Shown here one piece after another: positions 1 through 64,000 of a stretch of 64,000 bases of DNA. Origin of the DNA: Hyphomonas sp. Mor2 (GTDB lineage Bacteria > Pseudomonadota > Alphaproteobacteria > Caulobacterales > Hyphomonadaceae); NCBI RefSeq assembly GCF_001854405.1, contig NZ_CP017718.1, forward strand, positions 744,001-808,000, read 5' to 3'. The position numbers and the translations under genes are program-made. Numbering within the stretch: the stretch's first letter is position 1; every line of letters begins with the position of its first letter. The notes beneath the pieces were generated by a model, which saw only the letters and a program-made list of their open reading frames with translations, had not been told where the DNA came from and made no database searches.

Positions 1-1
1 G

Positions 2-727
2 TCCGTCGGGCTTGGCTTCTCGATCCCGTCCAATCTCGCCAAACAGATCAGTGAGCAGCTGATCGAGTATGGCAAGGCCCGCCGCGGCTGGTTCGGCGTC
101 AACATTCAGGATGCTGATCTCGGCCTCGCCAAGGCGTATGGTCTGGAAGAGGGGACAGGCGTGATCCTGACCCGTATCACGGACGATGGCCCGGCCTCGA
201 AGGCTGATTTCGAGATTGGCGATTTGATTATCGAATTTGACGGTCGTCCGGTGAAAGACGAACGCGCGCTGAGCCGGATCGTTGCCGACACGGAGATCGG
301 CAAAACGGTCGATGTGCTGCTGGTCCGTGATGGCCGCACACGTACGGTGAGCTTTGAACTCGGCGAGCTGGATGCCGGCGACGATGAAGAAGAAAATGAG
401 ATCCCGGAAACCGACAGCACGCTGACCGATAATCCGCTCGGTGTGGACTTTGTCGAACTGACGGAGGACGATCGTCGCCGCTATCGGATCCCAAGCGATG
501 TAAACGGCGTACTGGTGCGCGTGGTGTCTCCTCGCGGTCCGAGCTTCGGCAAGCTGCAAAAGGGTGACGTGGTCACCGAAATGGCATTCGCGACGGTTGA
601 GACGCCCGAAGATGCCTTGTTGGCCATGGATGAAGCGATGGACCGAACAGGGCAGCCGCTCCTGCTGCGGGTCTATCGCCGCGGGCAGACCTTGTTTGAA
701 GCGATTGACGTGGAAGTGCGCGGCTGA
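2..727 (+). CDS. HtrA/Deg-family serine protease, C-terminal part (5' truncated by window edge)
   Basis: The reading frame is open from the first bases, so the gene begins outside the window. The first visible residues (VGLGFSIPSNLAKQI) are the last strand of the trypsin-like domain found in DegP/DegQ/MucD proteins. Two PDZ domains follow: the first starts around RRGWFGVNIQDAD and runs through GVILTRITDDGPASKADFEIGDLIIEFDGRPV, and the second covers GVLVRVVSPRGPSFGKLQKGDVVTEM. An acidic linker (DAGDDEEENE) separates them. The catalytic Ser/His/Asp are upstream and not visible. Family members are periplasmic quality-control proteases that degrade or refold damaged envelope proteins. The gene ends with tga at 725-727, directly beside the stop of the converging serB. 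The family is clear, but the exact Deg paralogue cannot be told from this part. Confidence 0.85.
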   Translation, partial: SVGLGFSIPSNLAKQISEQLIEYGKARRGWFGVNIQDADLGLAKAYGLEEGTGVILTRITDDGPASKADFEIGDLIIEFDGRPVKDERALSRIVADTEIGKTVDVLLVRDGRTRTVSFELGELDAGDDEEENEIPETDSTLTDNPLGVDFVELTEDDRRRYRIPSDVNGVLVRVVSPRGPSFGKLQKGDVVTEMAFATVETPEDALLAMDEAMDRTGQPLLLRVYRRGQTLFEAIDVEVRG

Positions 728-1663
728 TCAGTCGCGCCAGACAATTTCGCTGTCCGTATAACCCTGGAAATATAAGGCGGCTGTCAGGTCGGTGACATTG
801 ATCGCGGCGTCCGCGGCGGCGGCCACGATCGGCTTGGCGTGGACGGCGAGACCTAACCCCGCCGCTTCGATCATCGCGAGATCATTCGCGCCATCGCCCA
901 TGGCGAGGGCATCGCTGCGGGTAATCCCATTTGCAAAGGCGCAATCATCAAGAGCTTCGAGCTTGGCCTCACGCCCCAGGATCGGGCGGCCAACCTCTCC
1001 GGTCAGGGCGCTGCCATCATCGATCAGCGTGTTGCCCTTGTGCGCGTCAAATCTCGTCGCCGCAGCCACGCGTTCAGTGAAAAAGGTGAAGCCGCCGGAG
1101 ACCAGCAAACAAAACGCCTTGTTGGACGACATGGTTGCCGTCAGCGTCTTGGCCCCGGGCATGATGGTGATGCGCTCATCAAAGCATTGCTGCAAGGCCT
1201 CCAGGGCGAGGCCGTTCAGTTTGCCCACGCGCTCTGTCAGCGCGCCTTCGAAGTCGAGTTCCCCGGCCATAGCGCGTGCGGTGATCGCTGCGATCTCGTC
1301 CTTCAGTCCGGCATAGGCAGCCAGTTCATCCAGGCATTCCTGCTGGATGATGGTTGAGTCCATGTCCGACACGAGCAGCTTCTTCTTGCGGTTTTGCACG
1401 GGAAGAAGGGCAATATCAGCGGTGCCCTCGAAGGCGTCTCTCAGGCTGACCCGCGCTTGCGGGACCCGGCTCGCATCCGCGTCCACAGCCAGTTCAACAG
1501 CGGACCATTTGCCCTCGGCTCCGAGCAAGCGAACCGGTGCTGTCGCTGACAGTCCAGCCGACAGACAAGCGGATTCAAGCGCCTCGCCGAGCGGTGTGAA
1601 GCCGTAGCTTTTCGGGGCGACCGCTACCGCTATGTGTTTGGAATCAAGGGTTTTTGCGGTCAT
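728..1663 (-). CDS. serB: Phosphoserine phosphatase SerB
   Basis: This 311-residue HAD-superfamily enzyme removes phosphate from O-phospho-L-serine in the last step of serine synthesis. The nucleophile motif DMDST is at residues 100-104, the Ser/Thr motif is LLVSGGFTFF, and the metal-binding motif is GDGANDLAM. The first 95 residues are the ACT-like N-terminal extension seen in many proteobacterial SerB proteins. The frame remains open upstream to 1906, but that stretch is overlapped by divergent miaA and reads as low-complexity, frame-shadow protein. I therefore chose the ATG at 1663 (MTAKTLDSK), which gives the usual family length. The promoter must lie in the 51 bases shared with miaA. Identification is strong; the start is fairly secure. 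Confidence 0.93.
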   Translation of the reverse strand: MTAKTLDSKHIAVAVAPKSYGFTPLGEALESACLSAGLSATAPVRLLGAEGKWSAVELAVDADASRVPQARVSLRDAFEGTADIALLPVQNRKKKLLVSDMDSTIIQQECLDELAAYAGLKDEIAAITARAMAGELDFEGALTERVGKLNGLALEALQQCFDERITIMPGAKTLTATMSSNKAFCLLVSGGFTFFTERVAAATRFDAHKGNTLIDDGSALTGEVGRPILGREAKLEALDDCAFANGITRSDALAMGDGANDLAMIEAAGLGLAVHAKPIVAAAADAAINVTDLTAALYFQGYTDSEIVWRD

Positions 1664-1714
1664 CACAGCATTCCTGTCTTTACGCGTTGCGGCGTGCTTC
1701 TTACGACTGATTGT

Positions 1715-2647
1715 ATGAAACCTGCAATCCTTATTCACGGCCCTACTGCGAGTGGGAAGTCGGCGCTGTCCGTGGCGTTGGCCAAGCGCGTGGATGGGGA
1801 GGTGATCAACGCAGACTCGATGCAGGTCTATCGCGACCTGCGCGTGATCTCGGCGCGTCCCGCCGCCGCCGAAATGGATGGGATTGAGCATCATCTGTTC
1901 GGACACGTTTCAGCCGATGAGCGGTATTCCACCGGTAAATGGCTGGATGACATCAAACCCGTCATTGCCAAGGTTCAGCGCCGCGGAAAAGTTCCGATCA
2001 TTATCGGCGGCACAGGCCTTTACCATCTCGCCTTGATCGAGGGCTTGTCAGAGATCCCTCCCGTGCCGGAAGATGTCCGGGCCGAGGTGGCCGAGATCAA
2101 CAAGCTGGGCGGCGCGGCAGCGCTGCGTGAGAAGCTCGAGCAAGTCGATCTGGACACGGCCAAGAAGCTTGGGGAAGGGGATCGTCAACGGCTCTCGCGG
2201 GCGCTTGAAGTCTGGCTTGCCACAGGCCGGTCCATCACTTCTTTCCAGGGCAAGAAAGGCCGCGCCATTCTCGACCATGAAAAATGGCTCGGTGTGGCAT
2301 TGACCCCGACCCGCCCACGCCTGTACGCGCGCATCGATCGCCGGTTTGAAGGCATGCTGATGGAGGGCGCCATGGAAGAGGCGCGGGGCCTCATGGCGCA
2401 AAATCTTCCCGAGGACCTGCCGGCAATGAAGGCGCATGGCATTCCATGGCTGCTGGCCTACTTGCGCGGCGACATCTCAGCCGAGGGCGCGGCAGAAAAT
2501 GCGAAGCGAGATACCCGCCGCTACGCCAAGCGCCAGTTCACCTGGATCGGCCGCCAGTTTCCATTTTGGCCAAGGATTCCAAGCCTTTCGCTGGAAGACC
2601 GGCTGCGGGTAATTCTTGCCCTTTATAAGGAGGTTGACGGGGGTTAA
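1715..2647 (+). CDS. miaA: tRNA dimethylallyltransferase MiaA
   Basis: MiaA adds a dimethylallyl group to A37 of tRNAs reading UNN codons. The protein has 310 residues, normal for the family. The P-loop GPTASGKSAL is at residues 9-18, and it is followed by the DSMQVYRDL motif and the conserved GGTGLYHLAL segment. The C-terminal RDTRRYAKRQFTWIGRQF is the usual tRNA-binding end. The start at 1715 is preferred over a TTG/ATG further upstream because it places the P-loop at the correct distance from the N terminus and clears the divergent serB start. The last few codons appear to carry the promoter for the ilvB leader that follows. This pairing of serB, miaA and ilv genes is common in Caulobacterales. 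Confidence 0.95.
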   Translation: MKPAILIHGPTASGKSALSVALAKRVDGEVINADSMQVYRDLRVISARPAAAEMDGIEHHLFGHVSADERYSTGKWLDDIKPVIAKVQRRGKVPIIIGGTGLYHLALIEGLSEIPPVPEDVRAEVAEINKLGGAAALREKLEQVDLDTAKKLGEGDRQRLSRALEVWLATGRSITSFQGKKGRAILDHEKWLGVALTPTRPRLYARIDRRFEGMLMEGAMEEARGLMAQNLPEDLPAMKAHGIPWLLAYLRGDISAEGAAENAKRDTRRYAKRQFTWIGRQFPFWPRIPSLSLEDRLRVILALYKEVDGG

Positions 2648-2661
2648 GAGGTAAGTTATGC
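2634..2661 (+). promoter_or_regulatory. Putative promoter of the ilvB leader
   Basis: TTGACG at 2634-2639 and TTATGC at 2656-2661 are separated by 16 bases. The -35 box lies inside the end of miaA, and transcription would begin around 2668, just before the leader peptide. The -35 is a good match to the housekeeping sigma consensus and the -10 is weak. Placement is supported by the attenuator immediately downstream. Confidence 0.45.
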
Positions 2662-2691
2662 CCCCAATCAACTTTTGGGAGGAAACGCTTC

Positions 2692-2733
2692 ATGCGTCCA
2701 ACAGTCGTACTCGTTATTAGGCACCTGCGCTGA
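2692..2733 (+). CDS. Branched-chain amino-acid leader peptide (ilv attenuator)
   Basis: This is a 13-residue ORF, MRPTVVLVIRHLR, with a strong ribosome-binding site (gggagg, 2677-2682) nine bases upstream. Five of six consecutive codons (5-9) are Val, Val, Leu, Val, Ile, exactly the three products of the downstream ilv enzymes, which is the signature of a translational-stalling leader. The stop codon at 2731-2733 lies inside the first long hairpin, so ribosome position would decide whether that hairpin can form. Attenuation of ilvBN has been reported in Caulobacter; the match here is from the sequence alone. Too short for ordinary gene finders. Confidence 0.88.
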   Translation: MRPTVVLVIRHLR

Positions 2734-2759
2734 CGAAACCGTTCGTCAGTCGCAGGTGC
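2721..2759 (+). promoter_or_regulatory. Attenuator pause / anti-antiterminator hairpin
   Basis: GCACCTGCG (2721-2729) pairs with CGCAGGTGC (2751-2759), and the inner CTGACGAA (2730-2737) pairs with TTCGTCAG (2742-2749), leaving a 4-base loop and a single bulged T. This gives about 17 base pairs. The 5' arm overlaps the last codons and stop of the leader peptide. In the standard model a ribosome stalled at the Val/Leu/Ile codons would disrupt or reshape this stem and change the fate of the terminator downstream. I could not identify a convincing competing antiterminator pairing by eye. Confidence 0.75.
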
Positions 2760-2766
2760 TTGTAAC

Positions 2767-2796
2767 AAGGGTCTCTCACACGGGGCCCTTTTTTTT
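2767..2796 (+). terminator. Attenuation terminator before ilvB
   Basis: AAGGGTC (2767-2773) pairs with GGGCCCTT (roughly 2783-2790, one G-T pair), followed directly by an unbroken T run to about 2796. It lies between the leader peptide and the ilvB start at 2848, so it is an intra-operon rho-independent terminator and not the end of miaA alone. Confidence 0.82.
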
Positions 2797-2847
2797 AAAC
2801 TCAAACCTGACCCCACCAACCCTGCCAAATCTTCAAGGACAAAGATC

Positions 2848-4620
2848 ATGACCGTGCAGACCAAACCTGAGGCCAAGACCGAAACTCGCCAGATGACTGG
2901 TGCAGAAATCGTCATCACCGCGCTGAAGGAACAGGGTGTGGATGTGATGTTCGGCTATCCCGGTGGGGCGGTGCTCCCGATCTATGATGCGCTCTTCACC
3001 GAGCCGTCGATCCGTCACGTTCTGGTGCGGCACGAGCAAGGCGCCGGACACGCGGCGGAAGGCTATGCGCGCTCTACTGGCAAGGCAGGCGTGGCGCTGG
3101 TGACCTCTGGTCCCGGCGCGACCAATATGGTCACCCCGATTACCGACGCGATGATGGACTCCATTCCCATGGTCGTCATTACCGGCCAGGTGCCAACGCA
3201 TTTGATCGGTACGGATGCTTTCCAGGAGTGCGACACAGTCGGCATTACGCGCTGCTGCGCCAAACACAATTATCTCGTGACCGATGTCGAGGATCTGGCG
3301 CGGACCATCCACGAGGCTTTCCTGATTGCGACCACCGGTCGTCCCGGACCCGTGGTCATCGACATTCCCAAGGATGTCCAGTTCGCCACCGGCAGCTATA
3401 TTGGCAAGGAAGGGATCCACAAGGCCACCTACAAGCCGCAGACCGAGCCAAGTGCGCACGCCATCAAGGCAGCGGTCCAGCTGATGAAGAAAGCGCGCCG
3501 CCCCGTCTTCTATACGGGCGGCGGCGTGATCAATTCCGGCCCTGAGGCGAGCGAGGCGCTGCGCAAATTGCAGGCCATCATCGGATTCCCGGTCACCTCG
3601 ACTCTGATGGGGCTCGGCGCCTTCCCGGCCAGCCACGAAGACTGGCTCGGCATGTTGGGCATGCACGGCTCATATGAGGCCAATAATGCAATGCATGATT
3701 GCGACCTGATGATCTGTGTCGGCGCGCGGTTTGACGATCGCGTCACCGGTCGCATCGACGCCTTTTCGCCAGGCTCCAAGAAGATCCATATCGATATTGA
3801 TCCCAGCTCGATCAACAAGGTGATCCGCGCCGATGTTCCGGTTATTGCCGATAGCGGTGCCGCTCTGAACGCGCTGATCAAGGCCTGGGGCAAGTCCAAG
3901 CCGCAGGATCTTTCCGACTGGAAAGCGCAGATTGATCGCTGGCGGTCGCGCAATTGCTTCGCCTACGGCGACAGTGAGGGCGAGATCAAACCGCAATATG
4001 CGATCGAGCGCCTATACGAGCTGACCAAGGATCGCGACACCTACATTTCAACAGAGGTCGGCCAGCACCAGATGTGGGCGGCGCAGCACTATCATTTCGA
4101 AGAGCCTAATCGCTGGATGACCAGTGGTGGCCTTGGCACCATGGGCTATGGTCTGCCCGCGGCGGTAGGCATTCAGGCAGCGCATCCAGACGCCCTGGTC
4201 GTTGATATTGCTGGCGAGGCGTCTGTTCAGATGGTGCTGCAGGAGCTGTCCACGGCGGTGCAGCACAATCTTCCGATCAAGATCTTCATTCTCAACAATG
4301 AATGGATGGGCATGGTTCGCCAATGGCAGGAGTTGCTGCACGGTGAGCGCTATTCGCACTCCTATTCGGAAAGTCTGCCGGACTTTGTGAAGCTGGCCGA
4401 AGCCTATGGCGGTCTGGGTCTGATCTGCGATGATCCAGCCGAGCTCGACGCCAAGATCCAGGACATGATCGATTATGACGGGCCGGTGGTGTTTGATTGC
4501 CGCGTCACCAAGGCCGAGAATTGCCTGCCCATGATCCCGTCGGGCGCCGCGCATAATGAGATGATCCTGTCGGAAATCACCGGTGAGGAAATTGATGAGG
4601 CCGGACGAAAGCTTGTCTGA
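2848..4620 (+). CDS. ilvB: Acetolactate synthase, large (catalytic) subunit
   Basis: This 590-residue thiamine-diphosphate enzyme condenses pyruvate (or pyruvate plus 2-oxobutyrate) as the first common step of Val/Leu/Ile synthesis. The N-terminal pyrimidine-binding domain holds the catalytic glutamate in HEQGAGHAAEGYA. The central domain carries FAD-site segments such as GARFDDRVTGR, and the C-terminal domain has the ThDP/Mg motif. In that motif the usual Gly-Asp-Gly/Ala-Ser reads Gly-Glu-Ala-Ser (residues 456-459, codon GAG), so the metal-contacting Asp is Glu; the rest (ILNNEWMGMVRQWQ) is canonical. An attenuator lies upstream. The stop overlaps an alternative start of the next ORF, suggesting translational coupling. 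Assignment is firm; ilvB, ilvI and ilvG symbols are interchangeable here. Confidence 0.95.
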   Translation: MTVQTKPEAKTETRQMTGAEIVITALKEQGVDVMFGYPGGAVLPIYDALFTEPSIRHVLVRHEQGAGHAAEGYARSTGKAGVALVTSGPGATNMVTPITDAMMDSIPMVVITGQVPTHLIGTDAFQECDTVGITRCCAKHNYLVTDVEDLARTIHEAFLIATTGRPGPVVIDIPKDVQFATGSYIGKEGIHKATYKPQTEPSAHAIKAAVQLMKKARRPVFYTGGGVINSGPEASEALRKLQAIIGFPVTSTLMGLGAFPASHEDWLGMLGMHGSYEANNAMHDCDLMICVGARFDDRVTGRIDAFSPGSKKIHIDIDPSSINKVIRADVPVIADSGAALNALIKAWGKSKPQDLSDWKAQIDRWRSRNCFAYGDSEGEIKPQYAIERLYELTKDRDTYISTEVGQHQMWAAQHYHFEEPNRWMTSGGLGTMGYGLPAAVGIQAAHPDALVVDIAGEASVQMVLQELSTAVQHNLPIKIFILNNEWMGMVRQWQELLHGERYSHSYSESLPDFVKLAEAYGGLGLICDDPAELDAKIQDMIDYDGPVVFDCRVTKAENCLPMIPSGAAHNEMILSEITGEEIDEAGRKLV

Positions 4621-4688
4621 TGTCATCTGGTCTCTTTTCCCCGGCCTTCGCCTCTGGCAAAAGCATGCCCCAGATGAAAGGGACCGCT

Positions 4689-5365
4689 ATGGGCCTAGAT
4701 AGTCTTTTCGGGTGGATGCAGAACCATATCGAAGTGGTCATTGCGATCCTGTCGGCGATGGTCGCGCTGGTCGGGGCTTTTATCAGCCGCCGGGAAACCC
4801 AGAAGCAGCAGGCGCTGCAGCTGGAAAACCTGCGCCACAATGTCGACGCCCAGAGCCTCGCCTGGGGCAATACCTGCATCGATGTGCTCAATCGCGCCGC
4901 CATGTTCGCGCGCACGCGTCAACATCAGGCGAATGATGCGAGTTTCCTGCAGCAGCGGGTGAACATGATGCTGGCTCTGTCCTCCCTGGTTGAGCGTGGA
5001 CGGCTGTTCTTCCCGAACATCGATCCAGCGAGCAAAGGTTCAGAGAAAGAGGGCGCTTATCGCGGCTCGCGGCCGCCAATCCTGGATGCCTTGATGCTCG
5101 CCTATTATGAAGTCGAAGCGCTGACCCGGCAGGGCGGCCCGACCGCGGATAATAGCGGCGATTTCATCGATGACTGTCGCCGCCTTCTGGTCTCTGAACT
5201 CCAGGCGCATCTTGACCCGCGCCGCCGGGATACGGTTGTGGATCGCTATGATGATCAGCGTATGGACCATCGCAGTGAGGCCATCGATCGCGCCAACAGC
5301 CTGAAAACAATATTGAAATCTCGTCGCCCTGGCCTTGCCATGGGGGAGCGTAAGGAGACCGTCCA

Positions 5366-5369
<4 letters not shown>
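4689..5369 (+). CDS. Unknown single-pass membrane protein inside the ilv operon
   Basis: This ORF of about 226 residues has no family I recognise. From the chosen start (MGLDSLFGWMQNH) there is one hydrophobic segment at about residues 12-31 (IEVVIAILSAMVALVGAFIS). It is followed by a charged, probably coiled-coil stretch (RRETQKQQALQLENLRHNVDAQ) and a soluble helical domain rich in Arg and Asp. The frame is open upstream to 4620, where a start would overlap the ilvB stop, and ATGs at 4674 and 4689 are both possible. The 3' end overlaps the ilvN start by four bases (GTGA), so it is co-transcribed and probably translationally coupled with the two acetolactate synthase subunits. A role in that enzyme's biology is only suggested by position. 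Confidence 0.7.
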
Positions 5370-7016
<1,647 letters not shown>

Positions 7017-7038
7017 AGCGGTTTTAAACATGACATGG

Positions 7039-7066
7039 CCCCGAGGGATTTGCCCTCGGGGTTTCT
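7039..7066 (+). terminator. Rho-independent terminator after ilvC
   Basis: A perfect 9-bp GC-rich stem, CCCCGAGGG (7039-7047) and CCCTCGGGG (7053-7061), has a 5-base loop and is followed by a T-rich stretch. It closes the ilv operon 22 bases after the ilvC stop. Confidence 0.92.
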
Positions 7067-7084
7067 TATGGTCTTTGATCGTGT

Positions 7085-7098
7085 TGACACCGCTGTCA
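7085..7098. promoter_or_regulatory. 14-bp palindromic operator in the zwf promoter
   Basis: TGACACCGCTGTCA is an inverted repeat with 5-bp TGACA/TGTCA arms around CCGC. It overlaps a TTGACA -35 element (7084-7089) in front of the Entner-Doudoroff operon. The C/G centre and TGNCA arms resemble LacI-family operators known for sugar regulons in Alphaproteobacteria; the regulator is not in this window. Binding is inference. Confidence 0.6.
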
Positions 7099-7143
7099 CA
7101 TAAGCGCATAGGGACCCTGTGATAACTCATGAGAGGGAGCAGA

Positions 7144-8610
7144 ATGGCTGAGTTCATTCCCGTTGGCTCGTTCGACATCATTATCTTTGGCGGAACCGGT
7201 GATTTGTCGCGCAGAAAACTGCTGCCAGCACTCTATCACCGCTGGGCGGACGGACAGATCCCCGAAGACGCCAAGATTATCGGGATATCCCGCTCGGAAC
7301 TCGATGATGCCGCGTTTCGAAAGTTTGCCTTTGAGGCCTGCTGCGAAGCGGCCTCTGAGACCGTCAACAAGACAGACTGGAAGAAGTTCGAAAAGCACCT
7401 TCACTATGTCACCATGGACGCCACCGATCCGTCCGCGGATTGGGCGGATCTGAAACAGCATCTGGTCGAGGATGCCGAACGGCCTCTGGTTCACTATCTG
7501 GCGGTGACGCCAAAAATCTATGTGCAAATCTGCGAAGCGCTCGGACGCGCCGGATTGAACAAGGACACAGCCCGCGTCGTCCTGGAAAAACCGATCGGGA
7601 CCGACCTCGCATCAGCGCATGAAATCAATGAAGGCGTCGGCGCCGTCTTTGCCGAAGAATGCATTTACCGGATCGATCATTATCTCGGCAAGGAAACCGT
7701 CCAGAACCTGATGGTCCTGCGTTTTGCCAATTCTCTGTTCGAACCGCTTTGGAACCGCACTGCAATCGATCACATCCAGATCACCGTATCTGAGCATTAC
7801 GGCGTCGGCGACCGAGCCGGATACTATGATGGGTCCGGCGCTCTGCGCGACATGGTTCAGAACCACCTCTTACAGCTCCTTTGCCTGATTGCCATGGAGC
7901 CACCAAACTCAATCGATGGCGACGCCATCCGAACCGAGAAGATCAAAGTCCTCGAGGCACTGAAGCCCATCACGGCGGGGGACGCACGCGATGACACGGT
8001 GCGGGCGCAGTATGCGGCTGGTGCTGTCCAGGGCGAGGCTGTGAAAGGGTATTTGGACGAGCTGGGACATATCAGTCGAACCGAAACGTTCGTCGCCATC
8101 AAGGCCTCGATCGACAATTGGCGATGGGCGCGTGTGCCGTTCTATCTACGCACGGGTAAGCGCATGAAGGCGCGGCACTCGGAGATCGTCGTGCAGTTTC
8201 GTGAGACACCACATTCAATGTTCGGAGAAACCGAACCGCAAACAAACCGTCTGGTGATCAACGTTCAGCCAGACGAGGGCGTGCAGCTCTTCCTGCAGAT
8301 CAAAGAGCCGGGACCCGGCGGATTGCGGATCAAATCCTTGCCGCTCAATCTCTCCTATGCGGACAATTTCGCGGTCCGGTATCCGGATGCCTATGAGCGC
8401 CTGCTGATGGATGTCGTGCGAGGCAACTTGTCCCTGTTCATGCGGCGCGAGGAAGTCGAGGCCGCCTGGAAATGGGTCGACGGATTGCTCGAGGCCTGGG
8501 AACAGGCTGACGTACCGATGGAGACGTATCAAGCCGGGCTCGAAGACGGCCCGGTCGAGGCGCGCCTGATGCTGCGCCGCGATGGCCGCGATTGGTGGGA
8601 GGCGGTTTAG
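7144..8610 (+). CDS. zwf: Glucose-6-phosphate 1-dehydrogenase
   Basis: Zwf oxidises glucose 6-phosphate to 6-phosphogluconolactone with NAD(P)+, the entry to the Entner-Doudoroff and oxidative pentose phosphate routes. The 488-residue protein has the Rossmann motif GGTGDLSRRKLLPALY at the N terminus and the active-site signature RIDHYLGKE, whose His/Lys bind the substrate phosphate and act in catalysis. ATG at 7144 is chosen over 7129 because a gaggga ribosome-binding site ends six bases before it. It is the first gene of a five-gene operon and no 6-phosphogluconolactonase gene (pgl) lies beside it. Confidence 0.96.
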   Translation: MAEFIPVGSFDIIIFGGTGDLSRRKLLPALYHRWADGQIPEDAKIIGISRSELDDAAFRKFAFEACCEAASETVNKTDWKKFEKHLHYVTMDATDPSADWADLKQHLVEDAERPLVHYLAVTPKIYVQICEALGRAGLNKDTARVVLEKPIGTDLASAHEINEGVGAVFAEECIYRIDHYLGKETVQNLMVLRFANSLFEPLWNRTAIDHIQITVSEHYGVGDRAGYYDGSGALRDMVQNHLLQLLCLIAMEPPNSIDGDAIRTEKIKVLEALKPITAGDARDDTVRAQYAAGAVQGEAVKGYLDELGHISRTETFVAIKASIDNWRWARVPFYLRTGKRMKARHSEIVVQFRETPHSMFGETEPQTNRLVINVQPDEGVQLFLQIKEPGPGGLRIKSLPLNLSYADNFAVRYPDAYERLLMDVVRGNLSLFMRREEVEAAWKWVDGLLEAWEQADVPMETYQAGLEDGPVEARLMLRRDGRDWWEAV

Positions 8611-8613
8611 GCG

Positions 8614-10440
8614 ATGACCAAGATTCACGACACCATTGCTGAAGTGACCGCGCGGATCGAAGCGCGCAGCAAGGATAGCCGCGCTGCGTATCTCGAACTG
8701 ATCCGGGCGCGGCGCCCCAGTGGCTTTGCGCGAACCAAGCTGACCGAAGGCAATCTCGCCCACGCTTCGGCCGGCTGCGCGGTGCTGGACAAGACCCAGA
8801 TCCTCGGCTCGGGCTGGCCGAATATTGGCATAATCACCAGCTATAATGACATGCTTTCGGCGCATGCGCCGTTTGAGCATTATCCGGAACTGATCCGCGA
8901 CGAAGCCCGCAAGAACACTGCGACCGCACAGGTGGCTGGCGGCGTTCCAGCCATGTGCGACGGTGTCACTCAGGGCCAGGAAGGGATGGAGCTGTCGCTG
9001 TTCTCGCGCGATGTGATCGCCATGGCTTCAGCGGTCTCGCTCAGCCATGATGCGTATGACGCTGTGCTCAATCTGGGCGTCTGCGACAAGATTATTCCGG
9101 GCCTGACCATCGCGGCGCTTCGGTTTGGCTGGTTGCCTCATGTCATGGTACCGGCAGGGCCGATGCCGTCGGGGCTTCCCAACCCTGAAAAGCAACGCAT
9201 TCGCCAGGAATTTGCCCTCGGCAAGGTCGGCCGCGAGGAATTGCTGCGGGCCGAAAGCGAAAGCTATCACAGCCAGGGCACCTGTACATTTTACGGCACC
9301 GCGAATTCCAATCAGATGCTTATGGAAGTCATGGGCTTCCATCTGCCAGGTGCGGCCTTTCCGAATCCGGGCACACCGCTGCGCGAGGCGCTGACGCGCG
9401 CCTCTGTTCGTCAGGCGCTGAATAACTCGATCAAAGGTGAGTATCGCCCCGCGGGTGAGATGATTGATGCCCGGTCCGTGGTCAACGCGCTGGTCGGGCT
9501 GATGGCAACCGGCGGATCCACCAATCACGCGCTGCACATTCCCGCCATGGCGGCCGCTGCGGGATATGAAGTGACGCTGGAAGACTTTGCCGATGTCAGC
9601 GCCGTGGTGCCGCTGCTCTGCCGCATCTATCCAAACGGCCCGGCTGATGTGAATCACTTCCACGCCGCTGGTGGTATGGGCTTTGTCGTGCGCGAGCTGC
9701 TGAAAGGCGGTCTCATGCAAGGCGACGCCATGGGGGTGTCGGGTCCGCTCAGCACCTATAGTCAGGAACCCTGGCTCGACGGCGACACGCTGAAATGGCG
9801 CGAAGCACCCGCAGAGAGCGGCGATCTGGAAATCGTGCGTCCAATCGAAGACCCGTTCGCCCCGACGGGCGGATTGCAAATGCTGGACGGCCCGCTCGGA
9901 CGCGGCGTGATCAAGATCTCTGCGGTCAAACCAGAACGCCATGTGACGGAAGCGCCAGCCCGCGTCTTTGACAGCCAGGACGGCGTAAAAGCGGCGTTCC
10001 AGGCGGGCGAACTCGACCGCGACGTCATTATCGTCGTGCGCTTTCAGGGACCGTCCGCGAATGGCATGCCAGAGCTGCACGGTCTGTCTGGCGCGATTGG
10101 CGCGCTGCACGATAAGGGGCACCAAGTGGCGCTCGTCACCGATGGACGCATGTCCGGCGCATCTGGTAAATTCCCCGCCGCCATCCATGTCGGCCCTGAA
10201 GGCAGTCGCGGCGGTCCGATCGCGAAGATCCGCGACGGCGATGTGGTGCGTCTGGATGCCGTCTCGGGACAGCTCGACGTCAAGGTCGACCCAGCAGAAT
10301 TTGACGCGCGCGAACCTGCGCCATTTCGGCCAAATGAGTCCGCATCTGGGCTAGGCCGGGAGTTGTTTGGTGGGTTTCGGGCGAGTGTCAGCAACTCTGA
10401 GACAGGTGGCAGCGTCTTCTCAATGTTGGGGGGGCGCTGA
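8614..10440 (+). CDS. edd: 6-Phosphogluconate dehydratase
   Basis: Edd dehydrates 6-phosphogluconate to 2-keto-3-deoxy-6-phosphogluconate, the defining Entner-Doudoroff step. At 608 residues it has the length of the IlvD/Edd family. Conserved iron-sulfur cysteines are visible in VPAMCDGVTQGQEG, NLGVCDKIIPG and the LLCRIYPNGPADVNHFHAAGG region. The C-terminal GRMSGASGKFPAAIHVGPE is typical. Three bases separate it from zwf, and its stop shares a base with the glk start. Confidence 0.96.
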   Translation: MTKIHDTIAEVTARIEARSKDSRAAYLELIRARRPSGFARTKLTEGNLAHASAGCAVLDKTQILGSGWPNIGIITSYNDMLSAHAPFEHYPELIRDEARKNTATAQVAGGVPAMCDGVTQGQEGMELSLFSRDVIAMASAVSLSHDAYDAVLNLGVCDKIIPGLTIAALRFGWLPHVMVPAGPMPSGLPNPEKQRIRQEFALGKVGREELLRAESESYHSQGTCTFYGTANSNQMLMEVMGFHLPGAAFPNPGTPLREALTRASVRQALNNSIKGEYRPAGEMIDARSVVNALVGLMATGGSTNHALHIPAMAAAAGYEVTLEDFADVSAVVPLLCRIYPNGPADVNHFHAAGGMGFVVRELLKGGLMQGDAMGVSGPLSTYSQEPWLDGDTLKWREAPAESGDLEIVRPIEDPFAPTGGLQMLDGPLGRGVIKISAVKPERHVTEAPARVFDSQDGVKAAFQAGELDRDVIIVVRFQGPSANGMPELHGLSGAIGALHDKGHQVALVTDGRMSGASGKFPAAIHVGPEGSRGGPIAKIRDGDVVRLDAVSGQLDVKVDPAEFDAREPAPFRPNESASGLGRELFGGFRASVSNSETGGSVFSMLGGR

Positions 10441-11417
10441 TGCCGGATACCGTACTCGTCGGAGATATTGGCGGCACCAATGTGCGCTTCGGACGCGCGC
10501 GCCTCGGGTTTGCCGGTCACCCTGAAGTTGATGACATCGCGGTGATGCCCGGCGACAGCTTTCAGACCTTCCACGACGCCCTCAGCGTGTATCTTGGCCA
10601 GTTGGGCAATAAGCGCCCACAGCAGGCCCTGTTCGCCTTTGCCGGCCCGGTTCGGGATGGCGTCGTGCGTCTGACCAACCGCGATTGGGTGGTCGATAGC
10701 CACGCCCTGGCAGAGAAGACCGGATTGGAACGCATTCGTCTGGTCAACGATTATGCCGCTATGGCGCGGTCGATCCCGGAACTTGGAGATGACAGTTTCA
10801 GGCTCCTGCATGACGGCCGCACGCCGGATGAGCGTTCGCCAATTCTGGTGGCCGGTCCGGGGACGGGTCTCGGCATGGCGACCTTGCTGCCCGAAGGCGA
10901 GCGTGGATGGCGTGTGATGACGGGGGAAGGCGGCCACGCCGCTTTCGCGCCCCGATCAGAGCGCGAATGGGAACTGACGAAGCGCCTGAAGGCCACACAC
11001 GGCTATGTTTCCAAGGAATTGGTCCTGTCCGGATCTGGCCTTAACGCCGTCCACCAGGCCCTGTGCGACATCGATGGAGTGACCTGGGAACGCACGCCAC
11101 CGGCAGAGATTATGCAGCGCGCCGAGACCGGCGACGCCCTCTGCCGCGACATTTGCGAGATCCGAGCCGGCGCGACGCTTGATGCCTTGGGGGACGCAGC
11201 CCTGATCAACGGAACCCGTGGAGGTGTGGTGATCACCGGCGGCGTGGCCGAGCGCCTGGTCGACTGGCTGGCGCAACCCAAAGCCTTGTCTCGATTCTTC
11301 GAACGAGGCCCCATGAGTCATTACATGGAGCCCATTCCAATTCGCCTGTTGATGGAAGGCGAAGCAGCGCTTATTGGGGCGGCGGCTCTGCACTTTGATG
11401 AGGATCTCGCGGCATGA
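10440..11417 (+). CDS. glk: Glucokinase
   Basis: This 325-residue ATP-dependent glucokinase of the bacterial Glk family phosphorylates free glucose in the cytoplasm. The phosphate-1 motif VGDIGGTNVRFGRA starts at residue 6, the catalytic region contains LVNDYAAMARSIPEL, and the phosphate-2/adenosine motif is AGPGTGLGMATL. The GEGGHAAFAP segment matches the substrate loop. It overlaps edd by one base (TGATG) and eda by four (ATGA). Its presence with zwf and edd implies glucose is imported unphosphorylated. Confidence 0.95.
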   Translation: MPDTVLVGDIGGTNVRFGRARLGFAGHPEVDDIAVMPGDSFQTFHDALSVYLGQLGNKRPQQALFAFAGPVRDGVVRLTNRDWVVDSHALAEKTGLERIRLVNDYAAMARSIPELGDDSFRLLHDGRTPDERSPILVAGPGTGLGMATLLPEGERGWRVMTGEGGHAAFAPRSEREWELTKRLKATHGYVSKELVLSGSGLNAVHQALCDIDGVTWERTPPAEIMQRAETGDALCRDICEIRAGATLDALGDAALINGTRGGVVITGGVAERLVDWLAQPKALSRFFERGPMSHYMEPIPIRLLMEGEAALIGAAALHFDEDLAA

Positions 11418-12055
11418 TCAATCTCGCCACCTTTCGGGAGGCCTTGCATGGCGCTCCCATCGTTCCGGTTCTGACTGTCACAGCCGTCGAGCACGCGGCG
11501 CCACTGGCATCGGCCTTGATCAATGGAGGGCTGCGAAGCGCCGAAGTCACTCTGCGCACACCCGTGGCGCTTGAGGTCATCTCGGAAATGAAACAGGCGG
11601 AACCAGACCTGATTGTCGGCGCCGGTACGATCTGCTCAGAAGGCGATGTCGACGCAGCGCTGAAGGCCGGTGCGGACTTCCTCGTCTCTCCGGGAACCGC
11701 TCCTGAACTCCTCAAGGCGCTGGCCTATCATGACGGCGTCATCCTGCCCGGCGTCGCGACCGCCAGCGAAGCCATGGCGCGGTTCGAAGAAGGCTATGGT
11801 GTGCTCAAATTCTTCCCGGCTGAAGCGTCAGGCGGTGCGAACTTCCTGAACTCGCTCGCGGGCCCGTTGCCGCACATCGATTTCATGCCGACCGGCGGCG
11901 TAAAACCGCATAATGCGATGGATTATCTGAGCCTGCCAAATGTGATTGCGGCAGGTGGAACCTGGATCGCCTCTCCGCAGGAAATGGACGCTGGAGACTG
12001 GGCTGGAATCGAGGCCAAGGTGCGCGAAGCAGCGGAGCTCGGCAAAGGAACTTGA
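11414..12055 (+). CDS. eda: 2-Keto-3-deoxy-6-phosphogluconate aldolase
   Basis: Eda cleaves KDPG to pyruvate and glyceraldehyde 3-phosphate. This 213-residue class I aldolase has the Schiff-base lysine in YGVLKFFPAEASGG, the catalytic-base glutamate in RSAEVTLRTP, the VGAGTICSEGD segment, and the phosphate-binding MPTGGVKPHN. It is translationally coupled to glk by an ATGA overlap and followed by pyk after one base, which completes glucose to pyruvate in one transcript. Confidence 0.96.
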   Translation: MINLATFREALHGAPIVPVLTVTAVEHAAPLASALINGGLRSAEVTLRTPVALEVISEMKQAEPDLIVGAGTICSEGDVDAALKAGADFLVSPGTAPELLKALAYHDGVILPGVATASEAMARFEEGYGVLKFFPAEASGGANFLNSLAGPLPHIDFMPTGGVKPHNAMDYLSLPNVIAAGGTWIASPQEMDAGDWAGIEAKVREAAELGKGT

Positions 12056-12056
12056 T

Positions 12057-13451
12057 ATGAGCAAGAGAGCAGCAGGACTGCGGGGACGAAGCGCGAAAAT
12101 CATTGCGACGCTGGGGCCGGGGAGTTCGGCACCTGGCACAATCCGCCTGCTGGCAGAGGCCGGTGTGGATGTGTTCCGCCTGAATTTCAGCCACGGCGAA
12201 CAGGAAAAGCACAAACGCACCTGTGAAGTGATCCGCATGACCGAAGACCTGCTCGGGCGACCCTTGGCGGTTCTGGCAGACCTTCAGGGACCGAAAATTC
12301 GGGTCGGCAAATTTCCTGACGGTGCGCTCAAGCTCGAAATGCGCGGTGAGTACGATCTCATCGTTGGTCAGGAAACCGAAGCCGAGAACACGATTCCTGT
12401 GCCGCGCGCTGAAATCTTGTCGGTCCTCGAAGAGGGCGACACGATCCTGGCAGATGATGGTCTCCTGATCTTCACAGTCATTGAAGCGGGAGACGCACCG
12501 CGTGTGCGATCTGAACTGCCAGGGGTGTTGAAAGACCGCAAAGGGTTCACCGTGCGTGGCAAAGCGTTGCCCGTACCGGCTCTGTCAGACAAGGATCGGA
12601 GCGATCTTGCCTTCGCGCTTGAGATGGGTGTCGACATTATTGCTTTGTCATTCGTGCAAACGGTCGAGGATATTGAAGAAGCTCGCGGGCTGATTGGCGA
12701 TCAGGCGATGATCGTGGCCAAGCTCGAAAAACCCGCGGCCATAGACAATCTGGACGCGATCATCGATGCGACCGACGCTGTCATGATTGCGCGCGGTGAT
12801 CTCGGCGTCGAGTTTCCACCCGAAGAGGTTCCGCTTATTCAGAGACGCATCGTGCGGGTCGCCAGAAACGCAGCCAAGCCGGTCATTGTGGCCACACAGA
12901 TGCTGGAGAGCATGGTCGAGAATGCAGCGCCGACCCGTGCTGAAGCTTCAGATGTGGCCACGGCCATCTATCAGGGCGTCGATGCGGTGATGCTATCTGC
13001 CGAAACCGCCGTTGGGCGCCATCCGGCGACGGCTGTTGCGATCATGAACCGGATTATTCGCGCCGTGGAAGGGGCTGATGATTACCGTCAGGCCCTGGTC
13101 CAGTATGATGGCGGCGGTGAACGACGCGACGATGTCGATACCACGGCGCAAGCGGTCATGGATGTGGCTGAGCGCAATGAAACGCCGCTTGCGCTGCGAA
13201 CAGGCGACATTTTTCGTCTTGCGCAGTTCTCTCGCGTGCGGGGACGTCAGCAAATTCTGTACGGTTCGCTCGACGAGAAACGTTTGCGCCAGGCGCAGAT
13301 GCTGTGGGGTGTCCATTCAGCCGAAATGGCGCCCGGAGATGACTGGGCGCGCCGGCTGATGGTGAGCGCCGCACAAGAGGGTCCGGTGACCTATGCGATG
13401 TGGCGCGGCTGCGAAGGTGTGTGGGCGTGGGAGATGGGAGTCGAGGAATAG
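12057..13451 (+). CDS. pyk: Pyruvate kinase
   Basis: Pyruvate kinase converts phosphoenolpyruvate and ADP to pyruvate and ATP. The 464-residue protein begins with the typical RSAKIIATLGPGSS motif. The catalytic lysine segment is MIVAKLEKPAAIDNLD, the Mg-binding MIARGDLGVEFPPEEVPLIQ follows, and the conserved VATQMLESMV is present. The frame is open well upstream into eda, but ATG at 12057 gives the normal N terminus and starts just after the eda stop. The C-terminal effector domain is present and of normal size. It is the last gene of the Entner-Doudoroff operon. Confidence 0.95.
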   Translation: MSKRAAGLRGRSAKIIATLGPGSSAPGTIRLLAEAGVDVFRLNFSHGEQEKHKRTCEVIRMTEDLLGRPLAVLADLQGPKIRVGKFPDGALKLEMRGEYDLIVGQETEAENTIPVPRAEILSVLEEGDTILADDGLLIFTVIEAGDAPRVRSELPGVLKDRKGFTVRGKALPVPALSDKDRSDLAFALEMGVDIIALSFVQTVEDIEEARGLIGDQAMIVAKLEKPAAIDNLDAIIDATDAVMIARGDLGVEFPPEEVPLIQRRIVRVARNAAKPVIVATQMLESMVENAAPTRAEASDVATAIYQGVDAVMLSAETAVGRHPATAVAIMNRIIRAVEGADDYRQALVQYDGGGERRDDVDTTAQAVMDVAERNETPLALRTGDIFRLAQFSRVRGRQQILYGSLDEKRLRQAQMLWGVHSAEMAPGDDWARRLMVSAAQEGPVTYAMWRGCEGVWAWEMGVEE

Positions 13452-13571
13452 GGCCTGTTAGCTGTGCTTCACGTGCCTGTGAGGCGATTAACCCCTTTAT
13501 TCCTGCGGTGCGAATCCCCATAACCAGCGACTGAAGTTTATTCGCCCGCATAAGGGCTGCTGGAGATGAGA

Positions 13572-14549
13572 ATGTCGGACACAGGGTCAAACACACGACA
13601 CACGGAAATCCTGATCATTGGATCCGGTCCTGCGGGCTGGACGGCTGCGGTTTATGCCGCGCGCGCCATGCGCGATACTTTGGTTGTGGCCGGGTCACAG
13701 CCAGGTGGGCAGCTGACCATCACCACAGACGTGGAAAATTATCCGGGATTTGCGGAAATCCAGGGCCCGGAGCTGATGGAAAAGATGAAAGAGCACGCGC
13801 TGAAAATGGGCGCGAACCTGGCTGAAGATCATATCACTGACGTCGATCTGGACAGCCGTCCCTTCCGGGCGGTTGGAGATAGCGGTACCGTTTACACGGC
13901 CGACGCCGTGGTAATTTCTACGGGCGCTCAAGCAAAGTGGCTGGGATTGCCCAGCGAGAGCAAATTTCAAGGCTTCGGCGTTTCGGCCTGTGCGACTTGT
14001 GACGGCTTTTTCTATCGAGAGAAAGATGTCGTCGTTGTCGGCGGTGGCAATACCGCCGTGGAAGAAGCTCTATTCCTGACCAATTTTGCGTCCAAGGTCA
14101 TCCTGGTGCATCGGCGTGACAGTTTGCGGGCCGAGAAGATTCTGCAACATCGTTTGCTCAATCACCCCAAGATCGAAGTGCGCTGGAACACGACGCTAGA
14201 AGAGGTGGTCGGTGATGAGACTCCGCTCGGAGTGACAGCGGCCAGACTCAAGAATGTCGATACGGGCGCGGTCGAGGATGTACCGGTTCATGGCATCTTC
14301 ATCGCCATCGGCCACGCACCTTCGACAGAATTGTTCGTCGGCAAGCTCGACATGCACAATAATGGCTATCTGATTACTGCGCCGGATTCGACCGCGACCA
14401 ATATTCCGGGCGTGTTCGCTGCGGGTGACGTGACCGACGAAACCTATCGCCAGGCGGTCACCGCGGCGGGTATGGGCTGTATGGCGGCATTGGAAGCTGA
14501 GAAATTCCTCGAAGAGAGTAAAGCGCTGGAAGCGGTCGCGGCGGAATAG
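13572..14549 (+). CDS. trxB: Thioredoxin reductase
   Basis: TrxB passes electrons from NADPH through FAD to thioredoxin. The FAD-binding motif GSGPAGWTAAVYAARA is near residue 17, and the redox pair is C140-A-T-C143 in SACATCDGFFYR. The NADPH motif is GGGNTAVEEALFL, and the C-terminal FAD segment is GVFAAGDVTDETYRQAVTAAG. A Trp replaces the more common Leu/Tyr directly after PAG. Two starts two codons apart exist; the second ATG (13572) sits six bases after ggag. It appears monocistronic, 120 bases after pyk. Confidence 0.95.
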   Translation: MSDTGSNTRHTEILIIGSGPAGWTAAVYAARAMRDTLVVAGSQPGGQLTITTDVENYPGFAEIQGPELMEKMKEHALKMGANLAEDHITDVDLDSRPFRAVGDSGTVYTADAVVISTGAQAKWLGLPSESKFQGFGVSACATCDGFFYREKDVVVVGGGNTAVEEALFLTNFASKVILVHRRDSLRAEKILQHRLLNHPKIEVRWNTTLEEVVGDETPLGVTAARLKNVDTGAVEDVPVHGIFIAIGHAPSTELFVGKLDMHNNGYLITAPDSTATNIPGVFAAGDVTDETYRQAVTAAGMGCMAALEAEKFLEESKALEAVAAE

Positions 14550-14550
14550 G

Positions 14551-15315
14551 CTAGAGCATTTCCAGGGCCAGCAACTCCGTCACGGATTGATCTTCGTTCT
14601 GCAAAGTGAACTGAAGCAGTTCCGCCCGTCGGCGCATGACGCCCTCAAGTGTGCTGTCGGTTTTGCAATCGACGGCGGATTGCAGGCTCGTCTCAATCTC
14701 CGCCCTGTACTTTTTCGCATTCAACGCGGCGAGCGCTCGGGCGTATTGCCAGTGGATCGAAGCATCCCCGGGCGAGATTTCGATTGCTGATTCATAATGC
14801 AGACGGGCTTTCTTGACCGATGCTCCTAGCAAGGACGCGCCAATTGAGCCGCCGCGACGACGTACTTCCAGGTGCCAGACCGCGAGGAAGCCGTGCGCGT
14901 AGGGATTCTCAGGGTCGTCCTTAAGGACACTGTCGACCAGTGTTTTTGCATATTCGCCATACCCACTGCGCATCGCTTCGCGAGTTGAAAGTGGGCGGGC
15001 CTGCAAGGACAGGGCTATGGCCAGCTGCAAGCGCCCTTCGATGTGATTGCTTTCGGAATCCAATGCTTCCCGTGCGAGCGATTCTGCTTCTTCCAGCAAT
15101 TCCTGCGGCGGCACAAAGTCTGGTGAACTCATCGCTTCCGCCAGAAGGCTGCGGGCAGCAAATGCGAGATGATCAGGCGTGGATGTCTCCTGCGCTAGCG
15201 CTGCTGCGTCCTCGTAACGCCCTTCGGAAAATGCGATCAGATGGGCGCGATCCTCGGCAAAGGCCGCAGGCGAGAGTGCGATCACAGAGGCGATTATCCA
15301 CCGCATGAACCCCAT
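14551..15315 (-). CDS. Secreted or periplasmic TPR-like protein of unknown function
   Basis: This 254-residue protein begins with a cleavable signal sequence (hydrophobic IIASVIALSPAAFAED, predicted cut after AFA near residue 20). Helical repeats of tetratricopeptide type follow, for example ALDSESNHIEGRLQLAIALSLQARP, DDPENPYAHGFLAVWHLEVRR and SAIEISPGDASIHWQYARALAAL. TPR proteins usually act as binding scaffolds. No catalytic motif is visible. Its stop lies one base from the trxB stop, and it is divergent from the phasin gene, sharing an inverted repeat in the intergenic region. ATG at 15315 has a gagg sequence four bases ahead; ATG at 15306 is an alternative. Confidence 0.75.
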   Translation of the reverse strand: MGFMRWIIASVIALSPAAFAEDRAHLIAFSEGRYEDAAALAQETSTPDHLAFAARSLLAEAMSSPDFVPPQELLEEAESLAREALDSESNHIEGRLQLAIALSLQARPLSTREAMRSGYGEYAKTLVDSVLKDDPENPYAHGFLAVWHLEVRRRGGSIGASLLGASVKKARLHYESAIEISPGDASIHWQYARALAALNAKKYRAEIETSLQSAVDCKTDSTLEGVMRRRAELLQFTLQNEDQSVTELLALEML

Positions 15316-15335
15316 GCTACCTCAATCAGAGCGTG

Positions 15336-15382
15336 TTCCCAATCACAAATTCGCCACCAGCACGATAAATGGCGCTTGGGAA
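15336..15382. repeat. Interrupted inverted repeat between divergent TPR and phasin genes
   Basis: TTCCCAA (15336-15342) and TTGGGAA (15376-15382) form outer arms. GCCA and TGGC form an inner pair. It sits in the shared upstream region of the two divergent genes and could be an operator or an RNA stem. Function unknown. Confidence 0.35.
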
Positions 15383-15472
15383 TTAGTATGCGATTTCTAG
15401 ACACGTCGACTATGTCGGATCTCAATGAGGATTGGCAACGGGCTGATCCGCTTTGCAAAACGGAGCCTGGAC

Positions 15473-16426
15473 ATGGCGAAGAAAGACAAAAAAGACAAGA
15501 AAGTGAAGAAAGAGAAGAAGGCCGCGAAGAAGGCGCAGGCTCAATTCCTGGGCGCAGCGATCGAGAACAAGGGTCTCGATGTGGCTCACAAGATTTGGCT
15601 GGCTGGCGTTGGCGCCTATGGCAAAGCCTATGACGTGGCCACCGAAGGTGTTGGCAAAGTCAGCGGACAGGGCGAAGTTCTGTTTGAAGATCTGGTCGCT
15701 CGCGGCGAAGAAATCGAAGCTGATGTTCGTGCCCGTCTGACGTCTAACTCTGCCATCGCACGCATGAGCGAGCAGATGAACCGTGTGGCTGAAGAAGCCG
15801 CCAAGGTTCGCGGTCGGGTTAAGGAAGCCACCGAAGAAGCGACTGAAGCCGTTACCAAGTTTCAGGAAGAGCAACGTGAGCGCCTCGAAGCCCGCATGGA
15901 GCGTATGCGCGATGCCCTCGGCCTGAAGCAGTTTTCTCTGAAAACCAAAAAAGCTGAGAAGCTGCACAGCAAGCTCGATGATCTCGAAGAGCAAGTTGCT
16001 GAACTGCGTGCCGACGCTGACGGTGTCGACGAAAAGGTCAAAGCCCGGGTCGAGCGCCTGAGCGAGGAAATTGCTGCGGTTGGTGGCAAGGCCAAGAAGT
16101 CCAAAAAAGCCAAGAAGACGGTAAAGGCTGCGCCAAAGGCAAGAACGGCCACCGCGAAAAAGGTTGTTGCAGAGCCAGCAACCGATGAGAACGGTCGTCT
16201 GCGCAAGCCTGTTGGATCGCCTGATGATCTGAAACTGATCAAAGGTGTTGGCGCGGTTCTGGAGCGTCGTCTGAACGAAGCTGGCGTTTTCCACTTCTGG
16301 CAGATCGCCCAAATGCGCAAGGCTCAGATGGACGCGCTGGAAAACGTCCTGCGTTTCCCAGGCCGTATGGTTCGCGACAATTGGAAGGCGCAAGCACGCG
16401 CTTTGGCGAAGAAAGTTGTGAGCTAA
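15473..16426 (+). CDS. Phasin-family polyhydroxyalkanoate granule protein with C-terminal helix-hairpin-helix
   Basis: This 317-residue protein starts with a Lys-rich tail (MAKKDKKDKKVKKEKK) and continues with an alpha-helical phasin-type domain (about residues 25-130: KIWLAGVGAYGKAYDVATEGVGK...). A long coiled coil follows (about 130-205), then an Ala/Lys histone-like linker (KKSKKAKKTVKAAPKA). It ends in a helix-hairpin-helix-like module (DDLKLIKGVGAVLERRLNEAGVFHFWQIAQM). Phasins coat PHA granules, and the basic tail of PhaF-type members contacts DNA. The terminal module also occurs as a tail on ribosomal L21 and NuoE in Alphaproteobacteria. The ATG follows a cggag ribosome-binding site, and a strong terminator lies about 100 bases after the stop. 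Confidence 0.8.
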   Translation: MAKKDKKDKKVKKEKKAAKKAQAQFLGAAIENKGLDVAHKIWLAGVGAYGKAYDVATEGVGKVSGQGEVLFEDLVARGEEIEADVRARLTSNSAIARMSEQMNRVAEEAAKVRGRVKEATEEATEAVTKFQEEQRERLEARMERMRDALGLKQFSLKTKKAEKLHSKLDDLEEQVAELRADADGVDEKVKARVERLSEEIAAVGGKAKKSKKAKKTVKAAPKARTATAKKVVAEPATDENGRLRKPVGSPDDLKLIKGVGAVLERRLNEAGVFHFWQIAQMRKAQMDALENVLRFPGRMVRDNWKAQARALAKKVVS

Positions 16427-16521
16427 AGGCTTACAAATTACTCATGCTGAGGGTGCCGACTTTCCAAAGTCTGTACAATTCGCTATAGAATATCCCTAGT
16501 AGAGTATGCGTAGAGTGTTGA

Positions 16522-16548
16522 GGGGAGGTCTTTTTGGCCTCCCTTTTT
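16522..16548 (+). terminator. Rho-independent terminator after the phasin gene
   Basis: GGGAGG (16523-16528) pairs with CCTCCC (16538-16543), extended by weaker pairs, followed by TTTTT (16544-16548). It lies 96 bases downstream of the phasin stop. Confidence 0.85.
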
Positions 16549-16737
16549 CGTATCCGGAATGTGCGGATACCATGCGCGCAGCTGTATTGGGCAGGGCGAT
16601 GCACCGATCTTCTTGATCATTAAATCACGACAAGACGGGTCTCGATGTAAGCTCAGGGCGAATTCGTCTTCGCATACGGAGTGATTCGGTTTTTAGGCCG
16701 GATTTTGGGTTCTGAATGGCCGAGCGATGGTGCGTCG
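16549..16737. other. Intergenic stretch without recognised gene
   Basis: Together with the 3' flank of the phasin gene, this makes about 311 bases (16427-16737) without a gene. Apart from the terminator at 16522-16548 I see no tRNA fold, no repeat and no credible short ORF. It lies between the phasin 3' end and the converging regulator gene. Confidence 0.6.
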
Positions 16738-17178
16738 TCAGCGGTATGCGTGATCAGCGCCATTGGTATCGCCATTGCCGAGCGGTTCAGAACCGATCTC
16801 GCCATCTGCCATGGCTTTGACAAGCGATACGAGGAGGGATTTGACACGTTCGTCCTCGATACGCGCGAAACTCCGTACAAATTCCATCAACAGGCGCGAG
16901 GAGCCGAGCTCATCAAAGTCGTCACTGGACGCGTCAGACTTAGCTGGGTCAAAGAACCAACCTGGAGCCACTTCGAGGCACTGGCCAATGAGATAAAGCC
17001 GTCCCGCGCTGACGCGATTTGCACCGGTTTCGTACTTCTGGACCTGTTGATATGAAATGCCCAGCGCTTCCCCTAATTGGTCCTGCGTGAGGCCCATGAG
17101 GATGCGGCGGCGGCGGATGCGGTCGCCGACCAGACGATCAACTTCGCTGGCGGTCAGAGAGATGTTTTCGTTGTCCAT
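16738..17178 (-). CDS. XRE-family (Cro/CI-type) transcriptional regulator
   Basis: This 146-residue protein has an N-terminal helix-turn-helix of the Cro/C1 type at about residues 15-70 (VGDRIRRRRILMGLTQDQLGEALGISYQQVQKYETGANRVSAGRLYLIG). A short C-terminal region carries Asp/Ser-rich and helical segments (FVRSFARIEDERVKSLLVSLVKAM). The start at 17178 (MDNENIS) is preferred over ATG 17250 because the extra 24 residues are unlike the family and overlap the intergenic promoter region. Related small regulators are common in Caulobacterales and Rhizobiales, where some act on cell-surface or stationary-phase genes. Its target is not evident here. Confidence 0.85.
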   Translation of the reverse strand: MDNENISLTASEVDRLVGDRIRRRRILMGLTQDQLGEALGISYQQVQKYETGANRVSAGRLYLIGQCLEVAPGWFFDPAKSDASSDDFDELGSSRLLMEFVRSFARIEDERVKSLLVSLVKAMADGEIGSEPLGNGDTNGADHAYR

Positions 17179-17358
17179 CGTACTTTCTTCTGATGTCCTT
17201 GCAGAATAGCGGATAGTCTCAAGGTTCGAAGTAGATCGATTTGTAATCATGACAAGTCTGTGAATCTCAGCTCCGGGTGGCCATGAGAGACAGTGTCAGG
17301 CTTTACAAATCAGGCCGTCTGGGGAAACTGCGCTCAAGTAAAACGGTTGTCATCGCAG

Positions 17359-18192
17359 ATGCGTAAAGTTCACCTCACTCTTCTATCAGTCTCCGTCGCT
17401 TCGCTCGTGCTTGCGGCCTGTCAGGGTAACAATCGGCGCCAGGAGCTGGCTTATGTCGAACGCCCTGTTGAGCTGTTATATTCGCGCGCCACAGACGAGC
17501 TTGATCAACGCGATTACGAAAATGCGATCCTCCTGTTCAACGAGGTGGAACGCCAGCATCCCTATTCCGAGTGGGCGCGCAGATCGTCGCTCATGTCGGC
17601 ATTCGCGGCGTATGAATCGCGCAAGTATGATGAAGCGGTCTCCACGGCGCAGCGCTATCTTTCGCTCAATCCAGCGGGTCAGGGCGCGCCTTACGCCTAT
17701 TACCTGATTGCCATCTGTCACTTCGATCAGATCATGGATGTAGGCCGGGACCAGAAAACAACGGAGCTGGCGCGAAACGCCCTGGTGGATGTCGTCCGCC
17801 GATATCCTGAGACAGATTATGCAAGAGATGCGACGGTCAAGCTGGACATGGTCAATGACCAGCTTGCTGGCAAGGAAATGGAGATTGGACGCTGGTACCT
17901 GCGCCGCAATCAGCATTTGTCGGCTGTGAACCGGTTCCGCACCGTTGTCAGCGACTATGAAACGACCAGCCATACGCCCGAAGCGCTGCACCGTCTGGTC
18001 GAGGTTTATCTCGCCATGGGCCTGAAGCAGGAAGCGCTGGCGGCGGGATCGGTGCTTGGCTACAATTATCCCGAGACGATCTGGTATCAGTATTCCTATC
18101 GCTTGCTCAGTGGTGAAGGACTGGACCCGGAGGGCGCAAGCGACGTGCAGAAACGCACCTGGCTGCAGCGACTCATTCCGGGTGGAAAATAG
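17359..18192 (+). CDS. bamD: Outer-membrane assembly lipoprotein BamD
   Basis: BamD is the essential lipoprotein of the BAM complex that inserts beta-barrel proteins into the outer membrane. The 277-residue precursor has a lipoprotein signal ending LVLAA-C21. Five TPR-like repeats follow, beginning with PVELLYSRATDELDQRDYENAILLFNEVERQHPYSEWARRS, the hallmark BamD/YfiO N-terminal repeat. ATG 17359 starts the signal peptide at its normal position; the longer frame to 17293 adds unlikely sequence. It is followed by recN, with an SOS box between them, the same bamD-recN-ligA order seen in many Alphaproteobacteria. Confidence 0.94.
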   Translation: MRKVHLTLLSVSVASLVLAACQGNNRRQELAYVERPVELLYSRATDELDQRDYENAILLFNEVERQHPYSEWARRSSLMSAFAAYESRKYDEAVSTAQRYLSLNPAGQGAPYAYYLIAICHFDQIMDVGRDQKTTELARNALVDVVRRYPETDYARDATVKLDMVNDQLAGKEMEIGRWYLRRNQHLSAVNRFRTVVSDYETTSHTPEALHRLVEVYLAMGLKQEALAAGSVLGYNYPETIWYQYSYRLLSGEGLDPEGASDVQKRTWLQRLIPGGK

Positions 18193-18197
18193 AACTT

Positions 18198-18212
18198 GTT
18201 CTTATTTTGTTC
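18198..18212. promoter_or_regulatory. LexA (SOS) box upstream of recN
   Basis: GTTC (18198-18201), seven bases, GTTC (18209-18212) is an exact match to the alphaproteobacterial LexA operator GTTC-N7-GTTC. It begins six bases after the bamD stop and 18 bases before the recN start, so it can control a promoter specific to recN (and ligA) independent of bamD. recN is a classic SOS gene, so position and function agree. Confidence 0.9.
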
Positions 18213-18229
18213 TCATTGTATGAGAGGGC

Positions 18230-23843
<5,614 letters not shown>

Positions 23844-23995
23844 AGCGCTTACGTACCCTCGAATGGCGGGTCGTGCAAAGAGGGAGATGAGTTATGCAAA
23901 AACACATGGAGATTCGCGATTTTGTATATAGAAAAGTAATAACTCTTCCCTATATGGGGAGCATAATAAAAACCAACCTCCCAGGAGTTACTGTT

Positions 23996-24187
23996 ATGAA
24001 AAATATAAACATTCTCCGCGGCTATACCGGCCTCCACGCGTTCTTTCCGTCCGTTTCCAAAAACGTGCAGGAAGTTCAGCCTGTCAATAAGGCCACCGTA
24101 TCGGTCACGCGTGATCTGAGCGTTGCGGATCGTCCCAACCTGCTGTCCAAGCGGTCAGCTCGCTGGGCCCGTCGCAGCTCGCACTAA
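23996..24187 (+). CDS. Small basic protein of unknown function (63 aa)
   Basis: A 63-residue ORF begins at ATG 23996 with a clear ribosome-binding site (aggag, 23983-23987, eight bases away). The longer frame from 23894 lacks one. The protein is basic (C terminus LLSKRSARWARRSSH), has no transmembrane segment, and has no family I recognise. Its upstream 100 bases are markedly AT-rich compared with the window, and contain a short inverted repeat (CTC..CCC TATAT GGG GAG, 23943-23961) and TATA-like boxes, suggesting a strong, regulated promoter. It converges on prmA, overlapping that stop by four bases. Could be a ribosome- or stress-associated small protein; that is a guess. Confidence 0.6.
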   Translation: MKNINILRGYTGLHAFFPSVSKNVQEVQPVNKATVSVTRDLSVADRPNLLSKRSARWARRSSH

Positions 24188-25047
24188 ATACCGCTTCGGC
24201 GCAGGACCAGCGTAGACCATCCGTCTCTACGAATGCGTTTGACGAGGTCCAAGCCGCGCCCGACATAGGCGGCGCGTACCAAAGGTTCCTGTCGGGTGAG
24301 CAGACCCGACAGGATTACATGGCCGCCAGGAGCGACCATGCCGGTAATCTCTGGCGACAGGCCGATCAACGGCCGGGCCAGAATATTCGCAAAAATCAGC
24401 TCATAAGGCGCGGCGCTTCGGATGAGAGCATTCGCAGCGCCGCGTGTGTGATAGGTGCGGAAACGATTGGCCACATTGTTCTTTCTCGCATTCTCATTGG
24501 CGACGAGAACACTTTGTCTGTCTATTTCTGTTCCGATGGCGCGACGCGCGCCAGACTTGATCGCGGCAATGGCGAGAACGCCCGAGCCGGTTCCGACATC
24601 CAGGACATTCTTCGGAACCCCGGTCCGCAAGACGTGCTCAAACCCGAGCAGACAGCCAAGTGTCGTACCGTGATGTCCTGTGCCAAAGGCGGGTCCGGCT
24701 TCGATCAGAATATCGGTTTTACCGGGCGCACTTCGAGTCAGGGCGTGGCTTCCGGCGACAATGAATCGACCAGCTTTCACCGGTGGCAGGCCCTCCAGCG
24801 ACAGCGTGACCCAATCGCGATCTTCCAATGCTTCTACGACCGGATTGAGGTCTGGTGCGACCTCTCGGATCAGGTCTGCGCAGGCCTGCGCATCCTCTGC
24901 GTTTTCAGCATACGCATCGAGGCGCCAGGTCACGCGCGTGTCTTCCTTGGCATCAACGGCGCCCGCTGGGGACGGGTCGGTCCAGGCGAGCGTGTCCCAG
25001 GCGGTTTCAATGGAGGCGCGAGGGCCGCGGGCAGAGATCTGATACAT
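24184..25047 (-). CDS. prmA: Ribosomal protein L11 methyltransferase
   Basis: PrmA trimethylates ribosomal protein L11 using S-adenosylmethionine. The 287-residue protein has the PrmA N-terminal substrate-recognition part, then KTDILIEAGPAFGTGHHGTTLGCL. The SAM-binding motif LDVGTGSGVLAIAAIKSGARRAIGTEID follows at about residues 150-175, and the catalytic-domain NILARPLIGLSPEI stands where other PrmA proteins have NILA-P-L. The ATG at 25047 gives normal length. Transcription diverges from dapB. Confidence 0.9.
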   Translation of the reverse strand: MYQISARGPRASIETAWDTLAWTDPSPAGAVDAKEDTRVTWRLDAYAENAEDAQACADLIREVAPDLNPVVEALEDRDWVTLSLEGLPPVKAGRFIVAGSHALTRSAPGKTDILIEAGPAFGTGHHGTTLGCLLGFEHVLRTGVPKNVLDVGTGSGVLAIAAIKSGARRAIGTEIDRQSVLVANENARKNNVANRFRTYHTRGAANALIRSAAPYELIFANILARPLIGLSPEITGMVAPGGHVILSGLLTRQEPLVRAAYVGRGLDLVKRIRRDGWSTLVLRRSGI

Positions 25048-25148
25048 GCGCGCGGCCTTAGCAGGGCGGACGAAGCCTGCCTAGAGCGCAATCTCCGCAT
25101 GGCGAGATGGTGAGTGGTCAGCGCCGCGAAGCTCTGTATAAGGCGGGC

Positions 25149-25958
25149 ATGACGACACGATTGAACATGGCAGTAGCAGGATGCGCCGGGCGTATGGGCC
25201 GCCAATTGGTGAGGGCCGCTCATGAGGCCGGACATGCCCTGAGCGGTGGCAGTGAAGCGCCCGGATCTGAGTTTCTGGGCCAGGATCTCGGACCCCTGGC
25301 AGGAGTCGAGCCGTTGGACGCGGTCGCGCATGCGGGGATTACCGAAGCGGGTAAGGGCGCTGATGTCTGGATCGATTTTACCATCCCGTCTGCGACCCTT
25401 ATGGCGCTCGCTATGTTGCCAAGCCTGGGCGTGAAGGCGGCAATTGTCGGGACGACCGGCTTCAGCGAGGCTGAAGAGGCTCAAATCGCGACGGCGGCAG
25501 AACGCATCGCGATTGTCAAAGCGGGAAATTACTCGCTCGGTGTAAATCTGCTCGAGTCACTTGTCCGCCAGGCGGCATCAAGGCTGGGAGAAGACTGGGA
25601 TATCGAAGTCCTGGAAACCCATCACAACCGCAAAATAGATGCGCCCTCTGGGACGGCGCTGATGTTGGGCGAAGCGGCTGCAGAGGGGCGCGGCAAATCG
25701 CTTAGCGCTCTGCGAATGGGGCCATATGACGGGCCGGATGCGAAACGCGAGCGCGGCAAGATCGGGTTTTCGGTTCGTCGCACCGGCAGTGTCATCGGCG
25801 AGCACGAAGTCACTCTGGGTTCCGAAATGGAAATCGTATCGCTCAGCCACACCGCGCTCGACCGCGCCGTTTTTGCGCATGGCGCCATCAAGGCTGCGGA
25901 ATGGGCGGCTCTTCAACCGTCCGGGCTCTACGACATGAGCGACGTGCTTGGCGTCTAG
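25149..25958 (+). CDS. dapB: 4-Hydroxy-tetrahydrodipicolinate reductase
   Basis: DapB reduces the cyclic intermediate of the diaminopimelate/lysine pathway with NAD(P)H. The 269-residue protein has the nucleotide motif AVAGCAGRMGRQL near residue 8. The catalytic and substrate-binding segment is LETHHNRKIDAPSGTALMLGEAAAEG, and the conserved VGTTGFSEAEE is present. ATG 25149 (MTTRLNMAVAG) fits the family better than the upstream ATG at 25107. It is the last clearly housekeeping gene before the accessory island. Confidence 0.96.
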   Translation: MTTRLNMAVAGCAGRMGRQLVRAAHEAGHALSGGSEAPGSEFLGQDLGPLAGVEPLDAVAHAGITEAGKGADVWIDFTIPSATLMALAMLPSLGVKAAIVGTTGFSEAEEAQIATAAERIAIVKAGNYSLGVNLLESLVRQAASRLGEDWDIEVLETHHNRKIDAPSGTALMLGEAAAEGRGKSLSALRMGPYDGPDAKRERGKIGFSVRRTGSVIGEHEVTLGSEMEIVSLSHTALDRAVFAHGAIKAAEWAALQPSGLYDMSDVLGV

Positions 25959-25963
25959 GCCAC

Positions 25964-26326
25964 TCAGGTCTTGGCGAACTCTTCGGCTACATCCTCGCTG
26001 GAGTCTTCCTTGCCGCGCGCGATCGCCTCGCGGTCCTGCTGGATGATGCGGAAGATGCGGGCAATATATTCCTGCATCCAGAGACCGCGCTCATCTGCCT
26101 CTTCCTTGGTCGGCTCAAACGCATCAATGCTCGCTTTGGAGACGGGTTCGCCGCGCTCGAGCAGGCGCTCAATCGTGTCCATCCGCTCATGCATCACGGC
26201 GACTTCCTGGATCAGCGCCAGATTGATGTTCATCATGCGCTCGATGTCAGGATTTTCCAGAAACCAGGGGCGCTTGCCTTTGGCTTTGGTGCCAGCCAGG
26301 GCGATCGGGTCGAGAGACTGAGTCAT
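25964..26326 (-). CDS. Small protein of unknown function, partner of the downstream-coded methyltransferase
   Basis: This 120-residue, mostly helical, acidic protein (MTQSLDPIALAGTKAKGKRPWFLENPDIERMM...) has the pattern of an amphipathic helix pair (NLALIQEVAVMHERMDTIERLLE). I recognise no family, signal or membrane segment. It starts two bases after the stop of the methyltransferase gene (26329-27564) and so is almost certainly its operon partner, under the family-A operator at 27639. A structural or chaperone-like accessory role is possible but unproven. Confidence 0.7.
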   Translation of the reverse strand: MTQSLDPIALAGTKAKGKRPWFLENPDIERMMNINLALIQEVAVMHERMDTIERLLERGEPVSKASIDAFEPTKEEADERGLWMQEYIARIFRIIQQDREAIARGKEDSSEDVAEEFAKT

Positions 26327-26328
26327 GA

Positions 26329-27564
26329 TCAGGCTACCTTCTTTGCACCAATGACATGCCAGGCGGCCTTGCGGCCAAAATCTTCGCTGTCATCGTCAGC
26401 CGCGTCCGGGAACACGTCCTTGTCGACGACTGCCGCAACGCCGCCGTGAATGAGGTGATTGTCGCCGAAGCCCGCGGTCTTCATCCATTCGTCGAGATCG
26501 ACTTCGTGCATCTTGGTCCAGAACGGCTCATTATTGTAGAACGCATCCCAGTCACGCATGGCCTGCTCGAAGAGTGGCATCGTGTCGGCGTATTGCGGTT
26601 GCTCGACATGCAGGACGATGCCGCCCGGTTTCAGCAGGCGCTGGGTCTCGGCGAAGATCATCGGCATGGTCTTGTAGCTGGTCTCATGCAGGAACATGGT
26701 CGACTGCACCCAGTCAAAGCTTTCATCTTCAAAGCGGGAGAGATCAGAGACATCGTCCTGTATGAAGGTGACATTCTCAATGCCCATGGTCTTGGCGCGG
26801 GCAAGGCCATAGCGCAGCATCGGCGCCCCCGCATCAACGGCGATCACTTCGGCTTCTGGAAACGCGGCCGCGATAGGCAGTACATTGTGGCCAAGGCCGG
26901 CACCAATATCGAGAATACGCTTCGGCTTGAAGTCATCGCCAAACGTCTGCTTCACCCATTCAGCCACGGCGACGCCGCCGCCATCATTATAGCGCCCCAG
27001 CATGCCGCCTGTGGTGGCAAAAATACCTGCATCGTAATTGGCTGGCCCGGTCACGTCGCCCGGAACAAGCTCGGTGTGATAAGAGCCTGGCATGCAATGG
27101 TGATCGATCGCATCGGTGGAACGCGGCTGTTTGAACTTTGGATCAAGGACCAGGCGCTCATCGCCTTCAGTCAGTTCGCCAACCTTGGCATTCAACTCGT
27201 CAGCCTGGCGGAGTGTCACCCAACGTCCCGCCTGCTGGCGCGTTTCCATGGTCGCACGGCGCAGCGCTGACCACCACTGAAACATCGGATCTTCGAGGAG
27301 GGCTTTGCGGACTTCGTGACGGCTCTCAAAGTCGCGCTTTTTCGTTTTCTTGAAGGCTGGTTCGACCCGCGCCTCAAAGGCTTCGCCAACGCCCGGCATG
27401 ACTTTGGTTGAGAGGTGCCGATTCATCTGCGCGAGGAAGTTAAATCGCGCAATCTCGTCATGATTGGTTTCAGGATAGACCCCGTGACGACCGACGACAC
27501 GGTAATCAGGTGGGCCATCATACTCGATCGGCTCCGAGCGTGGATCGCGTTCTGTGTCAGCCAT
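26329..27564 (-). CDS. Class I SAM-dependent methyltransferase
   Basis: The 411-residue protein has a 190-residue N-terminal region of unknown function (contains DHHCMPGSYHTE and NYDAGIFATTGGMLGRYNDGGG). A Methyltransf_11/25-type domain follows, with motif I KRILDIGAGLGHNVLPIAAAFPEAEVIAVDAG at about residue 215 and the acidic motif II IQDDVSDLSRFEDESFDWVQSTMFLHE. The LLKPGGIVLHVEQP strand then completes the fold. The substrate is unknown. It diverges from the HapK-SDR operon, and the family-A operator lies in the shared promoter, so it is likely induced with the island. An aaggaga ribosome-binding site supports the start at 27564. Confidence 0.8.
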   Translation of the reverse strand: MADTERDPRSEPIEYDGPPDYRVVGRHGVYPETNHDEIARFNFLAQMNRHLSTKVMPGVGEAFEARVEPAFKKTKKRDFESRHEVRKALLEDPMFQWWSALRRATMETRQQAGRWVTLRQADELNAKVGELTEGDERLVLDPKFKQPRSTDAIDHHCMPGSYHTELVPGDVTGPANYDAGIFATTGGMLGRYNDGGGVAVAEWVKQTFGDDFKPKRILDIGAGLGHNVLPIAAAFPEAEVIAVDAGAPMLRYGLARAKTMGIENVTFIQDDVSDLSRFEDESFDWVQSTMFLHETSYKTMPMIFAETQRLLKPGGIVLHVEQPQYADTMPLFEQAMRDWDAFYNNEPFWTKMHEVDLDEWMKTAGFGDNHLIHGGVAAVVDKDVFPDAADDDSEDFGRKAAWHVIGAKKVA

Positions 27565-27638
27565 GGCGGTCTCCTTTTCGCTTCACAAAGTGGCGCGCTT
27601 TCGCAACACTTTCAATGTGAGGGCTATGCAATTCGATT

Positions 27639-27654
27639 AAAAGATATATCATTT
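27639..27654. promoter_or_regulatory. Family-A operator, copy 1
   Basis: AAAAGATATATCATTT, a near-perfect palindrome centred on GATATATC, stands between the divergent methyltransferase (start 27564) and HapK-like (start 27686) genes. Identical 16-mers occur at 48133-48148 and, inverted, at 55386-55401; variants occur at 49108 and 55936. The likely binder is the GntR regulator at 48176-48976. Confidence 0.85.
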
Positions 27655-27685
27655 GACGAAAGAAGCCATAGGGAAGGTTCCGGAT

Positions 27686-28000
27686 ATGAGTACCAAGATT
27701 GTCGCACTGTTCAATTTGAAGCCCGGCGTCAGCGTCGAAGATTATGAAAACTGGGCCAAGACCAAAGACATTCCAACGGTCAACGGTCTGCAATCGGTGG
27801 ACGAGTTTGCCGTATTCAAATCGACCGGCCTTCTCGGCTCAGACGATAAACCGCCTTACGCCTACATCGAGACCATCGATGTGAATGACATGGACGGCTT
27901 TGGCGGTGAGGTGTCGACGGAGACGATGCAAGCCATTGCGGGTGAGTTTCAGGCGATGGCCGATGACCTCGTTTTCATCATGACTGACAAGCTCGGCTAG
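27686..28000 (+). CDS. HapK/REDY-like dimeric alpha-beta-barrel protein
   Basis: This 104-residue protein (MSTKIVALFNLKPGVSVEDYENWAKTKDIPTVNGLQSVDEF...) resembles the REDY-like HapK family, small ferredoxin-fold dimers related to the prodigiosin-pathway proteins RedY/HapK. Their biochemical role is poorly known; relatives bind or act on pyrrole-type or aromatic intermediates. No catalytic residue can be named. The ATG at 27686 sits after ggaag and 32 bases after the family-A operator. It is the first gene of a five-gene operon (HapK-like, SDR, deacetylase-fold, VOC lipoprotein, CMD). Confidence 0.65.
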   Translation: MSTKIVALFNLKPGVSVEDYENWAKTKDIPTVNGLQSVDEFAVFKSTGLLGSDDKPPYAYIETIDVNDMDGFGGEVSTETMQAIAGEFQAMADDLVFIMTDKLG

Positions 28001-28009
28001 GGGGCGTTC

Positions 28010-28846
28010 ATGGGCAGATTTACCGGCAAAACCGCCGTCATTACCGGTTCCGGCCGACGCAAGGGCCTGGGCGAGGCGATCGCAAAACGCCTGGCGGAAG
28101 ACGGCACAAATATTGTCATCTCCGACATTGGGGCGCCGCGCGACGAGGCAACGGGAGCTGAGCATATCGGTTCAACCGATGAAATGGAGGCGATCGCTGC
28201 GGATATGCGCGCACTGGGCGTTCAATCCTCGACCAAGGTCTGTGACGTGCGTTCACTGGAAGATGTCCGTGGGCTCGCTCAACATGCCGTCGACACGCAT
28301 GGTGGGCTGGATATCTGGGTAAACAATGCAGGCATCGGCTATATCATGAAGCCGCTTCTGGAGGTGACCGAAGACGATTGGCGCGCTGTGATCGATGTGA
28401 ATCTGACGGGTGCCTTTTTTGGTGTGAAGGCTGCGGCGGAGGCAATGGTCAAGCAAGGCAAGGGCGGACGGATCATTAATATCGCGTCGCAAGCGGCGAA
28501 ATCCGGCTTCCCTCATGCCCAGGCCTACACGTCCTCCAAGCACGGCCTGGTGGGTCTTGCCCGCTCGGCAGCCGTGGAACTCGGCGAGCACAAAATCACG
28601 GTCAATAATGTCTGTCCCAACCATGTCACGACCGGTCTCGGTGCCTGGCAGAATGAATATTTCTCCAAAGTCGTCGGCGCGGCGTCAGTGGACGAGTATC
28701 TCGAAGCCATGGCCGCGCGCATTCCGATGGGGCGTCCGGGGCTGCCGGAAGACACCGCCAATGCCGTGGCTTTTCTATGTTCGGACGAAGCGAATTACAT
28801 CACTGCCGAAAGCATGAACGTATCGGGCGGGGAGGAGCCACACTGA
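28010..28846 (+). CDS. Short-chain dehydrogenase/reductase
   Basis: The 278-residue classical SDR has a cofactor motif TGSGRRKGLGEAIAKRL, a slightly unusual glycine-rich loop with an RRK insertion. NNAG is at about residue 105, the catalytic Ser is in INIASQAAKSGFPHAQ, and the Tyr-Lys pair is YTSSK. An acidic residue after the second strand (ISDIGAPRDE) suggests NAD(H) preference. It would oxidise an alcohol or reduce a ketone in the island's pathway. It overlaps the next gene by one base (TGATG). Confidence 0.88.
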   Translation: MGRFTGKTAVITGSGRRKGLGEAIAKRLAEDGTNIVISDIGAPRDEATGAEHIGSTDEMEAIAADMRALGVQSSTKVCDVRSLEDVRGLAQHAVDTHGGLDIWVNNAGIGYIMKPLLEVTEDDWRAVIDVNLTGAFFGVKAAAEAMVKQGKGGRIINIASQAAKSGFPHAQAYTSSKHGLVGLARSAAVELGEHKITVNNVCPNHVTTGLGAWQNEYFSKVVGAASVDEYLEAMAARIPMGRPGLPEDTANAVAFLCSDEANYITAESMNVSGGEEPH

Positions 28847-29751
28847 TGGCCTTGCCTGCTGACCCTGCACCGAAGGATTTTTCCTGGCCGAACGGTGCGA
28901 AACTGGCGCTTTCGATTGTCGTCAATGTCGAAGAAGGTGCTGAGCGGCGGATTGATGAAGGCGACAAACGGCCGGAGCCGGTCGATGAACTTGGCGCCGT
29001 TCCGGGCAAGCCGATCCGCATCCATGGCAACGAAAGCAATTACCAATATGGCATCAATCGCGGCGCACCGCGAATTATCAAACTGCTAGACAAGGCGAAA
29101 GTGAACGCCACCTGGACCGTCTGCGGGCAGGCGCTTCAGAAAGCTCCCTGGCTTGCCAAAGCGATCGTCGATCGCGGTGATGAGCCGTGCAATCATGGGC
29201 ACAAATGGGCGTTCACGGCGTTCATGGATGAGGATGAAGAAACCGCCTTTATTCAGAAGGGCACAGACTCCATCGCAGAGACTTGCGGACGTCGGCCGGT
29301 CGGCTGGCTGTCGCGTTATCTGCACACCGACATCACTCGGCGCATCCTGAAAGAGCAGGGCTATCTCTACCATATGGACGACTATTCCGACGATTTCCCG
29401 TATTGGGCGGATGTCGAGATGAAGGATGGCTCGACCGAGCCCATGGTCATTCTGCCTTATGCGATTGATTCCAATGACATGAAGTTCTGGCTCAGCCCCA
29501 GCTTCACGCCGGACATGTGGCTGCAATATGCCAAGAACACCTTCAACTGGCTGCATCGCGAAGCTCAGGAAGAGGGGGCGCGGATGATGTCGCTTGGCCT
29601 GCACTTGCGGATTATCGGTCGGCCAGGGCGGATCGATGCGTTCCAGCATTTCCTCGACCACGTGCGTGCGCACAAGGATGTCTGGGTCGCGACGCGGGAA
29701 GAAATCGCGCAGCACTTTGCGGACAATGTGCCTTCAGGAGAAAATTCATGA
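28846..29751 (+). CDS. PuuE/NodB-type polysaccharide-deacetylase-fold hydrolase, paralogue 1
   Basis: The 301-residue protein belongs to the carbohydrate-esterase-4-fold group that includes PuuE allantoinases and cyclic-imide hydrolases, more than to true chitin deacetylases. Visible marks are the WPNGAKLALSIVVNVEEGAE start, the metal-binding-region motif ExCNHGHKWAF, and the closing GLHLRIIGRPGRIDAFQHFLDHV, which matches PuuE-like proteins. There is no signal peptide, so it is cytoplasmic. It is one of three divergent paralogues in this island. Known relatives open cyclic amides; the true substrate here is unknown. ATG 28846 overlaps the SDR stop. Confidence 0.8.
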   Translation: MALPADPAPKDFSWPNGAKLALSIVVNVEEGAERRIDEGDKRPEPVDELGAVPGKPIRIHGNESNYQYGINRGAPRIIKLLDKAKVNATWTVCGQALQKAPWLAKAIVDRGDEPCNHGHKWAFTAFMDEDEETAFIQKGTDSIAETCGRRPVGWLSRYLHTDITRRILKEQGYLYHMDDYSDDFPYWADVEMKDGSTEPMVILPYAIDSNDMKFWLSPSFTPDMWLQYAKNTFNWLHREAQEEGARMMSLGLHLRIIGRPGRIDAFQHFLDHVRAHKDVWVATREEIAQHFADNVPSGENS

Positions 29752-30380
29752 GATCGGTCTTAATCGCTGCGACAGCCGCGCTTTTTCTCGGCGGATGCGT
29801 CATTATCGAAGGCGATGACCTCGCCCGCGAAATTCAACGCGAACGCGCAGCGGCCACAGCCGCAGACGCGGAAATCGTCGCGCCCGCTGTCGAGGCAAAT
29901 CCACTTGATCTGCGCCGAACCACGCTTGTCGTGCGCGACATTGAAAAGTCGCTTGCGCTGTATCGTGATGCGCTCGGCATGACGGTCGAGTATGATCAGG
30001 AACTGACCTCGCCCGGGCTGGCCATGCGCTATGGTGCCGACGGGGAGAACCGATCACGCCTCGTTCTGCTGAAAGCCAATGACAGTTTCATCGGGATGCT
30101 TGGTCTCTGGCAGTTCCTCGATCAAACCGATCAGGATCTCGCCGAGCCGGACGCTGCGGATTTCACGCCCGGTGAGATCGTGCTGCTGTTCAACTCCAAG
30201 ACACTCGACGTCACCTTCCCGGCGGCCGCAGCGGCACCCGGTGTGACGATAATCGGAGAGCCGAAAGAACGCCGGTATCCATCGCCTGCCGGGGATATCG
30301 TCGTGATGGTGTCGATGCTGGTGGATAATGACGGACATACGATTGAGCTCAATCAGATTGTCTCCGATCCCAGACAATGA
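29748..30380 (+). CDS. Lipoprotein carrying a VOC (glyoxalase/dioxygenase-fold) domain
   Basis: The 210-residue precursor has a lipoprotein signal MRSVLIAATAALFLGGC (Cys17 acylated). A charged linker follows, then a VOC domain from about residue 60 (LRRTTLVVRDIEKSLALYRDALGMTVEYDQELTS...). VOC proteins are metal-dependent lyases, isomerases or dioxygenases and are normally cytoplasmic; this one should sit in the periplasm tethered to a membrane. Metal ligands cannot be assigned with certainty; the family's final Glu may be in HTIELNQI. It starts on the last bases of the previous gene (ATGA), and the next gene again overlaps by four. Confidence 0.8.
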   Translation: MRSVLIAATAALFLGGCVIIEGDDLAREIQRERAAATAADAEIVAPAVEANPLDLRRTTLVVRDIEKSLALYRDALGMTVEYDQELTSPGLAMRYGADGENRSRLVLLKANDSFIGMLGLWQFLDQTDQDLAEPDAADFTPGEIVLLFNSKTLDVTFPAAAAAPGVTIIGEPKERRYPSPAGDIVVMVSMLVDNDGHTIELNQIVSDPRQ

Positions 30381-30934
30381 CCCGACTGTCGCCTCTTTCC
30401 TTGGATCAGGTCGATCCCGAAACGCGCCAGATGATCGAGAATGCCGAAGCCTTAATGGGCTTTGTCCCGAATGACGCCTTGGTGATGGCGCGTCATCCTG
30501 CGCTCACCAAGGCCATGTGGGGCTTGGTCGCGGCCGTCTATGGGCCTGGCAAGGTGAATAATGGTCTGAAGCGCCTGGTTGGCGAAGCAGCGAGCAAGGC
30601 GGCCGGTTGTTTCTACTGTTCGGCCCATGCCGCTCATGGCGCCCGCGAACAGGGGGTGGCGCAGGAAAAGATTGATGCCGTCTGGAGCTTCGAGGACAGC
30701 CCTCTGTTTACAGAGGCGGAGCGCGCGGCGATCAATCTGGCGATGAAGGCCGGGCGGGTCCCGAACGAAACCGAGGATGAAGACTTCGATCGGCTGCGTG
30801 CAAATTTTTCAGAAGATGAAATCACCGAAATCGTCGCGGTGATCGCGATGTTTGGTTTCCTGAATCGATGGAATACGACGCTCGGGACAACGCTTGAGCC
30901 CGTGCCGCTTACGAGCGTCGAGGGACTGATCTAA
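30377..30934 (+). CDS. Carboxymuconolactone decarboxylase / AhpD-like protein
   Basis: The 185-residue all-helical protein has the AhpD-type redox motif AGCFYCSAHAAHGA (Cys-x2-Cys with the following His). This places it among peroxidase-related CMD proteins rather than true gamma-carboxymuconolactone decarboxylases. Such proteins reduce peroxides or keep a thiol partner reduced. As the last gene of the operon it may protect flavin or oxygenase chemistry in the pathway. It overlaps the VOC lipoprotein gene (ATGA). Confidence 0.82.
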   Translation: MTRLSPLSLDQVDPETRQMIENAEALMGFVPNDALVMARHPALTKAMWGLVAAVYGPGKVNNGLKRLVGEAASKAAGCFYCSAHAAHGAREQGVAQEKIDAVWSFEDSPLFTEAERAAINLAMKAGRVPNETEDEDFDRLRANFSEDEITEIVAVIAMFGFLNRWNTTLGTTLEPVPLTSVEGLI

Positions 30935-30954
30935 GTCGCCCGACAAAAGTCTAT

Positions 30955-30983
30955 TTGACCTGCGCTTTGGTTCGCACTAATTT
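30955..30983 (+). promoter_or_regulatory. Promoter of the CitE-MaoC-CoA operon
   Basis: TTGACC (30955-30960), exactly 17 bases, then TAATTT (30978-30983) gives a good sigma-70-type promoter. The -10 box overlaps the left end of the family-B operator (30979-30996), so a bound repressor would block RNA polymerase directly. Transcription would begin about 30990, 18 bases before the CitE start. Confidence 0.7.
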
Positions 30984-30996
30984 GTCCGGACAAATT
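30979..30996. promoter_or_regulatory. Family-B operator, copy 1 (perfect 18-bp palindrome)
   Basis: AATTTGTCCGGACAAATT is a perfect inverted repeat, placed over the -10 element of the promoter of the CitE-MaoC operon. A second copy with one arm mismatch is at 38356-38373, between the divergent CoA-transferase/GntR and MmgE operons. This links the two by one regulator, most likely the GntR protein at 36316-37029. Confidence 0.88.
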
Positions 30997-31007
30997 CCGG
31001 AATCCTG

Positions 31008-31832
31008 ATGACACTCACCTATAAATCTTTGCTCTTTGTGCCGGGCGCGCGGCCGGATCGCTTCGACAAGGCGGCGGCCAGCGGCGCCGATACGATCATT
31101 ATCGACCTTGAGGACGCAGTGCTGCCGGATCAGAAGACCGAAGCCCGCGCAGACGCCCTCGGCTGGTTGGCGCATCGCGGCGATGTCAGGGCAGGTGTGC
31201 GCATCAACAGCCCGCGAACGGCCGAAGGCTGCGCCGACATTGCAGCGCTTGCAGTGTCTGGGTGTTCCCCGGACTTCGTCATGGTGCCGAAAGCCGAAAC
31301 CGGTATCGACATGGAGATTGTCGGCGAAGCGCTCGGCCATGGCGCTCCGCTGATCGCCGTGATCGAAAGTGGCCGCGGCTTGAGACGCGCGTTCGACATT
31401 GCCAGGCAATCCAGTGCCGGCGTTCTGTTCGGTGGCGCCGACTATAGTGCCAGCATCAATGCAGACTTATCCAACTGGGACGCCATGATCGTCGCGCGCG
31501 GCACAATCGCAGGCGCCTGCGGCGCGGCGGGCATACCGGCCTATGATGTGCCCTATCTGGACGTCAAGGATACGGCCGGGCTCAGCGAACAGACTCGCAA
31601 ATCCAAGGCGATGGGTTTCTCCGGTCGCACTTGTATTCACCCGGCACAAGTCGAGGCGGTGAACGCGGTATTTGCGCCTAGCCCTGCAGAAATCCTGGAA
31701 GCCAAGGCGATTATCAAGGCGCTGGAAGACTCCAAAGGTGGCGCGGTGCTGCACAAAGGAAAACTCGTCGACCGCCCGATCATTCTGGCGGCACAAAGAA
31801 CCCTCGCCCAGGCGGGCGAAGAGAGAGGATAG
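31008..31832 (+). CDS. CitE-like CoA-ester lyase (HpcH/HpaI family)
   Basis: This 274-residue TIM-barrel protein of the citrate-lyase-beta/malyl-CoA-lyase family cleaves or forms 3-hydroxyacyl-CoA thioesters such as citramalyl-, malyl- or methylmalyl-CoA. Typical segments are SLLFVPGARPDRFDKAAASGADTIIIDLEDAV, the Mg/CoA region FVMVPKAETGIDMEIV, LFGGADYSASI, and the C-terminal GRTCIHPAQVEAVN. With the adjacent MaoC hydratase and CoA-transferases it forms the set used for itaconate/mesaconate-type C5 acids (Ccl-Ich-Ict), but also for other branched acids. First gene of the family-B operon. Confidence 0.85.
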   Translation: MTLTYKSLLFVPGARPDRFDKAAASGADTIIIDLEDAVLPDQKTEARADALGWLAHRGDVRAGVRINSPRTAEGCADIAALAVSGCSPDFVMVPKAETGIDMEIVGEALGHGAPLIAVIESGRGLRRAFDIARQSSAGVLFGGADYSASINADLSNWDAMIVARGTIAGACGAAGIPAYDVPYLDVKDTAGLSEQTRKSKAMGFSGRTCIHPAQVEAVNAVFAPSPAEILEAKAIIKALEDSKGGAVLHKGKLVDRPIILAAQRTLAQAGEERG

Positions 31833-31834
31833 AC

Positions 31835-32356
31835 ATGGTTCAGAACTGGAAAGAGGTCGGCCCCAATCGCTACCGCGAAACCTTTGGGCGCTATTTCGAA
31901 GACTTTCATGAAGGCGATACTTATGAGCATCGTCCCGGCAAGACCGTCACCGAATATGACAATCACATGTTCACGCTGCTGACGCTGAACACTCACCCGA
32001 TGCACTTTGATGCAGAGTTTGCCGCGGCTTCGGAATTCAAGAAGAACCTGGTCGTTTCGCCGTACACGCTGGCGCTCTTGATCGGCATGAGCGTGACCGA
32101 TTGCTCGCAAAAGGCGATTGCAAATCTTGGCATGGACGAGGTGAAGTTCACCGCCCCAGTCTTCGCCGGCGACACGCTGTATGCCGAGAGCGAAGTACTC
32201 GGCAAGCGCGAGAGCAAATCGCGCCCCGGTCAAGGCATCGTCACCATTGTCACCCGCGGGTTTAATCAGGACGGCACAATGGTGTGCACGTTCAAACGAA
32301 ACATGTTGATCCCGTCCCGCGGCCAGGCCGTCGAGGACAAGGTTGGGAATTACTAG
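31835..32356 (+). CDS. MaoC-family enoyl-CoA hydratase (itaconyl-/mesaconyl-CoA hydratase-like)
   Basis: This is a 173-residue single hot-dog-fold hydratase. The (R)-hydratase catalytic Asp/His pair is likely in EYDNHMFTLLTLNTHPMHFDAEFAA, followed by the conserved VVSPYTLALLIGMSVTD and DEVKFTAPVFAGDTLYAESEVL. This version resembles RipB/Ich-type hydratases that act on branched C5 acyl-CoAs. It starts two bases after the CitE stop. The hydratase and lyase pair suggests hydration of an unsaturated acyl-CoA followed by C-C cleavage to acetyl-CoA plus a keto acid. Exact substrate not provable. Confidence 0.82.
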   Translation: MVQNWKEVGPNRYRETFGRYFEDFHEGDTYEHRPGKTVTEYDNHMFTLLTLNTHPMHFDAEFAAASEFKKNLVVSPYTLALLIGMSVTDCSQKAIANLGMDEVKFTAPVFAGDTLYAESEVLGKRESKSRPGQGIVTIVTRGFNQDGTMVCTFKRNMLIPSRGQAVEDKVGNY

Positions 32357-32365
32357 GAGGCCAGT

Positions 32366-33565
32366 ATGGCAGACACTGCAGTTTTGACGAACGAGGCGGC
32401 CGAAGAAGAGCGCCTGATGCTGGACGCCATCGAAAAATGGCTGGAGCAGCGCGTGCGCCCGGTCGCGATGGAACTCGAACATGCGAATGAGTATCCGTTG
32501 GACCTGGTCGAGGACATGAAAGAGCTGGGCCTGTTCGGCGCGCTGATCGATCCTGAGTATGGCGGTCTCGGTTTGACCGCATCGACCTATTCCAAGATCG
32601 TGATGCTGATCTCGGAAGAGTGGATGAGCCTGTCGGGCATTTTCAACTCGCATCTGATGATGGCTCTGATTGTCCAGAAATTCGGCACGGACAAACAGAA
32701 AGAATACTGGCTGCCAAAGTTCGCGACGGGTGAAATTCGCGGTGGCCTGGCGCTGACCGAGCCGAACGCCGGGACGGACCTGCAGGCGCTGACCACCAAG
32801 GCGACTCGTGTGGGGGACAAATATGTTGTCGAAGGCGCCAAGACCTGGATTTCAAACTCGATCGAAGGTCAGTGCGTCGCCTTGTTATGCAAGACCGACC
32901 CAGGCGCCCAGCCGCGCTATAAAGGCATGTCTATGCTGATCACACAGACGAAAAACCCGGAGACCATGGAAGATCTTCCCGGCGTCACGAATGGCAACAA
33001 GCTGCAGAAGCTCGGCTATAAGGGCATCGATAGCGGCGAGCTGATCTATACAGGGTATGAGTGTGACGCCGAGCTGAGCCTGGTTGGCGGCGAAGAGGGG
33101 CAGGGCTTTTTCATGGCCACCGGCGGGCTCGAGATTGGCCGCATCAACGTTGCGGCCCGTTCGGTCGGTATCGCCCGGCGTGCGCTGAAAGAGAGCATTG
33201 CTTATGCTCAGACGCGCCAGACCATGGGCAAGCCGATCTGTGAGCATCAGGCGATCCAGTTGAAACTCGGTGAAATGGGGGCAAAAACCCGCGCCGCAGA
33301 ACTGCTGGTGGAAGATGCTGCCCGCGCCTATGACACGGGCGCTCGTGTCGATATGGAGGCCGGTATGGCGAAGTACTTCGCTTCTGAAACCGCCGTAGAG
33401 GTGGCGACCGAAGCGATGCGCATCCATGGCGGCTATGGCTACTCGAAGGAGTATGTGATCGAGCGCCTGTATCGCGATGCGCCGCTCATGTGTATCGGTG
33501 AGGGGACGAACGAGATGCAGCGGATCATCATTTCCAAACAGCTCGTGAAGCGGAACCCGATCTGA
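32366..33565 (+). CDS. Acyl-CoA dehydrogenase
   Basis: The 399-residue flavoprotein introduces a double bond in an acyl-CoA. The N-terminal helical domain is followed by the FAD-binding strand domain (GGLALTEPNAGTDLQALTTKATRVGDKYVVEGAKTWISN) and the C-terminal helical domain. The latter has YAQTRQTMGKPICEHQAIQLKLGEM and IHGGYGYSKEYVIERLYRDAPLMCIGEGTNEMQRIIISK, the last holding the family's flavin-site Gly and the Glu of EGTNE. The signature is nearest to short/branched-chain enzymes. In this operon it may make the substrate for MaoC. It overlaps the first CaiB gene by one base. Confidence 0.9.
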   Translation: MADTAVLTNEAAEEERLMLDAIEKWLEQRVRPVAMELEHANEYPLDLVEDMKELGLFGALIDPEYGGLGLTASTYSKIVMLISEEWMSLSGIFNSHLMMALIVQKFGTDKQKEYWLPKFATGEIRGGLALTEPNAGTDLQALTTKATRVGDKYVVEGAKTWISNSIEGQCVALLCKTDPGAQPRYKGMSMLITQTKNPETMEDLPGVTNGNKLQKLGYKGIDSGELIYTGYECDAELSLVGGEEGQGFFMATGGLEIGRINVAARSVGIARRALKESIAYAQTRQTMGKPICEHQAIQLKLGEMGAKTRAAELLVEDAARAYDTGARVDMEAGMAKYFASETAVEVATEAMRIHGGYGYSKEYVIERLYRDAPLMCIGEGTNEMQRIIISKQLVKRNPI

Positions 33566-34719
33566 TGACGGAGCTTCCCCTCAAGGGCATACGGATCCTC
33601 TCCGTCGAACAGTATGGCGCCGGTCCGTATGGAACAATGTTGCTGGCAGATCTCGGCGCGGAGGTCATCAAGATTGAAGATCCCGGCCGCGGCGGCGACG
33701 TTTCCCGTTCGGTCGGGCCGTATATGCTGGGAGAGGGAGACAGCGAGTTCTTTCAGACGTTCTCGCTCGGCAAGAAGTCGGTCACACTGGATCTGAAGTC
33801 GCCGGATGGGCGCGAGCAATTTGAATCCCTGGTCAAAACGGCGGATGCGGTCGCGAACAATCTTCGGGGCGACCAGCCAGGTAAGCTTGGCCTGACCTAT
33901 GAGGCACTGAAAGCCGCGAATCCGAAAATCGTCTGTGCGCACCTCTCCGCCTATGGTCGCAAGTCCGAACGCGCTGCCTGGCCGGGCTATGATTATCTCA
34001 TGCAAGCTGAAGCGGGCTTCATGTCGATGACCGGAGAGCCAGACGGACCACCCGTGCGGTTTGGGCTCTCCATGGTCGATTTTCATACAGGCAGTCATCT
34101 GGCGACGGCCCTGCTTGCGGGGGTCTTGGGAGCCACAAGAACCGGCGAGGGCTGCGATGTCGATGTCTGTCTGTTCGACACAGCACTTCATCAGCTGTCC
34201 TATCCCGCCACCTGGTATCTCAACCAGAAGCACGTCACGGGCCGCCTGCCGCGCGGCGCGCATCCCTCGATCGCACCGAGCCAACTGGTGAAAACACGAG
34301 ACGGCTGGGGACTGCTCATGTGCCAGACACCGAAATTCTGGACCCTCTGGTGTCAGCTGACCGGAAGCGACCTCGCCGAAGATAAGCGCTTTGCGACGAT
34401 CCCGGCTCGCCGAGAGAACCTGGACGCGCTGAGCGAAGCCGTCGATGCTGTGATGATGGCGAAATCGACCAATGAGTGGCTGGATATTCTCGGCGGTCAT
34501 GTGCCGTTTGCGCCCGTGCTGGACATTGGAGAAGCGCTCGACAGCGAATATGTTGCCAGCGTCGAAATGACATCGAAGGTGAACCATCCTGACGTGCCAA
34601 ACGGATTGCGAACCCTGAGCTCGCCCTTTCGCGTCAATGGCGAGCGTCCATACCTTTCCCGCGCACCGAAAATGGGCGAACAGAGTGCGGCTCTGTTGTC
34701 CAAGAAGGAAAATGTATGA
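33565..34719 (+). CDS. Class III (CaiB/BaiF/Frc) CoA-transferase, paralogue 1
   Basis: The 384-residue family III CoA-transferase moves CoA between carboxylic acids through an aspartyl-CoA thioester. The N-terminal LKGIRILSVEQYGAGPYGTMLLADLGAEVIKIEDP is characteristic. The catalytic Asp is most likely the one in GLSMVDFHTGSHLATALLAG, followed by CDVDVCLFDTALHQLSY. It is translationally linked to the acyl-CoA dehydrogenase before it and to the second CaiB protein after it. The acceptor acid is unknown. Confidence 0.88.
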   Translation: MTELPLKGIRILSVEQYGAGPYGTMLLADLGAEVIKIEDPGRGGDVSRSVGPYMLGEGDSEFFQTFSLGKKSVTLDLKSPDGREQFESLVKTADAVANNLRGDQPGKLGLTYEALKAANPKIVCAHLSAYGRKSERAAWPGYDYLMQAEAGFMSMTGEPDGPPVRFGLSMVDFHTGSHLATALLAGVLGATRTGEGCDVDVCLFDTALHQLSYPATWYLNQKHVTGRLPRGAHPSIAPSQLVKTRDGWGLLMCQTPKFWTLWCQLTGSDLAEDKRFATIPARRENLDALSEAVDAVMMAKSTNEWLDILGGHVPFAPVLDIGEALDSEYVASVEMTSKVNHPDVPNGLRTLSSPFRVNGERPYLSRAPKMGEQSAALLSKKENV

Positions 34720-35882
34720 AACTCGAAGGCGTAAAAGTCCTCGATCTGTCGGCATTCTTGCCGGGGCCGCACATGACCATGATGATGGCCGATCACGGCG
34801 CCGATGTGATCATGGTCGAGCCCGCGAATGGCACCGGGGAACCGACGCGAGAAATCGGCGAGAAAGCTGCCGATGGAGTATCGGTGTGGTTTCGCAACAT
34901 TGCCCGTGGCAAGCGCAGCCTGAAACTCAACCTGAAAGACCCGGACGGGCTCGACCTGTTTCTGCGTCTGGCGGAAACTGCGGATGTCGTGGTGGAGGCG
35001 TTTCGCCCTGGTGTCGTCAAGCGATTGGGCGTCGATTACGAGGCGGTCGCGGCGCGCAATCCGAGCGTGGTCTATTGCTCCATATCCGCATTCGGACAGG
35101 ATTCGTCGCTGGCCAGGAAACCCGCGCACGATACAGCGGTGCAAGCGCTTGCCGGACTGACGGATCTTTGCCGTGGCAGTGACGACAAGCCCACCATGCC
35201 GAATATTCCGTTCGCCGATGCAAGCGCCTCACTGATGGCGCTTTCAGCGATCCTGATGGCGCTCTACCGACGCACGCAGACCGGGCAGGGGGACTATATC
35301 GATCTCGCCATGTACGACGCGGCAATCGCCTGGACACCCAATGTGCTCGGTCCGACGTTTGGAGAGAACCGCCCACCGGAGCCGAAACAGATGCGCAGTT
35401 TTGGCGGCTCGGCGCTGACCAATCTCTATGAGACTTCAGATGGCGCGTATCTTTCCTTCGCCGGCCCCGAGATCAAGTTCGCCACCAATCTGTTGACCGC
35501 GCTTGGGCGCGAGGATTTGATCGAGGTTGCAAAAGTGCCTCCCGGACCCGGCCAGGCGCCGTTGCGCGAGTTCTTTGCCGACACGTTCAAGACCAGAACC
35601 CTGGCTGAGTGGCAGGCCTTCCTCGACCCTATCGATTGTGCCTGGGCCTGGGTGCGGAGTTTGAAGGAGGCGTTTGACGATCCCTTCACGTCCGAACGCG
35701 GCATGGTGTTCACCGATGGCGCTGGCAACCGTCATGTCGGTCCGCCGATCAAGTTTCAGAACGAGCCGCCTCAACCGAACCCGGCTGTGCCTGCCTTTGG
35801 CGAGCATAGCGCTGAACTTGCTGAAGCTGCCGGTCTTGAGGCGGATGCAATTGCGATTCTGAAAGACAAAGGGACGATATGA
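34716..35882 (+). CDS. Class III (CaiB/BaiF/Frc) CoA-transferase, paralogue 2
   Basis: A second, clearly different family III CoA-transferase of 388 residues begins MKLEGVKVLDLSAFLPGPHMTMMMADHGADVIMVEPANGTGEPTRE. The likely catalytic Asp is in IPFADASASLMALSAILMAL, followed by TGQGDYIDLAMYDAA. The tandem with paralogue 1 may form a heteromer, as some CaiB pairs do (for example succinyl-CoA:citramalate transferases), or may act on two acids. It overlaps both neighbours by four bases. Confidence 0.88.
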   Translation: MKLEGVKVLDLSAFLPGPHMTMMMADHGADVIMVEPANGTGEPTREIGEKAADGVSVWFRNIARGKRSLKLNLKDPDGLDLFLRLAETADVVVEAFRPGVVKRLGVDYEAVAARNPSVVYCSISAFGQDSSLARKPAHDTAVQALAGLTDLCRGSDDKPTMPNIPFADASASLMALSAILMALYRRTQTGQGDYIDLAMYDAAIAWTPNVLGPTFGENRPPEPKQMRSFGGSALTNLYETSDGAYLSFAGPEIKFATNLLTALGREDLIEVAKVPPGPGQAPLREFFADTFKTRTLAEWQAFLDPIDCAWAWVRSLKEAFDDPFTSERGMVFTDGAGNRHVGPPIKFQNEPPQPNPAVPAFGEHSAELAEAAGLEADAIAILKDKGTI

Positions 35883-36319
35883 GCGATCTCAAGTTTCCTG
35901 CGCACCGCGCTCATCTCGGCACCTGGGTGGGGACCTATCGACATATCGATCTCCAGGCTCAGGAAGAAGAACTGATCCAATCTCAAGTGATTTGCGAATT
36001 TCCGGGCGAAGACGAGGTGTTCTACCGTCAGACTATCAAACTCACGCATCCAGATGGCAGCATTACCAATGCCGGATTCGATGGGGTTGATCGCGGCGAC
36101 CATCTCTGGTTCGACACGCCGACCTTTATCGGAAAGAGCTGGGAAACGGCAGACGGCGTTGTCTTGCTCAACCTCCAGCGCAAGGATGAACCAGGCGCAC
36201 ACTTCGTTGAAGTGATCATCATGGGTGAGGGCGGTCAGAATCGCGCGCGAACCTGGCATTGGTTCAAGGACGGACAGCTCTATCGCCGAACCTTGTGCGA
36301 CGAGCGCCGCGTGACTTAG
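35879..36319 (+). CDS. Small lipocalin-like protein of unknown function (DUF3598-like)
   Basis: This 146-residue beta-rich protein (AHLGTWVGTYRHIDLQAQEEELIQSQVICEFPGEDEVFYRQTIKLTHPDGS...) has the G-T-W-x-G-T start typical of lipocalin/calycin-like folds and looks like DUF3598 proteins. It has no signal peptide. It is the last gene of the family-B operon, overlapping the second CaiB gene by four bases and, tail to tail, the GntR gene by four. Possibly a binding protein for a hydrophobic intermediate; the domain call is moderate. Confidence 0.55.
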   Translation: MSDLKFPAHRAHLGTWVGTYRHIDLQAQEEELIQSQVICEFPGEDEVFYRQTIKLTHPDGSITNAGFDGVDRGDHLWFDTPTFIGKSWETADGVVLLNLQRKDEPGAHFVEVIIMGEGGQNRARTWHWFKDGQLYRRTLCDERRVT

Positions 36320-37029
36320 GGCTTGGTCCGATCGAGACGCATTTCATATGCAAAGCGGCCGGCTGGATGCAGGCTCTCTGACAACAGAATAATCGCGCCG
36401 CTGGCATCACGATATCGACGGACTGTCCGCAAGGCTGGGAATCCGTTTTTCACGCCGAGGCGCTCCGCCTGGCTCTTGTTCAGAGCAACGGCTTCCATGC
36501 GTTGAACGACTCGCTCGACGGGCACGCCTTTATTCTCCTCAATCCACTCAGAGATCGATCCAGGCAAACCGGTAATTGTTTCGAGATCAGGCGCTAAGTC
36601 AGTGCGGATATAGACCGCTGTTATCGCTTGCGGTGGCTGATCTTCGACCCGGCGAAATCCGATCAGCTGGACATACTCCCCGGTCAGCCCGAGACGGTCG
36701 AGGGTTTCTTCATCGGCTGATTGTTCTGTTGTGATGTCGAAGTGCGAATTCCGCGCATATTGCAGGATCGTCTCGAAGTCCCCGATCGGTTGGGCGAAGG
36801 CCGGTGCGCCGCGATCGGCGACCACAGTACCGGCTCCGCGGCGACGTTCGATCAAGCCATCATCTGTAAGAATACGCAGGGCATCACGGGCCGTATGGCG
36901 TGAGACCTTGAACCTGTCACAGATTTCCATCTCCGTCGGCAATGCGTCGCCAGGATTGTATTTTCCGGACTGGATCTCCTTGCGAAACCGGTCCGCAAGC
37001 TGGCGATAGCGAGGTTTGGTCTGAGGCAT
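36316..37029 (-). CDS. GntR-family (HutC subfamily) regulator, likely controller of operator family B
   Basis: The 237-residue regulator has an N-terminal winged helix (RYRQLADRFRKEIQSGKYNPGDALPTEMEICDRFKVSRHTARDALRILTDDGLIERRRGAGTVVAD) and a C-terminal UTRA effector domain (about residues 90-235, QLIGFRRVEDQPPQAITAVYIRTDL...). UTRA domains bind small metabolites and usually release the repressor. It is the second gene after the class I CoA-transferase, one base away, and that operon begins at the family-B operator 38356-38373. This suggests autoregulation together with control of the MmgE and CitE operons. Confidence 0.88.
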   Translation of the reverse strand: MPQTKPRYRQLADRFRKEIQSGKYNPGDALPTEMEICDRFKVSRHTARDALRILTDDGLIERRRGAGTVVADRGAPAFAQPIGDFETILQYARNSHFDITTEQSADEETLDRLGLTGEYVQLIGFRRVEDQPPQAITAVYIRTDLAPDLETITGLPGSISEWIEENKGVPVERVVQRMEAVALNKSQAERLGVKNGFPALRTVRRYRDASGAIILLSESLHPAGRFAYEMRLDRTKP

Positions 37030-38295
37030 CTACAAGCCCTTTCGAATCTCATGCCAGTCGGCGGCAAGTTGCTCGCGAAATGCGGGCTCGGCGATCTCTA
37101 TCAGAGCCGCCGCCCGCGCATCAATTGACTTATTTTTGAGCTCAGCGACGCCATGTTCGGTCACGACAGTGTCGACATCAGCGCGTGAGATAGAGGTCGC
37201 GTCGGCTGGCAACCGCGGCACGATACGACTTATCGTGCCTTTGCGGGCCGTCGAGGCCAGGGCAAGAATGGCGCGCCCTCCATCGGACAGGGCGGCGCCG
37301 CGGAGGAAGTCTACGAGACCACCGGTCCCGGATACCTGGCGTCCGCTGATAAACTCGGCATTCGCCTGACCAAACAAGTCGATCTCGATGCAGGAATTGA
37401 TGGCTTTGAAGTTTCGTATCTCTGCGAGCGTGGAGATCTCGTGGGTGTATGTCACTGGCGCAAACAGGATGCGATCATCCTCGACGGCGCGATCATATAA
37501 AGCGTCATTGCCGATCGCGACTCCCGTCGTAATGGCGCCGTAATCGCTTTCCAGCGCGCCGCTGTCCAGCAGCTCGACGAGCGGGTTTGAAATCATGCCG
37601 GCATGGATCCGCAGGCCCTGATGCCGCGTCAGTGCTTTCAGAACGGCTTGTTGCACATTTCCCAGCCCAAACTGCAACGTATCACCGGAGCCGCATAGCG
37701 CGGCGATACGATCGCCGATGCGTGCGAACGTGTCCGGCAACTCCGATTCCTCAACTTGCACCAGAGCGGTGTCTGTTTCGGTGAGGATCTGGAATCTATC
37801 CAGTGGGACTTTCGGACCATGAACAGGCGCCTTCAGCTGATGGTTGATCAACCCGAACAGAGGCACGTCTTCACGCTCCAATATGAGCGTCGAAAAGTCT
37901 GCCGACACGCCCAGGCTGACAAACCCTGCCTCATCAGGAGGACTGACCATGACAATCCCGGCATCGAGGGGCGTGCTCGAGAGCCATCGCGTACTTTGTG
38001 TATAGCTGAGCGGCATGAACCGGGTTCGCCCACGTTCGAACGATGGGCGCAAGGCAGGCGAGACAAATATGTTCTCTGCCTGAGCCGTGGGGTGTAAACT
38101 TGCCCAGTCGGTGGCGTTTACGCCGGGAATCCAGATTCCAAGAAAGGTGATGCCATCGGCAAGCTCGGGCGAAGCTTCGAACGCTTCTACGAGCGCCAAT
38201 GGCTCTCCGCTGCACCCCGCCACATAGATTCGCGGCGTCTTAGGCAACAAGGCACGAAACTTCGCGAAGGCAGTGGAGATAGATTTTTTCTTCAT
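37030..38295 (-). CDS. Acetyl-CoA hydrolase/transferase (4-hydroxybutyrate/itaconate CoA-transferase type)
   Basis: The 421-residue class I-type CoA-transferase has the expected segments: SLGVSADFSTLILERED, the LQFGLGNVQQAVLKAL loop, GMISNPLVELLDSGAL and the catalytic glutamate region NSCIEIDLFGQANAEFISGRQVSGTGG. The ending VVTEHGVAELKNKSIDARAAALIEIAEP is classical. Related enzymes include 4-hydroxybutyrate, propionate and itaconate (Ict/RipA) CoA-transferases. ATG 38295 is chosen; the longer frame to 38370 would begin inside the family-B operator. It is a third CoA-transferase in the same regulon, next to its regulator. Confidence 0.85.
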   Translation of the reverse strand: MKKKSISTAFAKFRALLPKTPRIYVAGCSGEPLALVEAFEASPELADGITFLGIWIPGVNATDWASLHPTAQAENIFVSPALRPSFERGRTRFMPLSYTQSTRWLSSTPLDAGIVMVSPPDEAGFVSLGVSADFSTLILEREDVPLFGLINHQLKAPVHGPKVPLDRFQILTETDTALVQVEESELPDTFARIGDRIAALCGSGDTLQFGLGNVQQAVLKALTRHQGLRIHAGMISNPLVELLDSGALESDYGAITTGVAIGNDALYDRAVEDDRILFAPVTYTHEISTLAEIRNFKAINSCIEIDLFGQANAEFISGRQVSGTGGLVDFLRGAALSDGGRAILALASTARKGTISRIVPRLPADATSISRADVDTVVTEHGVAELKNKSIDARAAALIEIAEPAFREQLAADWHEIRKGL

Positions 38296-38355
38296 TTTTT
38301 GACCGGTGGCGTAAGTTTCTGGTTCACTCAACCACAAACTTTGTGTAAGCACCAG

Positions 38356-38373
38356 AATATGTCCGGACAAATT
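38356..38373. promoter_or_regulatory. Family-B operator, copy 2, overlapping the MmgE start codon
   Basis: The core TATGTCCGGACAAA with flanking AA and TT matches copy 1 (30979-30996) except for one arm base. The ATG of the plus-strand MmgE gene (38359) is inside the palindrome. On the minus strand a TTGTCC -35 within the operator and TACACA 17 bases on could drive the divergent CoA-transferase/GntR operon. Similarity to copy 1 continues beyond the palindrome (AAATTCCGGAA versus AAATTTCGGAA). Confidence 0.82.
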
Positions 38374-39660
38374 TCGGAAAAGACAGTCCTCACGGCGCTT
38401 TCAGAGCGCCTGCGCCGCCCGGTAGATACCGGGTCTGTGACGCGTGCTCGGCGGCATTTGGTCGATTGGATCGGGTGCGCCATCGCCGGTGCCGCGGAAC
38501 CAGCTGGAGAGATATTACGCCAAACGCAGACGGATGACCCTGCCGCTCGCGCCTTTTTCTGGGGCGGGCTTGGGAACATCCTCGAAATGGATGATGTCGA
38601 CAAACGGGCGCTTCTGCATCCCGGGCCCAGCATCATACCTGCGACACTCGCCATGGCGCAGGTCATCCGTCCTGATATGGACACGCTGCTCAAGGCGATT
38701 GTGGTTGGTTATGAAGCAACAATCCGTCTGGGACGCGCTGTTGGCCCCGGTCACTATGCAATCTGGCACAATACCGGCACGTGTGGCGCGATTGGCGCTG
38801 CGACGGCTTGTGTAGCCTTGTTGAATGCGAATGAAGTCGAGACCTCGCATGCCATGGCCCTGGCCATGAGCCAGGCAGCGGGGTTGTGGCAGACCCGTCA
38901 TGATCCTGGCAGCATGGGTAAGCAACTACACACCGCGCATGCGGCGCGCGCAGGCCTGGAAGCCGCGAGGCTTGCCATAGCCGGATTCAAGGGGCCGCTG
39001 GACATTCTGGAAGGGGAACAAGGATTCTTCAAAGCCACTTGCCCGGATGGCGATCCGGGCGGGGTGCTCGCGACCTATGACGCGGACTGGATAATTCATG
39101 AGGTCAGCTTCAAGCCCTGGCCCGCCTGTCGTCATGCGCACGCAGTGATCGATGCGGCTCTGGCTTTGCGCAACACCATGGAAATCAATGACAATGCGCC
39201 GATCATGATCGAAACTTACTCAGACGCGTTGAAGTTTTGTGATCGCGCCCATCCGACGACTGTGATCGAAGCCAAGTTTTCTCTCCAGCACGCTGTAGCC
39301 GTTGCCTTGGTACGCGGGGCGCCGAGCCTGGAAGATTTCAGCTTGGCATCGCTCGCGGATGTCGACCTCGCCGCCGTCCGCGATCGCGTGTCCGTAACCG
39401 CCTCGGACGCGTTTGACTCCGTCTATCCTGCGCGTTTCGGTGCAGCGCTTCGCGTGGAAAACCAGCACGTGACAATTCCTGACGCGTTAGGCGATCCGGA
39501 GAATCCGGTGGATGATACTCAGCTCCGAAACAAGGCGCTGATGCTTTTTGAGGCAGGTGGCGTGGACGCCGCACGCTCAACCGAGGTGATCAATCTGGTT
39601 TTGGGTGAAAGCGATTCATTCGAGCCGCTCGACCGTTTTCTCCGAGAGGTGCTTGCGTGA
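38359..39660 (+). CDS. MmgE/PrpD-family protein, paralogue 1
   Basis: The 433-residue protein is of the fold that includes 2-methylcitrate dehydratase PrpD and cis-aconitate decarboxylase. Family marks are RRHLVDWIGCAIAGAAEPAGEILRQ at the N terminus, EMDDVDKRALLHPGPSIIPATLAMAQ, the active-site GYEATIRLGRAVGPGHYAIWHNTGTCGAIGAA, and EVSFKPWPACRHAHAVIDAAL. No ribosome-binding site is visible and the start codon lies in the operator, so translation may be from a leaderless or very short leader. Its substrate would be a branched tricarboxylate or an analogue. Confidence 0.85.
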   Translation: MSGQISEKTVLTALSERLRRPVDTGSVTRARRHLVDWIGCAIAGAAEPAGEILRQTQTDDPAARAFFWGGLGNILEMDDVDKRALLHPGPSIIPATLAMAQVIRPDMDTLLKAIVVGYEATIRLGRAVGPGHYAIWHNTGTCGAIGAATACVALLNANEVETSHAMALAMSQAAGLWQTRHDPGSMGKQLHTAHAARAGLEAARLAIAGFKGPLDILEGEQGFFKATCPDGDPGGVLATYDADWIIHEVSFKPWPACRHAHAVIDAALALRNTMEINDNAPIMIETYSDALKFCDRAHPTTVIEAKFSLQHAVAVALVRGAPSLEDFSLASLADVDLAAVRDRVSVTASDAFDSVYPARFGAALRVENQHVTIPDALGDPENPVDDTQLRNKALMLFEAGGVDAARSTEVINLVLGESDSFEPLDRFLREVLA

Positions 39661-41030
39661 CCAAAATGATCGAAGCCTTCGTAGAGCATGCGCAGAGAAC
39701 CCGGTTCGAGGATTTGTCAAACGACGCAGTGCGCGCGACGAAGACGTACCTGCTCGACTCGCTGGGCGTTGGAATTGCCGGGGCCGCTGTGCCTCTCACG
39801 AAGATTGTTCGACACTCCGCCGAGAAGTGGGCGGACACGGGGTCCGCGCGTATCTGGGGATCAGGCAGCCATGCCACGACGCCCGCGAATGCGGCCTTCG
39901 TCAATGGCTTCCAGATACATTGTCAGGAATTTGACTGCGTGCACGAACCAGCGGTCGTGCATCCCATGGCGACGATTCTCGCCGCTCTCATGGCAGAGTG
40001 CGATGCGCAAGGAAATGTATCGGGAAAGGATCTCGCCGTTGCCCTCGCCCTCGCGGTCGACCTGGCTGCCGGGATTGGCGTGAGTGTGACCAGCCCGATC
40101 AAGTTTTTCCGCCCAGCCAATGCGGGGATCTTCGGCGCCACGCTCGGGATTTCTCGCCTGCGCGGTTTCTCCGCGCCGCAGATGAAGGACGCGCTTGGTT
40201 ATGCGCTCGCCTTCAACTCCGGAACCATGCAGGCGCATGTGGAAGGCAAACCCGCGCTCCCCATTCAGATTGGAAACGCCGCGCGCGGCGCGATTATGGC
40301 TTGCGATCTGGCGCACGCGGGGATGCCCGGACCGCATGATAGCCTTGAAGGCCCATTCGGATATTTCAGCTTGTTTGAAGATGAGGCTGATCCGAGCGAG
40401 GTGATCGCTCAACTCGGCAAGATCTGGCGTATCGCCGAGGTCAGCCACAAACCGTTTCCTACGGGTCGCGCTGCGCAAGGTGGGATCGTACTGATGCAGA
40501 AGCTGCGCGCTCAAGGCGTCACACCGGACGCCGTGGAGCGAGTCACGCTAACCGCGCCACCGCTCATCCATCGCCTGGTCGGTCGACCAATCGAGCCTGA
40601 CATGGCGGTCAATTATGCCAGGCTTTGCTTCCAGTATTCCGGAGCAGTGGCTTTGATCTCTGGCGGGGTCGGATTGCAAGATTTCTCGGAACGCTCATTG
40701 CGTGATCCTGACGTGCACGCGCTGGCGGGAAAGATTGAGGTGATCGACGATGGGTCACCCGATCCCGCCGCTTTCACACCGCAGATTGCGGTGGCGCATT
40801 TGACGGACGGGAGCGTCGTAGAGGCACGGATTGTTGCGCTGTACGGCTCACCGGCGGATCCGATGTCGCATGAGGCTCACCTGAGCAAGTTTCGCGATTG
40901 CGTCGCGTTCGGGTTTGGCGAGGCGCGCTCTGACATCGCTGACCGATTGATAGATCTAACTGACAACCTTGAGACGGTGACAGACGCATCTGTCCTGAGT
41001 CGTCTCGCCGCTGGATTGGAGACCGCCTGA
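39657..41030 (+). CDS. MmgE/PrpD-family protein, paralogue 2
   Basis: A second PrpD-fold protein, 457 residues, starts at GTG 39657 (or ATG 39666) and overlaps paralogue 1 by four bases. Segments include TYLLDSLGVGIAGAAVPL, the active-site-like FVNGFQIHCQEFDCVHEPAVVHPMATILAALMA, PIKFFRPANAGIFGATLGISRLRGFS and EVSHKPFPTGRAAQGGI. In place of the usual H-P-G/H-N-D motif it has VHEPAVVHP, which keeps the His and Pro. Two adjacent but diverged copies suggest two steps, or a heteromer. Confidence 0.85.
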   Translation: MTKMIEAFVEHAQRTRFEDLSNDAVRATKTYLLDSLGVGIAGAAVPLTKIVRHSAEKWADTGSARIWGSGSHATTPANAAFVNGFQIHCQEFDCVHEPAVVHPMATILAALMAECDAQGNVSGKDLAVALALAVDLAAGIGVSVTSPIKFFRPANAGIFGATLGISRLRGFSAPQMKDALGYALAFNSGTMQAHVEGKPALPIQIGNAARGAIMACDLAHAGMPGPHDSLEGPFGYFSLFEDEADPSEVIAQLGKIWRIAEVSHKPFPTGRAAQGGIVLMQKLRAQGVTPDAVERVTLTAPPLIHRLVGRPIEPDMAVNYARLCFQYSGAVALISGGVGLQDFSERSLRDPDVHALAGKIEVIDDGSPDPAAFTPQIAVAHLTDGSVVEARIVALYGSPADPMSHEAHLSKFRDCVAFGFGEARSDIADRLIDLTDNLETVTDASVLSRLAAGLETA

Positions 41031-42424
41031 TGGCTGGACAACACAATACCTATTTCAACAGTGTTGATTGGAACGCGCTGCAAGCCGATCACCCGATTGG
41101 CGACGCCTTTGTCGATTTCGCCAAACAGAGCCAGGACGAGATCCGCGCCCATCAGGAGACCTTGTTCGCCCGCTGCGTCGCACGCGCCTGGCAGACGCCA
41201 TTCTATCAGAAGCTCTGGGGCGATGCGGGCGTGGAGCCCGGAGATATCAAAGGCCTCGAGACGCTGTCGCAGCTGCCCATGTTCGACAAATCCGATATTA
41301 TGGAGAGCATCGCGCGAACGCCGCCACTTGGAGATTTTGCGGGCTTTGAGAGCTATCCCGATGGCCGTCCGCCGGTGATTATGCACACCACGTCCGGTAC
41401 CACCGGAACGCCGCAAGTGCTGCTGTTCGGAGCCAAGAGCCGTGAGGCACAGAATCTGTTGTTGGGCCGGCTATACCGCTTTCAGGGCTTGCGTCCGGAC
41501 GATGTGGTTCACTCGGTCTATGGGCACGGCATGATCAATGGCGGGCATTATGTGCGCGAGTCGGTGATCCACTGGACCAGCGCGATCTTCATGTCGGCGG
41601 GCACGGGCGTAGAGACCCGTTCCGTCCGCCAGGTCGAACTGATGCGCGACTTCGGGGCGACGGTGATTGTCGGTTTCGCTGACTATATCAAGAAGCTTGC
41701 TCGTGTGGCGGTCGAACAGGGTATCGATCCGGTCAAAGACCTGAAGATCAGAATGGTCTCAGGGCACCTCGGAAGAGAAGACAAGCAGAGCCTTTCGGAG
41801 AGTTGGGGCGGCGTCGAATGCTACGATTGGTATGGCGTCGGCGACACCGGATGCATTGCCGGCGAAGGGCCGGACCGGGACGGTCTTTACGTGATGGAGG
41901 ACGCGCAATTCCTCGAGGTCTGCGACATTGATAGCGGCGCCGTCCTTAGCGATGGCGATCAAGGCGATATGGTCTGTACTTGTCTGTACAAGGACGATGT
42001 CTATCCGATCATCCGTTTCAACACGCATGATGTGACCAAAGTGAAGACCGGTGCATCCTCTCTCGGACTCAATTTCAAACGCATTGAAGGCTTCCTTGGG
42101 CGGTCAGACAACATGGTGAAGATCCGCGGCATCAATATCTTTCCTCAAGCCATGGGGCCATTGCTGGAAGAGGTGGGTAGTTTTGCGGGGGAGTTCATCT
42201 GCAAGGCCGAACGCGATGCTGCTGGCCGCGACGAGTTCATTGTCTGCGCCGAGGTGAATGGCCCGCTGACCGATCAGGAAGCGGATAAATACCGCGCATT
42301 GCTCAAACAGAAAATCGGTATCGATTGCGGAATTGAATTGTCGGAGCCAGGCGCATTGGCCGCTCTGACGCAAACCGAGGTGCGGCAAAAGCCCATTCGT
42401 CTCATTGATGAGCGGTTCAAATGA
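41030..42424 (+). CDS. Phenylacetate-CoA ligase-like acyl-CoA synthetase (PaaK type)
   Basis: The 464-residue adenylate-forming ligase of the PaaK family activates carboxylic acids, often aromatic, with ATP and CoA. The phosphate-binding loop is MHTTSGTTGTPQVLLFGAKS at about residue 118, the A5-like motif is CYDWYGVGDTGCIAGEG, and the C-terminal lid starts near GFLGRSDNMVKIRGINIFPQAM. Its presence with three CoA-transferases shows that the island makes CoA esters both by ATP-driven and exchange routes. It overlaps both neighbours. Confidence 0.88.
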   Translation: MAGQHNTYFNSVDWNALQADHPIGDAFVDFAKQSQDEIRAHQETLFARCVARAWQTPFYQKLWGDAGVEPGDIKGLETLSQLPMFDKSDIMESIARTPPLGDFAGFESYPDGRPPVIMHTTSGTTGTPQVLLFGAKSREAQNLLLGRLYRFQGLRPDDVVHSVYGHGMINGGHYVRESVIHWTSAIFMSAGTGVETRSVRQVELMRDFGATVIVGFADYIKKLARVAVEQGIDPVKDLKIRMVSGHLGREDKQSLSESWGGVECYDWYGVGDTGCIAGEGPDRDGLYVMEDAQFLEVCDIDSGAVLSDGDQGDMVCTCLYKDDVYPIIRFNTHDVTKVKTGASSLGLNFKRIEGFLGRSDNMVKIRGINIFPQAMGPLLEEVGSFAGEFICKAERDAAGRDEFIVCAEVNGPLTDQEADKYRALLKQKIGIDCGIELSEPGALAALTQTEVRQKPIRLIDERFK

Positions 42425-43647
42425 GTGGACCTGACTATCGCACCCGCATCGCTCGCTTCAACGAGACGCTCAACGCTTTCGTTGATTTGACCGAGGATGA
42501 AGTCGGCCATGGTTTGGCCTGGGCGGCAAAGTCAAACATCGCGGTAAAGGACTTGCCGCTCACAGCTGGGTGCGAAGCTTACCGCACGCGATTGGCAAAA
42601 GAAGATGCGCCGGTCATCGAACGGATCCGTGCCGCGGGCGGTACTGTTCTTGGAACCGTCAACATGCATGAGGGCGCGCTGGGGGCAACGACGGACAATG
42701 AAGCCTATGGGCGGACGCTGAACCCTTGGGGCGCAGAACTGACCCCGGGTGGTTCATCCGGTGGATCGGGCGCCGCTGTGGCTGCCGGACTGTGCGACGT
42801 CGCGCTCGGTACGGACACGATGGGAAGCGTGCGAATTCCGGCGGCCTATTGCGGCGTTCAGGGCCACAAACCGACAACCGGCCTGGTACCTGACGGCGGC
42901 GTGGTTCCGCTCTCGACCACTTTGGATCATGTCGGTCCACTCGCTCGGAATGTGGCGACGCTCTGGCGTGCGCTGCACACGCTCGCGGGCTGGGGAGAAC
43001 CAGCCGAGCTTAAGCCCGCAAGTCTGAACGGATTACGCATTGGGCTTTGGGATGGCGGGGGGGCGGTTCAACTGACCTCGGCTGTGGCCAGAGGCTTTGT
43101 CCGCGTGGTGAGCGCGATTGAAGCCCGGGGCGCGAAAACCGATACGTTTGAGCCGCCCGTCTATGACTATTCCCGCTCTCGTCGCGCCGGTCTGGTGGTC
43201 TCGGAGGTGGAAGGCGCGAAAGAACATGGTGTGACTGCAGATGGACCACGTCCCGACGGGCTCAGCGATACGTTCTATGCGCTGTTAAACTGGGGCGTCC
43301 AGCAATCGGAAGAGAAGGTCCAGGCGGCATACGACCACGTTGCGCAGGTCCATCGTTCAGCAAAATCGGTCTGGGAGGATTTTGACTATATTCTCGCTCC
43401 CACCGCGCCTCAGGAGGCTTTTGCCTTCTCTGAACCGGCGCCCGCAAATCAAGCGGATTTTACCGCCTGGGCGGATTTCGCTCGGCTTCCGGCCACGGCG
43501 ATTTTCACCGGGCTCAGCAAACAAGGCCGACCCCTTTCGGTTCAGGTGATCGGACCGGAAGGTTCAGACCGGGATACGCTTGGAGTCGCGGCCGCTATGG
43601 AAGACCTTTTCGGGAAACCGCCAATGCCGCCTGGCTATGAGTGGTAA
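42421..43647 (+). CDS. Amidase-signature family hydrolase
   Basis: The 408-residue amidase has its Ser-cisSer-Lys triad visible: Lys in [19 protein letters not shown], and the two Ser in the Gly/Ser-rich signature [39 protein letters not shown]. Enzymes of this group hydrolyse amides, half-amides, carbamoyl or barbiturate-type compounds. It supports an amide-containing substrate for the island. Last gene of the MmgE operon; it ends one base before the stop of the converging enoyl-CoA hydratase gene. Confidence 0.9.
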
Positions 43648-44430
43648 TCACTTGAAGGTGAAGTTCGGCGGACGCTTTTCCAGAAACGCCTTGTACCCGT
43701 CCTGAAAATCCTCATTCGAGAACCCTTGCAGAAACAGATCGATCGCTTCTGGATCGCTGTCGCGCCAGCCGCGTTGCAGGCCTTTGATCATGCGTTTGGT
43801 CGCGCGGGTCGACCATTGCGAGATCGCGGCAATCTCTCCAGCGAAGGCACGGGCATGAAGCAGGGCTGCACGTTTGTCCGTCAGTCGATCGATCAGGCCC
43901 ATCTCCTTGGCCTCTTCAGCTTCGAAGATCCGTCCCGTGAAGAGGATGTCTTTGGTCGCGCTCGGACCAATCGCCTCGAGCAGGCGGCGCGTATCCCCGG
44001 CCGGATAGACCAGTCCGAGTTTGCCGGGTGTCACACCGAACTTGCTGCCGACACTGGCGACGCGGAGATCGCACGTCATGGCCAGGCTGACTCCTCCGCC
44101 GACACAGGCGCCGTCAATTGCGGCTATGGTCGGTTTGGGACAGGCCTCGACAGCTTTCAGCGCGGCAGCAATCGCTTCGCCAGAGGCCATGGCGGCCTCG
44201 CGCGTTGCGTAGATCGCTTCGAATTCTGAAATGTCCGCGCCGGCGGCGAACGCGCCAGCATCACCGCCATGAATGATCAGGACCTTCACATCTGGATGGT
44301 CGGTGGCAGCATCCACCAGTTTCGGGATCGCGGCCCACATGTCGACCGATAGAGCGTTACGCTTTTCAGGCTTGTTCAGAACAATCTCGGCAAATGGTGC
44401 GTCGACGTCCAGGCGAATGGATTGGGTCAA
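43648..44430 (-). CDS. Enoyl-CoA hydratase/isomerase family protein
   Basis: This 260-residue crotonase-fold protein has oxyanion-hole segments GDAGAFAAGADISEFE and AIDGACVGGGVSLAMTCDLRVA. Where classical hydratases have the first catalytic Glu (P-E-x-x-L-G), this protein reads FGVTPGKLGLVYPAGDTRRL, and an Asp (TKDILFTGR) stands near the second Glu position. It may therefore be an isomerase, thioesterase or C-C hydrolase of the fold rather than a standard hydratase. It is the last gene of the operon started by family-A operator copy 2 and overlaps the aldehyde dehydrogenase gene by four bases. Confidence 0.85.
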   Translation of the reverse strand: MTQSIRLDVDAPFAEIVLNKPEKRNALSVDMWAAIPKLVDAATDHPDVKVLIIHGGDAGAFAAGADISEFEAIYATREAAMASGEAIAAALKAVEACPKPTIAAIDGACVGGGVSLAMTCDLRVASVGSKFGVTPGKLGLVYPAGDTRRLLEAIGPSATKDILFTGRIFEAEEAKEMGLIDRLTDKRAALLHARAFAGEIAAISQWSTRATKRMIKGLQRGWRDSDPEAIDLFLQGFSNEDFQDGYKAFLEKRPPNFTFK

Positions 44431-45848
44431 GGGGCATCCTCGGCAAAGACTCCGATCGGAGCGGGCGCCCCTGTATTGGCAATTAAGGCCTTGCGACGCA
44501 AGAAGCGCTGGAAGCCTGCAGGGCCCATTCGGCTGCCACCCATGCCAGAGAGTTTGAAACTATGTTTCTCCGCCTCATGGAAAAGCGCTGTCAGGGCGGC
44601 GTCATTGAGTGAGACTCCCCCCGCTTCTATCTGACGTCCAACGTCTTCGGCCTCGTCGAGCGTGCCCGCGAATACGGCGGCTGAAAGGCCGAACTCTGTA
44701 TCATTCGCGAGAGAGATGGCGTCCGCTTTCGAGTCGAAGGCCATGACCGGTAGGATCGGTCCAAACGTCTCTTCCCGCATCACTGCCATATCATGCGTGA
44801 CATCAGAAAGGACGGTGGGTCTCAGCCAGCGTCCACCGCCATGCGTTTCGACGGTTCCTCCAGTCAGCACGCGGGCGCCTTTCTCCACGGCGTCATCAAT
44901 ATGTCTCTGCAGGATGTCGGCTTGATTGGCGAAGATGATCGGACCGATCTCGCCAGCGCTGATGTCCGGCCAGTTAAGCCGGACGGCTTCAGCTTTCTCG
45001 GCCAGACGGGTGAGAAAGGCATCGTGAATGGATCGCGCCACATAGATGCGTTCGATCGACTGGCAAGCCTGGCCGGTGGACAGAACCGAACCGCGGAGCG
45101 CGGCATCGCTGGCCAGTTCGATGTCGGCGCTCTCCAGAATAACGAGCGGGTCCTTGCCGCCGAGTTCCAGAAAGGCGGGGATCATGTTGCTGGCGGCTGC
45201 CGCCGCGACCTTCCGCCCTGTAGCGACCGACCCGGTAAAGCAGACGGCATCGACCTGGTCGATGAGATCCGCTCCGGTTTCGCCGCCGCCTTGTACAAAA
45301 GTGAGCACGTCCTGAAGACCAGCCTCCTCGATGGCGGCCATTGTCGGATCGACAAAGCGCGGGGTCACTTCGGAGGGTTTGATCATTACAGTGCAACCGG
45401 CCAGCAAGGCCGGAATCGTATCGATCATGCTCAGGGTCAGCGGGAAGTTCCACGGGCTGATCACGCCGACCAGAGGGTAGGGGACAAATTGCGGCGCGTG
45501 ACGGATGGCGGGGTTTGTGCGCCCGTCTGTCCAGCCATCCGGCAGTAGATGCGGTGCCTGTGCCAGCCAGCCATGGATGGCGCCGATTGCGCCATCGACT
45601 TCGCGCCCGGCAATCTTTCGGCGGCCGGTATCCACACTCAATCGACTGGCGATCGCATCGCGGTGACGCCCGAGCGTGTCCGCGAGCTCACCGAGCTTCG
45701 CCATCCGTCCGTCCAACCCTAGGGTCTGCCAATCCTGTCCTGCAGCTCGCAGACGATTGGCCGCGCGGTCCACGTCGGCGCGGTTGGCGGCTTCAAACGT
45801 GTAGTCGATCTCGCCTGTGCGGGGATCACGCGCCTGCAGAGTCGTCAT
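44427..45848 (-). CDS. NAD(P)-dependent aldehyde dehydrogenase
   Basis: The 473-residue ALDH has cofactor segment VGVISPWNFPLTLSMIDTIPALLAGCTVMIKPSEVTP, catalytic Glu in PAFLELGGKDPLVI and nucleophilic Cys in STGQACQSIERIYVA. The EETFGPILPVMAFDS motif is also present. It oxidises an aldehyde to an acid. Directly downstream of the flavin oxidase in the same operon, it probably takes the aldehyde made by that oxidase, the logic seen in p-cresol and vanillyl alcohol breakdown. Confidence 0.92.
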   Translation of the reverse strand: MTTLQARDPRTGEIDYTFEAANRADVDRAANRLRAAGQDWQTLGLDGRMAKLGELADTLGRHRDAIASRLSVDTGRRKIAGREVDGAIGAIHGWLAQAPHLLPDGWTDGRTNPAIRHAPQFVPYPLVGVISPWNFPLTLSMIDTIPALLAGCTVMIKPSEVTPRFVDPTMAAIEEAGLQDVLTFVQGGGETGADLIDQVDAVCFTGSVATGRKVAAAAASNMIPAFLELGGKDPLVILESADIELASDAALRGSVLSTGQACQSIERIYVARSIHDAFLTRLAEKAEAVRLNWPDISAGEIGPIIFANQADILQRHIDDAVEKGARVLTGGTVETHGGGRWLRPTVLSDVTHDMAVMREETFGPILPVMAFDSKADAISLANDTEFGLSAAVFAGTLDEAEDVGRQIEAGGVSLNDAALTALFHEAEKHSFKLSGMGGSRMGPAGFQRFLRRKALIANTGAPAPIGVFAEDAP

Positions 45849-47437
45849 CTTGGATTGAACCCCAACGCGCCTGGATTGATGATGCCTTTATCATCGACGG
45901 CGGTCTTGATCGCGTCCAGAAGCGCCCAGGTCGCCTCATCACGGTGCTCGCGATAGGGATAGGTCCGACCAATCTGGAAATGCGCCCCGGCATGCTTGGT
46001 GAACACGTCGAGGACCACCTGCCGGGCTTTTTTGACGATCTCCGTGGCCTCAGGGTTGGCTTGGTGCCGTTTGATCTTCTTCATCCATTCTTCGCCGACC
46101 GTGTGCTCGTGGATCGGCCAGATTTCTTCCGGCCAGATGAAGACCGGCTCGATCAGGAAGCCTGTCGTGCCGAGACTGGTGATGAGGTACCCGGTGAGAA
46201 TGTCGTGCGCGTCGAGTTCTGCCCGAATGGCTTCGAACCCGGCTTCAATCTCGGCCCAGGTTTCGGCACCTTCCGAAGTTGGCACAATGCCGTGAATGGG
46301 CACCCAACGTTCACCTTGCGGTCCGAGGATATTGTTCATCGGTCCGAACGGGTTGGCGCGGATGATTTTCGGGATCGAATTCTCGATCTCCTTGCCGCCC
46401 AGGTTCTTGGCAATTTGTTTCAGGACCTGGATGTCTTCCTTCACACCCGCGGCTGAGCGGCCTTCGACGCAAACGTGCAGCGAATAGTCGACCTTATCCA
46501 TGAACCCGCGTCCGGCGAGTGCGACCTTGGCACCTTCTCGAAGGCCCTTTAGCAGCGACCCCTGGCCGCGGATTACATTGGTCAGCGCCTTGGCGTCTGA
46601 GACGAGGCTGGCGCGGGCGAGGCGGACCTTGGTGAGGTTTGGATCGAACCCGAATATCTCGCAAGCAATGTCTTCGCGCATCATCTGCGCCATGGCCTCC
46701 GCGCAGGCGTCGCGGGATTCGAACTCGAAACTTGCTGTTTCCTCGGCTTTGGGAAGGGGGATCAATCGGAACGTAATCTCGGCTTTGTAGCCAAGCGCGC
46801 CCGCATCGCCGCAAAACAGGCCTGTGATATCAGGGCCATAGTGACGCCAGAAGGGTTTGCCGTTCTTCGTCCCACCCGTGCCGGTGCGCACCAGGGTTCC
46901 GTCGGCCAGGACGACCGCGATGGAGAGCACACTGTCGCCCGTCGTGCCGTATTTGCCGGCCCCGAAGAAGGCATTGTTCTGGGACAGGCCTCCACCAATC
47001 GTCGAGCCGATACCGGAAAGTGGACCCCAGAACGGCGTGCGGACATTGTGTGGCTTCAGCGCTTCAAACAGTTGCGCCCAGGTGACGCCGGCTTGGACAG
47101 TGACATACATGTCGTCCGTGTTGATCTCGACAATCTCGGTCAGGCCCGACATGTCGAGGATGCCGACATTCTCCCGGTCGGGCGTATAGCCCTTGGTGTA
47201 AGAGTAGCCGCCGCCACGCGGGTTCAGCGATATACTGCGCTCATGAGCGGCGCGAACTGCGGCCTGCAATTGCGCGATCGAGTTCGGTTTGGCGACAAAG
47301 GCCGCAGTATCTCCCTTGTGCCAGATATCCTGGCTCATGAATTCGCGTGCAGCGTCATCCTCCTTCAGGCCGTCTTCGCCGAGTTGCTGTTTCAGGACCC
47401 CAGTGAGGTCGGAAGCGGTTTTGAGATCGTCAGGCAT
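45845..47437 (-). CDS. FAD-linked oxidase of the vanillyl-alcohol oxidase / 4-cresol dehydrogenase type
   Basis: The 530-residue flavoprotein has an N-terminal PCMH FAD-binding domain (SLNPRGGGYSYTKGYTPDRENVGILDMSGLTEIVEINTDDMYVTVQAGVTWAQLFEALKPHN...PLSGIGSTIGGGLSQNNAFFGAGKYGTTGDSVLSIAVVLADG). The C-terminal cap is long. Family members oxidise phenols, benzylic alcohols or hydroxy acids. No signal peptide is visible. The neighbouring membrane protein could take its electrons. It lies between that protein (14 bases) and the aldehyde dehydrogenase (4-base overlap). Confidence 0.82.
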   Translation of the reverse strand: MPDDLKTASDLTGVLKQQLGEDGLKEDDAAREFMSQDIWHKGDTAAFVAKPNSIAQLQAAVRAAHERSISLNPRGGGYSYTKGYTPDRENVGILDMSGLTEIVEINTDDMYVTVQAGVTWAQLFEALKPHNVRTPFWGPLSGIGSTIGGGLSQNNAFFGAGKYGTTGDSVLSIAVVLADGTLVRTGTGGTKNGKPFWRHYGPDITGLFCGDAGALGYKAEITFRLIPLPKAEETASFEFESRDACAEAMAQMMREDIACEIFGFDPNLTKVRLARASLVSDAKALTNVIRGQGSLLKGLREGAKVALAGRGFMDKVDYSLHVCVEGRSAAGVKEDIQVLKQIAKNLGGKEIENSIPKIIRANPFGPMNNILGPQGERWVPIHGIVPTSEGAETWAEIEAGFEAIRAELDAHDILTGYLITSLGTTGFLIEPVFIWPEEIWPIHEHTVGEEWMKKIKRHQANPEATEIVKKARQVVLDVFTKHAGAHFQIGRTYPYREHRDEATWALLDAIKTAVDDKGIINPGALGFNPR

Positions 47438-47451
47438 GGGGTGAGAGTCTC

Positions 47452-48114
47452 CTAGAAAGTGGTCGGCGTCCAGAGGCCGAGAAAGGCAGCGAGAAGAAGC
47501 AGCGCCCAGATGCCGGTGACCAGAGGTCGGGCGCGGTTCAGGGTTTGAGCAAGACTGGCGGCGGCGGCGTCCGCGTCAGGACCGGCGAGCCCCATCAGGG
47601 CTGGCCCGAGAGGCTTCAGGACACCGCGGATGAACAAGCCGAGCAAGATGCAGCCGACAAAGGCGAGCAGTTTCAGCGCGAGAAAGAGTGGCAGCTCAAC
47701 CGCGCCGGTAAGTCCGCCTAGCGCCCAGGCGGCTAATCCGAGTGCGAGAAACCAGCGAATGCCAAGATCAAGCTTGCGCAAGACTTCCGGCGCCCCGCCA
47801 TGCTTGGTGTGCAGATGCCAGGCGAGGCTGAGCCAAAGCAAACCGAAAAACGCAGCCGCGATAATGATGGGCCACCCCAGATCCAGCCAGCCTTTGCTTT
47901 CAGCCAGTACCAATCCCGTCGGCACAGTAAGGATCAAAGCCGACCGTGGAGCCATATCAACATCGCCGACAATCTTGGCCGCCATCAATCTACGATCGGC
48001 GCTGACATCGGGCTGGATCAGAAAGCGGCTGGTATAGAACGCGCCCAGGTCTCCGCCCAACCAGTAGACAAAGACCAGCACATGCAAGAGTGCGAATAGG
48101 GCCTGATCGACCAC
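47452..48114 (-). CDS. Multi-pass membrane protein, candidate electron acceptor (CopD/DUF2269-like)
   Basis: The 220-residue protein has about five hydrophobic segments (LFALLHVLVFVYWLGGDLGAFYT, SALILTVPTGLVLA, IIIAAAFFGLLWLSLAW, FLALKLLAFVGCILLGLFI, LVTGIWALLLLAAFLGLW). Two His sit near helix ends (LLHVLV and WHLHTKHGG), which could ligate haem. Similar proteins are coded next to flavin oxidases. The start is taken as GTG 48114 because aaggag lies six bases upstream; no ATG fits. Family-A operator copy 2 is just ahead of the ribosome-binding site. The electron-transfer role is inference. Confidence 0.68.
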   Translation of the reverse strand: MVDQALFALLHVLVFVYWLGGDLGAFYTSRFLIQPDVSADRRLMAAKIVGDVDMAPRSALILTVPTGLVLAESKGWLDLGWPIIIAAAFFGLLWLSLAWHLHTKHGGAPEVLRKLDLGIRWFLALGLAAWALGGLTGAVELPLFLALKLLAFVGCILLGLFIRGVLKPLGPALMGLAGPDADAAAASLAQTLNRARPLVTGIWALLLLAAFLGLWTPTTF

Positions 48115-48127
48115 GCCATTCTCCTTC

Positions 48128-48153
48128 GATTTAAAAGATATATCATTTAAATC
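48128..48153. promoter_or_regulatory. Family-A operator, copy 2 (extended 26-bp palindrome)
   Basis: The core AAAAGATATATCATTT (48133-48148) is flanked by further symmetric bases (GATTT on the left, AAATC on the right), so 24 of 26 positions obey the palindrome. This is the most extended copy. It lies between the GntR gene stop (48176) and the ribosome-binding site of the membrane-protein/flavin-oxidase operon, where a bound protein would block transcription. Confidence 0.9.
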
Positions 48154-48175
48154 GGTTGTGGCGAGGGGCAGATTG

Positions 48176-48976
48176 TCACTTTTCGGTGGTCCAGTCGGTT
48201 TCCGCAGCATTGCTGCGGTTTAGACGCATATGATATTCGAACCGGTCGGCACGGTAATGGGCCGTAATGTCCTGCACGGGACGGCCCTTGGCGTCCTTCA
48301 TGACGCGATGAATACGCAGCAGCGGTGAGCCCGGGGCAACCCCCAGATTTGCAGCAACGGCAGGCTCGGCAGCAGTGGCCGTGATCGTTTGCTCGGCTTC
48401 CACGGGGGCGTGACCCGCTTGCTCGAGCAGTTTGATCAGGGACTCTGTTGCGAGTTGCGCTTCGTCATAGCCATCAGCCACATCGTAGGGAATGTATGTG
48501 ACGAGATAAGAAAAGGGTTCACCATCCAGGCGCCGGAGGCGGACGATGCGTTGAACACTGGTGACTTCGTTGGTCAGTTCGAGGGATTCAGCAATAGCGG
48601 GGCTGGCCGTCCCTACGGTACAGTCGAGCAATTGCACTTCGGTTTCGACGCCCATGCGCGTCAGGCCGTCTATCATCGTCTCAAAGCTGCCTTTGACGGT
48701 CGGTGCGGCCACGTCATAGATGACCACGGTGCCAATCCCGCGCTGACGGCGGACCAGGCCGGCCACTGCGAGTTCATTCATGGCGCGCTTCACGGTAATG
48801 CGCGAAACACCGAGCGCCTGGGTCAATTCCTGTTCCGCCGGCAGCCTGTCATTCAGAGCCAGTGTCCCATCCATGATCTTTGCACGCAGCAGGTCGTAGA
48901 TCTGTTGGTATAAAGGGATATTGGCGGCCTCGTCGATGTCGGCCGTGGTGAAGTTCAGAGGGGCGCTGTCTGGCAT
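48176..48976 (-). CDS. GntR-family (HutC subfamily) regulator, likely controller of operator family A
   Basis: The 266-residue protein has a winged helix-turn-helix (NIPLYQQIYDLLRAKIMDGTLALNDRLPAEQELTQALGVSRITVKRAMNELAVAGLVRRQRGIGTVV). A UTRA ligand domain follows (about residues 105-255, ending RPVQDITAHYRADRFEYHMRLNR). HutC-type operators are short AT-rich palindromes, as the family-A sites are. The gene sits centrally in the island, with copies 2 and 3 of the operator at its two ends. The effector is probably the island substrate or an early product. Confidence 0.9.
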   Translation of the reverse strand: MPDSAPLNFTTADIDEAANIPLYQQIYDLLRAKIMDGTLALNDRLPAEQELTQALGVSRITVKRAMNELAVAGLVRRQRGIGTVVIYDVAAPTVKGSFETMIDGLTRMGVETEVQLLDCTVGTASPAIAESLELTNEVTSVQRIVRLRRLDGEPFSYLVTYIPYDVADGYDEAQLATESLIKLLEQAGHAPVEAEQTITATAAEPAVAANLGVAPGSPLLRIHRVMKDAKGRPVQDITAHYRADRFEYHMRLNRSNAAETDWTTEK

Positions 48977-49107
48977 TTGGTCGTTCCGTATTCACAGAGG
49001 GCTAGCTTTATCGCGCCCGCGGCATTTGGCAAAGCAAGTAAGATACCGAAGGCGAATCTGAGCCTGTGTGACCGTTTGTCTGTTTGTCCCAGACTGGCAT
49101 AGACCTA

Positions 49108-49123
49108 TAAAGATATATCAAAT
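49108..49123. promoter_or_regulatory. Family-A operator, copy 3
   Basis: TAAAGATATATCAAAT keeps the GATATATC core and AT flanks but lacks full arm symmetry. It lies 18 bases before the DUF1838 lipoprotein gene and about 130 bases from the divergent GntR start, so it could control both. Confidence 0.75.
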
Positions 49124-49140
49124 GAATTCTGGAGGATTTC

Positions 49141-50010
49141 ATGGTCCGTAATCTCGCACTTGCCACAGTTTCTGTATTCACCTTCGCCGCCTGCGCGACG
49201 TCTGTTGCAGAGGCGCCCGAGCCGACGGAAGTCTCCGCGACCAGTGAAGCGACTGAGGCCGTCGAAATGACCGCTGAACCCGACGTGTTGAAGGCCTGGG
49301 TCGATGCGCGGGCGGGCACGGGCGAGCCCGTGCATTGGGTGTCGACGGGCGGGATCTACGCCTATCCTTCCGGTGAGCAGCTGTTCGGCATGATCGGTTT
49401 TGATAGCTCAACCGTGATCTGGCCCGATGAGCCGGGCGAGAAAGTGGTCCACCTGACTCGCAAGACATTTGCTTACACCGATCCTGAAACCGGAGAGGTG
49501 ATTACCGAATATAATGGTCAGCCGGTGGTGCCGATTGCTTATCCGTACCAGATGATCGAGTACCGCTACGAGAACGGCCGCATCTATGGCGACGTCACGC
49601 AAGGCGTGGGTGATCGCGTTCAGAAGATCATTTCAGAAGATGGCATCGCCGCACGCCAAATTGGCGACACCTGGGCCTTCACGGCGGCAGTGTTTCTGGA
49701 TTTTCCATTGCCGAACGGCGCACAATATGAGGCCTGGGAAAATTATGACTTCTTCATCAACCCTGAAGGCAGCGTCGAAGAACCCCATCAGATGAGCTGG
49801 CAGCGGTATGGCGCGCTTCCAGCTTGGGCTGGCGGAGAGCAAGCGATCTACCACTTGTTGTCGCACCGCGTGGAGTCACAGGACGAGTTTCCACCTGAAT
49901 TGCTGAGCTGGGCACAGGAGAATAAGCCGGAATGGCTCACGCCGCCCATGAGCCTTGAAGAGATCGCAGCTATTCAGGCGGGCGATGAGGCATCCGGCTT
50001 CGGCAATTAG
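49141..50010 (+). CDS. DUF1838-family putative lipoprotein
   Basis: The 289-residue precursor has an N-terminal hydrophobic signal with a probable lipidated Cys18 (SVFTFAACAT). An acidic, Thr/Glu-rich linker precedes the globular DUF1838-type domain (from about residue 50, LKAWVDARAGTGEPVHWVSTGGIYAYPSGEQLFGMIGFDSS...). DUF1838 has no proven function; members are often found near TonB receptors and aromatic or terpene catabolism in Sphingomonads and relatives. The lipobox has Phe at -3, which is less common, so it may instead be a cleaved periplasmic protein. Controlled by family-A operator copy 3. Confidence 0.75.
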   Translation: MVRNLALATVSVFTFAACATSVAEAPEPTEVSATSEATEAVEMTAEPDVLKAWVDARAGTGEPVHWVSTGGIYAYPSGEQLFGMIGFDSSTVIWPDEPGEKVVHLTRKTFAYTDPETGEVITEYNGQPVVPIAYPYQMIEYRYENGRIYGDVTQGVGDRVQKIISEDGIAARQIGDTWAFTAAVFLDFPLPNGAQYEAWENYDFFINPEGSVEEPHQMSWQRYGALPAWAGGEQAIYHLLSHRVESQDEFPPELLSWAQENKPEWLTPPMSLEEIAAIQAGDEASGFGN

Positions 50011-50762
50011 CCGACCGTCGGGTGATCGAGCTCGATCAACTCGTACCAGGTCGACATATAGCCGCCAACGCCGCCTTGGACGAAGATGAAATCGTCCTTG
50101 GTCACCCACATGTCATAGGCGGGGTGCTGGGTGCCGCCCATGCCCGGACCTTCATCATCGACATAACGGAAATGGTAGCAATCGAATGTGCCGGCCTCGA
50201 CCGTGACCGTCTCGTCGCCGACATATTCCAGGCCGATATTGACTTCTGAAACCAGCGGCGGTGTCGCTCCACGATGATCCGGCGAGGGCAGGAACACGCG
50301 AACATTGCGTTTCATCGGCCCGCCGGAGCGATCTATGACGCGGCACATCTGCGCATCGCCGATAATCGGATGCGTGCCAAAGCCGTCAAACGCGCCCTCG
50401 GTTTCGACCCGCTGCGACAGGCGCCCGATGGAGGGGCCATAGCTCTCGCATTCGATCGATCCGGACCGGCCCTCTTCAAGATTGAACTTGAACCAGCCCG
50501 AGCCCATGAATTCGTCGCCAACGGTCAGGCGGACATGGCAGTCCATCGGATTGAAATTCTCATCCGTGGAATAGACGATATCGCGCATCACGGTTGGGTC
50601 AGGCTCATGGATCTCACAATGCGCCCGCACCGTCATCTTGCCGTCGCTGTGATGGGTAATGTTGAAGATCTCGTCGCCGCGCACCTGGTCCAGCATTTCC
50701 GGCTTCTTTGAGGTGTAGCGAATGCGGCCACGAATGCGGCGATGTTTCATCCGGTCAGTCAT
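50007..50762 (-). CDS. Unknown conserved-looking protein, DUF3108-like fold possible
   Basis: The 251-residue cytoplasmic protein (no signal) reads as a beta-rich fold: RRIRGRIRYTSKKPEMLDQVRGDEIFNITHHSDGKMTVRAHCEIHEP and later TVTVEAGTFDCYHFRYVDDEG. The alternating pattern and the VEAGTFDCYHF segment recall DUF3108/DUF6134-type lipocalin-like barrels, but I cannot assign it. It is the last gene of the seven-gene operon that starts at operator copy 4, and it converges on DUF1838, overlapping by four bases. Confidence 0.65.
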   Translation of the reverse strand: MTDRMKHRRIRGRIRYTSKKPEMLDQVRGDEIFNITHHSDGKMTVRAHCEIHEPDPTVMRDIVYSTDENFNPMDCHVRLTVGDEFMGSGWFKFNLEEGRSGSIECESYGPSIGRLSQRVETEGAFDGFGTHPIIGDAQMCRVIDRSGGPMKRNVRVFLPSPDHRGATPPLVSEVNIGLEYVGDETVTVEAGTFDCYHFRYVDDEGPGMGGTQHPAYDMWVTKDDFIFVQGGVGGYMSTWYELIELDHPTVG

Positions 50763-51181
50763 GCATCCACGCCTTTCGAGAGATCATTGGTTGGACCGCC
50801 GGCTGCGCGGTGCGCGATGGCCTCGGCGCTTTCCCAGATCTTGCCGCCAATGTACTGTCCGATCGAATTGGAGAACTCGTTATATGTAATGGTCTCATAC
50901 ATGCCGGAAGTGATGTAAGGATCGCCCTCCATCAGCGCCTTGGCATCGGCGAGATCATCGGCCAGTACCAGGAAGACGGACCCGACCAGCGCTTCACCGC
51001 CTGGCTCACGAATAGGGCCAGCGGTCACATACCGGGTCCAGTATTTCTCAACATGATCCAGATGGCCCTTCAGGTGGGTGGCACGGGGTTCAGCGCTGCC
51101 CGGTCCATCGCGGCAGATGACCAGATAGCAGGTCTTGTCCGGGCGCGGCACGAAAGGCGGGATTTGCGGAAAGTCAGTCAT
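50759..51181 (-). CDS. YciI-like dimeric alpha-beta-barrel protein
   Basis: The 140-residue protein (TCYLVICRDGPGSAEPRATHLKGHLDHVEKYWTRYVTAGPIREPGGEALVGSVFLVLADDLADAKALMEGDPYITSGMYETITYNEFS) matches the YciI fold. The conserved His is in RATHLKGHLDHV and the Asp in MEGDPY. Family members include 5-chloro-hydroxyhydroquinone dehydrochlorinase (TftG) and putative muconolactone-isomerase-like enzymes. It may catalyse a dehydration or isomerisation in the pathway. It overlaps the following gene by four bases. Confidence 0.85.
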   Translation of the reverse strand: MTDFPQIPPFVPRPDKTCYLVICRDGPGSAEPRATHLKGHLDHVEKYWTRYVTAGPIREPGGEALVGSVFLVLADDLADAKALMEGDPYITSGMYETITYNEFSNSIGQYIGGKIWESAEAIAHRAAGGPTNDLSKGVDA

Positions 51182-51192
51182 GACAGGAACTC

Positions 51193-52308
51193 CTATTTCA
51201 GAACGCCACCCTCAACCAACCGATCAATTACGGCTTGTTGTTGGGCGATGGCGTCATTGCGTTCGATCATTTGTGCATCAGGCGTACGATTGGCGGGCGC
51301 GTGATTGGCCTGGCCGTAAGCGCTCGCAAACGCCGTATTGGGCAGGCGTGACAGAGTGTTCGTCATGCCGGTCTTGCGACGGGTATCGCGCAGCGCGCCT
51401 ATGTCGAGCACGGCGTTGGCATTGATTGTCTCGCCCTGATTGGCCTCTGCGAGCGAGCGGCCATACCAATCGAGGACGATAGACATTCCGTCGGTTGAGG
51501 CTGCCGGGACCGGGGTGCCGATGATTCCAGCGCTGTTGGCTGAAACGACATAGGCAATATTCTCAATCGCGCGCGCCTTCTTGGTAATATGTTTCGGGGT
51601 GAGAGTTGGCGCGCCCACTTCGCTGGTCGGATGGCAGAATATCTCCGCGCCCTTGAACGCCTGCATCCGGGCAATCTCCGGATAGAGGATCTCCTCACTC
51701 GCAATCGTGCCGAGCGCGCCGATCTCTGTCTCGGCGACGGGAAACACGGCCTCTTCGCCATAGATGTCGAGATACTGATCCCAGACATCATACGGGCTTG
51801 GCGTGTAGAGTGATATCATCCGTCGATAGCGCAACACCGTGTCGCCATTTGGCGCGTAGATGACGTTGGACTGGAAATAGAGCTCCGGAAAATTCGGGTC
51901 CGTTTCGTAATGGTTGGAGCAGAGATAGATTCCGAATGTTTGCGCCAGGCTGGCCAGCTTGTCCGGAAACGCGCCCTGCATCGGAATGGCGGCCTTGTCC
52001 TGCCATTCCTCCCGGGTCTCGCCGAGCGGGAAACCTGTCATCCAGTATTCGGGCAGCACAACCAGCTTCGTATCATAGCCGTTGAAGCCTTTCAGGAAGC
52101 CCCTGGCCGCACCGATCTGTCCGCGCACGCGATTGATCGCGCGGTCCATGCGGGCGTGCGCATCTTCAATGGAGCTGTCTTGATTGACCGCATCGCAAAC
52201 GGTTTGCAGGGCGAGGGCGGTATAGCGCATGGGCGAAGATCCTTGAGCGAGGGCCGGGGCAGCAATCGCCGCCGCGCCGGTGCTGAGCAGAAATGTGCGG
52301 CGATTCAT
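51193..52308 (-). CDS. Exported nitrilase-fold protein with substituted catalytic residues
   Basis: The 371-residue protein starts at ATG 52308 with a twin-arginine signal (MNRRTFLLSTGAAAIAAPALAQG). The carbon-nitrogen-hydrolase domain follows and is closest in layout to aliphatic amidase/nitrilase types. The first catalytic residue, Glu87 (VVLPEYWMTG), is present. Where AmiE-type enzymes have YRK, this has Y161-R-R163, so the catalytic Lys is Arg. Where the nucleophile Cys should be (C-x-x-x-x-[FY]-P-E) it has S204 in IASEEILYPEIAR. It may be inactive, or use Ser. It overlaps the deacetylase-fold gene by four bases. Confidence 0.82.
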   Translation of the reverse strand: MNRRTFLLSTGAAAIAAPALAQGSSPMRYTALALQTVCDAVNQDSSIEDAHARMDRAINRVRGQIGAARGFLKGFNGYDTKLVVLPEYWMTGFPLGETREEWQDKAAIPMQGAFPDKLASLAQTFGIYLCSNHYETDPNFPELYFQSNVIYAPNGDTVLRYRRMISLYTPSPYDVWDQYLDIYGEEAVFPVAETEIGALGTIASEEILYPEIARMQAFKGAEIFCHPTSEVGAPTLTPKHITKKARAIENIAYVVSANSAGIIGTPVPAASTDGMSIVLDWYGRSLAEANQGETINANAVLDIGALRDTRRKTGMTNTLSRLPNTAFASAYGQANHAPANRTPDAQMIERNDAIAQQQAVIDRLVEGGVLK

Positions 52309-53216
52309 GACATGCCCTCCCGGAAGGCGGTGCAACTGTCCGCTGCCGTCTGAATGGAGAGCCCATCCACTTGGCTGAGCGCGTCGAGGACGTGCCGCAC
52401 AGCCTTGATGCGGAAGGGTTGGCCAAGCACGTAGGGCGTCATGGTGAAGGCAAAGGCGCTGGCGCCTTCCTTGTCATGACTGTCGACGTGATAGTGGGCG
52501 GTTTCGATAATCTGTGCGGCCCATTCTTCCTCGGACTGAGAGCGATCAATGAGCAATTTGAAATCACCCAGCTCGCCATAGTGGGGCAGCGCCCAGATCG
52601 CCCCGGATCTGGTTGTGAAGGGTAATGGGCGTTGATCGGCTTCCCAGTCCAGGCAGGTGCTAAAGCCGGCGGCGGCGAGCAGTTCGAGTGTGCGATAGCT
52701 TTCATTACGCGCCGGGCTCATCCAGGTTGTGGCGTCTGGGAAGGTGGCGCGCGTCTCGTCAATGAGCGCGCACTCGTCCGCCTCACTCAAGCCGTCATGA
52801 TGGATGTGGGCGGTCGATATGCCATGGGCGGCGATCTCGTGTCCGGCGGCGCTGATCGCTTCAATCAGAGGGGGATAGCGTTTCGCCACTTCCGCATTCA
52901 CAGCGAACGTGGCCTGGATGCCGCGGGCCTGAAATTCGCGCATCAGGCGAAAGATCCCGACGCGATTCCCGTAATCGCGCACAGTGAAGTGGCGTAGGTC
53001 CGGGTAGGGCGTTTTCATCGCGCCTGGGTGTTTGAAGGGTACGGCAGGCGGGTTGAGCGGAAAGAACTCAACCGGAACAATGATCGATGCGATCGATCTG
53101 TTGCCGTCTTTCAACGCGATTGGATGGCGGCGATCAGCGGGATCCCAATCGTAATACGAATTGTCGAACCCATGCTGGCGATGAGGATAGATCAGATAGT
53201 CGTCGGGCAGGGGCAT
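52305..53216 (-). CDS. PuuE/NodB-type polysaccharide-deacetylase-fold hydrolase, paralogue 2
   Basis: The 303-residue protein has the CE4-type fold in the PuuE branch: SIASIIVPVEFFPLNPPA, RDYGNRVGIFRLMREFQARGIQATFAVNAEVAKRYPPLIEAISAAGHEIAAHGISTAHIHHDGLSEADE, and SPARNESYRTLELLAAAGFSTCLDWEADQRP. The HEIAAHG segment has the metal-site His spacing. No signal peptide. ATG 53216 overlaps the DinB stop by one base. It is quite unlike the other two paralogues, so it probably acts on a different ring or intermediate. Confidence 0.82.
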   Translation of the reverse strand: MPLPDDYLIYPHRQHGFDNSYYDWDPADRRHPIALKDGNRSIASIIVPVEFFPLNPPAVPFKHPGAMKTPYPDLRHFTVRDYGNRVGIFRLMREFQARGIQATFAVNAEVAKRYPPLIEAISAAGHEIAAHGISTAHIHHDGLSEADECALIDETRATFPDATTWMSPARNESYRTLELLAAAGFSTCLDWEADQRPLPFTTRSGAIWALPHYGELGDFKLLIDRSQSEEEWAAQIIETAHYHVDSHDKEGASAFAFTMTPYVLGQPFRIKAVRHVLDALSQVDGLSIQTAADSCTAFREGMS

Positions 53217-53722
53217 CAGAAATAAGCCTCCGGCATGACTTGCAGATCTGTATCCTGCGGCTTGGCGCCTGCCGCGGTCAACATCGCATGGACCTGACCG
53301 CGATGATGGGTCTGGTGATTGAAGACCTGCATCAGGCACATGGCGCGGTCGCGCCTTTGCTCGGCGCCGGACGTGTCGCGATAGACAAGATCACCGTCGA
53401 TCTGGTCCTGTGTGACTTTATCAACCCAATCGATGAAACGCCTGTCCGCCGTATTGCGCAGAGCGCGCAATTTATCCCAATCCTCGGCCAGAGTGGTCGA
53501 TCCGGCGATGCCTGTGCCAGGGGGCTCCCAGTCGCTGATGCGGCTCATCCAGATCTGATCCGCCCACAGAATATGCGATAGCGTGGCATGGATGGAGCCG
53601 AAGAAACTGCCGCGATCCTGGCGGCGGTCGGCGTCACTCAATGTGTTTGCGGCTTCGTACATGCTGTCATTTTGCCAGCGATTGTGCCGCGCCATACGTT
53701 GGAGGTAGCCGGGTTGGATCAT
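53216..53722 (-). CDS. DinB/YfiT-family metal-dependent helical protein
   Basis: This 168-residue four-helix bundle has the three-His metal site pattern of DinB proteins: His in FFGSIHATLSHILWADQIWMSRI and the pair in MQVFNHQTHHRGQVHAMLTAAG. Known relatives act as thiol transferases or mycothiol/bacillithiol-dependent isomerases (for example maleylpyruvate isomerase). An isomerase or thiol-transfer step in aromatic or ring breakdown fits the context. It is not the E. coli DinB polymerase despite the name. Overlaps both neighbours. Confidence 0.88.
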   Translation of the reverse strand: MIQPGYLQRMARHNRWQNDSMYEAANTLSDADRRQDRGSFFGSIHATLSHILWADQIWMSRISDWEPPGTGIAGSTTLAEDWDKLRALRNTADRRFIDWVDKVTQDQIDGDLVYRDTSGAEQRRDRAMCLMQVFNHQTHHRGQVHAMLTAAGAKPQDTDLQVMPEAYF

Positions 53723-54657
53723 GGCGCAAACCCCGTGCCGCCGGCGGCGACGCCGCGAGTGGCGACATCTTCCAGCGTCTGATCATAATAGCTGTCGCGA
53801 TAGAATTCCGCGATCTCCGCGCCTGTCGTGAACCAGACATCATCGCGGTGCGCGCAGATGTGCTTCAGGGCCTCTTCGAAGACGCGCAAGCGATGCGGCT
53901 GGCTGACCAGATAGGCATGCAGCGGAATGCACATCACCGTGCCGGATTGCTCGCCTTCCTCCAGCAATTGATCGAAATGGCGGATCAACAGGTCCGTATA
54001 GCGCTGGGGGCTCCAGCCCTGGACCGAGTAGGTGATGACGTCATTGACTTCCAGAGAGTAAGGCATCGAGACGAGCTTGCCTGTCCTGGTCTTGATCGGC
54101 TGGGGCTGGTCATCCTGGAACAGGTCGCACGTATACCAGAAGTCATATTCTGCGATGAGGTCGAGCGTCTTCTCAGTATGCGTCAGCGCGGGCGCGAGAT
54201 AACCTCGAATGCGCTTACCGGTCGCTTGTTCGACGGTGCGGATGGAATCCTCCAGCACCGCGCGTTCCTGCGCTTCATCCATGCCATAGGAGTAACGCGT
54301 ATTGTAAATGCCATGGGAGAAGAATTCCCAGTCTCGGGCGTTCACCGCTTCGATGATTTCGGGGTGATGATCGACAAGACCGATCGAGAGTGAAATCGAT
54401 CCCCGCAGGGCATACTTGTCGAACAGATCCATCATCCGCCAGTGGCCGACCGTATTGCCCCAGGTTCGCTGAGAATACGCGACCACGTCGGGATTGCCGC
54501 GCGGCCATCCCGGACGCTTGTCATTGTGCGGTGGCTGGAACTCGTAATACTCGATATTGGGGGCGATCCAGAAGGCCAGTTTCTTGCCGCCCGGCCAGAC
54601 AATTTTTGGACGGCCTTCATATGGCCAGTAATCGTAGAGATTCGGATCCGCGTGCAT
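53719..54657 (-). CDS. PuuE/NodB-type polysaccharide-deacetylase-fold hydrolase, paralogue 3
   Basis: The 312-residue protein is nearest in layout to PuuE-like proteins: RPKIVWPGGKKLAFWIAPNIEYYEF, TWGNTVGHWRMMDLFDKYALRGSISLSIGLVDHHPEIIEAVNARDWEFFSHGIYNTRYSYGMDEAQER, and GTVMCIPLHAYLVSQPHRLRVFEEALKHI. It has no signal peptide. It is coded between DinB and the isochorismatase-fold hydrolase with 4- and 1-base overlaps. A cyclic-amide opener followed by an amidohydrolase is a known logic for imide breakdown; here it is inference. Confidence 0.82.
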   Translation of the reverse strand: MHADPNLYDYWPYEGRPKIVWPGGKKLAFWIAPNIEYYEFQPPHNDKRPGWPRGNPDVVAYSQRTWGNTVGHWRMMDLFDKYALRGSISLSIGLVDHHPEIIEAVNARDWEFFSHGIYNTRYSYGMDEAQERAVLEDSIRTVEQATGKRIRGYLAPALTHTEKTLDLIAEYDFWYTCDLFQDDQPQPIKTRTGKLVSMPYSLEVNDVITYSVQGWSPQRYTDLLIRHFDQLLEEGEQSGTVMCIPLHAYLVSQPHRLRVFEEALKHICAHRDDVWFTTGAEIAEFYRDSYYDQTLEDVATRGVAAGGTGFAP

Positions 54658-55355
54658 CAGCCCTGATACCCCGCAATGGCGTCATGCACCTCGCTGACCG
54701 GGACCACATCGGCATACTTGATCAGCAAGTCCGTCAGGTTCGCAAAATGATAGCTCTCATGCTTGTCCGCAACACATTCGATAGGCACGATGGTGCGATA
54801 GCCGTGGCTCAGACTGTCCACTGCGGTCGCCCGGACACAGCCTGAGGTCGATCCGCCGGTGATGACCAACGTATCGACTTTGTGCCAGGTCAGGAAGCTC
54901 TGCAGCGGCGTTTCGAAGAAAGCCGAGGGCATGCGCTTCGTGTAAACCGCATCCACCGTCTCATCGATCGTGACGCGGTCATCAAATTCGTGGCGGTCGG
55001 ACCCGTATTTGATGTTCTGAAGGCTGTCTGGCGTGTCCGTCCGCGTGCCCCAGACCCCCGCATCAGCGGCATTGTCCATGTACGCGACATGGGTCCAGAC
55101 GACCGGCAAGCCTTTGGCGCGCGCGGCGTTCGAGATGGCATCGATATGCTCCATCTGACGCGGATCGGTGATGTAACTGGTCTTGGGAAACAGGTCGGGG
55201 CGCGTATAGGCCTTTTGCGGATCGACATTGATGATGGCGAGCTTGTCGCCAAAGCCAAACCGGGCGCGGGCAGGATTGGCGCGGACCTCCTCAAAGATTT
55301 CCCGTGCCGTTTTATCGGACGTGACCATAGTCGGTTTGGATAGATCGATCGTCAT
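54657..55355 (-). CDS. Isochorismatase-fold cysteine hydrolase (N-carbamoylsarcosine amidase-like)
   Basis: The 232-residue hydrolase has the complete Asp-Lys-Cys triad: Asp in LAIINVDPQKAYTRP, Lys in AVYTKRMPSAF, and Cys in ITGGSTSGCVRATAVDSLSHGYRTIVPIECVAD. The VWTHVAYMD and GGSTSGCV segments place it with N-carbamoylsarcosine, maleamate and related amidohydrolases. ATG 55355 (MTIDLSKP) is chosen because the longer frame to 55433 runs through the operator and the divergent start. It is the first gene of a seven-gene operon under operator copy 4. Confidence 0.88.
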   Translation of the reverse strand: MTIDLSKPTMVTSDKTAREIFEEVRANPARARFGFGDKLAIINVDPQKAYTRPDLFPKTSYITDPRQMEHIDAISNAARAKGLPVVWTHVAYMDNAADAGVWGTRTDTPDSLQNIKYGSDRHEFDDRVTIDETVDAVYTKRMPSAFFETPLQSFLTWHKVDTLVITGGSTSGCVRATAVDSLSHGYRTIVPIECVADKHESYHFANLTDLLIKYADVVPVSEVHDAIAGYQG

Positions 55356-55385
55356 TTCTTTTCCGCTTGTCTTTGCGCCTATTTC

Positions 55386-55401
55386 AAATGATATATCTTT
55401 T
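55386..55401. promoter_or_regulatory. Family-A operator, copy 4
   Basis: AAATGATATATCTTTT is the exact reverse complement of copies 1 and 2. It lies between the divergent starts of the seven-gene hydrolase operon (55355) and the DUF1330 lipoprotein (55432), so one site can control both. Confidence 0.88.
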
Positions 55402-55431
55402 ATCAGAAGTCCAGACGCCAAGGAGGTTTTC

Positions 55432-55881
55432 ATGAAGGGATTTATCGCAGGGACTCTACTTGGTCTATCTGGCGGGATCGGAATCGCGGCGTGTGTCGGC
55501 TTACAGCCGCAAACTGCAGTCGGCGAGGAAGTGCTCGCGGTACAGGCCGAGCCGCCGGCTTACATGATCGTTCTCGGTGAAGTCTTTGATCGCCCGGCAT
55601 TCATGGAAGGGTATGCCGCGAAGCTTCCCCCCCTCTATGAGCAGTTTGGCGGGCACTATATTGCGATTGGTGGCGGGCCCGGCATCGAAGTGCTGGAGGG
55701 CGATTACGCGCCCCCCAGCTATGTGGTCAGCAAATGGCCAAACGCCCAGGCCGCGCGCGATTTCTGGGCCAGTGAGGGCTATGACGTCTTGCGACGCGCC
55801 CGGATCGATAATGCCTGGGGCGACTTCGATGTCTTGCTGGTCAGCGGCCTTCCTGAAGCGACGCCCGATAAGGCTGAGTGA
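55432..55881 (+). CDS. DUF1330-type lipoprotein
   Basis: The 149-residue precursor has a lipoprotein signal ending GIAA-C21 and a DUF1330-like dimeric alpha-beta-barrel domain (AYMIVLGEVFDRPAFMEGYAAKLPPLYEQFGGHYIAIGGGPGIEVLEGDYAPPSYVVSKWPNAQAARDFWASEGYDVLRRAR). DUF1330 proteins are normally small cytoplasmic proteins; an exported, lipid-anchored form is unusual. A strong aggagg ribosome-binding site precedes the ATG. It is the third alpha-beta-barrel protein of the island with HapK and YciI types. Confidence 0.82.
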   Translation: MKGFIAGTLLGLSGGIGIAACVGLQPQTAVGEEVLAVQAEPPAYMIVLGEVFDRPAFMEGYAAKLPPLYEQFGGHYIAIGGGPGIEVLEGDYAPPSYVVSKWPNAQAARDFWASEGYDVLRRARIDNAWGDFDVLLVSGLPEATPDKAE

Positions 55882-55902
55882 CAAAATTATCACAGCCCTC
55901 AA

Positions 55903-55920
55903 TCAAATGACCGGACAAAT
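55903..55920. promoter_or_regulatory. Degenerate family-B operator half-site upstream of the TonB receptor
   Basis: The right half GGACAAAT (55913-55920) is identical to the strong family-B operators, and CCGG gives the same centre, but the left arm (AATCAAATGA) matches poorly. It sits just upstream of family-A copy 5. It could allow cross-control by the second regulator, or be a relic. Confidence 0.4.
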
Positions 55921-55935
55921 CTCGCCATCTTCTCG

Positions 55936-55951
55936 AAATGGTATATCATTT
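55936..55951. promoter_or_regulatory. Family-A operator, copy 5
   Basis: AAATGGTATATCATTT has perfect AAAT/ATTT arms and one substitution (G for A) in the GATATATC core. It lies 47 bases ahead of the TonB-dependent receptor start, in the only intergenic region of that operon. Confidence 0.8.
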
Positions 55952-55997
55952 AAATAGGGACATCCGGCCCGGACCGAAATTTGAGGAGATCTCGGCA

Positions 55998-58181
55998 ATG
56001 AAGAAGGCACTAATCTGCGCGGTAGGAACTTTCGCGCTCTCAACAGCATTTACGACCGTGGCGACGGCACAAGACGCAGATGGCGAAGACGAAGCGCGTC
56101 GTCTCGGCCCTGTGACGGTAACCGCGCAGCGCGTCGAAGAGAATCTGCAGGATACGCCGGTCGCGGTGACCGCGCTCTCCACCGAGCAGATCGAAGACAA
56201 GCAGGTGCTCAACATTCGAGATCTCACGGCGCAAGTGCCAAACATCAACATTGCGACCAACACGGGCACAGCCAGCGCGGCGCGTATTTTCCTTCGCGGT
56301 GTGGGCGAGGACGAAAGCCGCGGCGCAGTTGATCAAGCGGTCGGCATCTATGTTGACGGCGTCTATATCGGCCGTTCGGTCGGGTCGCTCTTTGATGTCG
56401 TCGATCTGGAATCGATCGAAGTCCTGCGCGGACCGCAAGGCACGCTATATGGCCGCAACACGATTGGCGGGGCGATCAAACTCAATTCGGTGAAGCCGCA
56501 ATTTGAGAATAGCGGACGATTGAGCGCAACGTTCGGAAACTTTGATCGCAAAGAATTCAAGGCGACGGGGAATCTTCAGATTGGTGATCGAACGGCGGCG
56601 CGGATCACGGCAATGTCTCGTCAGCGAGATGGATTTCACGATTTGAGGCCGAATGGCGCCCTGTCAACCGAGGCGCGCGATGGCGTCGGTGCGCTTGATA
56701 CACTCGCGATTCGGGGCTCGCTGTATCATGAGTTCAACGATGATTGGAACGTTCTGTTTGCGATCGACCATACCGATGATGGGTCAGACCCGATCCCAGA
56801 TTCGATCGTTCCAGGGCAAGACGCAGACAATGATATATTTACGATCGAACCAGCGCCCGGCTCGACATGCCCGCCCAGCAATCCGTTTAATGCGCTCGGT
56901 TGCTTCTCCGATTACAGCTCGGAACTGACCAGCAGCGGCATCAGCGCTCGCGTCGAAGGTGCGTTCGGTAACCTCGACTTCACCTCGATCACAGCCTATC
57001 GCGAGCTTGAGGACGAACTGTCAACGCGGATTGGGTTCCCATACTCGCAGATGACGGATCAAAATCAGTTCAGTCAGGAATTCACCATCGGACAGTCGGG
57101 CGCAGGGGCTCTCGACTGGATTGCGGGTGTCTATTTCTTCCAGGAAGACCTGCAGCTCGACACAACGTTCATTTTCCCGTTCTCGATCGACTCCAGTACG
57201 GATTCGATTGCGGTGTTCGGACAGGGTACTCTGGCTGTGAGTGATGAGCTGTCGATTACTGCCGGGGTTCGCGCGACGAATGACGAGAAGGATTTTGATG
57301 GCGTGGGCCCGTTCGGATTCGCACGGATGGATTCACAGGAATTCGAAAATGTCAGTTACACCATTGGCGCGGATTATCGCTTCAATGACGACATCCTCGG
57401 TTACGCAAAGTATTCCACGGGCTTCAAGTCGGGTGGTTGGTCACCAGATGCGTTCAGTGGGACGTCGATTTTTCTGCCGGTTGATGAAGAGACGCTCGAT
57501 TCGTTCGAGGTCGGGGTGAAATCGGAATGGTTCGACTCGCTTCGAGTGAACGCCGCTGCCTTCTTCAATCAGTATGAAGGGCTGCAGATCGGTGCGACCG
57601 TTCCAGGGCTGGGCTTCACGCGTTTCAATGTCGATGAAACCGAAATTTCCGGTCTTGAAGTTGAGGCTGTCTGGCAGATCACCGACAATTTCCAGCTGAA
57701 TGGTAATGCGGGTTTCCTCGACGCTGAGTACACCTCGCTGACGGGGGATCAGGCGCGCGGTTTGGTCAACAATCTCTCTAATCCGGTGTCTGGATGTGCC
57801 GGGGTTGATCCATCCGTCGATGCAGAAGTCATTCCATGTGCACTCGGCCTCGAGCTGAAGAATGCACCGTCCTACAAGACCAGCCTTGGCGCTCTTTTCA
57901 CCACGCCGTTCCAGCAGGGCGAACTGATTGTTTCGGGTGATGTTTCGTTCGAGGATGAATCATGGAGCCTCGTCGCGAACGCACCGCAACATGCGTTGAT
58001 CGACTTTGACGCGATCATCAACGGACGCATCAAATACCAGGATGACCGTGGTTGGTCGGTTGCGGTCTTCGGGCGTAACCTGAGCGATGTCGAGTATTAT
58101 CGCGCATCATCCGCGACGGCGTTTACTACGTATGCCTCTCCGCCGATGGAGTATGGCATCGAGTTTGGTGCCGAGTTCTAA
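55998..58181 (+). CDS. TonB-dependent outer-membrane receptor
   Basis: The 727-residue receptor precursor has a signal peptide (MKKALICAVGTFALSTAFTTVATAQD) and a TonB-box-like LGPVTVTAQR. The plug domain follows (ENLQDTPVAVTALSTEQIEDKQVLNIRDLTAQVPNINIATNTG...FLRGVGEDES...VDLESIEVLRGPQGTLYGRNTIGGAIKLNS), then a 22-strand barrel ending in the Phe-terminal YGIEFGAEF. It belongs to the sphingomonad-type catabolic receptor group rather than siderophore receptors with known ligand. Regulation with the hydrolase operons suggests it imports the island substrate. ATG 55998 is set by the signal peptide and a gaggag ribosome-binding site. Confidence 0.93.
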   Translation: MKKALICAVGTFALSTAFTTVATAQDADGEDEARRLGPVTVTAQRVEENLQDTPVAVTALSTEQIEDKQVLNIRDLTAQVPNINIATNTGTASAARIFLRGVGEDESRGAVDQAVGIYVDGVYIGRSVGSLFDVVDLESIEVLRGPQGTLYGRNTIGGAIKLNSVKPQFENSGRLSATFGNFDRKEFKATGNLQIGDRTAARITAMSRQRDGFHDLRPNGALSTEARDGVGALDTLAIRGSLYHEFNDDWNVLFAIDHTDDGSDPIPDSIVPGQDADNDIFTIEPAPGSTCPPSNPFNALGCFSDYSSELTSSGISARVEGAFGNLDFTSITAYRELEDELSTRIGFPYSQMTDQNQFSQEFTIGQSGAGALDWIAGVYFFQEDLQLDTTFIFPFSIDSSTDSIAVFGQGTLAVSDELSITAGVRATNDEKDFDGVGPFGFARMDSQEFENVSYTIGADYRFNDDILGYAKYSTGFKSGGWSPDAFSGTSIFLPVDEETLDSFEVGVKSEWFDSLRVNAAAFFNQYEGLQIGATVPGLGFTRFNVDETEISGLEVEAVWQITDNFQLNGNAGFLDAEYTSLTGDQARGLVNNLSNPVSGCAGVDPSVDAEVIPCALGLELKNAPSYKTSLGALFTTPFQQGELIVSGDVSFEDESWSLVANAPQHALIDFDAIINGRIKYQDDRGWSVAVFGRNLSDVEYYRASSATAFTTYASPPMEYGIEFGAEF

Positions 58182-58184
58182 TCG

Positions 58185-59279
58185 GTGACGCACCCACTTG
58201 GAAAACTGACAGCCCCGGTGTTCGCACTGGGGCTGTTTGCGTCGTGCCAGTCGAGCATTGACCCGTCGCCGCCTTCGGTCACTCCAGCGCCTGATCCTTT
58301 GCCGACGCCCGTCGTGGACCAACCCTGGCTCATGGCGACGGCCAGCGTTTCCGACATTGACCGGACCGCGGCTTTCTTTCGAGATATTGCCGGATACGAA
58401 ACGCTGTATCGCGGGCCACTCGATCCAGCTGAGGTCAAGTCGCTCAATCTCCCAGATGGCGCTTCGGGTGAGGTGATGACCCTTCGCGCGGTGGGGAGCG
58501 ACGCAGGCTATGTCCGGCTCATTCGTTTCGACGATGCCGGGCGCAAGGCGCCCACTCGTCCGGGCGCCCGCGCGTGGGATACGGGATGTTTCTGGTCGTT
58601 CATGGTGCGCGCCCACAACCTGGAAGCGATTTATGATGATGCGATCGCGCTGGGATGGAGCACCGAGACGCCGATTGCGCCGCTGAGTTTTAACGGGTCG
58701 GAGCTCAACATCGTGGTGTTCAAGGGACCAGACGGTTTGCAGGTGCAAGCTTATGAGCGCCTCAATCGGCCGCCACCAGAGGGCTTCACGCCGTTCGAGC
58801 GTATCAGTCGGCCCTTTAATATCATGCAGATGACGCGCGATCGTGAGGCGGTTCGGCCGCTCATGGAGGATGTGTTGGGCTTCGAGCGCGTCTGGTACGG
58901 CGCGCCTTATACGGATGAAGACCCCGTCTTAATGCCGCTGGGGATTCCGCAAAACCTGACCACCAGTGTGCCATACAAGGCCGGGATCTTCACGCCGCAA
59001 ACACAAACATTGTACGGTCGGATGGAGTATATCGAAATCGATGGTCTGGAGGGGTTTGATTATGCGGATCGGTGCCACGCGCCAAATCTCGGTTGGTTGT
59101 CAGTGACTTACCCAGTCGCGTCCGTGGCGGACGCTCGTGCAAAGATCGTGGACCGCGGCTGGGGCATCGAGACTGAGCCGTACAGCACCACGCGACCGTC
59201 CTATGGGGACATGACCGTCTTCGCGATCAAGGCGCCGGATGGGGCCGTGATTGAGTTTGCTGAAGCCGCGGCGCCCTAG
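58185..59279 (+). CDS. Lipoprotein with two VOC (glyoxalase-fold) domains
   Basis: The 364-residue precursor starts at GTG 58185, three bases after the receptor stop. Its short signal ends in a lipobox-like LFAS-C21, with a Pro/Ser-rich linker after it. Two VOC modules follow: about residues 45-195 ([31 protein letters not shown]...) and 205-360 ([31 protein letters not shown]...). The last acidic residue of the fold is in [10 protein letters not shown]. It should be anchored in the periplasm beside the receptor. The stop overlaps parC by four bases. It ends the island. Confidence 0.8.
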
Positions 59280-61513
59280 CCGGAAAACTTGCCGGATCTC
59301 GGGAAACCGCGCATGGCCGCTTTACCCGCTTGCGCCCGTTTGCCGATCCATTCGCGCCATTCCGGGAACCCGCGCATGCGGCCGGCACTATCGGTCACGA
59401 TCAGCCCGTCTTCAGCGTGGAAGACCAGCACATCGCCAAGCTTGTCTGAACCGCGATAGTTCTGGAGCTTGTTGCCCTTGCCGCGCGACATTTCCGGGAG
59501 TTCGTCAAGCGGGAAGATCAGCAGCTTCTTGTTGGTGCCAATGACCGCCACATGATCGCCCTTTGCGAGATCGGTCACCAGAAGTTTCGAGCCATCCGGC
59601 ACGCTGACCACAGATTTGCCTGCCTTGCGGTTAGATTCCAGCTCGCTCTCCTGGAGCACAAAGCCGTATCCGGCATCGGATGCCATGATCCGCTTGCGAG
59701 CGCCGTCGAGCTTGAACATTCCGACGATGTCGACGCTGTCCTCAAGGTCGATAGAGATGCGGATCGGCTCACCATGTCCGCGGCCGCCAGGAAGCTTGTC
59801 GCAGGGCAGGGTGAAGGCCCGCCCGTCTGACGACATCAGAATCAGCTTGTCTGTCGTGTGCACTTCCTCGGCGAAGAGAAGCGTGTCGCCATCCTTGAAC
59901 TTAGCTGCGCCGAGGTCGAGTCCGTGGCCCTTCATACCTCGAATCCAGCCCTTGGTGGACAGAACCACCGTCAGTGGCTCTTTTGGCATCGAAGCTTCCA
60001 GGGCGGCACCGACATCAATGACAGGCGCTTCTTCAAAGTTCGCACGGCGACGACCGAGGTCGGTCTCAGGATCAAAGACTTTGCGGGCTTCCTTCAGTTC
60101 TTTTTTGACCTTCGTCCATTGCCGTCCTTCGGATCCGAGCATCGCGACGATCTCGCTGCGCTCTTCATTGAGCGACTCATGCTCCTTGCGGATCTCCATC
60201 TCTTCCAGCTTGCGCAAGGCGCGCAGACGGAGGTTGAGAATGGCTTCGGCCTGGACTTCGGTGATTCCGAACCGATCAATCATTTCCTGTTTCGGGTCAT
60301 CTTCTTCGCGAATGATTCTGATGACTTCATCAATATTGAGATAGGCAATCAGATAGCCGTCGAGCAGGTGCAAACGCTTTTCGATCTTGTCCAGGCGGAA
60401 CTGAGCCCGGCGGACCACCACTTCGCGGCGATGATCAAGATAGGCGCGCAGAACCTGACGCAGCCCCATCACCTGCGGCGCGCCCTTGTGCAGCACGTTC
60501 ATGTTGAGGCTGAAGCGGGTTTCCAGATCGCAGATCCGGAACAGGCTTTCCATCAGCACATCTGGCTCGACGGTCTTGGCACGCGGCTCGAGAATGAGAC
60601 GGATATCTTCGGCACTCTCATCGCGCACATCGGCGAGCAGTGGCGCTTTCTTGGTTTCGATCAGGTCTGCCAGGCGTTCAATCAGCTTGGATTTTTGCAC
60701 CTGATACGGGATCTCGGTGACGACCACCTGCCACGTGCCGCGGCCAAGATCCTCGACGCCCCATTTGGCGCGCATGCGGAAGCTACCGCGGCCCGTCTCA
60801 TAAGCGTCGAGAATGGACTCTTTCGGCTCCACGATGACGCCACCGGTTGGGAAGTCCGGGCCGGGCATGACAGCGAGCAGTTCTTCGGTCGGGGTCGTCT
60901 TGCGATCAATCAGGAGCAAGGCGGCATCGATCACCTCGGCGACATTGTGCGGCGGAATACTGGTCGCCATGCCAACCGCGATCCCGGTCGCGCCGTTTGC
61001 GAGCAGGTTCGGGAAGCCAGCCGGTAATACAACCGGCTCCCGTTTGTTTTCATCGTAAGTGTCTTTGAAATCGACGGCGTCTTCGTTCAGGCCCTCCAGA
61101 AGAAGCTCGGCCGCCTCGGTCATCCGGCTTTCTGTATAGCGCATGGCGGCCGCGTTATCGCCGTCAATATTGCCAAAATTGCCCTGCCCATCGACCAGGG
61201 GATAACGGACCGAGAAGTCCTGTGCCAACCGGACCATCGTGTCGTAAATCGAGGCGTCGCCGTGTGGGTGGTAATCACCCATCACATCTCCGACCACTTT
61301 CGCACTTTTCCGGAACGAACCGTCATGCGCGAGACGCAGCTCTCGCATCCCGTACAGAATCCGGCGTTGAACGGGTTTCAAGCCGTCGCGCACGTCTGGC
61401 AGGGCGCGTGACGTGATGGTCGACAAGGCGTAGGCCAAGTAGCGCTTGGTCAGCGCCTCGCTCAGCGGCTCATTGATAATGCGGTCGTCTTCTGGTTCCA
61501 GTACGTCGGACAT
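59276..61513 (-). CDS. parC: DNA topoisomerase IV subunit A
   Basis: The 745-residue protein is ParC: it cuts and rejoins DNA to separate daughter chromosomes. The N-terminal winged-helix region has [22 protein letters not shown], the catalytic Tyr126 is in [11 protein letters not shown], and the C-terminal beta-pinwheel follows after about residue 490. GyrA-box features typical of gyrase are absent, favouring ParC. In the quinolone-contact loop (HPHGDAS, residues 82-88) Ala87 is in the position of E. coli Ser80 and Asp91 in that of Glu84. ATG 61513 is chosen over a GTG two codons upstream. Confidence 0.93.
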
Positions 61514-61601
61514 GCGCACCCCTAAATCTCCGGTGGGCGTAGAATCGCCACACTCATGTACAGGTTAACAGAAAACGCCGATTGGTTAATGAAGGAATAC
61601 C

Positions 61602-62285
61602 ATGCGCCACTGGCGATTGATTTTATTAGCGATCGGGCTGCTGGGGCTGGCTTATCTGGTGCATCGATTCCTGCCCGCCCAGCATAATCCTCTGCGCCCG
61701 CCCGATTTGACGGAGCCCTTGGGGTTCGCGACGTATGGAAAGCTTACAACGTTGAAACATAATGAGGATTTGTGTCGACAGGTCTTGCTGGATGCGGGCG
61801 TTGAGTTCGACATCCTGGACGCGGACGGGGCGGAGGCGCGGTGCCCTCTGGAGGAGACGTTGCAGCTCAAGCGATCACTCACCCCATACAATTCTGCCCC
61901 GCTGAGAATGACCTGTCATCAGATGGCAGCGCTGCATGTCTGGGAACGCCATGTCCTGCGCCCGCAAGCGGAGAAGATGTTTGATTCGCCTTTGCGACAG
62001 ATCCAGACCTATGGATCGTTCAGCTGTCGCAACATTGCGGGGACGCGTACGCGCAGTCAGCATTCTTATGCGAATGCCATCGATATTACGGGATTCATTC
62101 TCGAGGACGGGACCGAAATCCGCGTCAAGGATCACTGGCGAGAACGCAGTCGAAAAGGGCGGTATCTATCCCGCGTGCACAAGAAGGCGTGCCGCCTGTT
62201 CTCAGTCACGCTCGGTCCGGATTATGACGCGGCTCATGCCGATCACTTTCACCTGGATATGGGGCGCACCGAAACCTGTCGCTGA
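61602..62285 (+). CDS. Extensin-like C-terminal-domain protein, membrane-anchored or exported
   Basis: The 227-residue protein has an N-terminal hydrophobic segment (LILLAIGLLGLAYLVHRFL) acting as anchor or signal. The globular extensin-like domain follows: DLCRQVLLDAGVEF, PLRMTCHQMAALHVWERHVLRPQAEKMF, RNIAGTRTRSQHSYANAIDITGFILEDGTEIRVKDHW and DAAHADHFHLDMG. The SQHSYANAIDI and ADHFHLD motifs carry His/Asp residues in a peptidase-like (D-Ala-D-Ala-type) arrangement, and Cys pairs suggest disulfides. The family is common in Alphaproteobacteria and likely acts on the cell wall; no reaction is proven. Confidence 0.85.
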   Translation: MRHWRLILLAIGLLGLAYLVHRFLPAQHNPLRPPDLTEPLGFATYGKLTTLKHNEDLCRQVLLDAGVEFDILDADGAEARCPLEETLQLKRSLTPYNSAPLRMTCHQMAALHVWERHVLRPQAEKMFDSPLRQIQTYGSFSCRNIAGTRTRSQHSYANAIDITGFILEDGTEIRVKDHWRERSRKGRYLSRVHKKACRLFSVTLGPDYDAAHADHFHLDMGRTETCR

Positions 62286-62311
62286 CATTCAGCGGTCGAA
62301 CAGATCGCCGA

Positions 62312-62683
62312 CTAAAATCGCCTGATGTCCCGGGTATAGCGAGAAACGGTCGCGCACTCACTGATCGACAGAATGAGAATGGAAATTCCGGGGCCGATCG
62401 GTGCTGGCAGCTGTCGTGTCTCGTTCGGTCCAAATTTCCATTCGAAGGACTCGGTCATTCGGGCATTCAACGCCCACAGATCACTTGGGTCAGCAATCAG
62501 CCGCAATTGGACTTCGATCTGTTTGATCCCGCATGGATGGTCTGTATCAACCTTGACCAGAAGCTCGGTGCCGCCACCGCCTATCTCAAAATCAACGTTC
62601 AAACTCGGATTGGCCTGACCGGCGCGCGTCTGACAGCAATCGTCCGGTGTTGGCATCCACGCGATGTCGTCTTCGATAAGCAT
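62312..62683 (-). CDS. Hypothetical protein (uncertain)
   Basis: This 123-residue ORF fills the gap between the extensin-like gene and the terminator of the small lipoprotein gene. The sequence (MLIEDDIAWMPTPDDCCQTRAGQANPSLNVDFEIGGGGTELLVKVDTDHPCGIKQIEVQLRLIADP...) looks like a beta-rich soluble protein with plausible composition. I know no relative. Opposite-strand ORFs in the same stretch read worse. It has no obvious strong ribosome-binding site. It may be a real small gene or chance. Confidence 0.4.
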   Translation of the reverse strand: MLIEDDIAWMPTPDDCCQTRAGQANPSLNVDFEIGGGGTELLVKVDTDHPCGIKQIEVQLRLIADPSDLWALNARMTESFEWKFGPNETRQLPAPIGPGISILILSISECATVSRYTRDIRRF

Positions 62684-62729
62684 GCCTTATCGATGCTCGA
62701 GCGCCGGCAAGCTTACAATGGTGCAGGAA

Positions 62730-62779
62730 AAAATAGAGACGTGCCGACAATTTTGGCCTCACGGCATTGCCGGCACGTC
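62730..62779 (-). terminator. Rho-independent terminator of the small lipoprotein gene (minus strand)
   Basis: GACGTGCCG (62738-62746) pairs with CGGCACGTC (62771-62779), and inside it CAAT (62748-62751) pairs with ATTG (62766-62769) around one mismatch. Read on the minus strand the stem is followed by CTATTTTTT (complement of the A run at 62729-62735). It begins seven bases after the stop of the lipoprotein gene at 62786. Confidence 0.85.
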
Positions 62780-62785
62780 GGAAAA

Positions 62786-62980
62786 TCAGTCTTCCTTGCA
62801 GGAGAAACCGTCCTCGGTGACTTCCTGAACGGTACCCGGTCCACCGCAGACACGCAGCGCCGTGTCGGTGTTACGGGCAATTTCTTCAGAATCCGACCAG
62901 TCGCCTTCATCCACATGGATGCAGCCAACCAGTCCGAGGAGGGCAACGCTCATCGCGCCAAACAAGACAGTCTTTTTCAT
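62786..62980 (-). CDS. Small lipoprotein of unknown function (64 aa)
   Basis: The 64-residue precursor MKKTVLFGAMSVALLGLVGC has a textbook lipobox (LVGC, Cys20). A short acidic mature part (IHVDEGDWSDSEEIARNTDTALRVCGG...) includes two further cysteines that could form a disulfide. The start at 62980 is fixed by the signal peptide and a preceding agagg; the longer frame to 63052 is not credible. It has its own terminator, so it is a free-standing, perhaps abundant, envelope lipoprotein. No family recognised. Confidence 0.78.
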   Translation of the reverse strand: MKKTVLFGAMSVALLGLVGCIHVDEGDWSDSEEIARNTDTALRVCGGPGTVQEVTEDGFSCKED

Positions 62981-63069
62981 TATCAGCCTCTTGGTAGTGT
63001 ACTCTCTGCCCCTGAACACGTTCCTCCTCTGCGAGGTCGCACCTGAACGCAAGTTGAATATGGCAGATT

Positions 63070-63795
63070 TCAGCCAATAAGTTTCGGGACCAGCCGCGCG
63101 CGCTCCGGCGGCAAGGGTTTGTGGACGCTGGAAAACAGCCTTTCTTCAAGGAAGTATCCGGTCAGGCGTAAGGCGTCTTCAATGTCCTCTGCCATGGCCA
63201 GAGCGCTGGGATCGAGGAGAAACGCAGGCAGCGGGAACAGGCGCTCGACATAGTCCTCCGCCTCCGATCCCCGCACCGCCCGTCCGGTCTTCGGCGAGAC
63301 ATGGGTGAGGCCGTCATTGGCGCCAGACAGCGCGCACTTGTCGAGATCGAGGCCGAATCCCAGGGAGGACAGCAGGCCGAGTTCCCACTTTGCATAAAGC
63401 GCAGGCCAGACCGGCCAGGTATCGAGGGCATCCAGCAGCAACGTCGTCGGCTGGTACAGGTTCGAACCGGCAGCATCGCCCTCATCCACGGCGCCGCGAA
63501 GAAGTGTGGTGACCGTTGTGAGCGCCATCAGCGCTTCCGGGCGATCCAGGTATCTTCCAGCGCGGCTGGTGGTCACTTCGGCCACATTGAACCGCCCAAG
63601 CTGCTCTTCCAGCCGACCCGTCCAGGCCAGGTCCACCGTGTTTCCAGCTTCGAACTGAGGTCGTTTCTTCCGGCTTGCGCCGCCATAGACCAGGCCGGAG
63701 CGGCGACCTCTGGTTCTGGTCAGCACGTCGAGGATCAGGCCGCTCTCTCCGAAGCGGCGGCCGCCCAGGATCAGCGCTTCATCACGCCATTGCAT
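63070..63795 (-). CDS. recO: DNA repair protein RecO
   Basis: RecO anneals single strands and, with RecR, loads RecA at gaps. The 241-residue protein begins with the typical OB-fold part (MQWRDEALILGGRRFGESGLILDVLTRTRGRRSGLVYGGASRKKRPQFEAGNTVDLAWTGRLEEQLGRF). The helical domain follows, with YAKWELGLLSSLGFGLDLDKCALSGA. The four-Cys zinc motif of some RecO proteins is not seen; only one Cys of it remains, common in Alphaproteobacteria. It starts 11 bases after era, the usual era-recO pair. Confidence 0.92.
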   Translation of the reverse strand: MQWRDEALILGGRRFGESGLILDVLTRTRGRRSGLVYGGASRKKRPQFEAGNTVDLAWTGRLEEQLGRFNVAEVTTSRAGRYLDRPEALMALTTVTTLLRGAVDEGDAAGSNLYQPTTLLLDALDTWPVWPALYAKWELGLLSSLGFGLDLDKCALSGANDGLTHVSPKTGRAVRGSEAEDYVERLFPLPAFLLDPSALAMAEDIEDALRLTGYFLEERLFSSVHKPLPPERARLVPKLIG

Positions 63796-63806
63796 GGGGC
63801 TTGCCC

Positions 63807-64000
63807 CTAAGCATCAAACTCCAACCCGACCGAGGCATAGGCCTCGCGCCGTTCCATCCATTTCGGATCCACCTTGACGAACAGGATGAGATGCACCGTC
63901 CGATCGAGCATCTCCGTTAGTTCTTCGCGCGCGGCCTTTCCGATTGCTTTGATGGCGCTGCCGCCTTTGCCGAGCACCATGCCCTTATGCTGTTCCCGAG
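63807..64000 (-). CDS. era: GTPase Era, C-terminal part (truncated by window edge)
   Basis: The minus-strand frame is open to the window end and stops with TAG at 63807-63809. The visible residues carry the type II KH-domain loop (VLGKGGSAIKAIGKAARE) and the typical Era tail VHLILFVKVDPKWMERREAYASVGLEFDA. Era binds the 3' end of 16S rRNA through this KH domain and helps 30S subunit maturation. The GTPase domain lies outside the window. Next to recO, as in most proteobacteria. Confidence 0.92.
   Translation of the reverse strand, partial: REQHKGMVLGKGGSAIKAIGKAAREELTEMLDRTVHLILFVKVDPKWMERREAYASVGLEFDA

Follow-up and report, generated by a model that had tools for sequence, protein, structure and literature searches.

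HutC-type GntR proteins such as NagR/YvoA of Bacillus subtilis and DasR of Streptomyces are repressors that act at dre sites. For the subfamily as a whole, comparative genomics has led to the published operator consensus NyGTMTAKACNy, to which exceptions are listed (PMC4494728, in part), and in NagR residue Arg48 reads G-4 while Arg38 reads G-5 (PMC4333415, in part). The stretch of Hyphomonas sp. Mor2 DNA analysed here (64,000 nucleotides, referred to as the window) carries the palindrome AAAWGATATATCWTTT, which we read as the operator of a HutC-type GntR protein encoded within the window, a ligand-released repressor of a catabolic regulon. We put the probability of this explanation as a whole at roughly 87%. 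The sites, their promoter position, the co-occurrence with the regulator, the conserved targets and the matching recognition residues were all computed in this work. The regulon is conserved and apparently not yet described in the literature: no report linking the motif with a GntR protein was found among the titles retrieved, and nothing matching appeared in the opening parts of abstracts on the domain set in Hyphomonas and Henriciella, on imide pathways or on the degradation of tetrapyrrole fragments.

Sites in the window and across the genome

The initial annotation had described a 16-mer with three exact copies, two near copies and none in the flanks. Scanning of the window recovered the exact copies at 27639 and 48133 on the forward strand and as reverse complement at 55386, as well as the near copies at 49108 (three mismatches) and 55936 (two mismatches), and the rest of the window, outside 27639-55951, contained no copy with up to three mismatches. 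The scan yielded nine strand-matches, compared with a mean of 0.12 and a maximum of one in 100 shuffles, and GATATATC occurs four times in the window versus 0.43 expected. As had been claimed, all five sites are located in promoter regions; 48133 falls within a called open reading frame only because that call (47452-48210) is over-long, and an in-frame GTG at 48114 follows downstream of the site together with the Shine-Dalgarno-like AAGGAG. The annotation needed correction on two further points. Three sites (27639, 49108 and 55386) rather than two stand between divergent genes, and the palindrome at 48133, given as 26 bp with 24 symmetric positions, is indeed present but on our reading spans 28 bp (48127-48154) with 26 symmetric positions.

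Table 1 Predicted operators and regulon genes in the window
Feature	Position	Strand	Context or content
Predicted operator AAAAGATATATCATTT	27639..27654		Between methyltransferase gene (26329-27564, -) and HapK-like operon (+)
Predicted operator AAAAGATATATCATTT	48133..48148		Core of 28-bp palindrome, 5' of membrane protein/FAD oxidase/ALDH/ECH operon (-)
Predicted operator TAAAGATATATCAAAT	49108..49123		Between gntR (-) and DUF1838 gene (+)
Predicted operator AAATGATATATCTTTT	55386..55401		Between isochorismatase-fold hydrolase operon (-) and DUF1330 gene (+)
Predicted operator AAATGGTATATCATTT	55936..55951		5' of TonB receptor gene
Methyltransferase and small gene	25964..27564	-	Divergent from HapK-like operon
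HapK-like operon	27686..36319	+	HapK-like, SDR, PuuE-like hydrolase, glyoxalase-like, CMD, RipC/Ccl-like lyase, RipB/Ich-like hydratase, acyl-CoA dehydrogenase, two class III CoA-transferases; last gene with sub-threshold DUF3598 match only
Membrane protein operon	43648..48114	-	Small membrane protein (in-frame GTG start 48114), FAD-linked oxidase, aldehyde dehydrogenase, enoyl-CoA hydratase
HutC-type GntR regulator	48176..48976	-	GntR + UTRA; proposed repressor of all sites
DUF1838 lipoprotein-like gene	49141..50010	+	Product predicted beta-rich (barrel-like)
Isochorismatase-fold amidohydrolase operon	50007..55355	-	ATG at 55355; two PuuE-like hydrolases, DinB, carbon-nitrogen hydrolase, YCII; further gene with sub-threshold DUF3108 match
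DUF1330 lipoprotein-like gene	55432..55881	+	
TonB-dependent receptor and glyoxalase-like gene	55998..59279	+	

A genome-wide motif scan had been set beforehand as a refutation test. In the genome, a single contig, the scan recovered 14 clear sites. Five belong to the window and the other nine lie outside it, and the regulon is thus not limited to the island. All 14 are situated at promoters: 12 outside called genes, one in the over-long call (48133) and one, at 1534923, overlapping a gene start, where it shares two bases with the called TTG start codon. For comparison, non-coding DNA makes up 7.6% of the stretches examined, which total 155 kb and were selected around the sites. With these results a motif scattered through coding DNA is rejected. 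In this genome the reversed pattern, allowed three mismatches, gave 3 + 3 matches versus the 14 clear sites; across all 105 genomes of the family it gave none.

Spread over five genomic places, the predicted regulon takes in about 50 genes. That several operons of the island are joined under the motif was borne out, but our reading of the operons places 27-29 genes of the window under it instead of about 22. Likewise, the proposal of an uncharacterised GntR regulon is supported, with the qualification that it is wider than the island and that, in this genome, some island genes are outside its direct reach. Six of these genes at 36316-43647, encoding a second GntR protein, an acetyl-CoA-hydrolase-like protein, two PrpD proteins, a CoA ligase and an amidase, are without a site in this genome, while the PrpD promoter does have one in the genomes G041, G045, G033 (Hirschia) and G087.

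The motif is AT-rich, includes TATA and is found near start codons, features that would also suit a -10 element of an alternative sigma factor instead of an operator. We consider this extremely improbable: the motif is palindromic and serves divergent promoters, it tracks a single GntR gene among the family genomes, and the best -35-like hexamer starts with TTG in 9 of 20 promoters, where it lies 17 to 40 bp from the core. This variable distance led us to reject a -10 element at fixed spacing. A sigma-70 scan of 47000-56100 returned four promoter-like matches versus 4.3 expected and is uninformative on this point.

In 16 of 20 cases the start of the target gene is no more than 70 bp from the site centre, the range in which a repressor would act (the start of the isochorismatase-fold gene used in this calculation is 5 bases off 55355). 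NagR, a well-studied relative, is a repressor (PMC4333415, in part). The GntR protein might instead bind these sites as an activator, or both repress and activate, as the four starts at 82-140 bp could indicate (methyltransferase, 82.5 bp; e7939, 99.5 bp; a14969, 108.5 bp; gntR, 139.5 bp); given the majority of short distances, we regard this as unlikely. We infer binding, and repression over activation.

The regulator, its recognition residues and its distribution

The product of 48176-48976 combines an N-terminal GntR winged helix-turn-helix (Pfam GntR, 1.7e-21, 76.1 bits at a cut-off of 27) with a C-terminal UTRA ligand domain (Pfam UTRA, 1.1e-34, 119.7 bits at a cut-off of 23.8). The nearest PDB chains are 2ra5, NagR/YvoA and DasR, with similarity across nearly the full length. 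Alignment identifies R59 as the equivalent of NagR Arg48; it is present in all 17 sequences of alignment A1, which covers 17 of the 30 regulator loci retrieved, and G-4 is found in 28 of 28 half-sites. Gln49 occupies the position of NagR Arg38, and at -5 the motif has A/T in 27 of 28 half-sites. Judged from these alignments, the recognition residues fit the motif. The motif does not match the canonical HutC operator NyGTMTAKACNy: G-4/C+4 and the spacing are retained in the core GATATATC, while T-3/A+3 are altered. We therefore class it as a predicted operator of the HutC type whose GA..TC core is atypical. The arrangement is that expected of an autoregulated local regulon. As the initial annotation had noted, the gntR gene is flanked by a site at each end (48133 and 49108), the latter 139.5 bp from the gntR start, and the layout is similar in relatives.

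Sites and a close regulator homologue (E < 1e-90) occur together in the family: 18 of the 19 genomes with the regulator have sites, as do 2 of the 86 without it (Fisher p = 4e-17, calculated for genomes that are not independent of each other). Co-occurrence alone is not proof, because the GntR gene and the pathway genes travel together. When only genomes with the pathway marker, the isochorismatase-fold gene, are counted, strict sites are present in 15 of 16 having the regulator and in 2 of 8 lacking it. Under a relaxed criterion, 16 of the 19 close-homologue loci have a site no more than 117 bp 3' of the regulator gene. Exceptions occur in both directions. G047 encodes a regulator with 58% identity and lacks any strict site, and a single one is present in each of G015 and G036; G002 has five sites and no regulator was found in its assembly, which is 88% complete and split into 290 contigs, and G032 has two sites and a sole regulator homologue of 36% identity. 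A looser pattern gave one to two matches each in the site-poor genomes G029, G034, G040 and G080 and zero to two in the reversed control.

The targets are conserved as well. Six relatives have 52 sites between them, of which 44 (counted by hand) stand before homologues of genes from this regulon or island and two lie inside a called gene. Culturable relatives with sites include Hirschia maritima DSM 19733 and Hyphomonas polymorpha PS728. In Hirschia, where gene positions were taken from tblastn as calls with the host codon model are poor there, 5 of 10 sites stand before other genes. The 27639 site keeps its position in G033, G041, G045 and G078, counterparts of 49108 occupy the equivalent place at loci L057-L061 and L063 and in G041 and G045, and both the isochorismatase-fold gene and the TonB gene are preceded by a site in G041, G045, G078 and G087. 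Among more distant homologues (about 43-54% identical; 47, drawn from the best 80 of 413 regulator loci), the 350 bp upstream held no qualifying palindrome in 41 cases, a GATATA-type site in four (L113, L123, L127, L128) and other palindromes in two (L096, L100). Across the wider order, one or more strict sites are present in 58 of 398 genomes; the link to the regulator covers the family genomes.

The second GntR protein of the island (36316-37029) has a UTRA domain too and belongs to the same subfamily, and it might bind the palindrome alone or together with the 48176 regulator. Sites are present in 14 of the 15 genomes with a homologue of it, and G041 and G045 carry a site between its gene and the PrpD operon. 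However, it is missing in six site-bearing genomes (G002, G003, G015, G032, G036 and G087), among them G087 with seven sites at 96% completeness; G029 encodes it and lacks strict sites; and in this genome there is no site nearby, as opposed to one at each end of the 48176 gene. It fits the site distribution worse than the 48176 regulator and was rejected as main binder, and a role for it at the palindrome is quite unlikely. Very probably, then, a GntR-type repressor encoded nearby binds the palindrome, and the HutC-type protein is the best candidate on the grounds of its phyletic pattern, the position of its gene and its recognition residues.

Proposed mechanism and pathway

When the ligand is absent, a dimer of this protein would occupy the palindrome in promoters and block transcription, in most cases from a position no more than 70 bp 5' of the start codon. 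A ligand of the UTRA domain, probably a substrate or intermediate of the pathway, would release the dimer and thereby induce the outer-membrane receptors, symporters and enzymes of the regulon genome-wide. The enzymes may open a nitrogen-containing ring and then degrade the branched dicarboxylates so formed as CoA thioesters. As to ligand and pathway, we infer that the substrate is probably a nitrogen-containing compound; our best guess is a cyclic imide or ureide that is opened, followed by CoA-linked dicarboxylate breakdown.

The top scores of w31835 and w31008 are for RipB/Ich (239 of 340 bits) and RipC/Ccl (222 of 375 bits), both below the curated cut-offs, such that the itaconate degradation (Rip) pathway cannot be assigned. 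Nor do the three hydrolases qualify as PuuE allantoinases of allantoin degradation, with TIGR03212 scores of 232.8, 117.8 and 53.9 versus 424.6 bits. The regulon also includes LeuC-like and LeuD-like genes (280599-282610). Compared with the 3-isopropylmalate dehydratase LeuCD of leucine biosynthesis, the LeuC-like protein is above the cut-off of the subfamily model PRK12466 (623 of 531) and below that of the equivalog leuC (453 of 560.25), and the LeuD-like protein is above both PRK01641 (229.6 of 167) and leuD (187.9 of 116.25); these cut-off results speak against our pathway reading. A second LeuC-like gene elsewhere in the genome shares 48% identity and has an open frame of 466 codons. The model of the DUF1838 product is beta-rich (pLDDT 81, below 50 for the first 45 residues); compared with PDB structures it gave no match at E <= 0.001, the TM-scores shown being at most 0.30 for query length, and by sequence the best PDB match had an E of 0.039.

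Oxidation of chlorophyll, haem and bilins yields fragments such as haematinic acid and methylvinylmaleimide. The regulon could serve the full mineralisation of such substituted maleimides: PuuE-like imidases would open the ring, the isochorismatase-fold enzyme would take off ammonia, the LeuCD-like enzyme would hydrate the dialkylmaleate, class III CoA-transferases would activate it, the HMG-CoA-lyase-like enzyme would cleave it to pyruvate plus an acyl-CoA, which for haematinic acid would be glutaryl-CoA, and one of these acids would be sensed by the GntR protein. Taken with this enzyme order and sensing, the scheme is very improbable.

Comparison with known systems

One short sequence joins about 50 genes at five genome places, many of unknown role, to the same set in other genera, and an uncharacterised alphaproteobacterial catabolic pathway becomes testable as a unit. 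The operator would also widen the known range of HutC-type recognition by a GA..TC core with Gln in place of Arg at the reader of -5. The pathway resembles itaconate degradation in that two enzymes score highest to RipB/Ich and RipC/Ccl, and differs from it in their sub-cut-off scores. With the HutC-subfamily operators (PMC4494728, in part) the motif shares an A/T-rich palindrome, G/C at +/-4, four bases between the paired dinucleotides and a location in promoters and divergons; it departs from the consensus in A for T at -3 and T for A at +3, and GATATATC was not found among the operators in that part of the source. The regulator shares with NagR/YvoA and DasR the GntR + UTRA architecture, near full-length similarity, G-4 with its matching Arg and more than one site per genome. 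In contrast to those systems, the core is GATATATC rather than GT..AC, the residue in place of the G-5-reading Arg is Gln, the palindromes are near-perfect whereas native dre sites are not perfectly palindromic (PMC4333415, in part), and none of the targets identified is an amino-sugar gene.

Palindromic sites in the host genome

All five sites of the initial annotation were recovered in the window: the 16-mer AAAAGATATATCATTT occurs exactly at 27639, 48133 and, as its reverse complement, 55386, and inexactly at 55936 (two mismatches) and 49108 (three mismatches). The window search gave nine strand-matches, compared with an average of 0.12 over 100 shuffles, and GATATATC by itself occurs four times (0.43 expected). 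The palindrome at 48133 is indeed symmetric and is slightly larger than the 24 positions in 26 bp originally described, with 26 matching positions in 28 bp. Across the host genome, a single contig of 3,628,091 bp in which the window spans 744001-808000, AAAAGATATATCATTT yielded 34 strand-matches at up to three mismatches versus 3 + 3 for the reversed-pattern control. Fourteen sites were accepted, while nine other places, each with three mismatches and none with the GATATATC core, were dropped as background. Site 793108 was retained despite its three mismatches because its core is intact, it adjoins the gntR regulator gene and it has counterparts in relatives. Sites 283863 and 283881 (L020:9864-9897, on a stretch of the host genome) form a tandem with centres 18 bp apart between divergent genes for a CoA-transferase and an HMG-CoA-lyase-like protein, and the tandem is also present in genomes G016, G017, G018, G022 and G028.

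Accepted sites (genome coordinates) and predicted targets in the host genome
Feature	Location	Coordinates
Accepted sites	window	771639, 792133, 793108, 799386, 799936
Accepted sites	elsewhere in genome	280567, 283863, 283881, 286378, 289575, 300518, 730210, 1534923, 2497527
HapK-like operon, 11 genes	window	
Methyltransferase	window	
Membrane protein/FAD-linked oxidase/ALDH/enoyl-CoA hydratase operon	window	
gntR and DUF1838 gene	window	
Operon with isochorismatase-fold enzyme, two PuuE-like hydrolases and carbon-nitrogen hydrolase	window	
DUF1330 gene and TonB receptor	window	
LeuC/LeuD-like, class III CoA-transferase, HMG-CoA-lyase-like	beyond window	
Sodium symporter, DUF1838, TonB receptor	beyond window	
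Glyoxalase-like/ADH_N_2/alpha-beta hydrolase, two sets	beyond window	
DUF1330, MFS, second small membrane protein	beyond window	

The genome-wide scan did not reveal scatter through coding DNA, as 12 of the 14 sites lie outside called genes. Of the other two, 792133 falls within an over-long gene call, in which AAGGAG and an in-frame GTG come after the site, and 1534923 shares two bases with a called TTG start codon, its core being upstream. Non-coding sequence makes up 7.6% of the 155,003 bases examined with our own simple gene caller in stretches picked around the sites, and such a placement is thus very unlikely by chance (p about 3e-12). Site centres lie at most 70 bp from the target start in 16 of 20 cases and 82-140 bp in the other four.

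Predicted regulon and pathway

Restriction of the regulon to about 22 island genes proved too narrow, since nine accepted sites lie beyond the window and the predicted total is about 50 genes, with operon extents as we read them. Six island genes (36316-43647) have no site in the host genome. The regulon holds two DUF1838 proteins (window 49141-50010 and L020:12407-13327); a beta-rich structure model of one of them had no PDB match at E <= 0.001. Two small membrane-protein-like genes (window 47452-48114 and L024:8564-9256), each with its own site, had no Pfam match at E <= 5. The protein directly after the island (59276-61519) is, judged by eye, presumably topoisomerase IV subunit A (ParC).

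Because the PuuE-like hydrolases, which score under the PuuE cut-off, accompany an isochorismatase-fold enzyme whose nearest solved structure is N-carbamoylsarcosine amidohydrolase, we suggest that these enzymes open a cyclic imide or ureide and release ammonia or a carbamoyl group. The isochorismatase-fold enzyme appears to have the Asp/Lys/Cys triad. The LeuCD-like, CoA-transferase, HMG-CoA-lyase-like (290 bits, subfamily cut-off 246) and RipB/RipC-like (under cut-off) proteins suggest that branched dicarboxylates are hydrated, CoA-activated and cleaved. A counter-argument is that the LeuD-like protein scores above the cut-off of the leuD equivalog model and the LeuC-like protein above that of a 3-isopropylmalate dehydratase subfamily model, though it falls short of the leuC equivalog. 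A further LeuC-like gene, with 48% identity and a frame open for 466 codons, lies elsewhere in the genome; the regulon copy is therefore not necessarily a leucine-synthesis gene.

Regulator and sites in related genomes

Regulator homologues (E < 1e-90; 58% identity or more) are present in 19 of 105 family genomes and the strict pattern AWWDGATATATCHWWT in 20 (reversed control 0); both occur together in 18 (Fisher p = 4e-17, a guide only as the genomes are related). With at least three sites as the criterion, 16 of 19 genomes with the regulator stand against 1 of 86 without (p = 5e-15, again among related genomes). The exceptions are G047 (homologue, no strict site), G002 (five strict sites and six looser matches, no regulator found in a genome 88% complete) and G032 (two strict sites, homologue only 36% identical). 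Within genera the regulator-site pair is patchy, with sites in 7 of 29 genomes of the host's genus, which speaks against an explanation by descent alone.

The isochorismatase-fold gene is found in 24 of the 105 genomes; sites accompany it in 15 of 16 genomes with the regulator and in 2 of 8 without. In four of the latter (G029, G034, G040, G080) a looser pattern gave 1-2 matches (control 0-2). The second GntR gene of the island occurs in 15 of 105 genomes, 14 of them with sites, and six site-bearing genomes lack it. Order-wide, 58 of 398 sampled genomes hold one or more strict sites, in many cases few, so beyond the family the pattern does not mark this regulon alone. Seven genomes of genus g12, from another family of the order (G106, G114, G122, G142, G153, G161, G169), carry three or four strict sites per genome, frequently reading GATATATCC, with two sites exactly 1963 bp apart in six of them; these possibly belong to another regulon.

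By hand count, 44 of 52 sites in six relatives lie in front of genes homologous to those of the regulon or the island: 10/10 in G045, 7/7 in G087, 9/10 in G078, 9/10 in G041, 4/5 in G062 and 5/10 in G033 (Hirschia). The tenth G041 site, left out of the count, lies before a relative of the regulon alpha-beta hydrolase with 45% identity to it. Two of the 52 lie within a called gene (L174, L177), the L177 call being an apparent fusion with the DUF1838 gene as one of its parts. All ten G045 sites fall within 1664688-1708174, a 44-kb stretch that thus unites genes from the host's two main places.

Among the best 80 of 413 named regulator loci, a broader pattern gave 99 matches versus 10 in reversed sequence. 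The closest of these 80 come from MAGs of Henriciella (identity 89-95% in four and 58% in a fifth) and from one locus labelled Hyphomonas (95%); Hyphomonas polymorpha, Hirschia maritima and Parvularcula lutaonensis follow at 70-76%. These matches point to a probable Henriciella (Hyphomonadaceae) as the host. Parts of the gene set also surround the regulator in Alpha proteobacterium AAP38 (L086), Niveispirillum irakense (L111), Ponticaulis (L120), Marinicaulis (L073) and a Methylocystis-labelled MAG grouping with Brevundimonas (L101). Upstream of gntR, the Brevundimonas and Maricaulales loci examined (48-54% identity) showed no GATATATC palindrome; eight of nine Brevundimonas/Phenylobacterium-group loci have a conserved block with GGTATAG(G/A)AATAGGTC there instead, and specificity may therefore shift along with the protein. 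This GTTGGTATAG(G/A)AATAGGTC block, perhaps a diverged operator, lies within about 200 bp 5' of gntR homologues roughly 50% identical to the regulator (L097, L099, L101, L103, L105, L107, L109, L112).

Predicted recognition residues and known operators

We recognised no paper treating the motif or the regulon in the literature searched, which mostly comprised publications outside subscription. In the symmetrised site matrix, AAAWGATATATCWTTT, all 28 half-sites have G-4 and 27 of the 28 have A/T at position -5. In the NagR complex, G-4 is read by Arg48 and G-5 by Arg38 (PMC4333415). Alignment places R59 and Q49 of the regulator at these positions; R59 is invariant in 17 of 17 aligned sequences, and at position 49 there is Q in 15 of them and E in the other two. 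According to PMC4494728, Arg at helix-turn-helix position 28, a position that we equate with NagR Arg38 and Q49 of the regulator, favours G/C. The motif retains G-4 and has A/T at -5, which is what R59 and Q49 would lead one to expect. The candidate operator nevertheless departs in its core from the published HutC-subfamily consensus NyGTMTAKACNy (PMC4494728).
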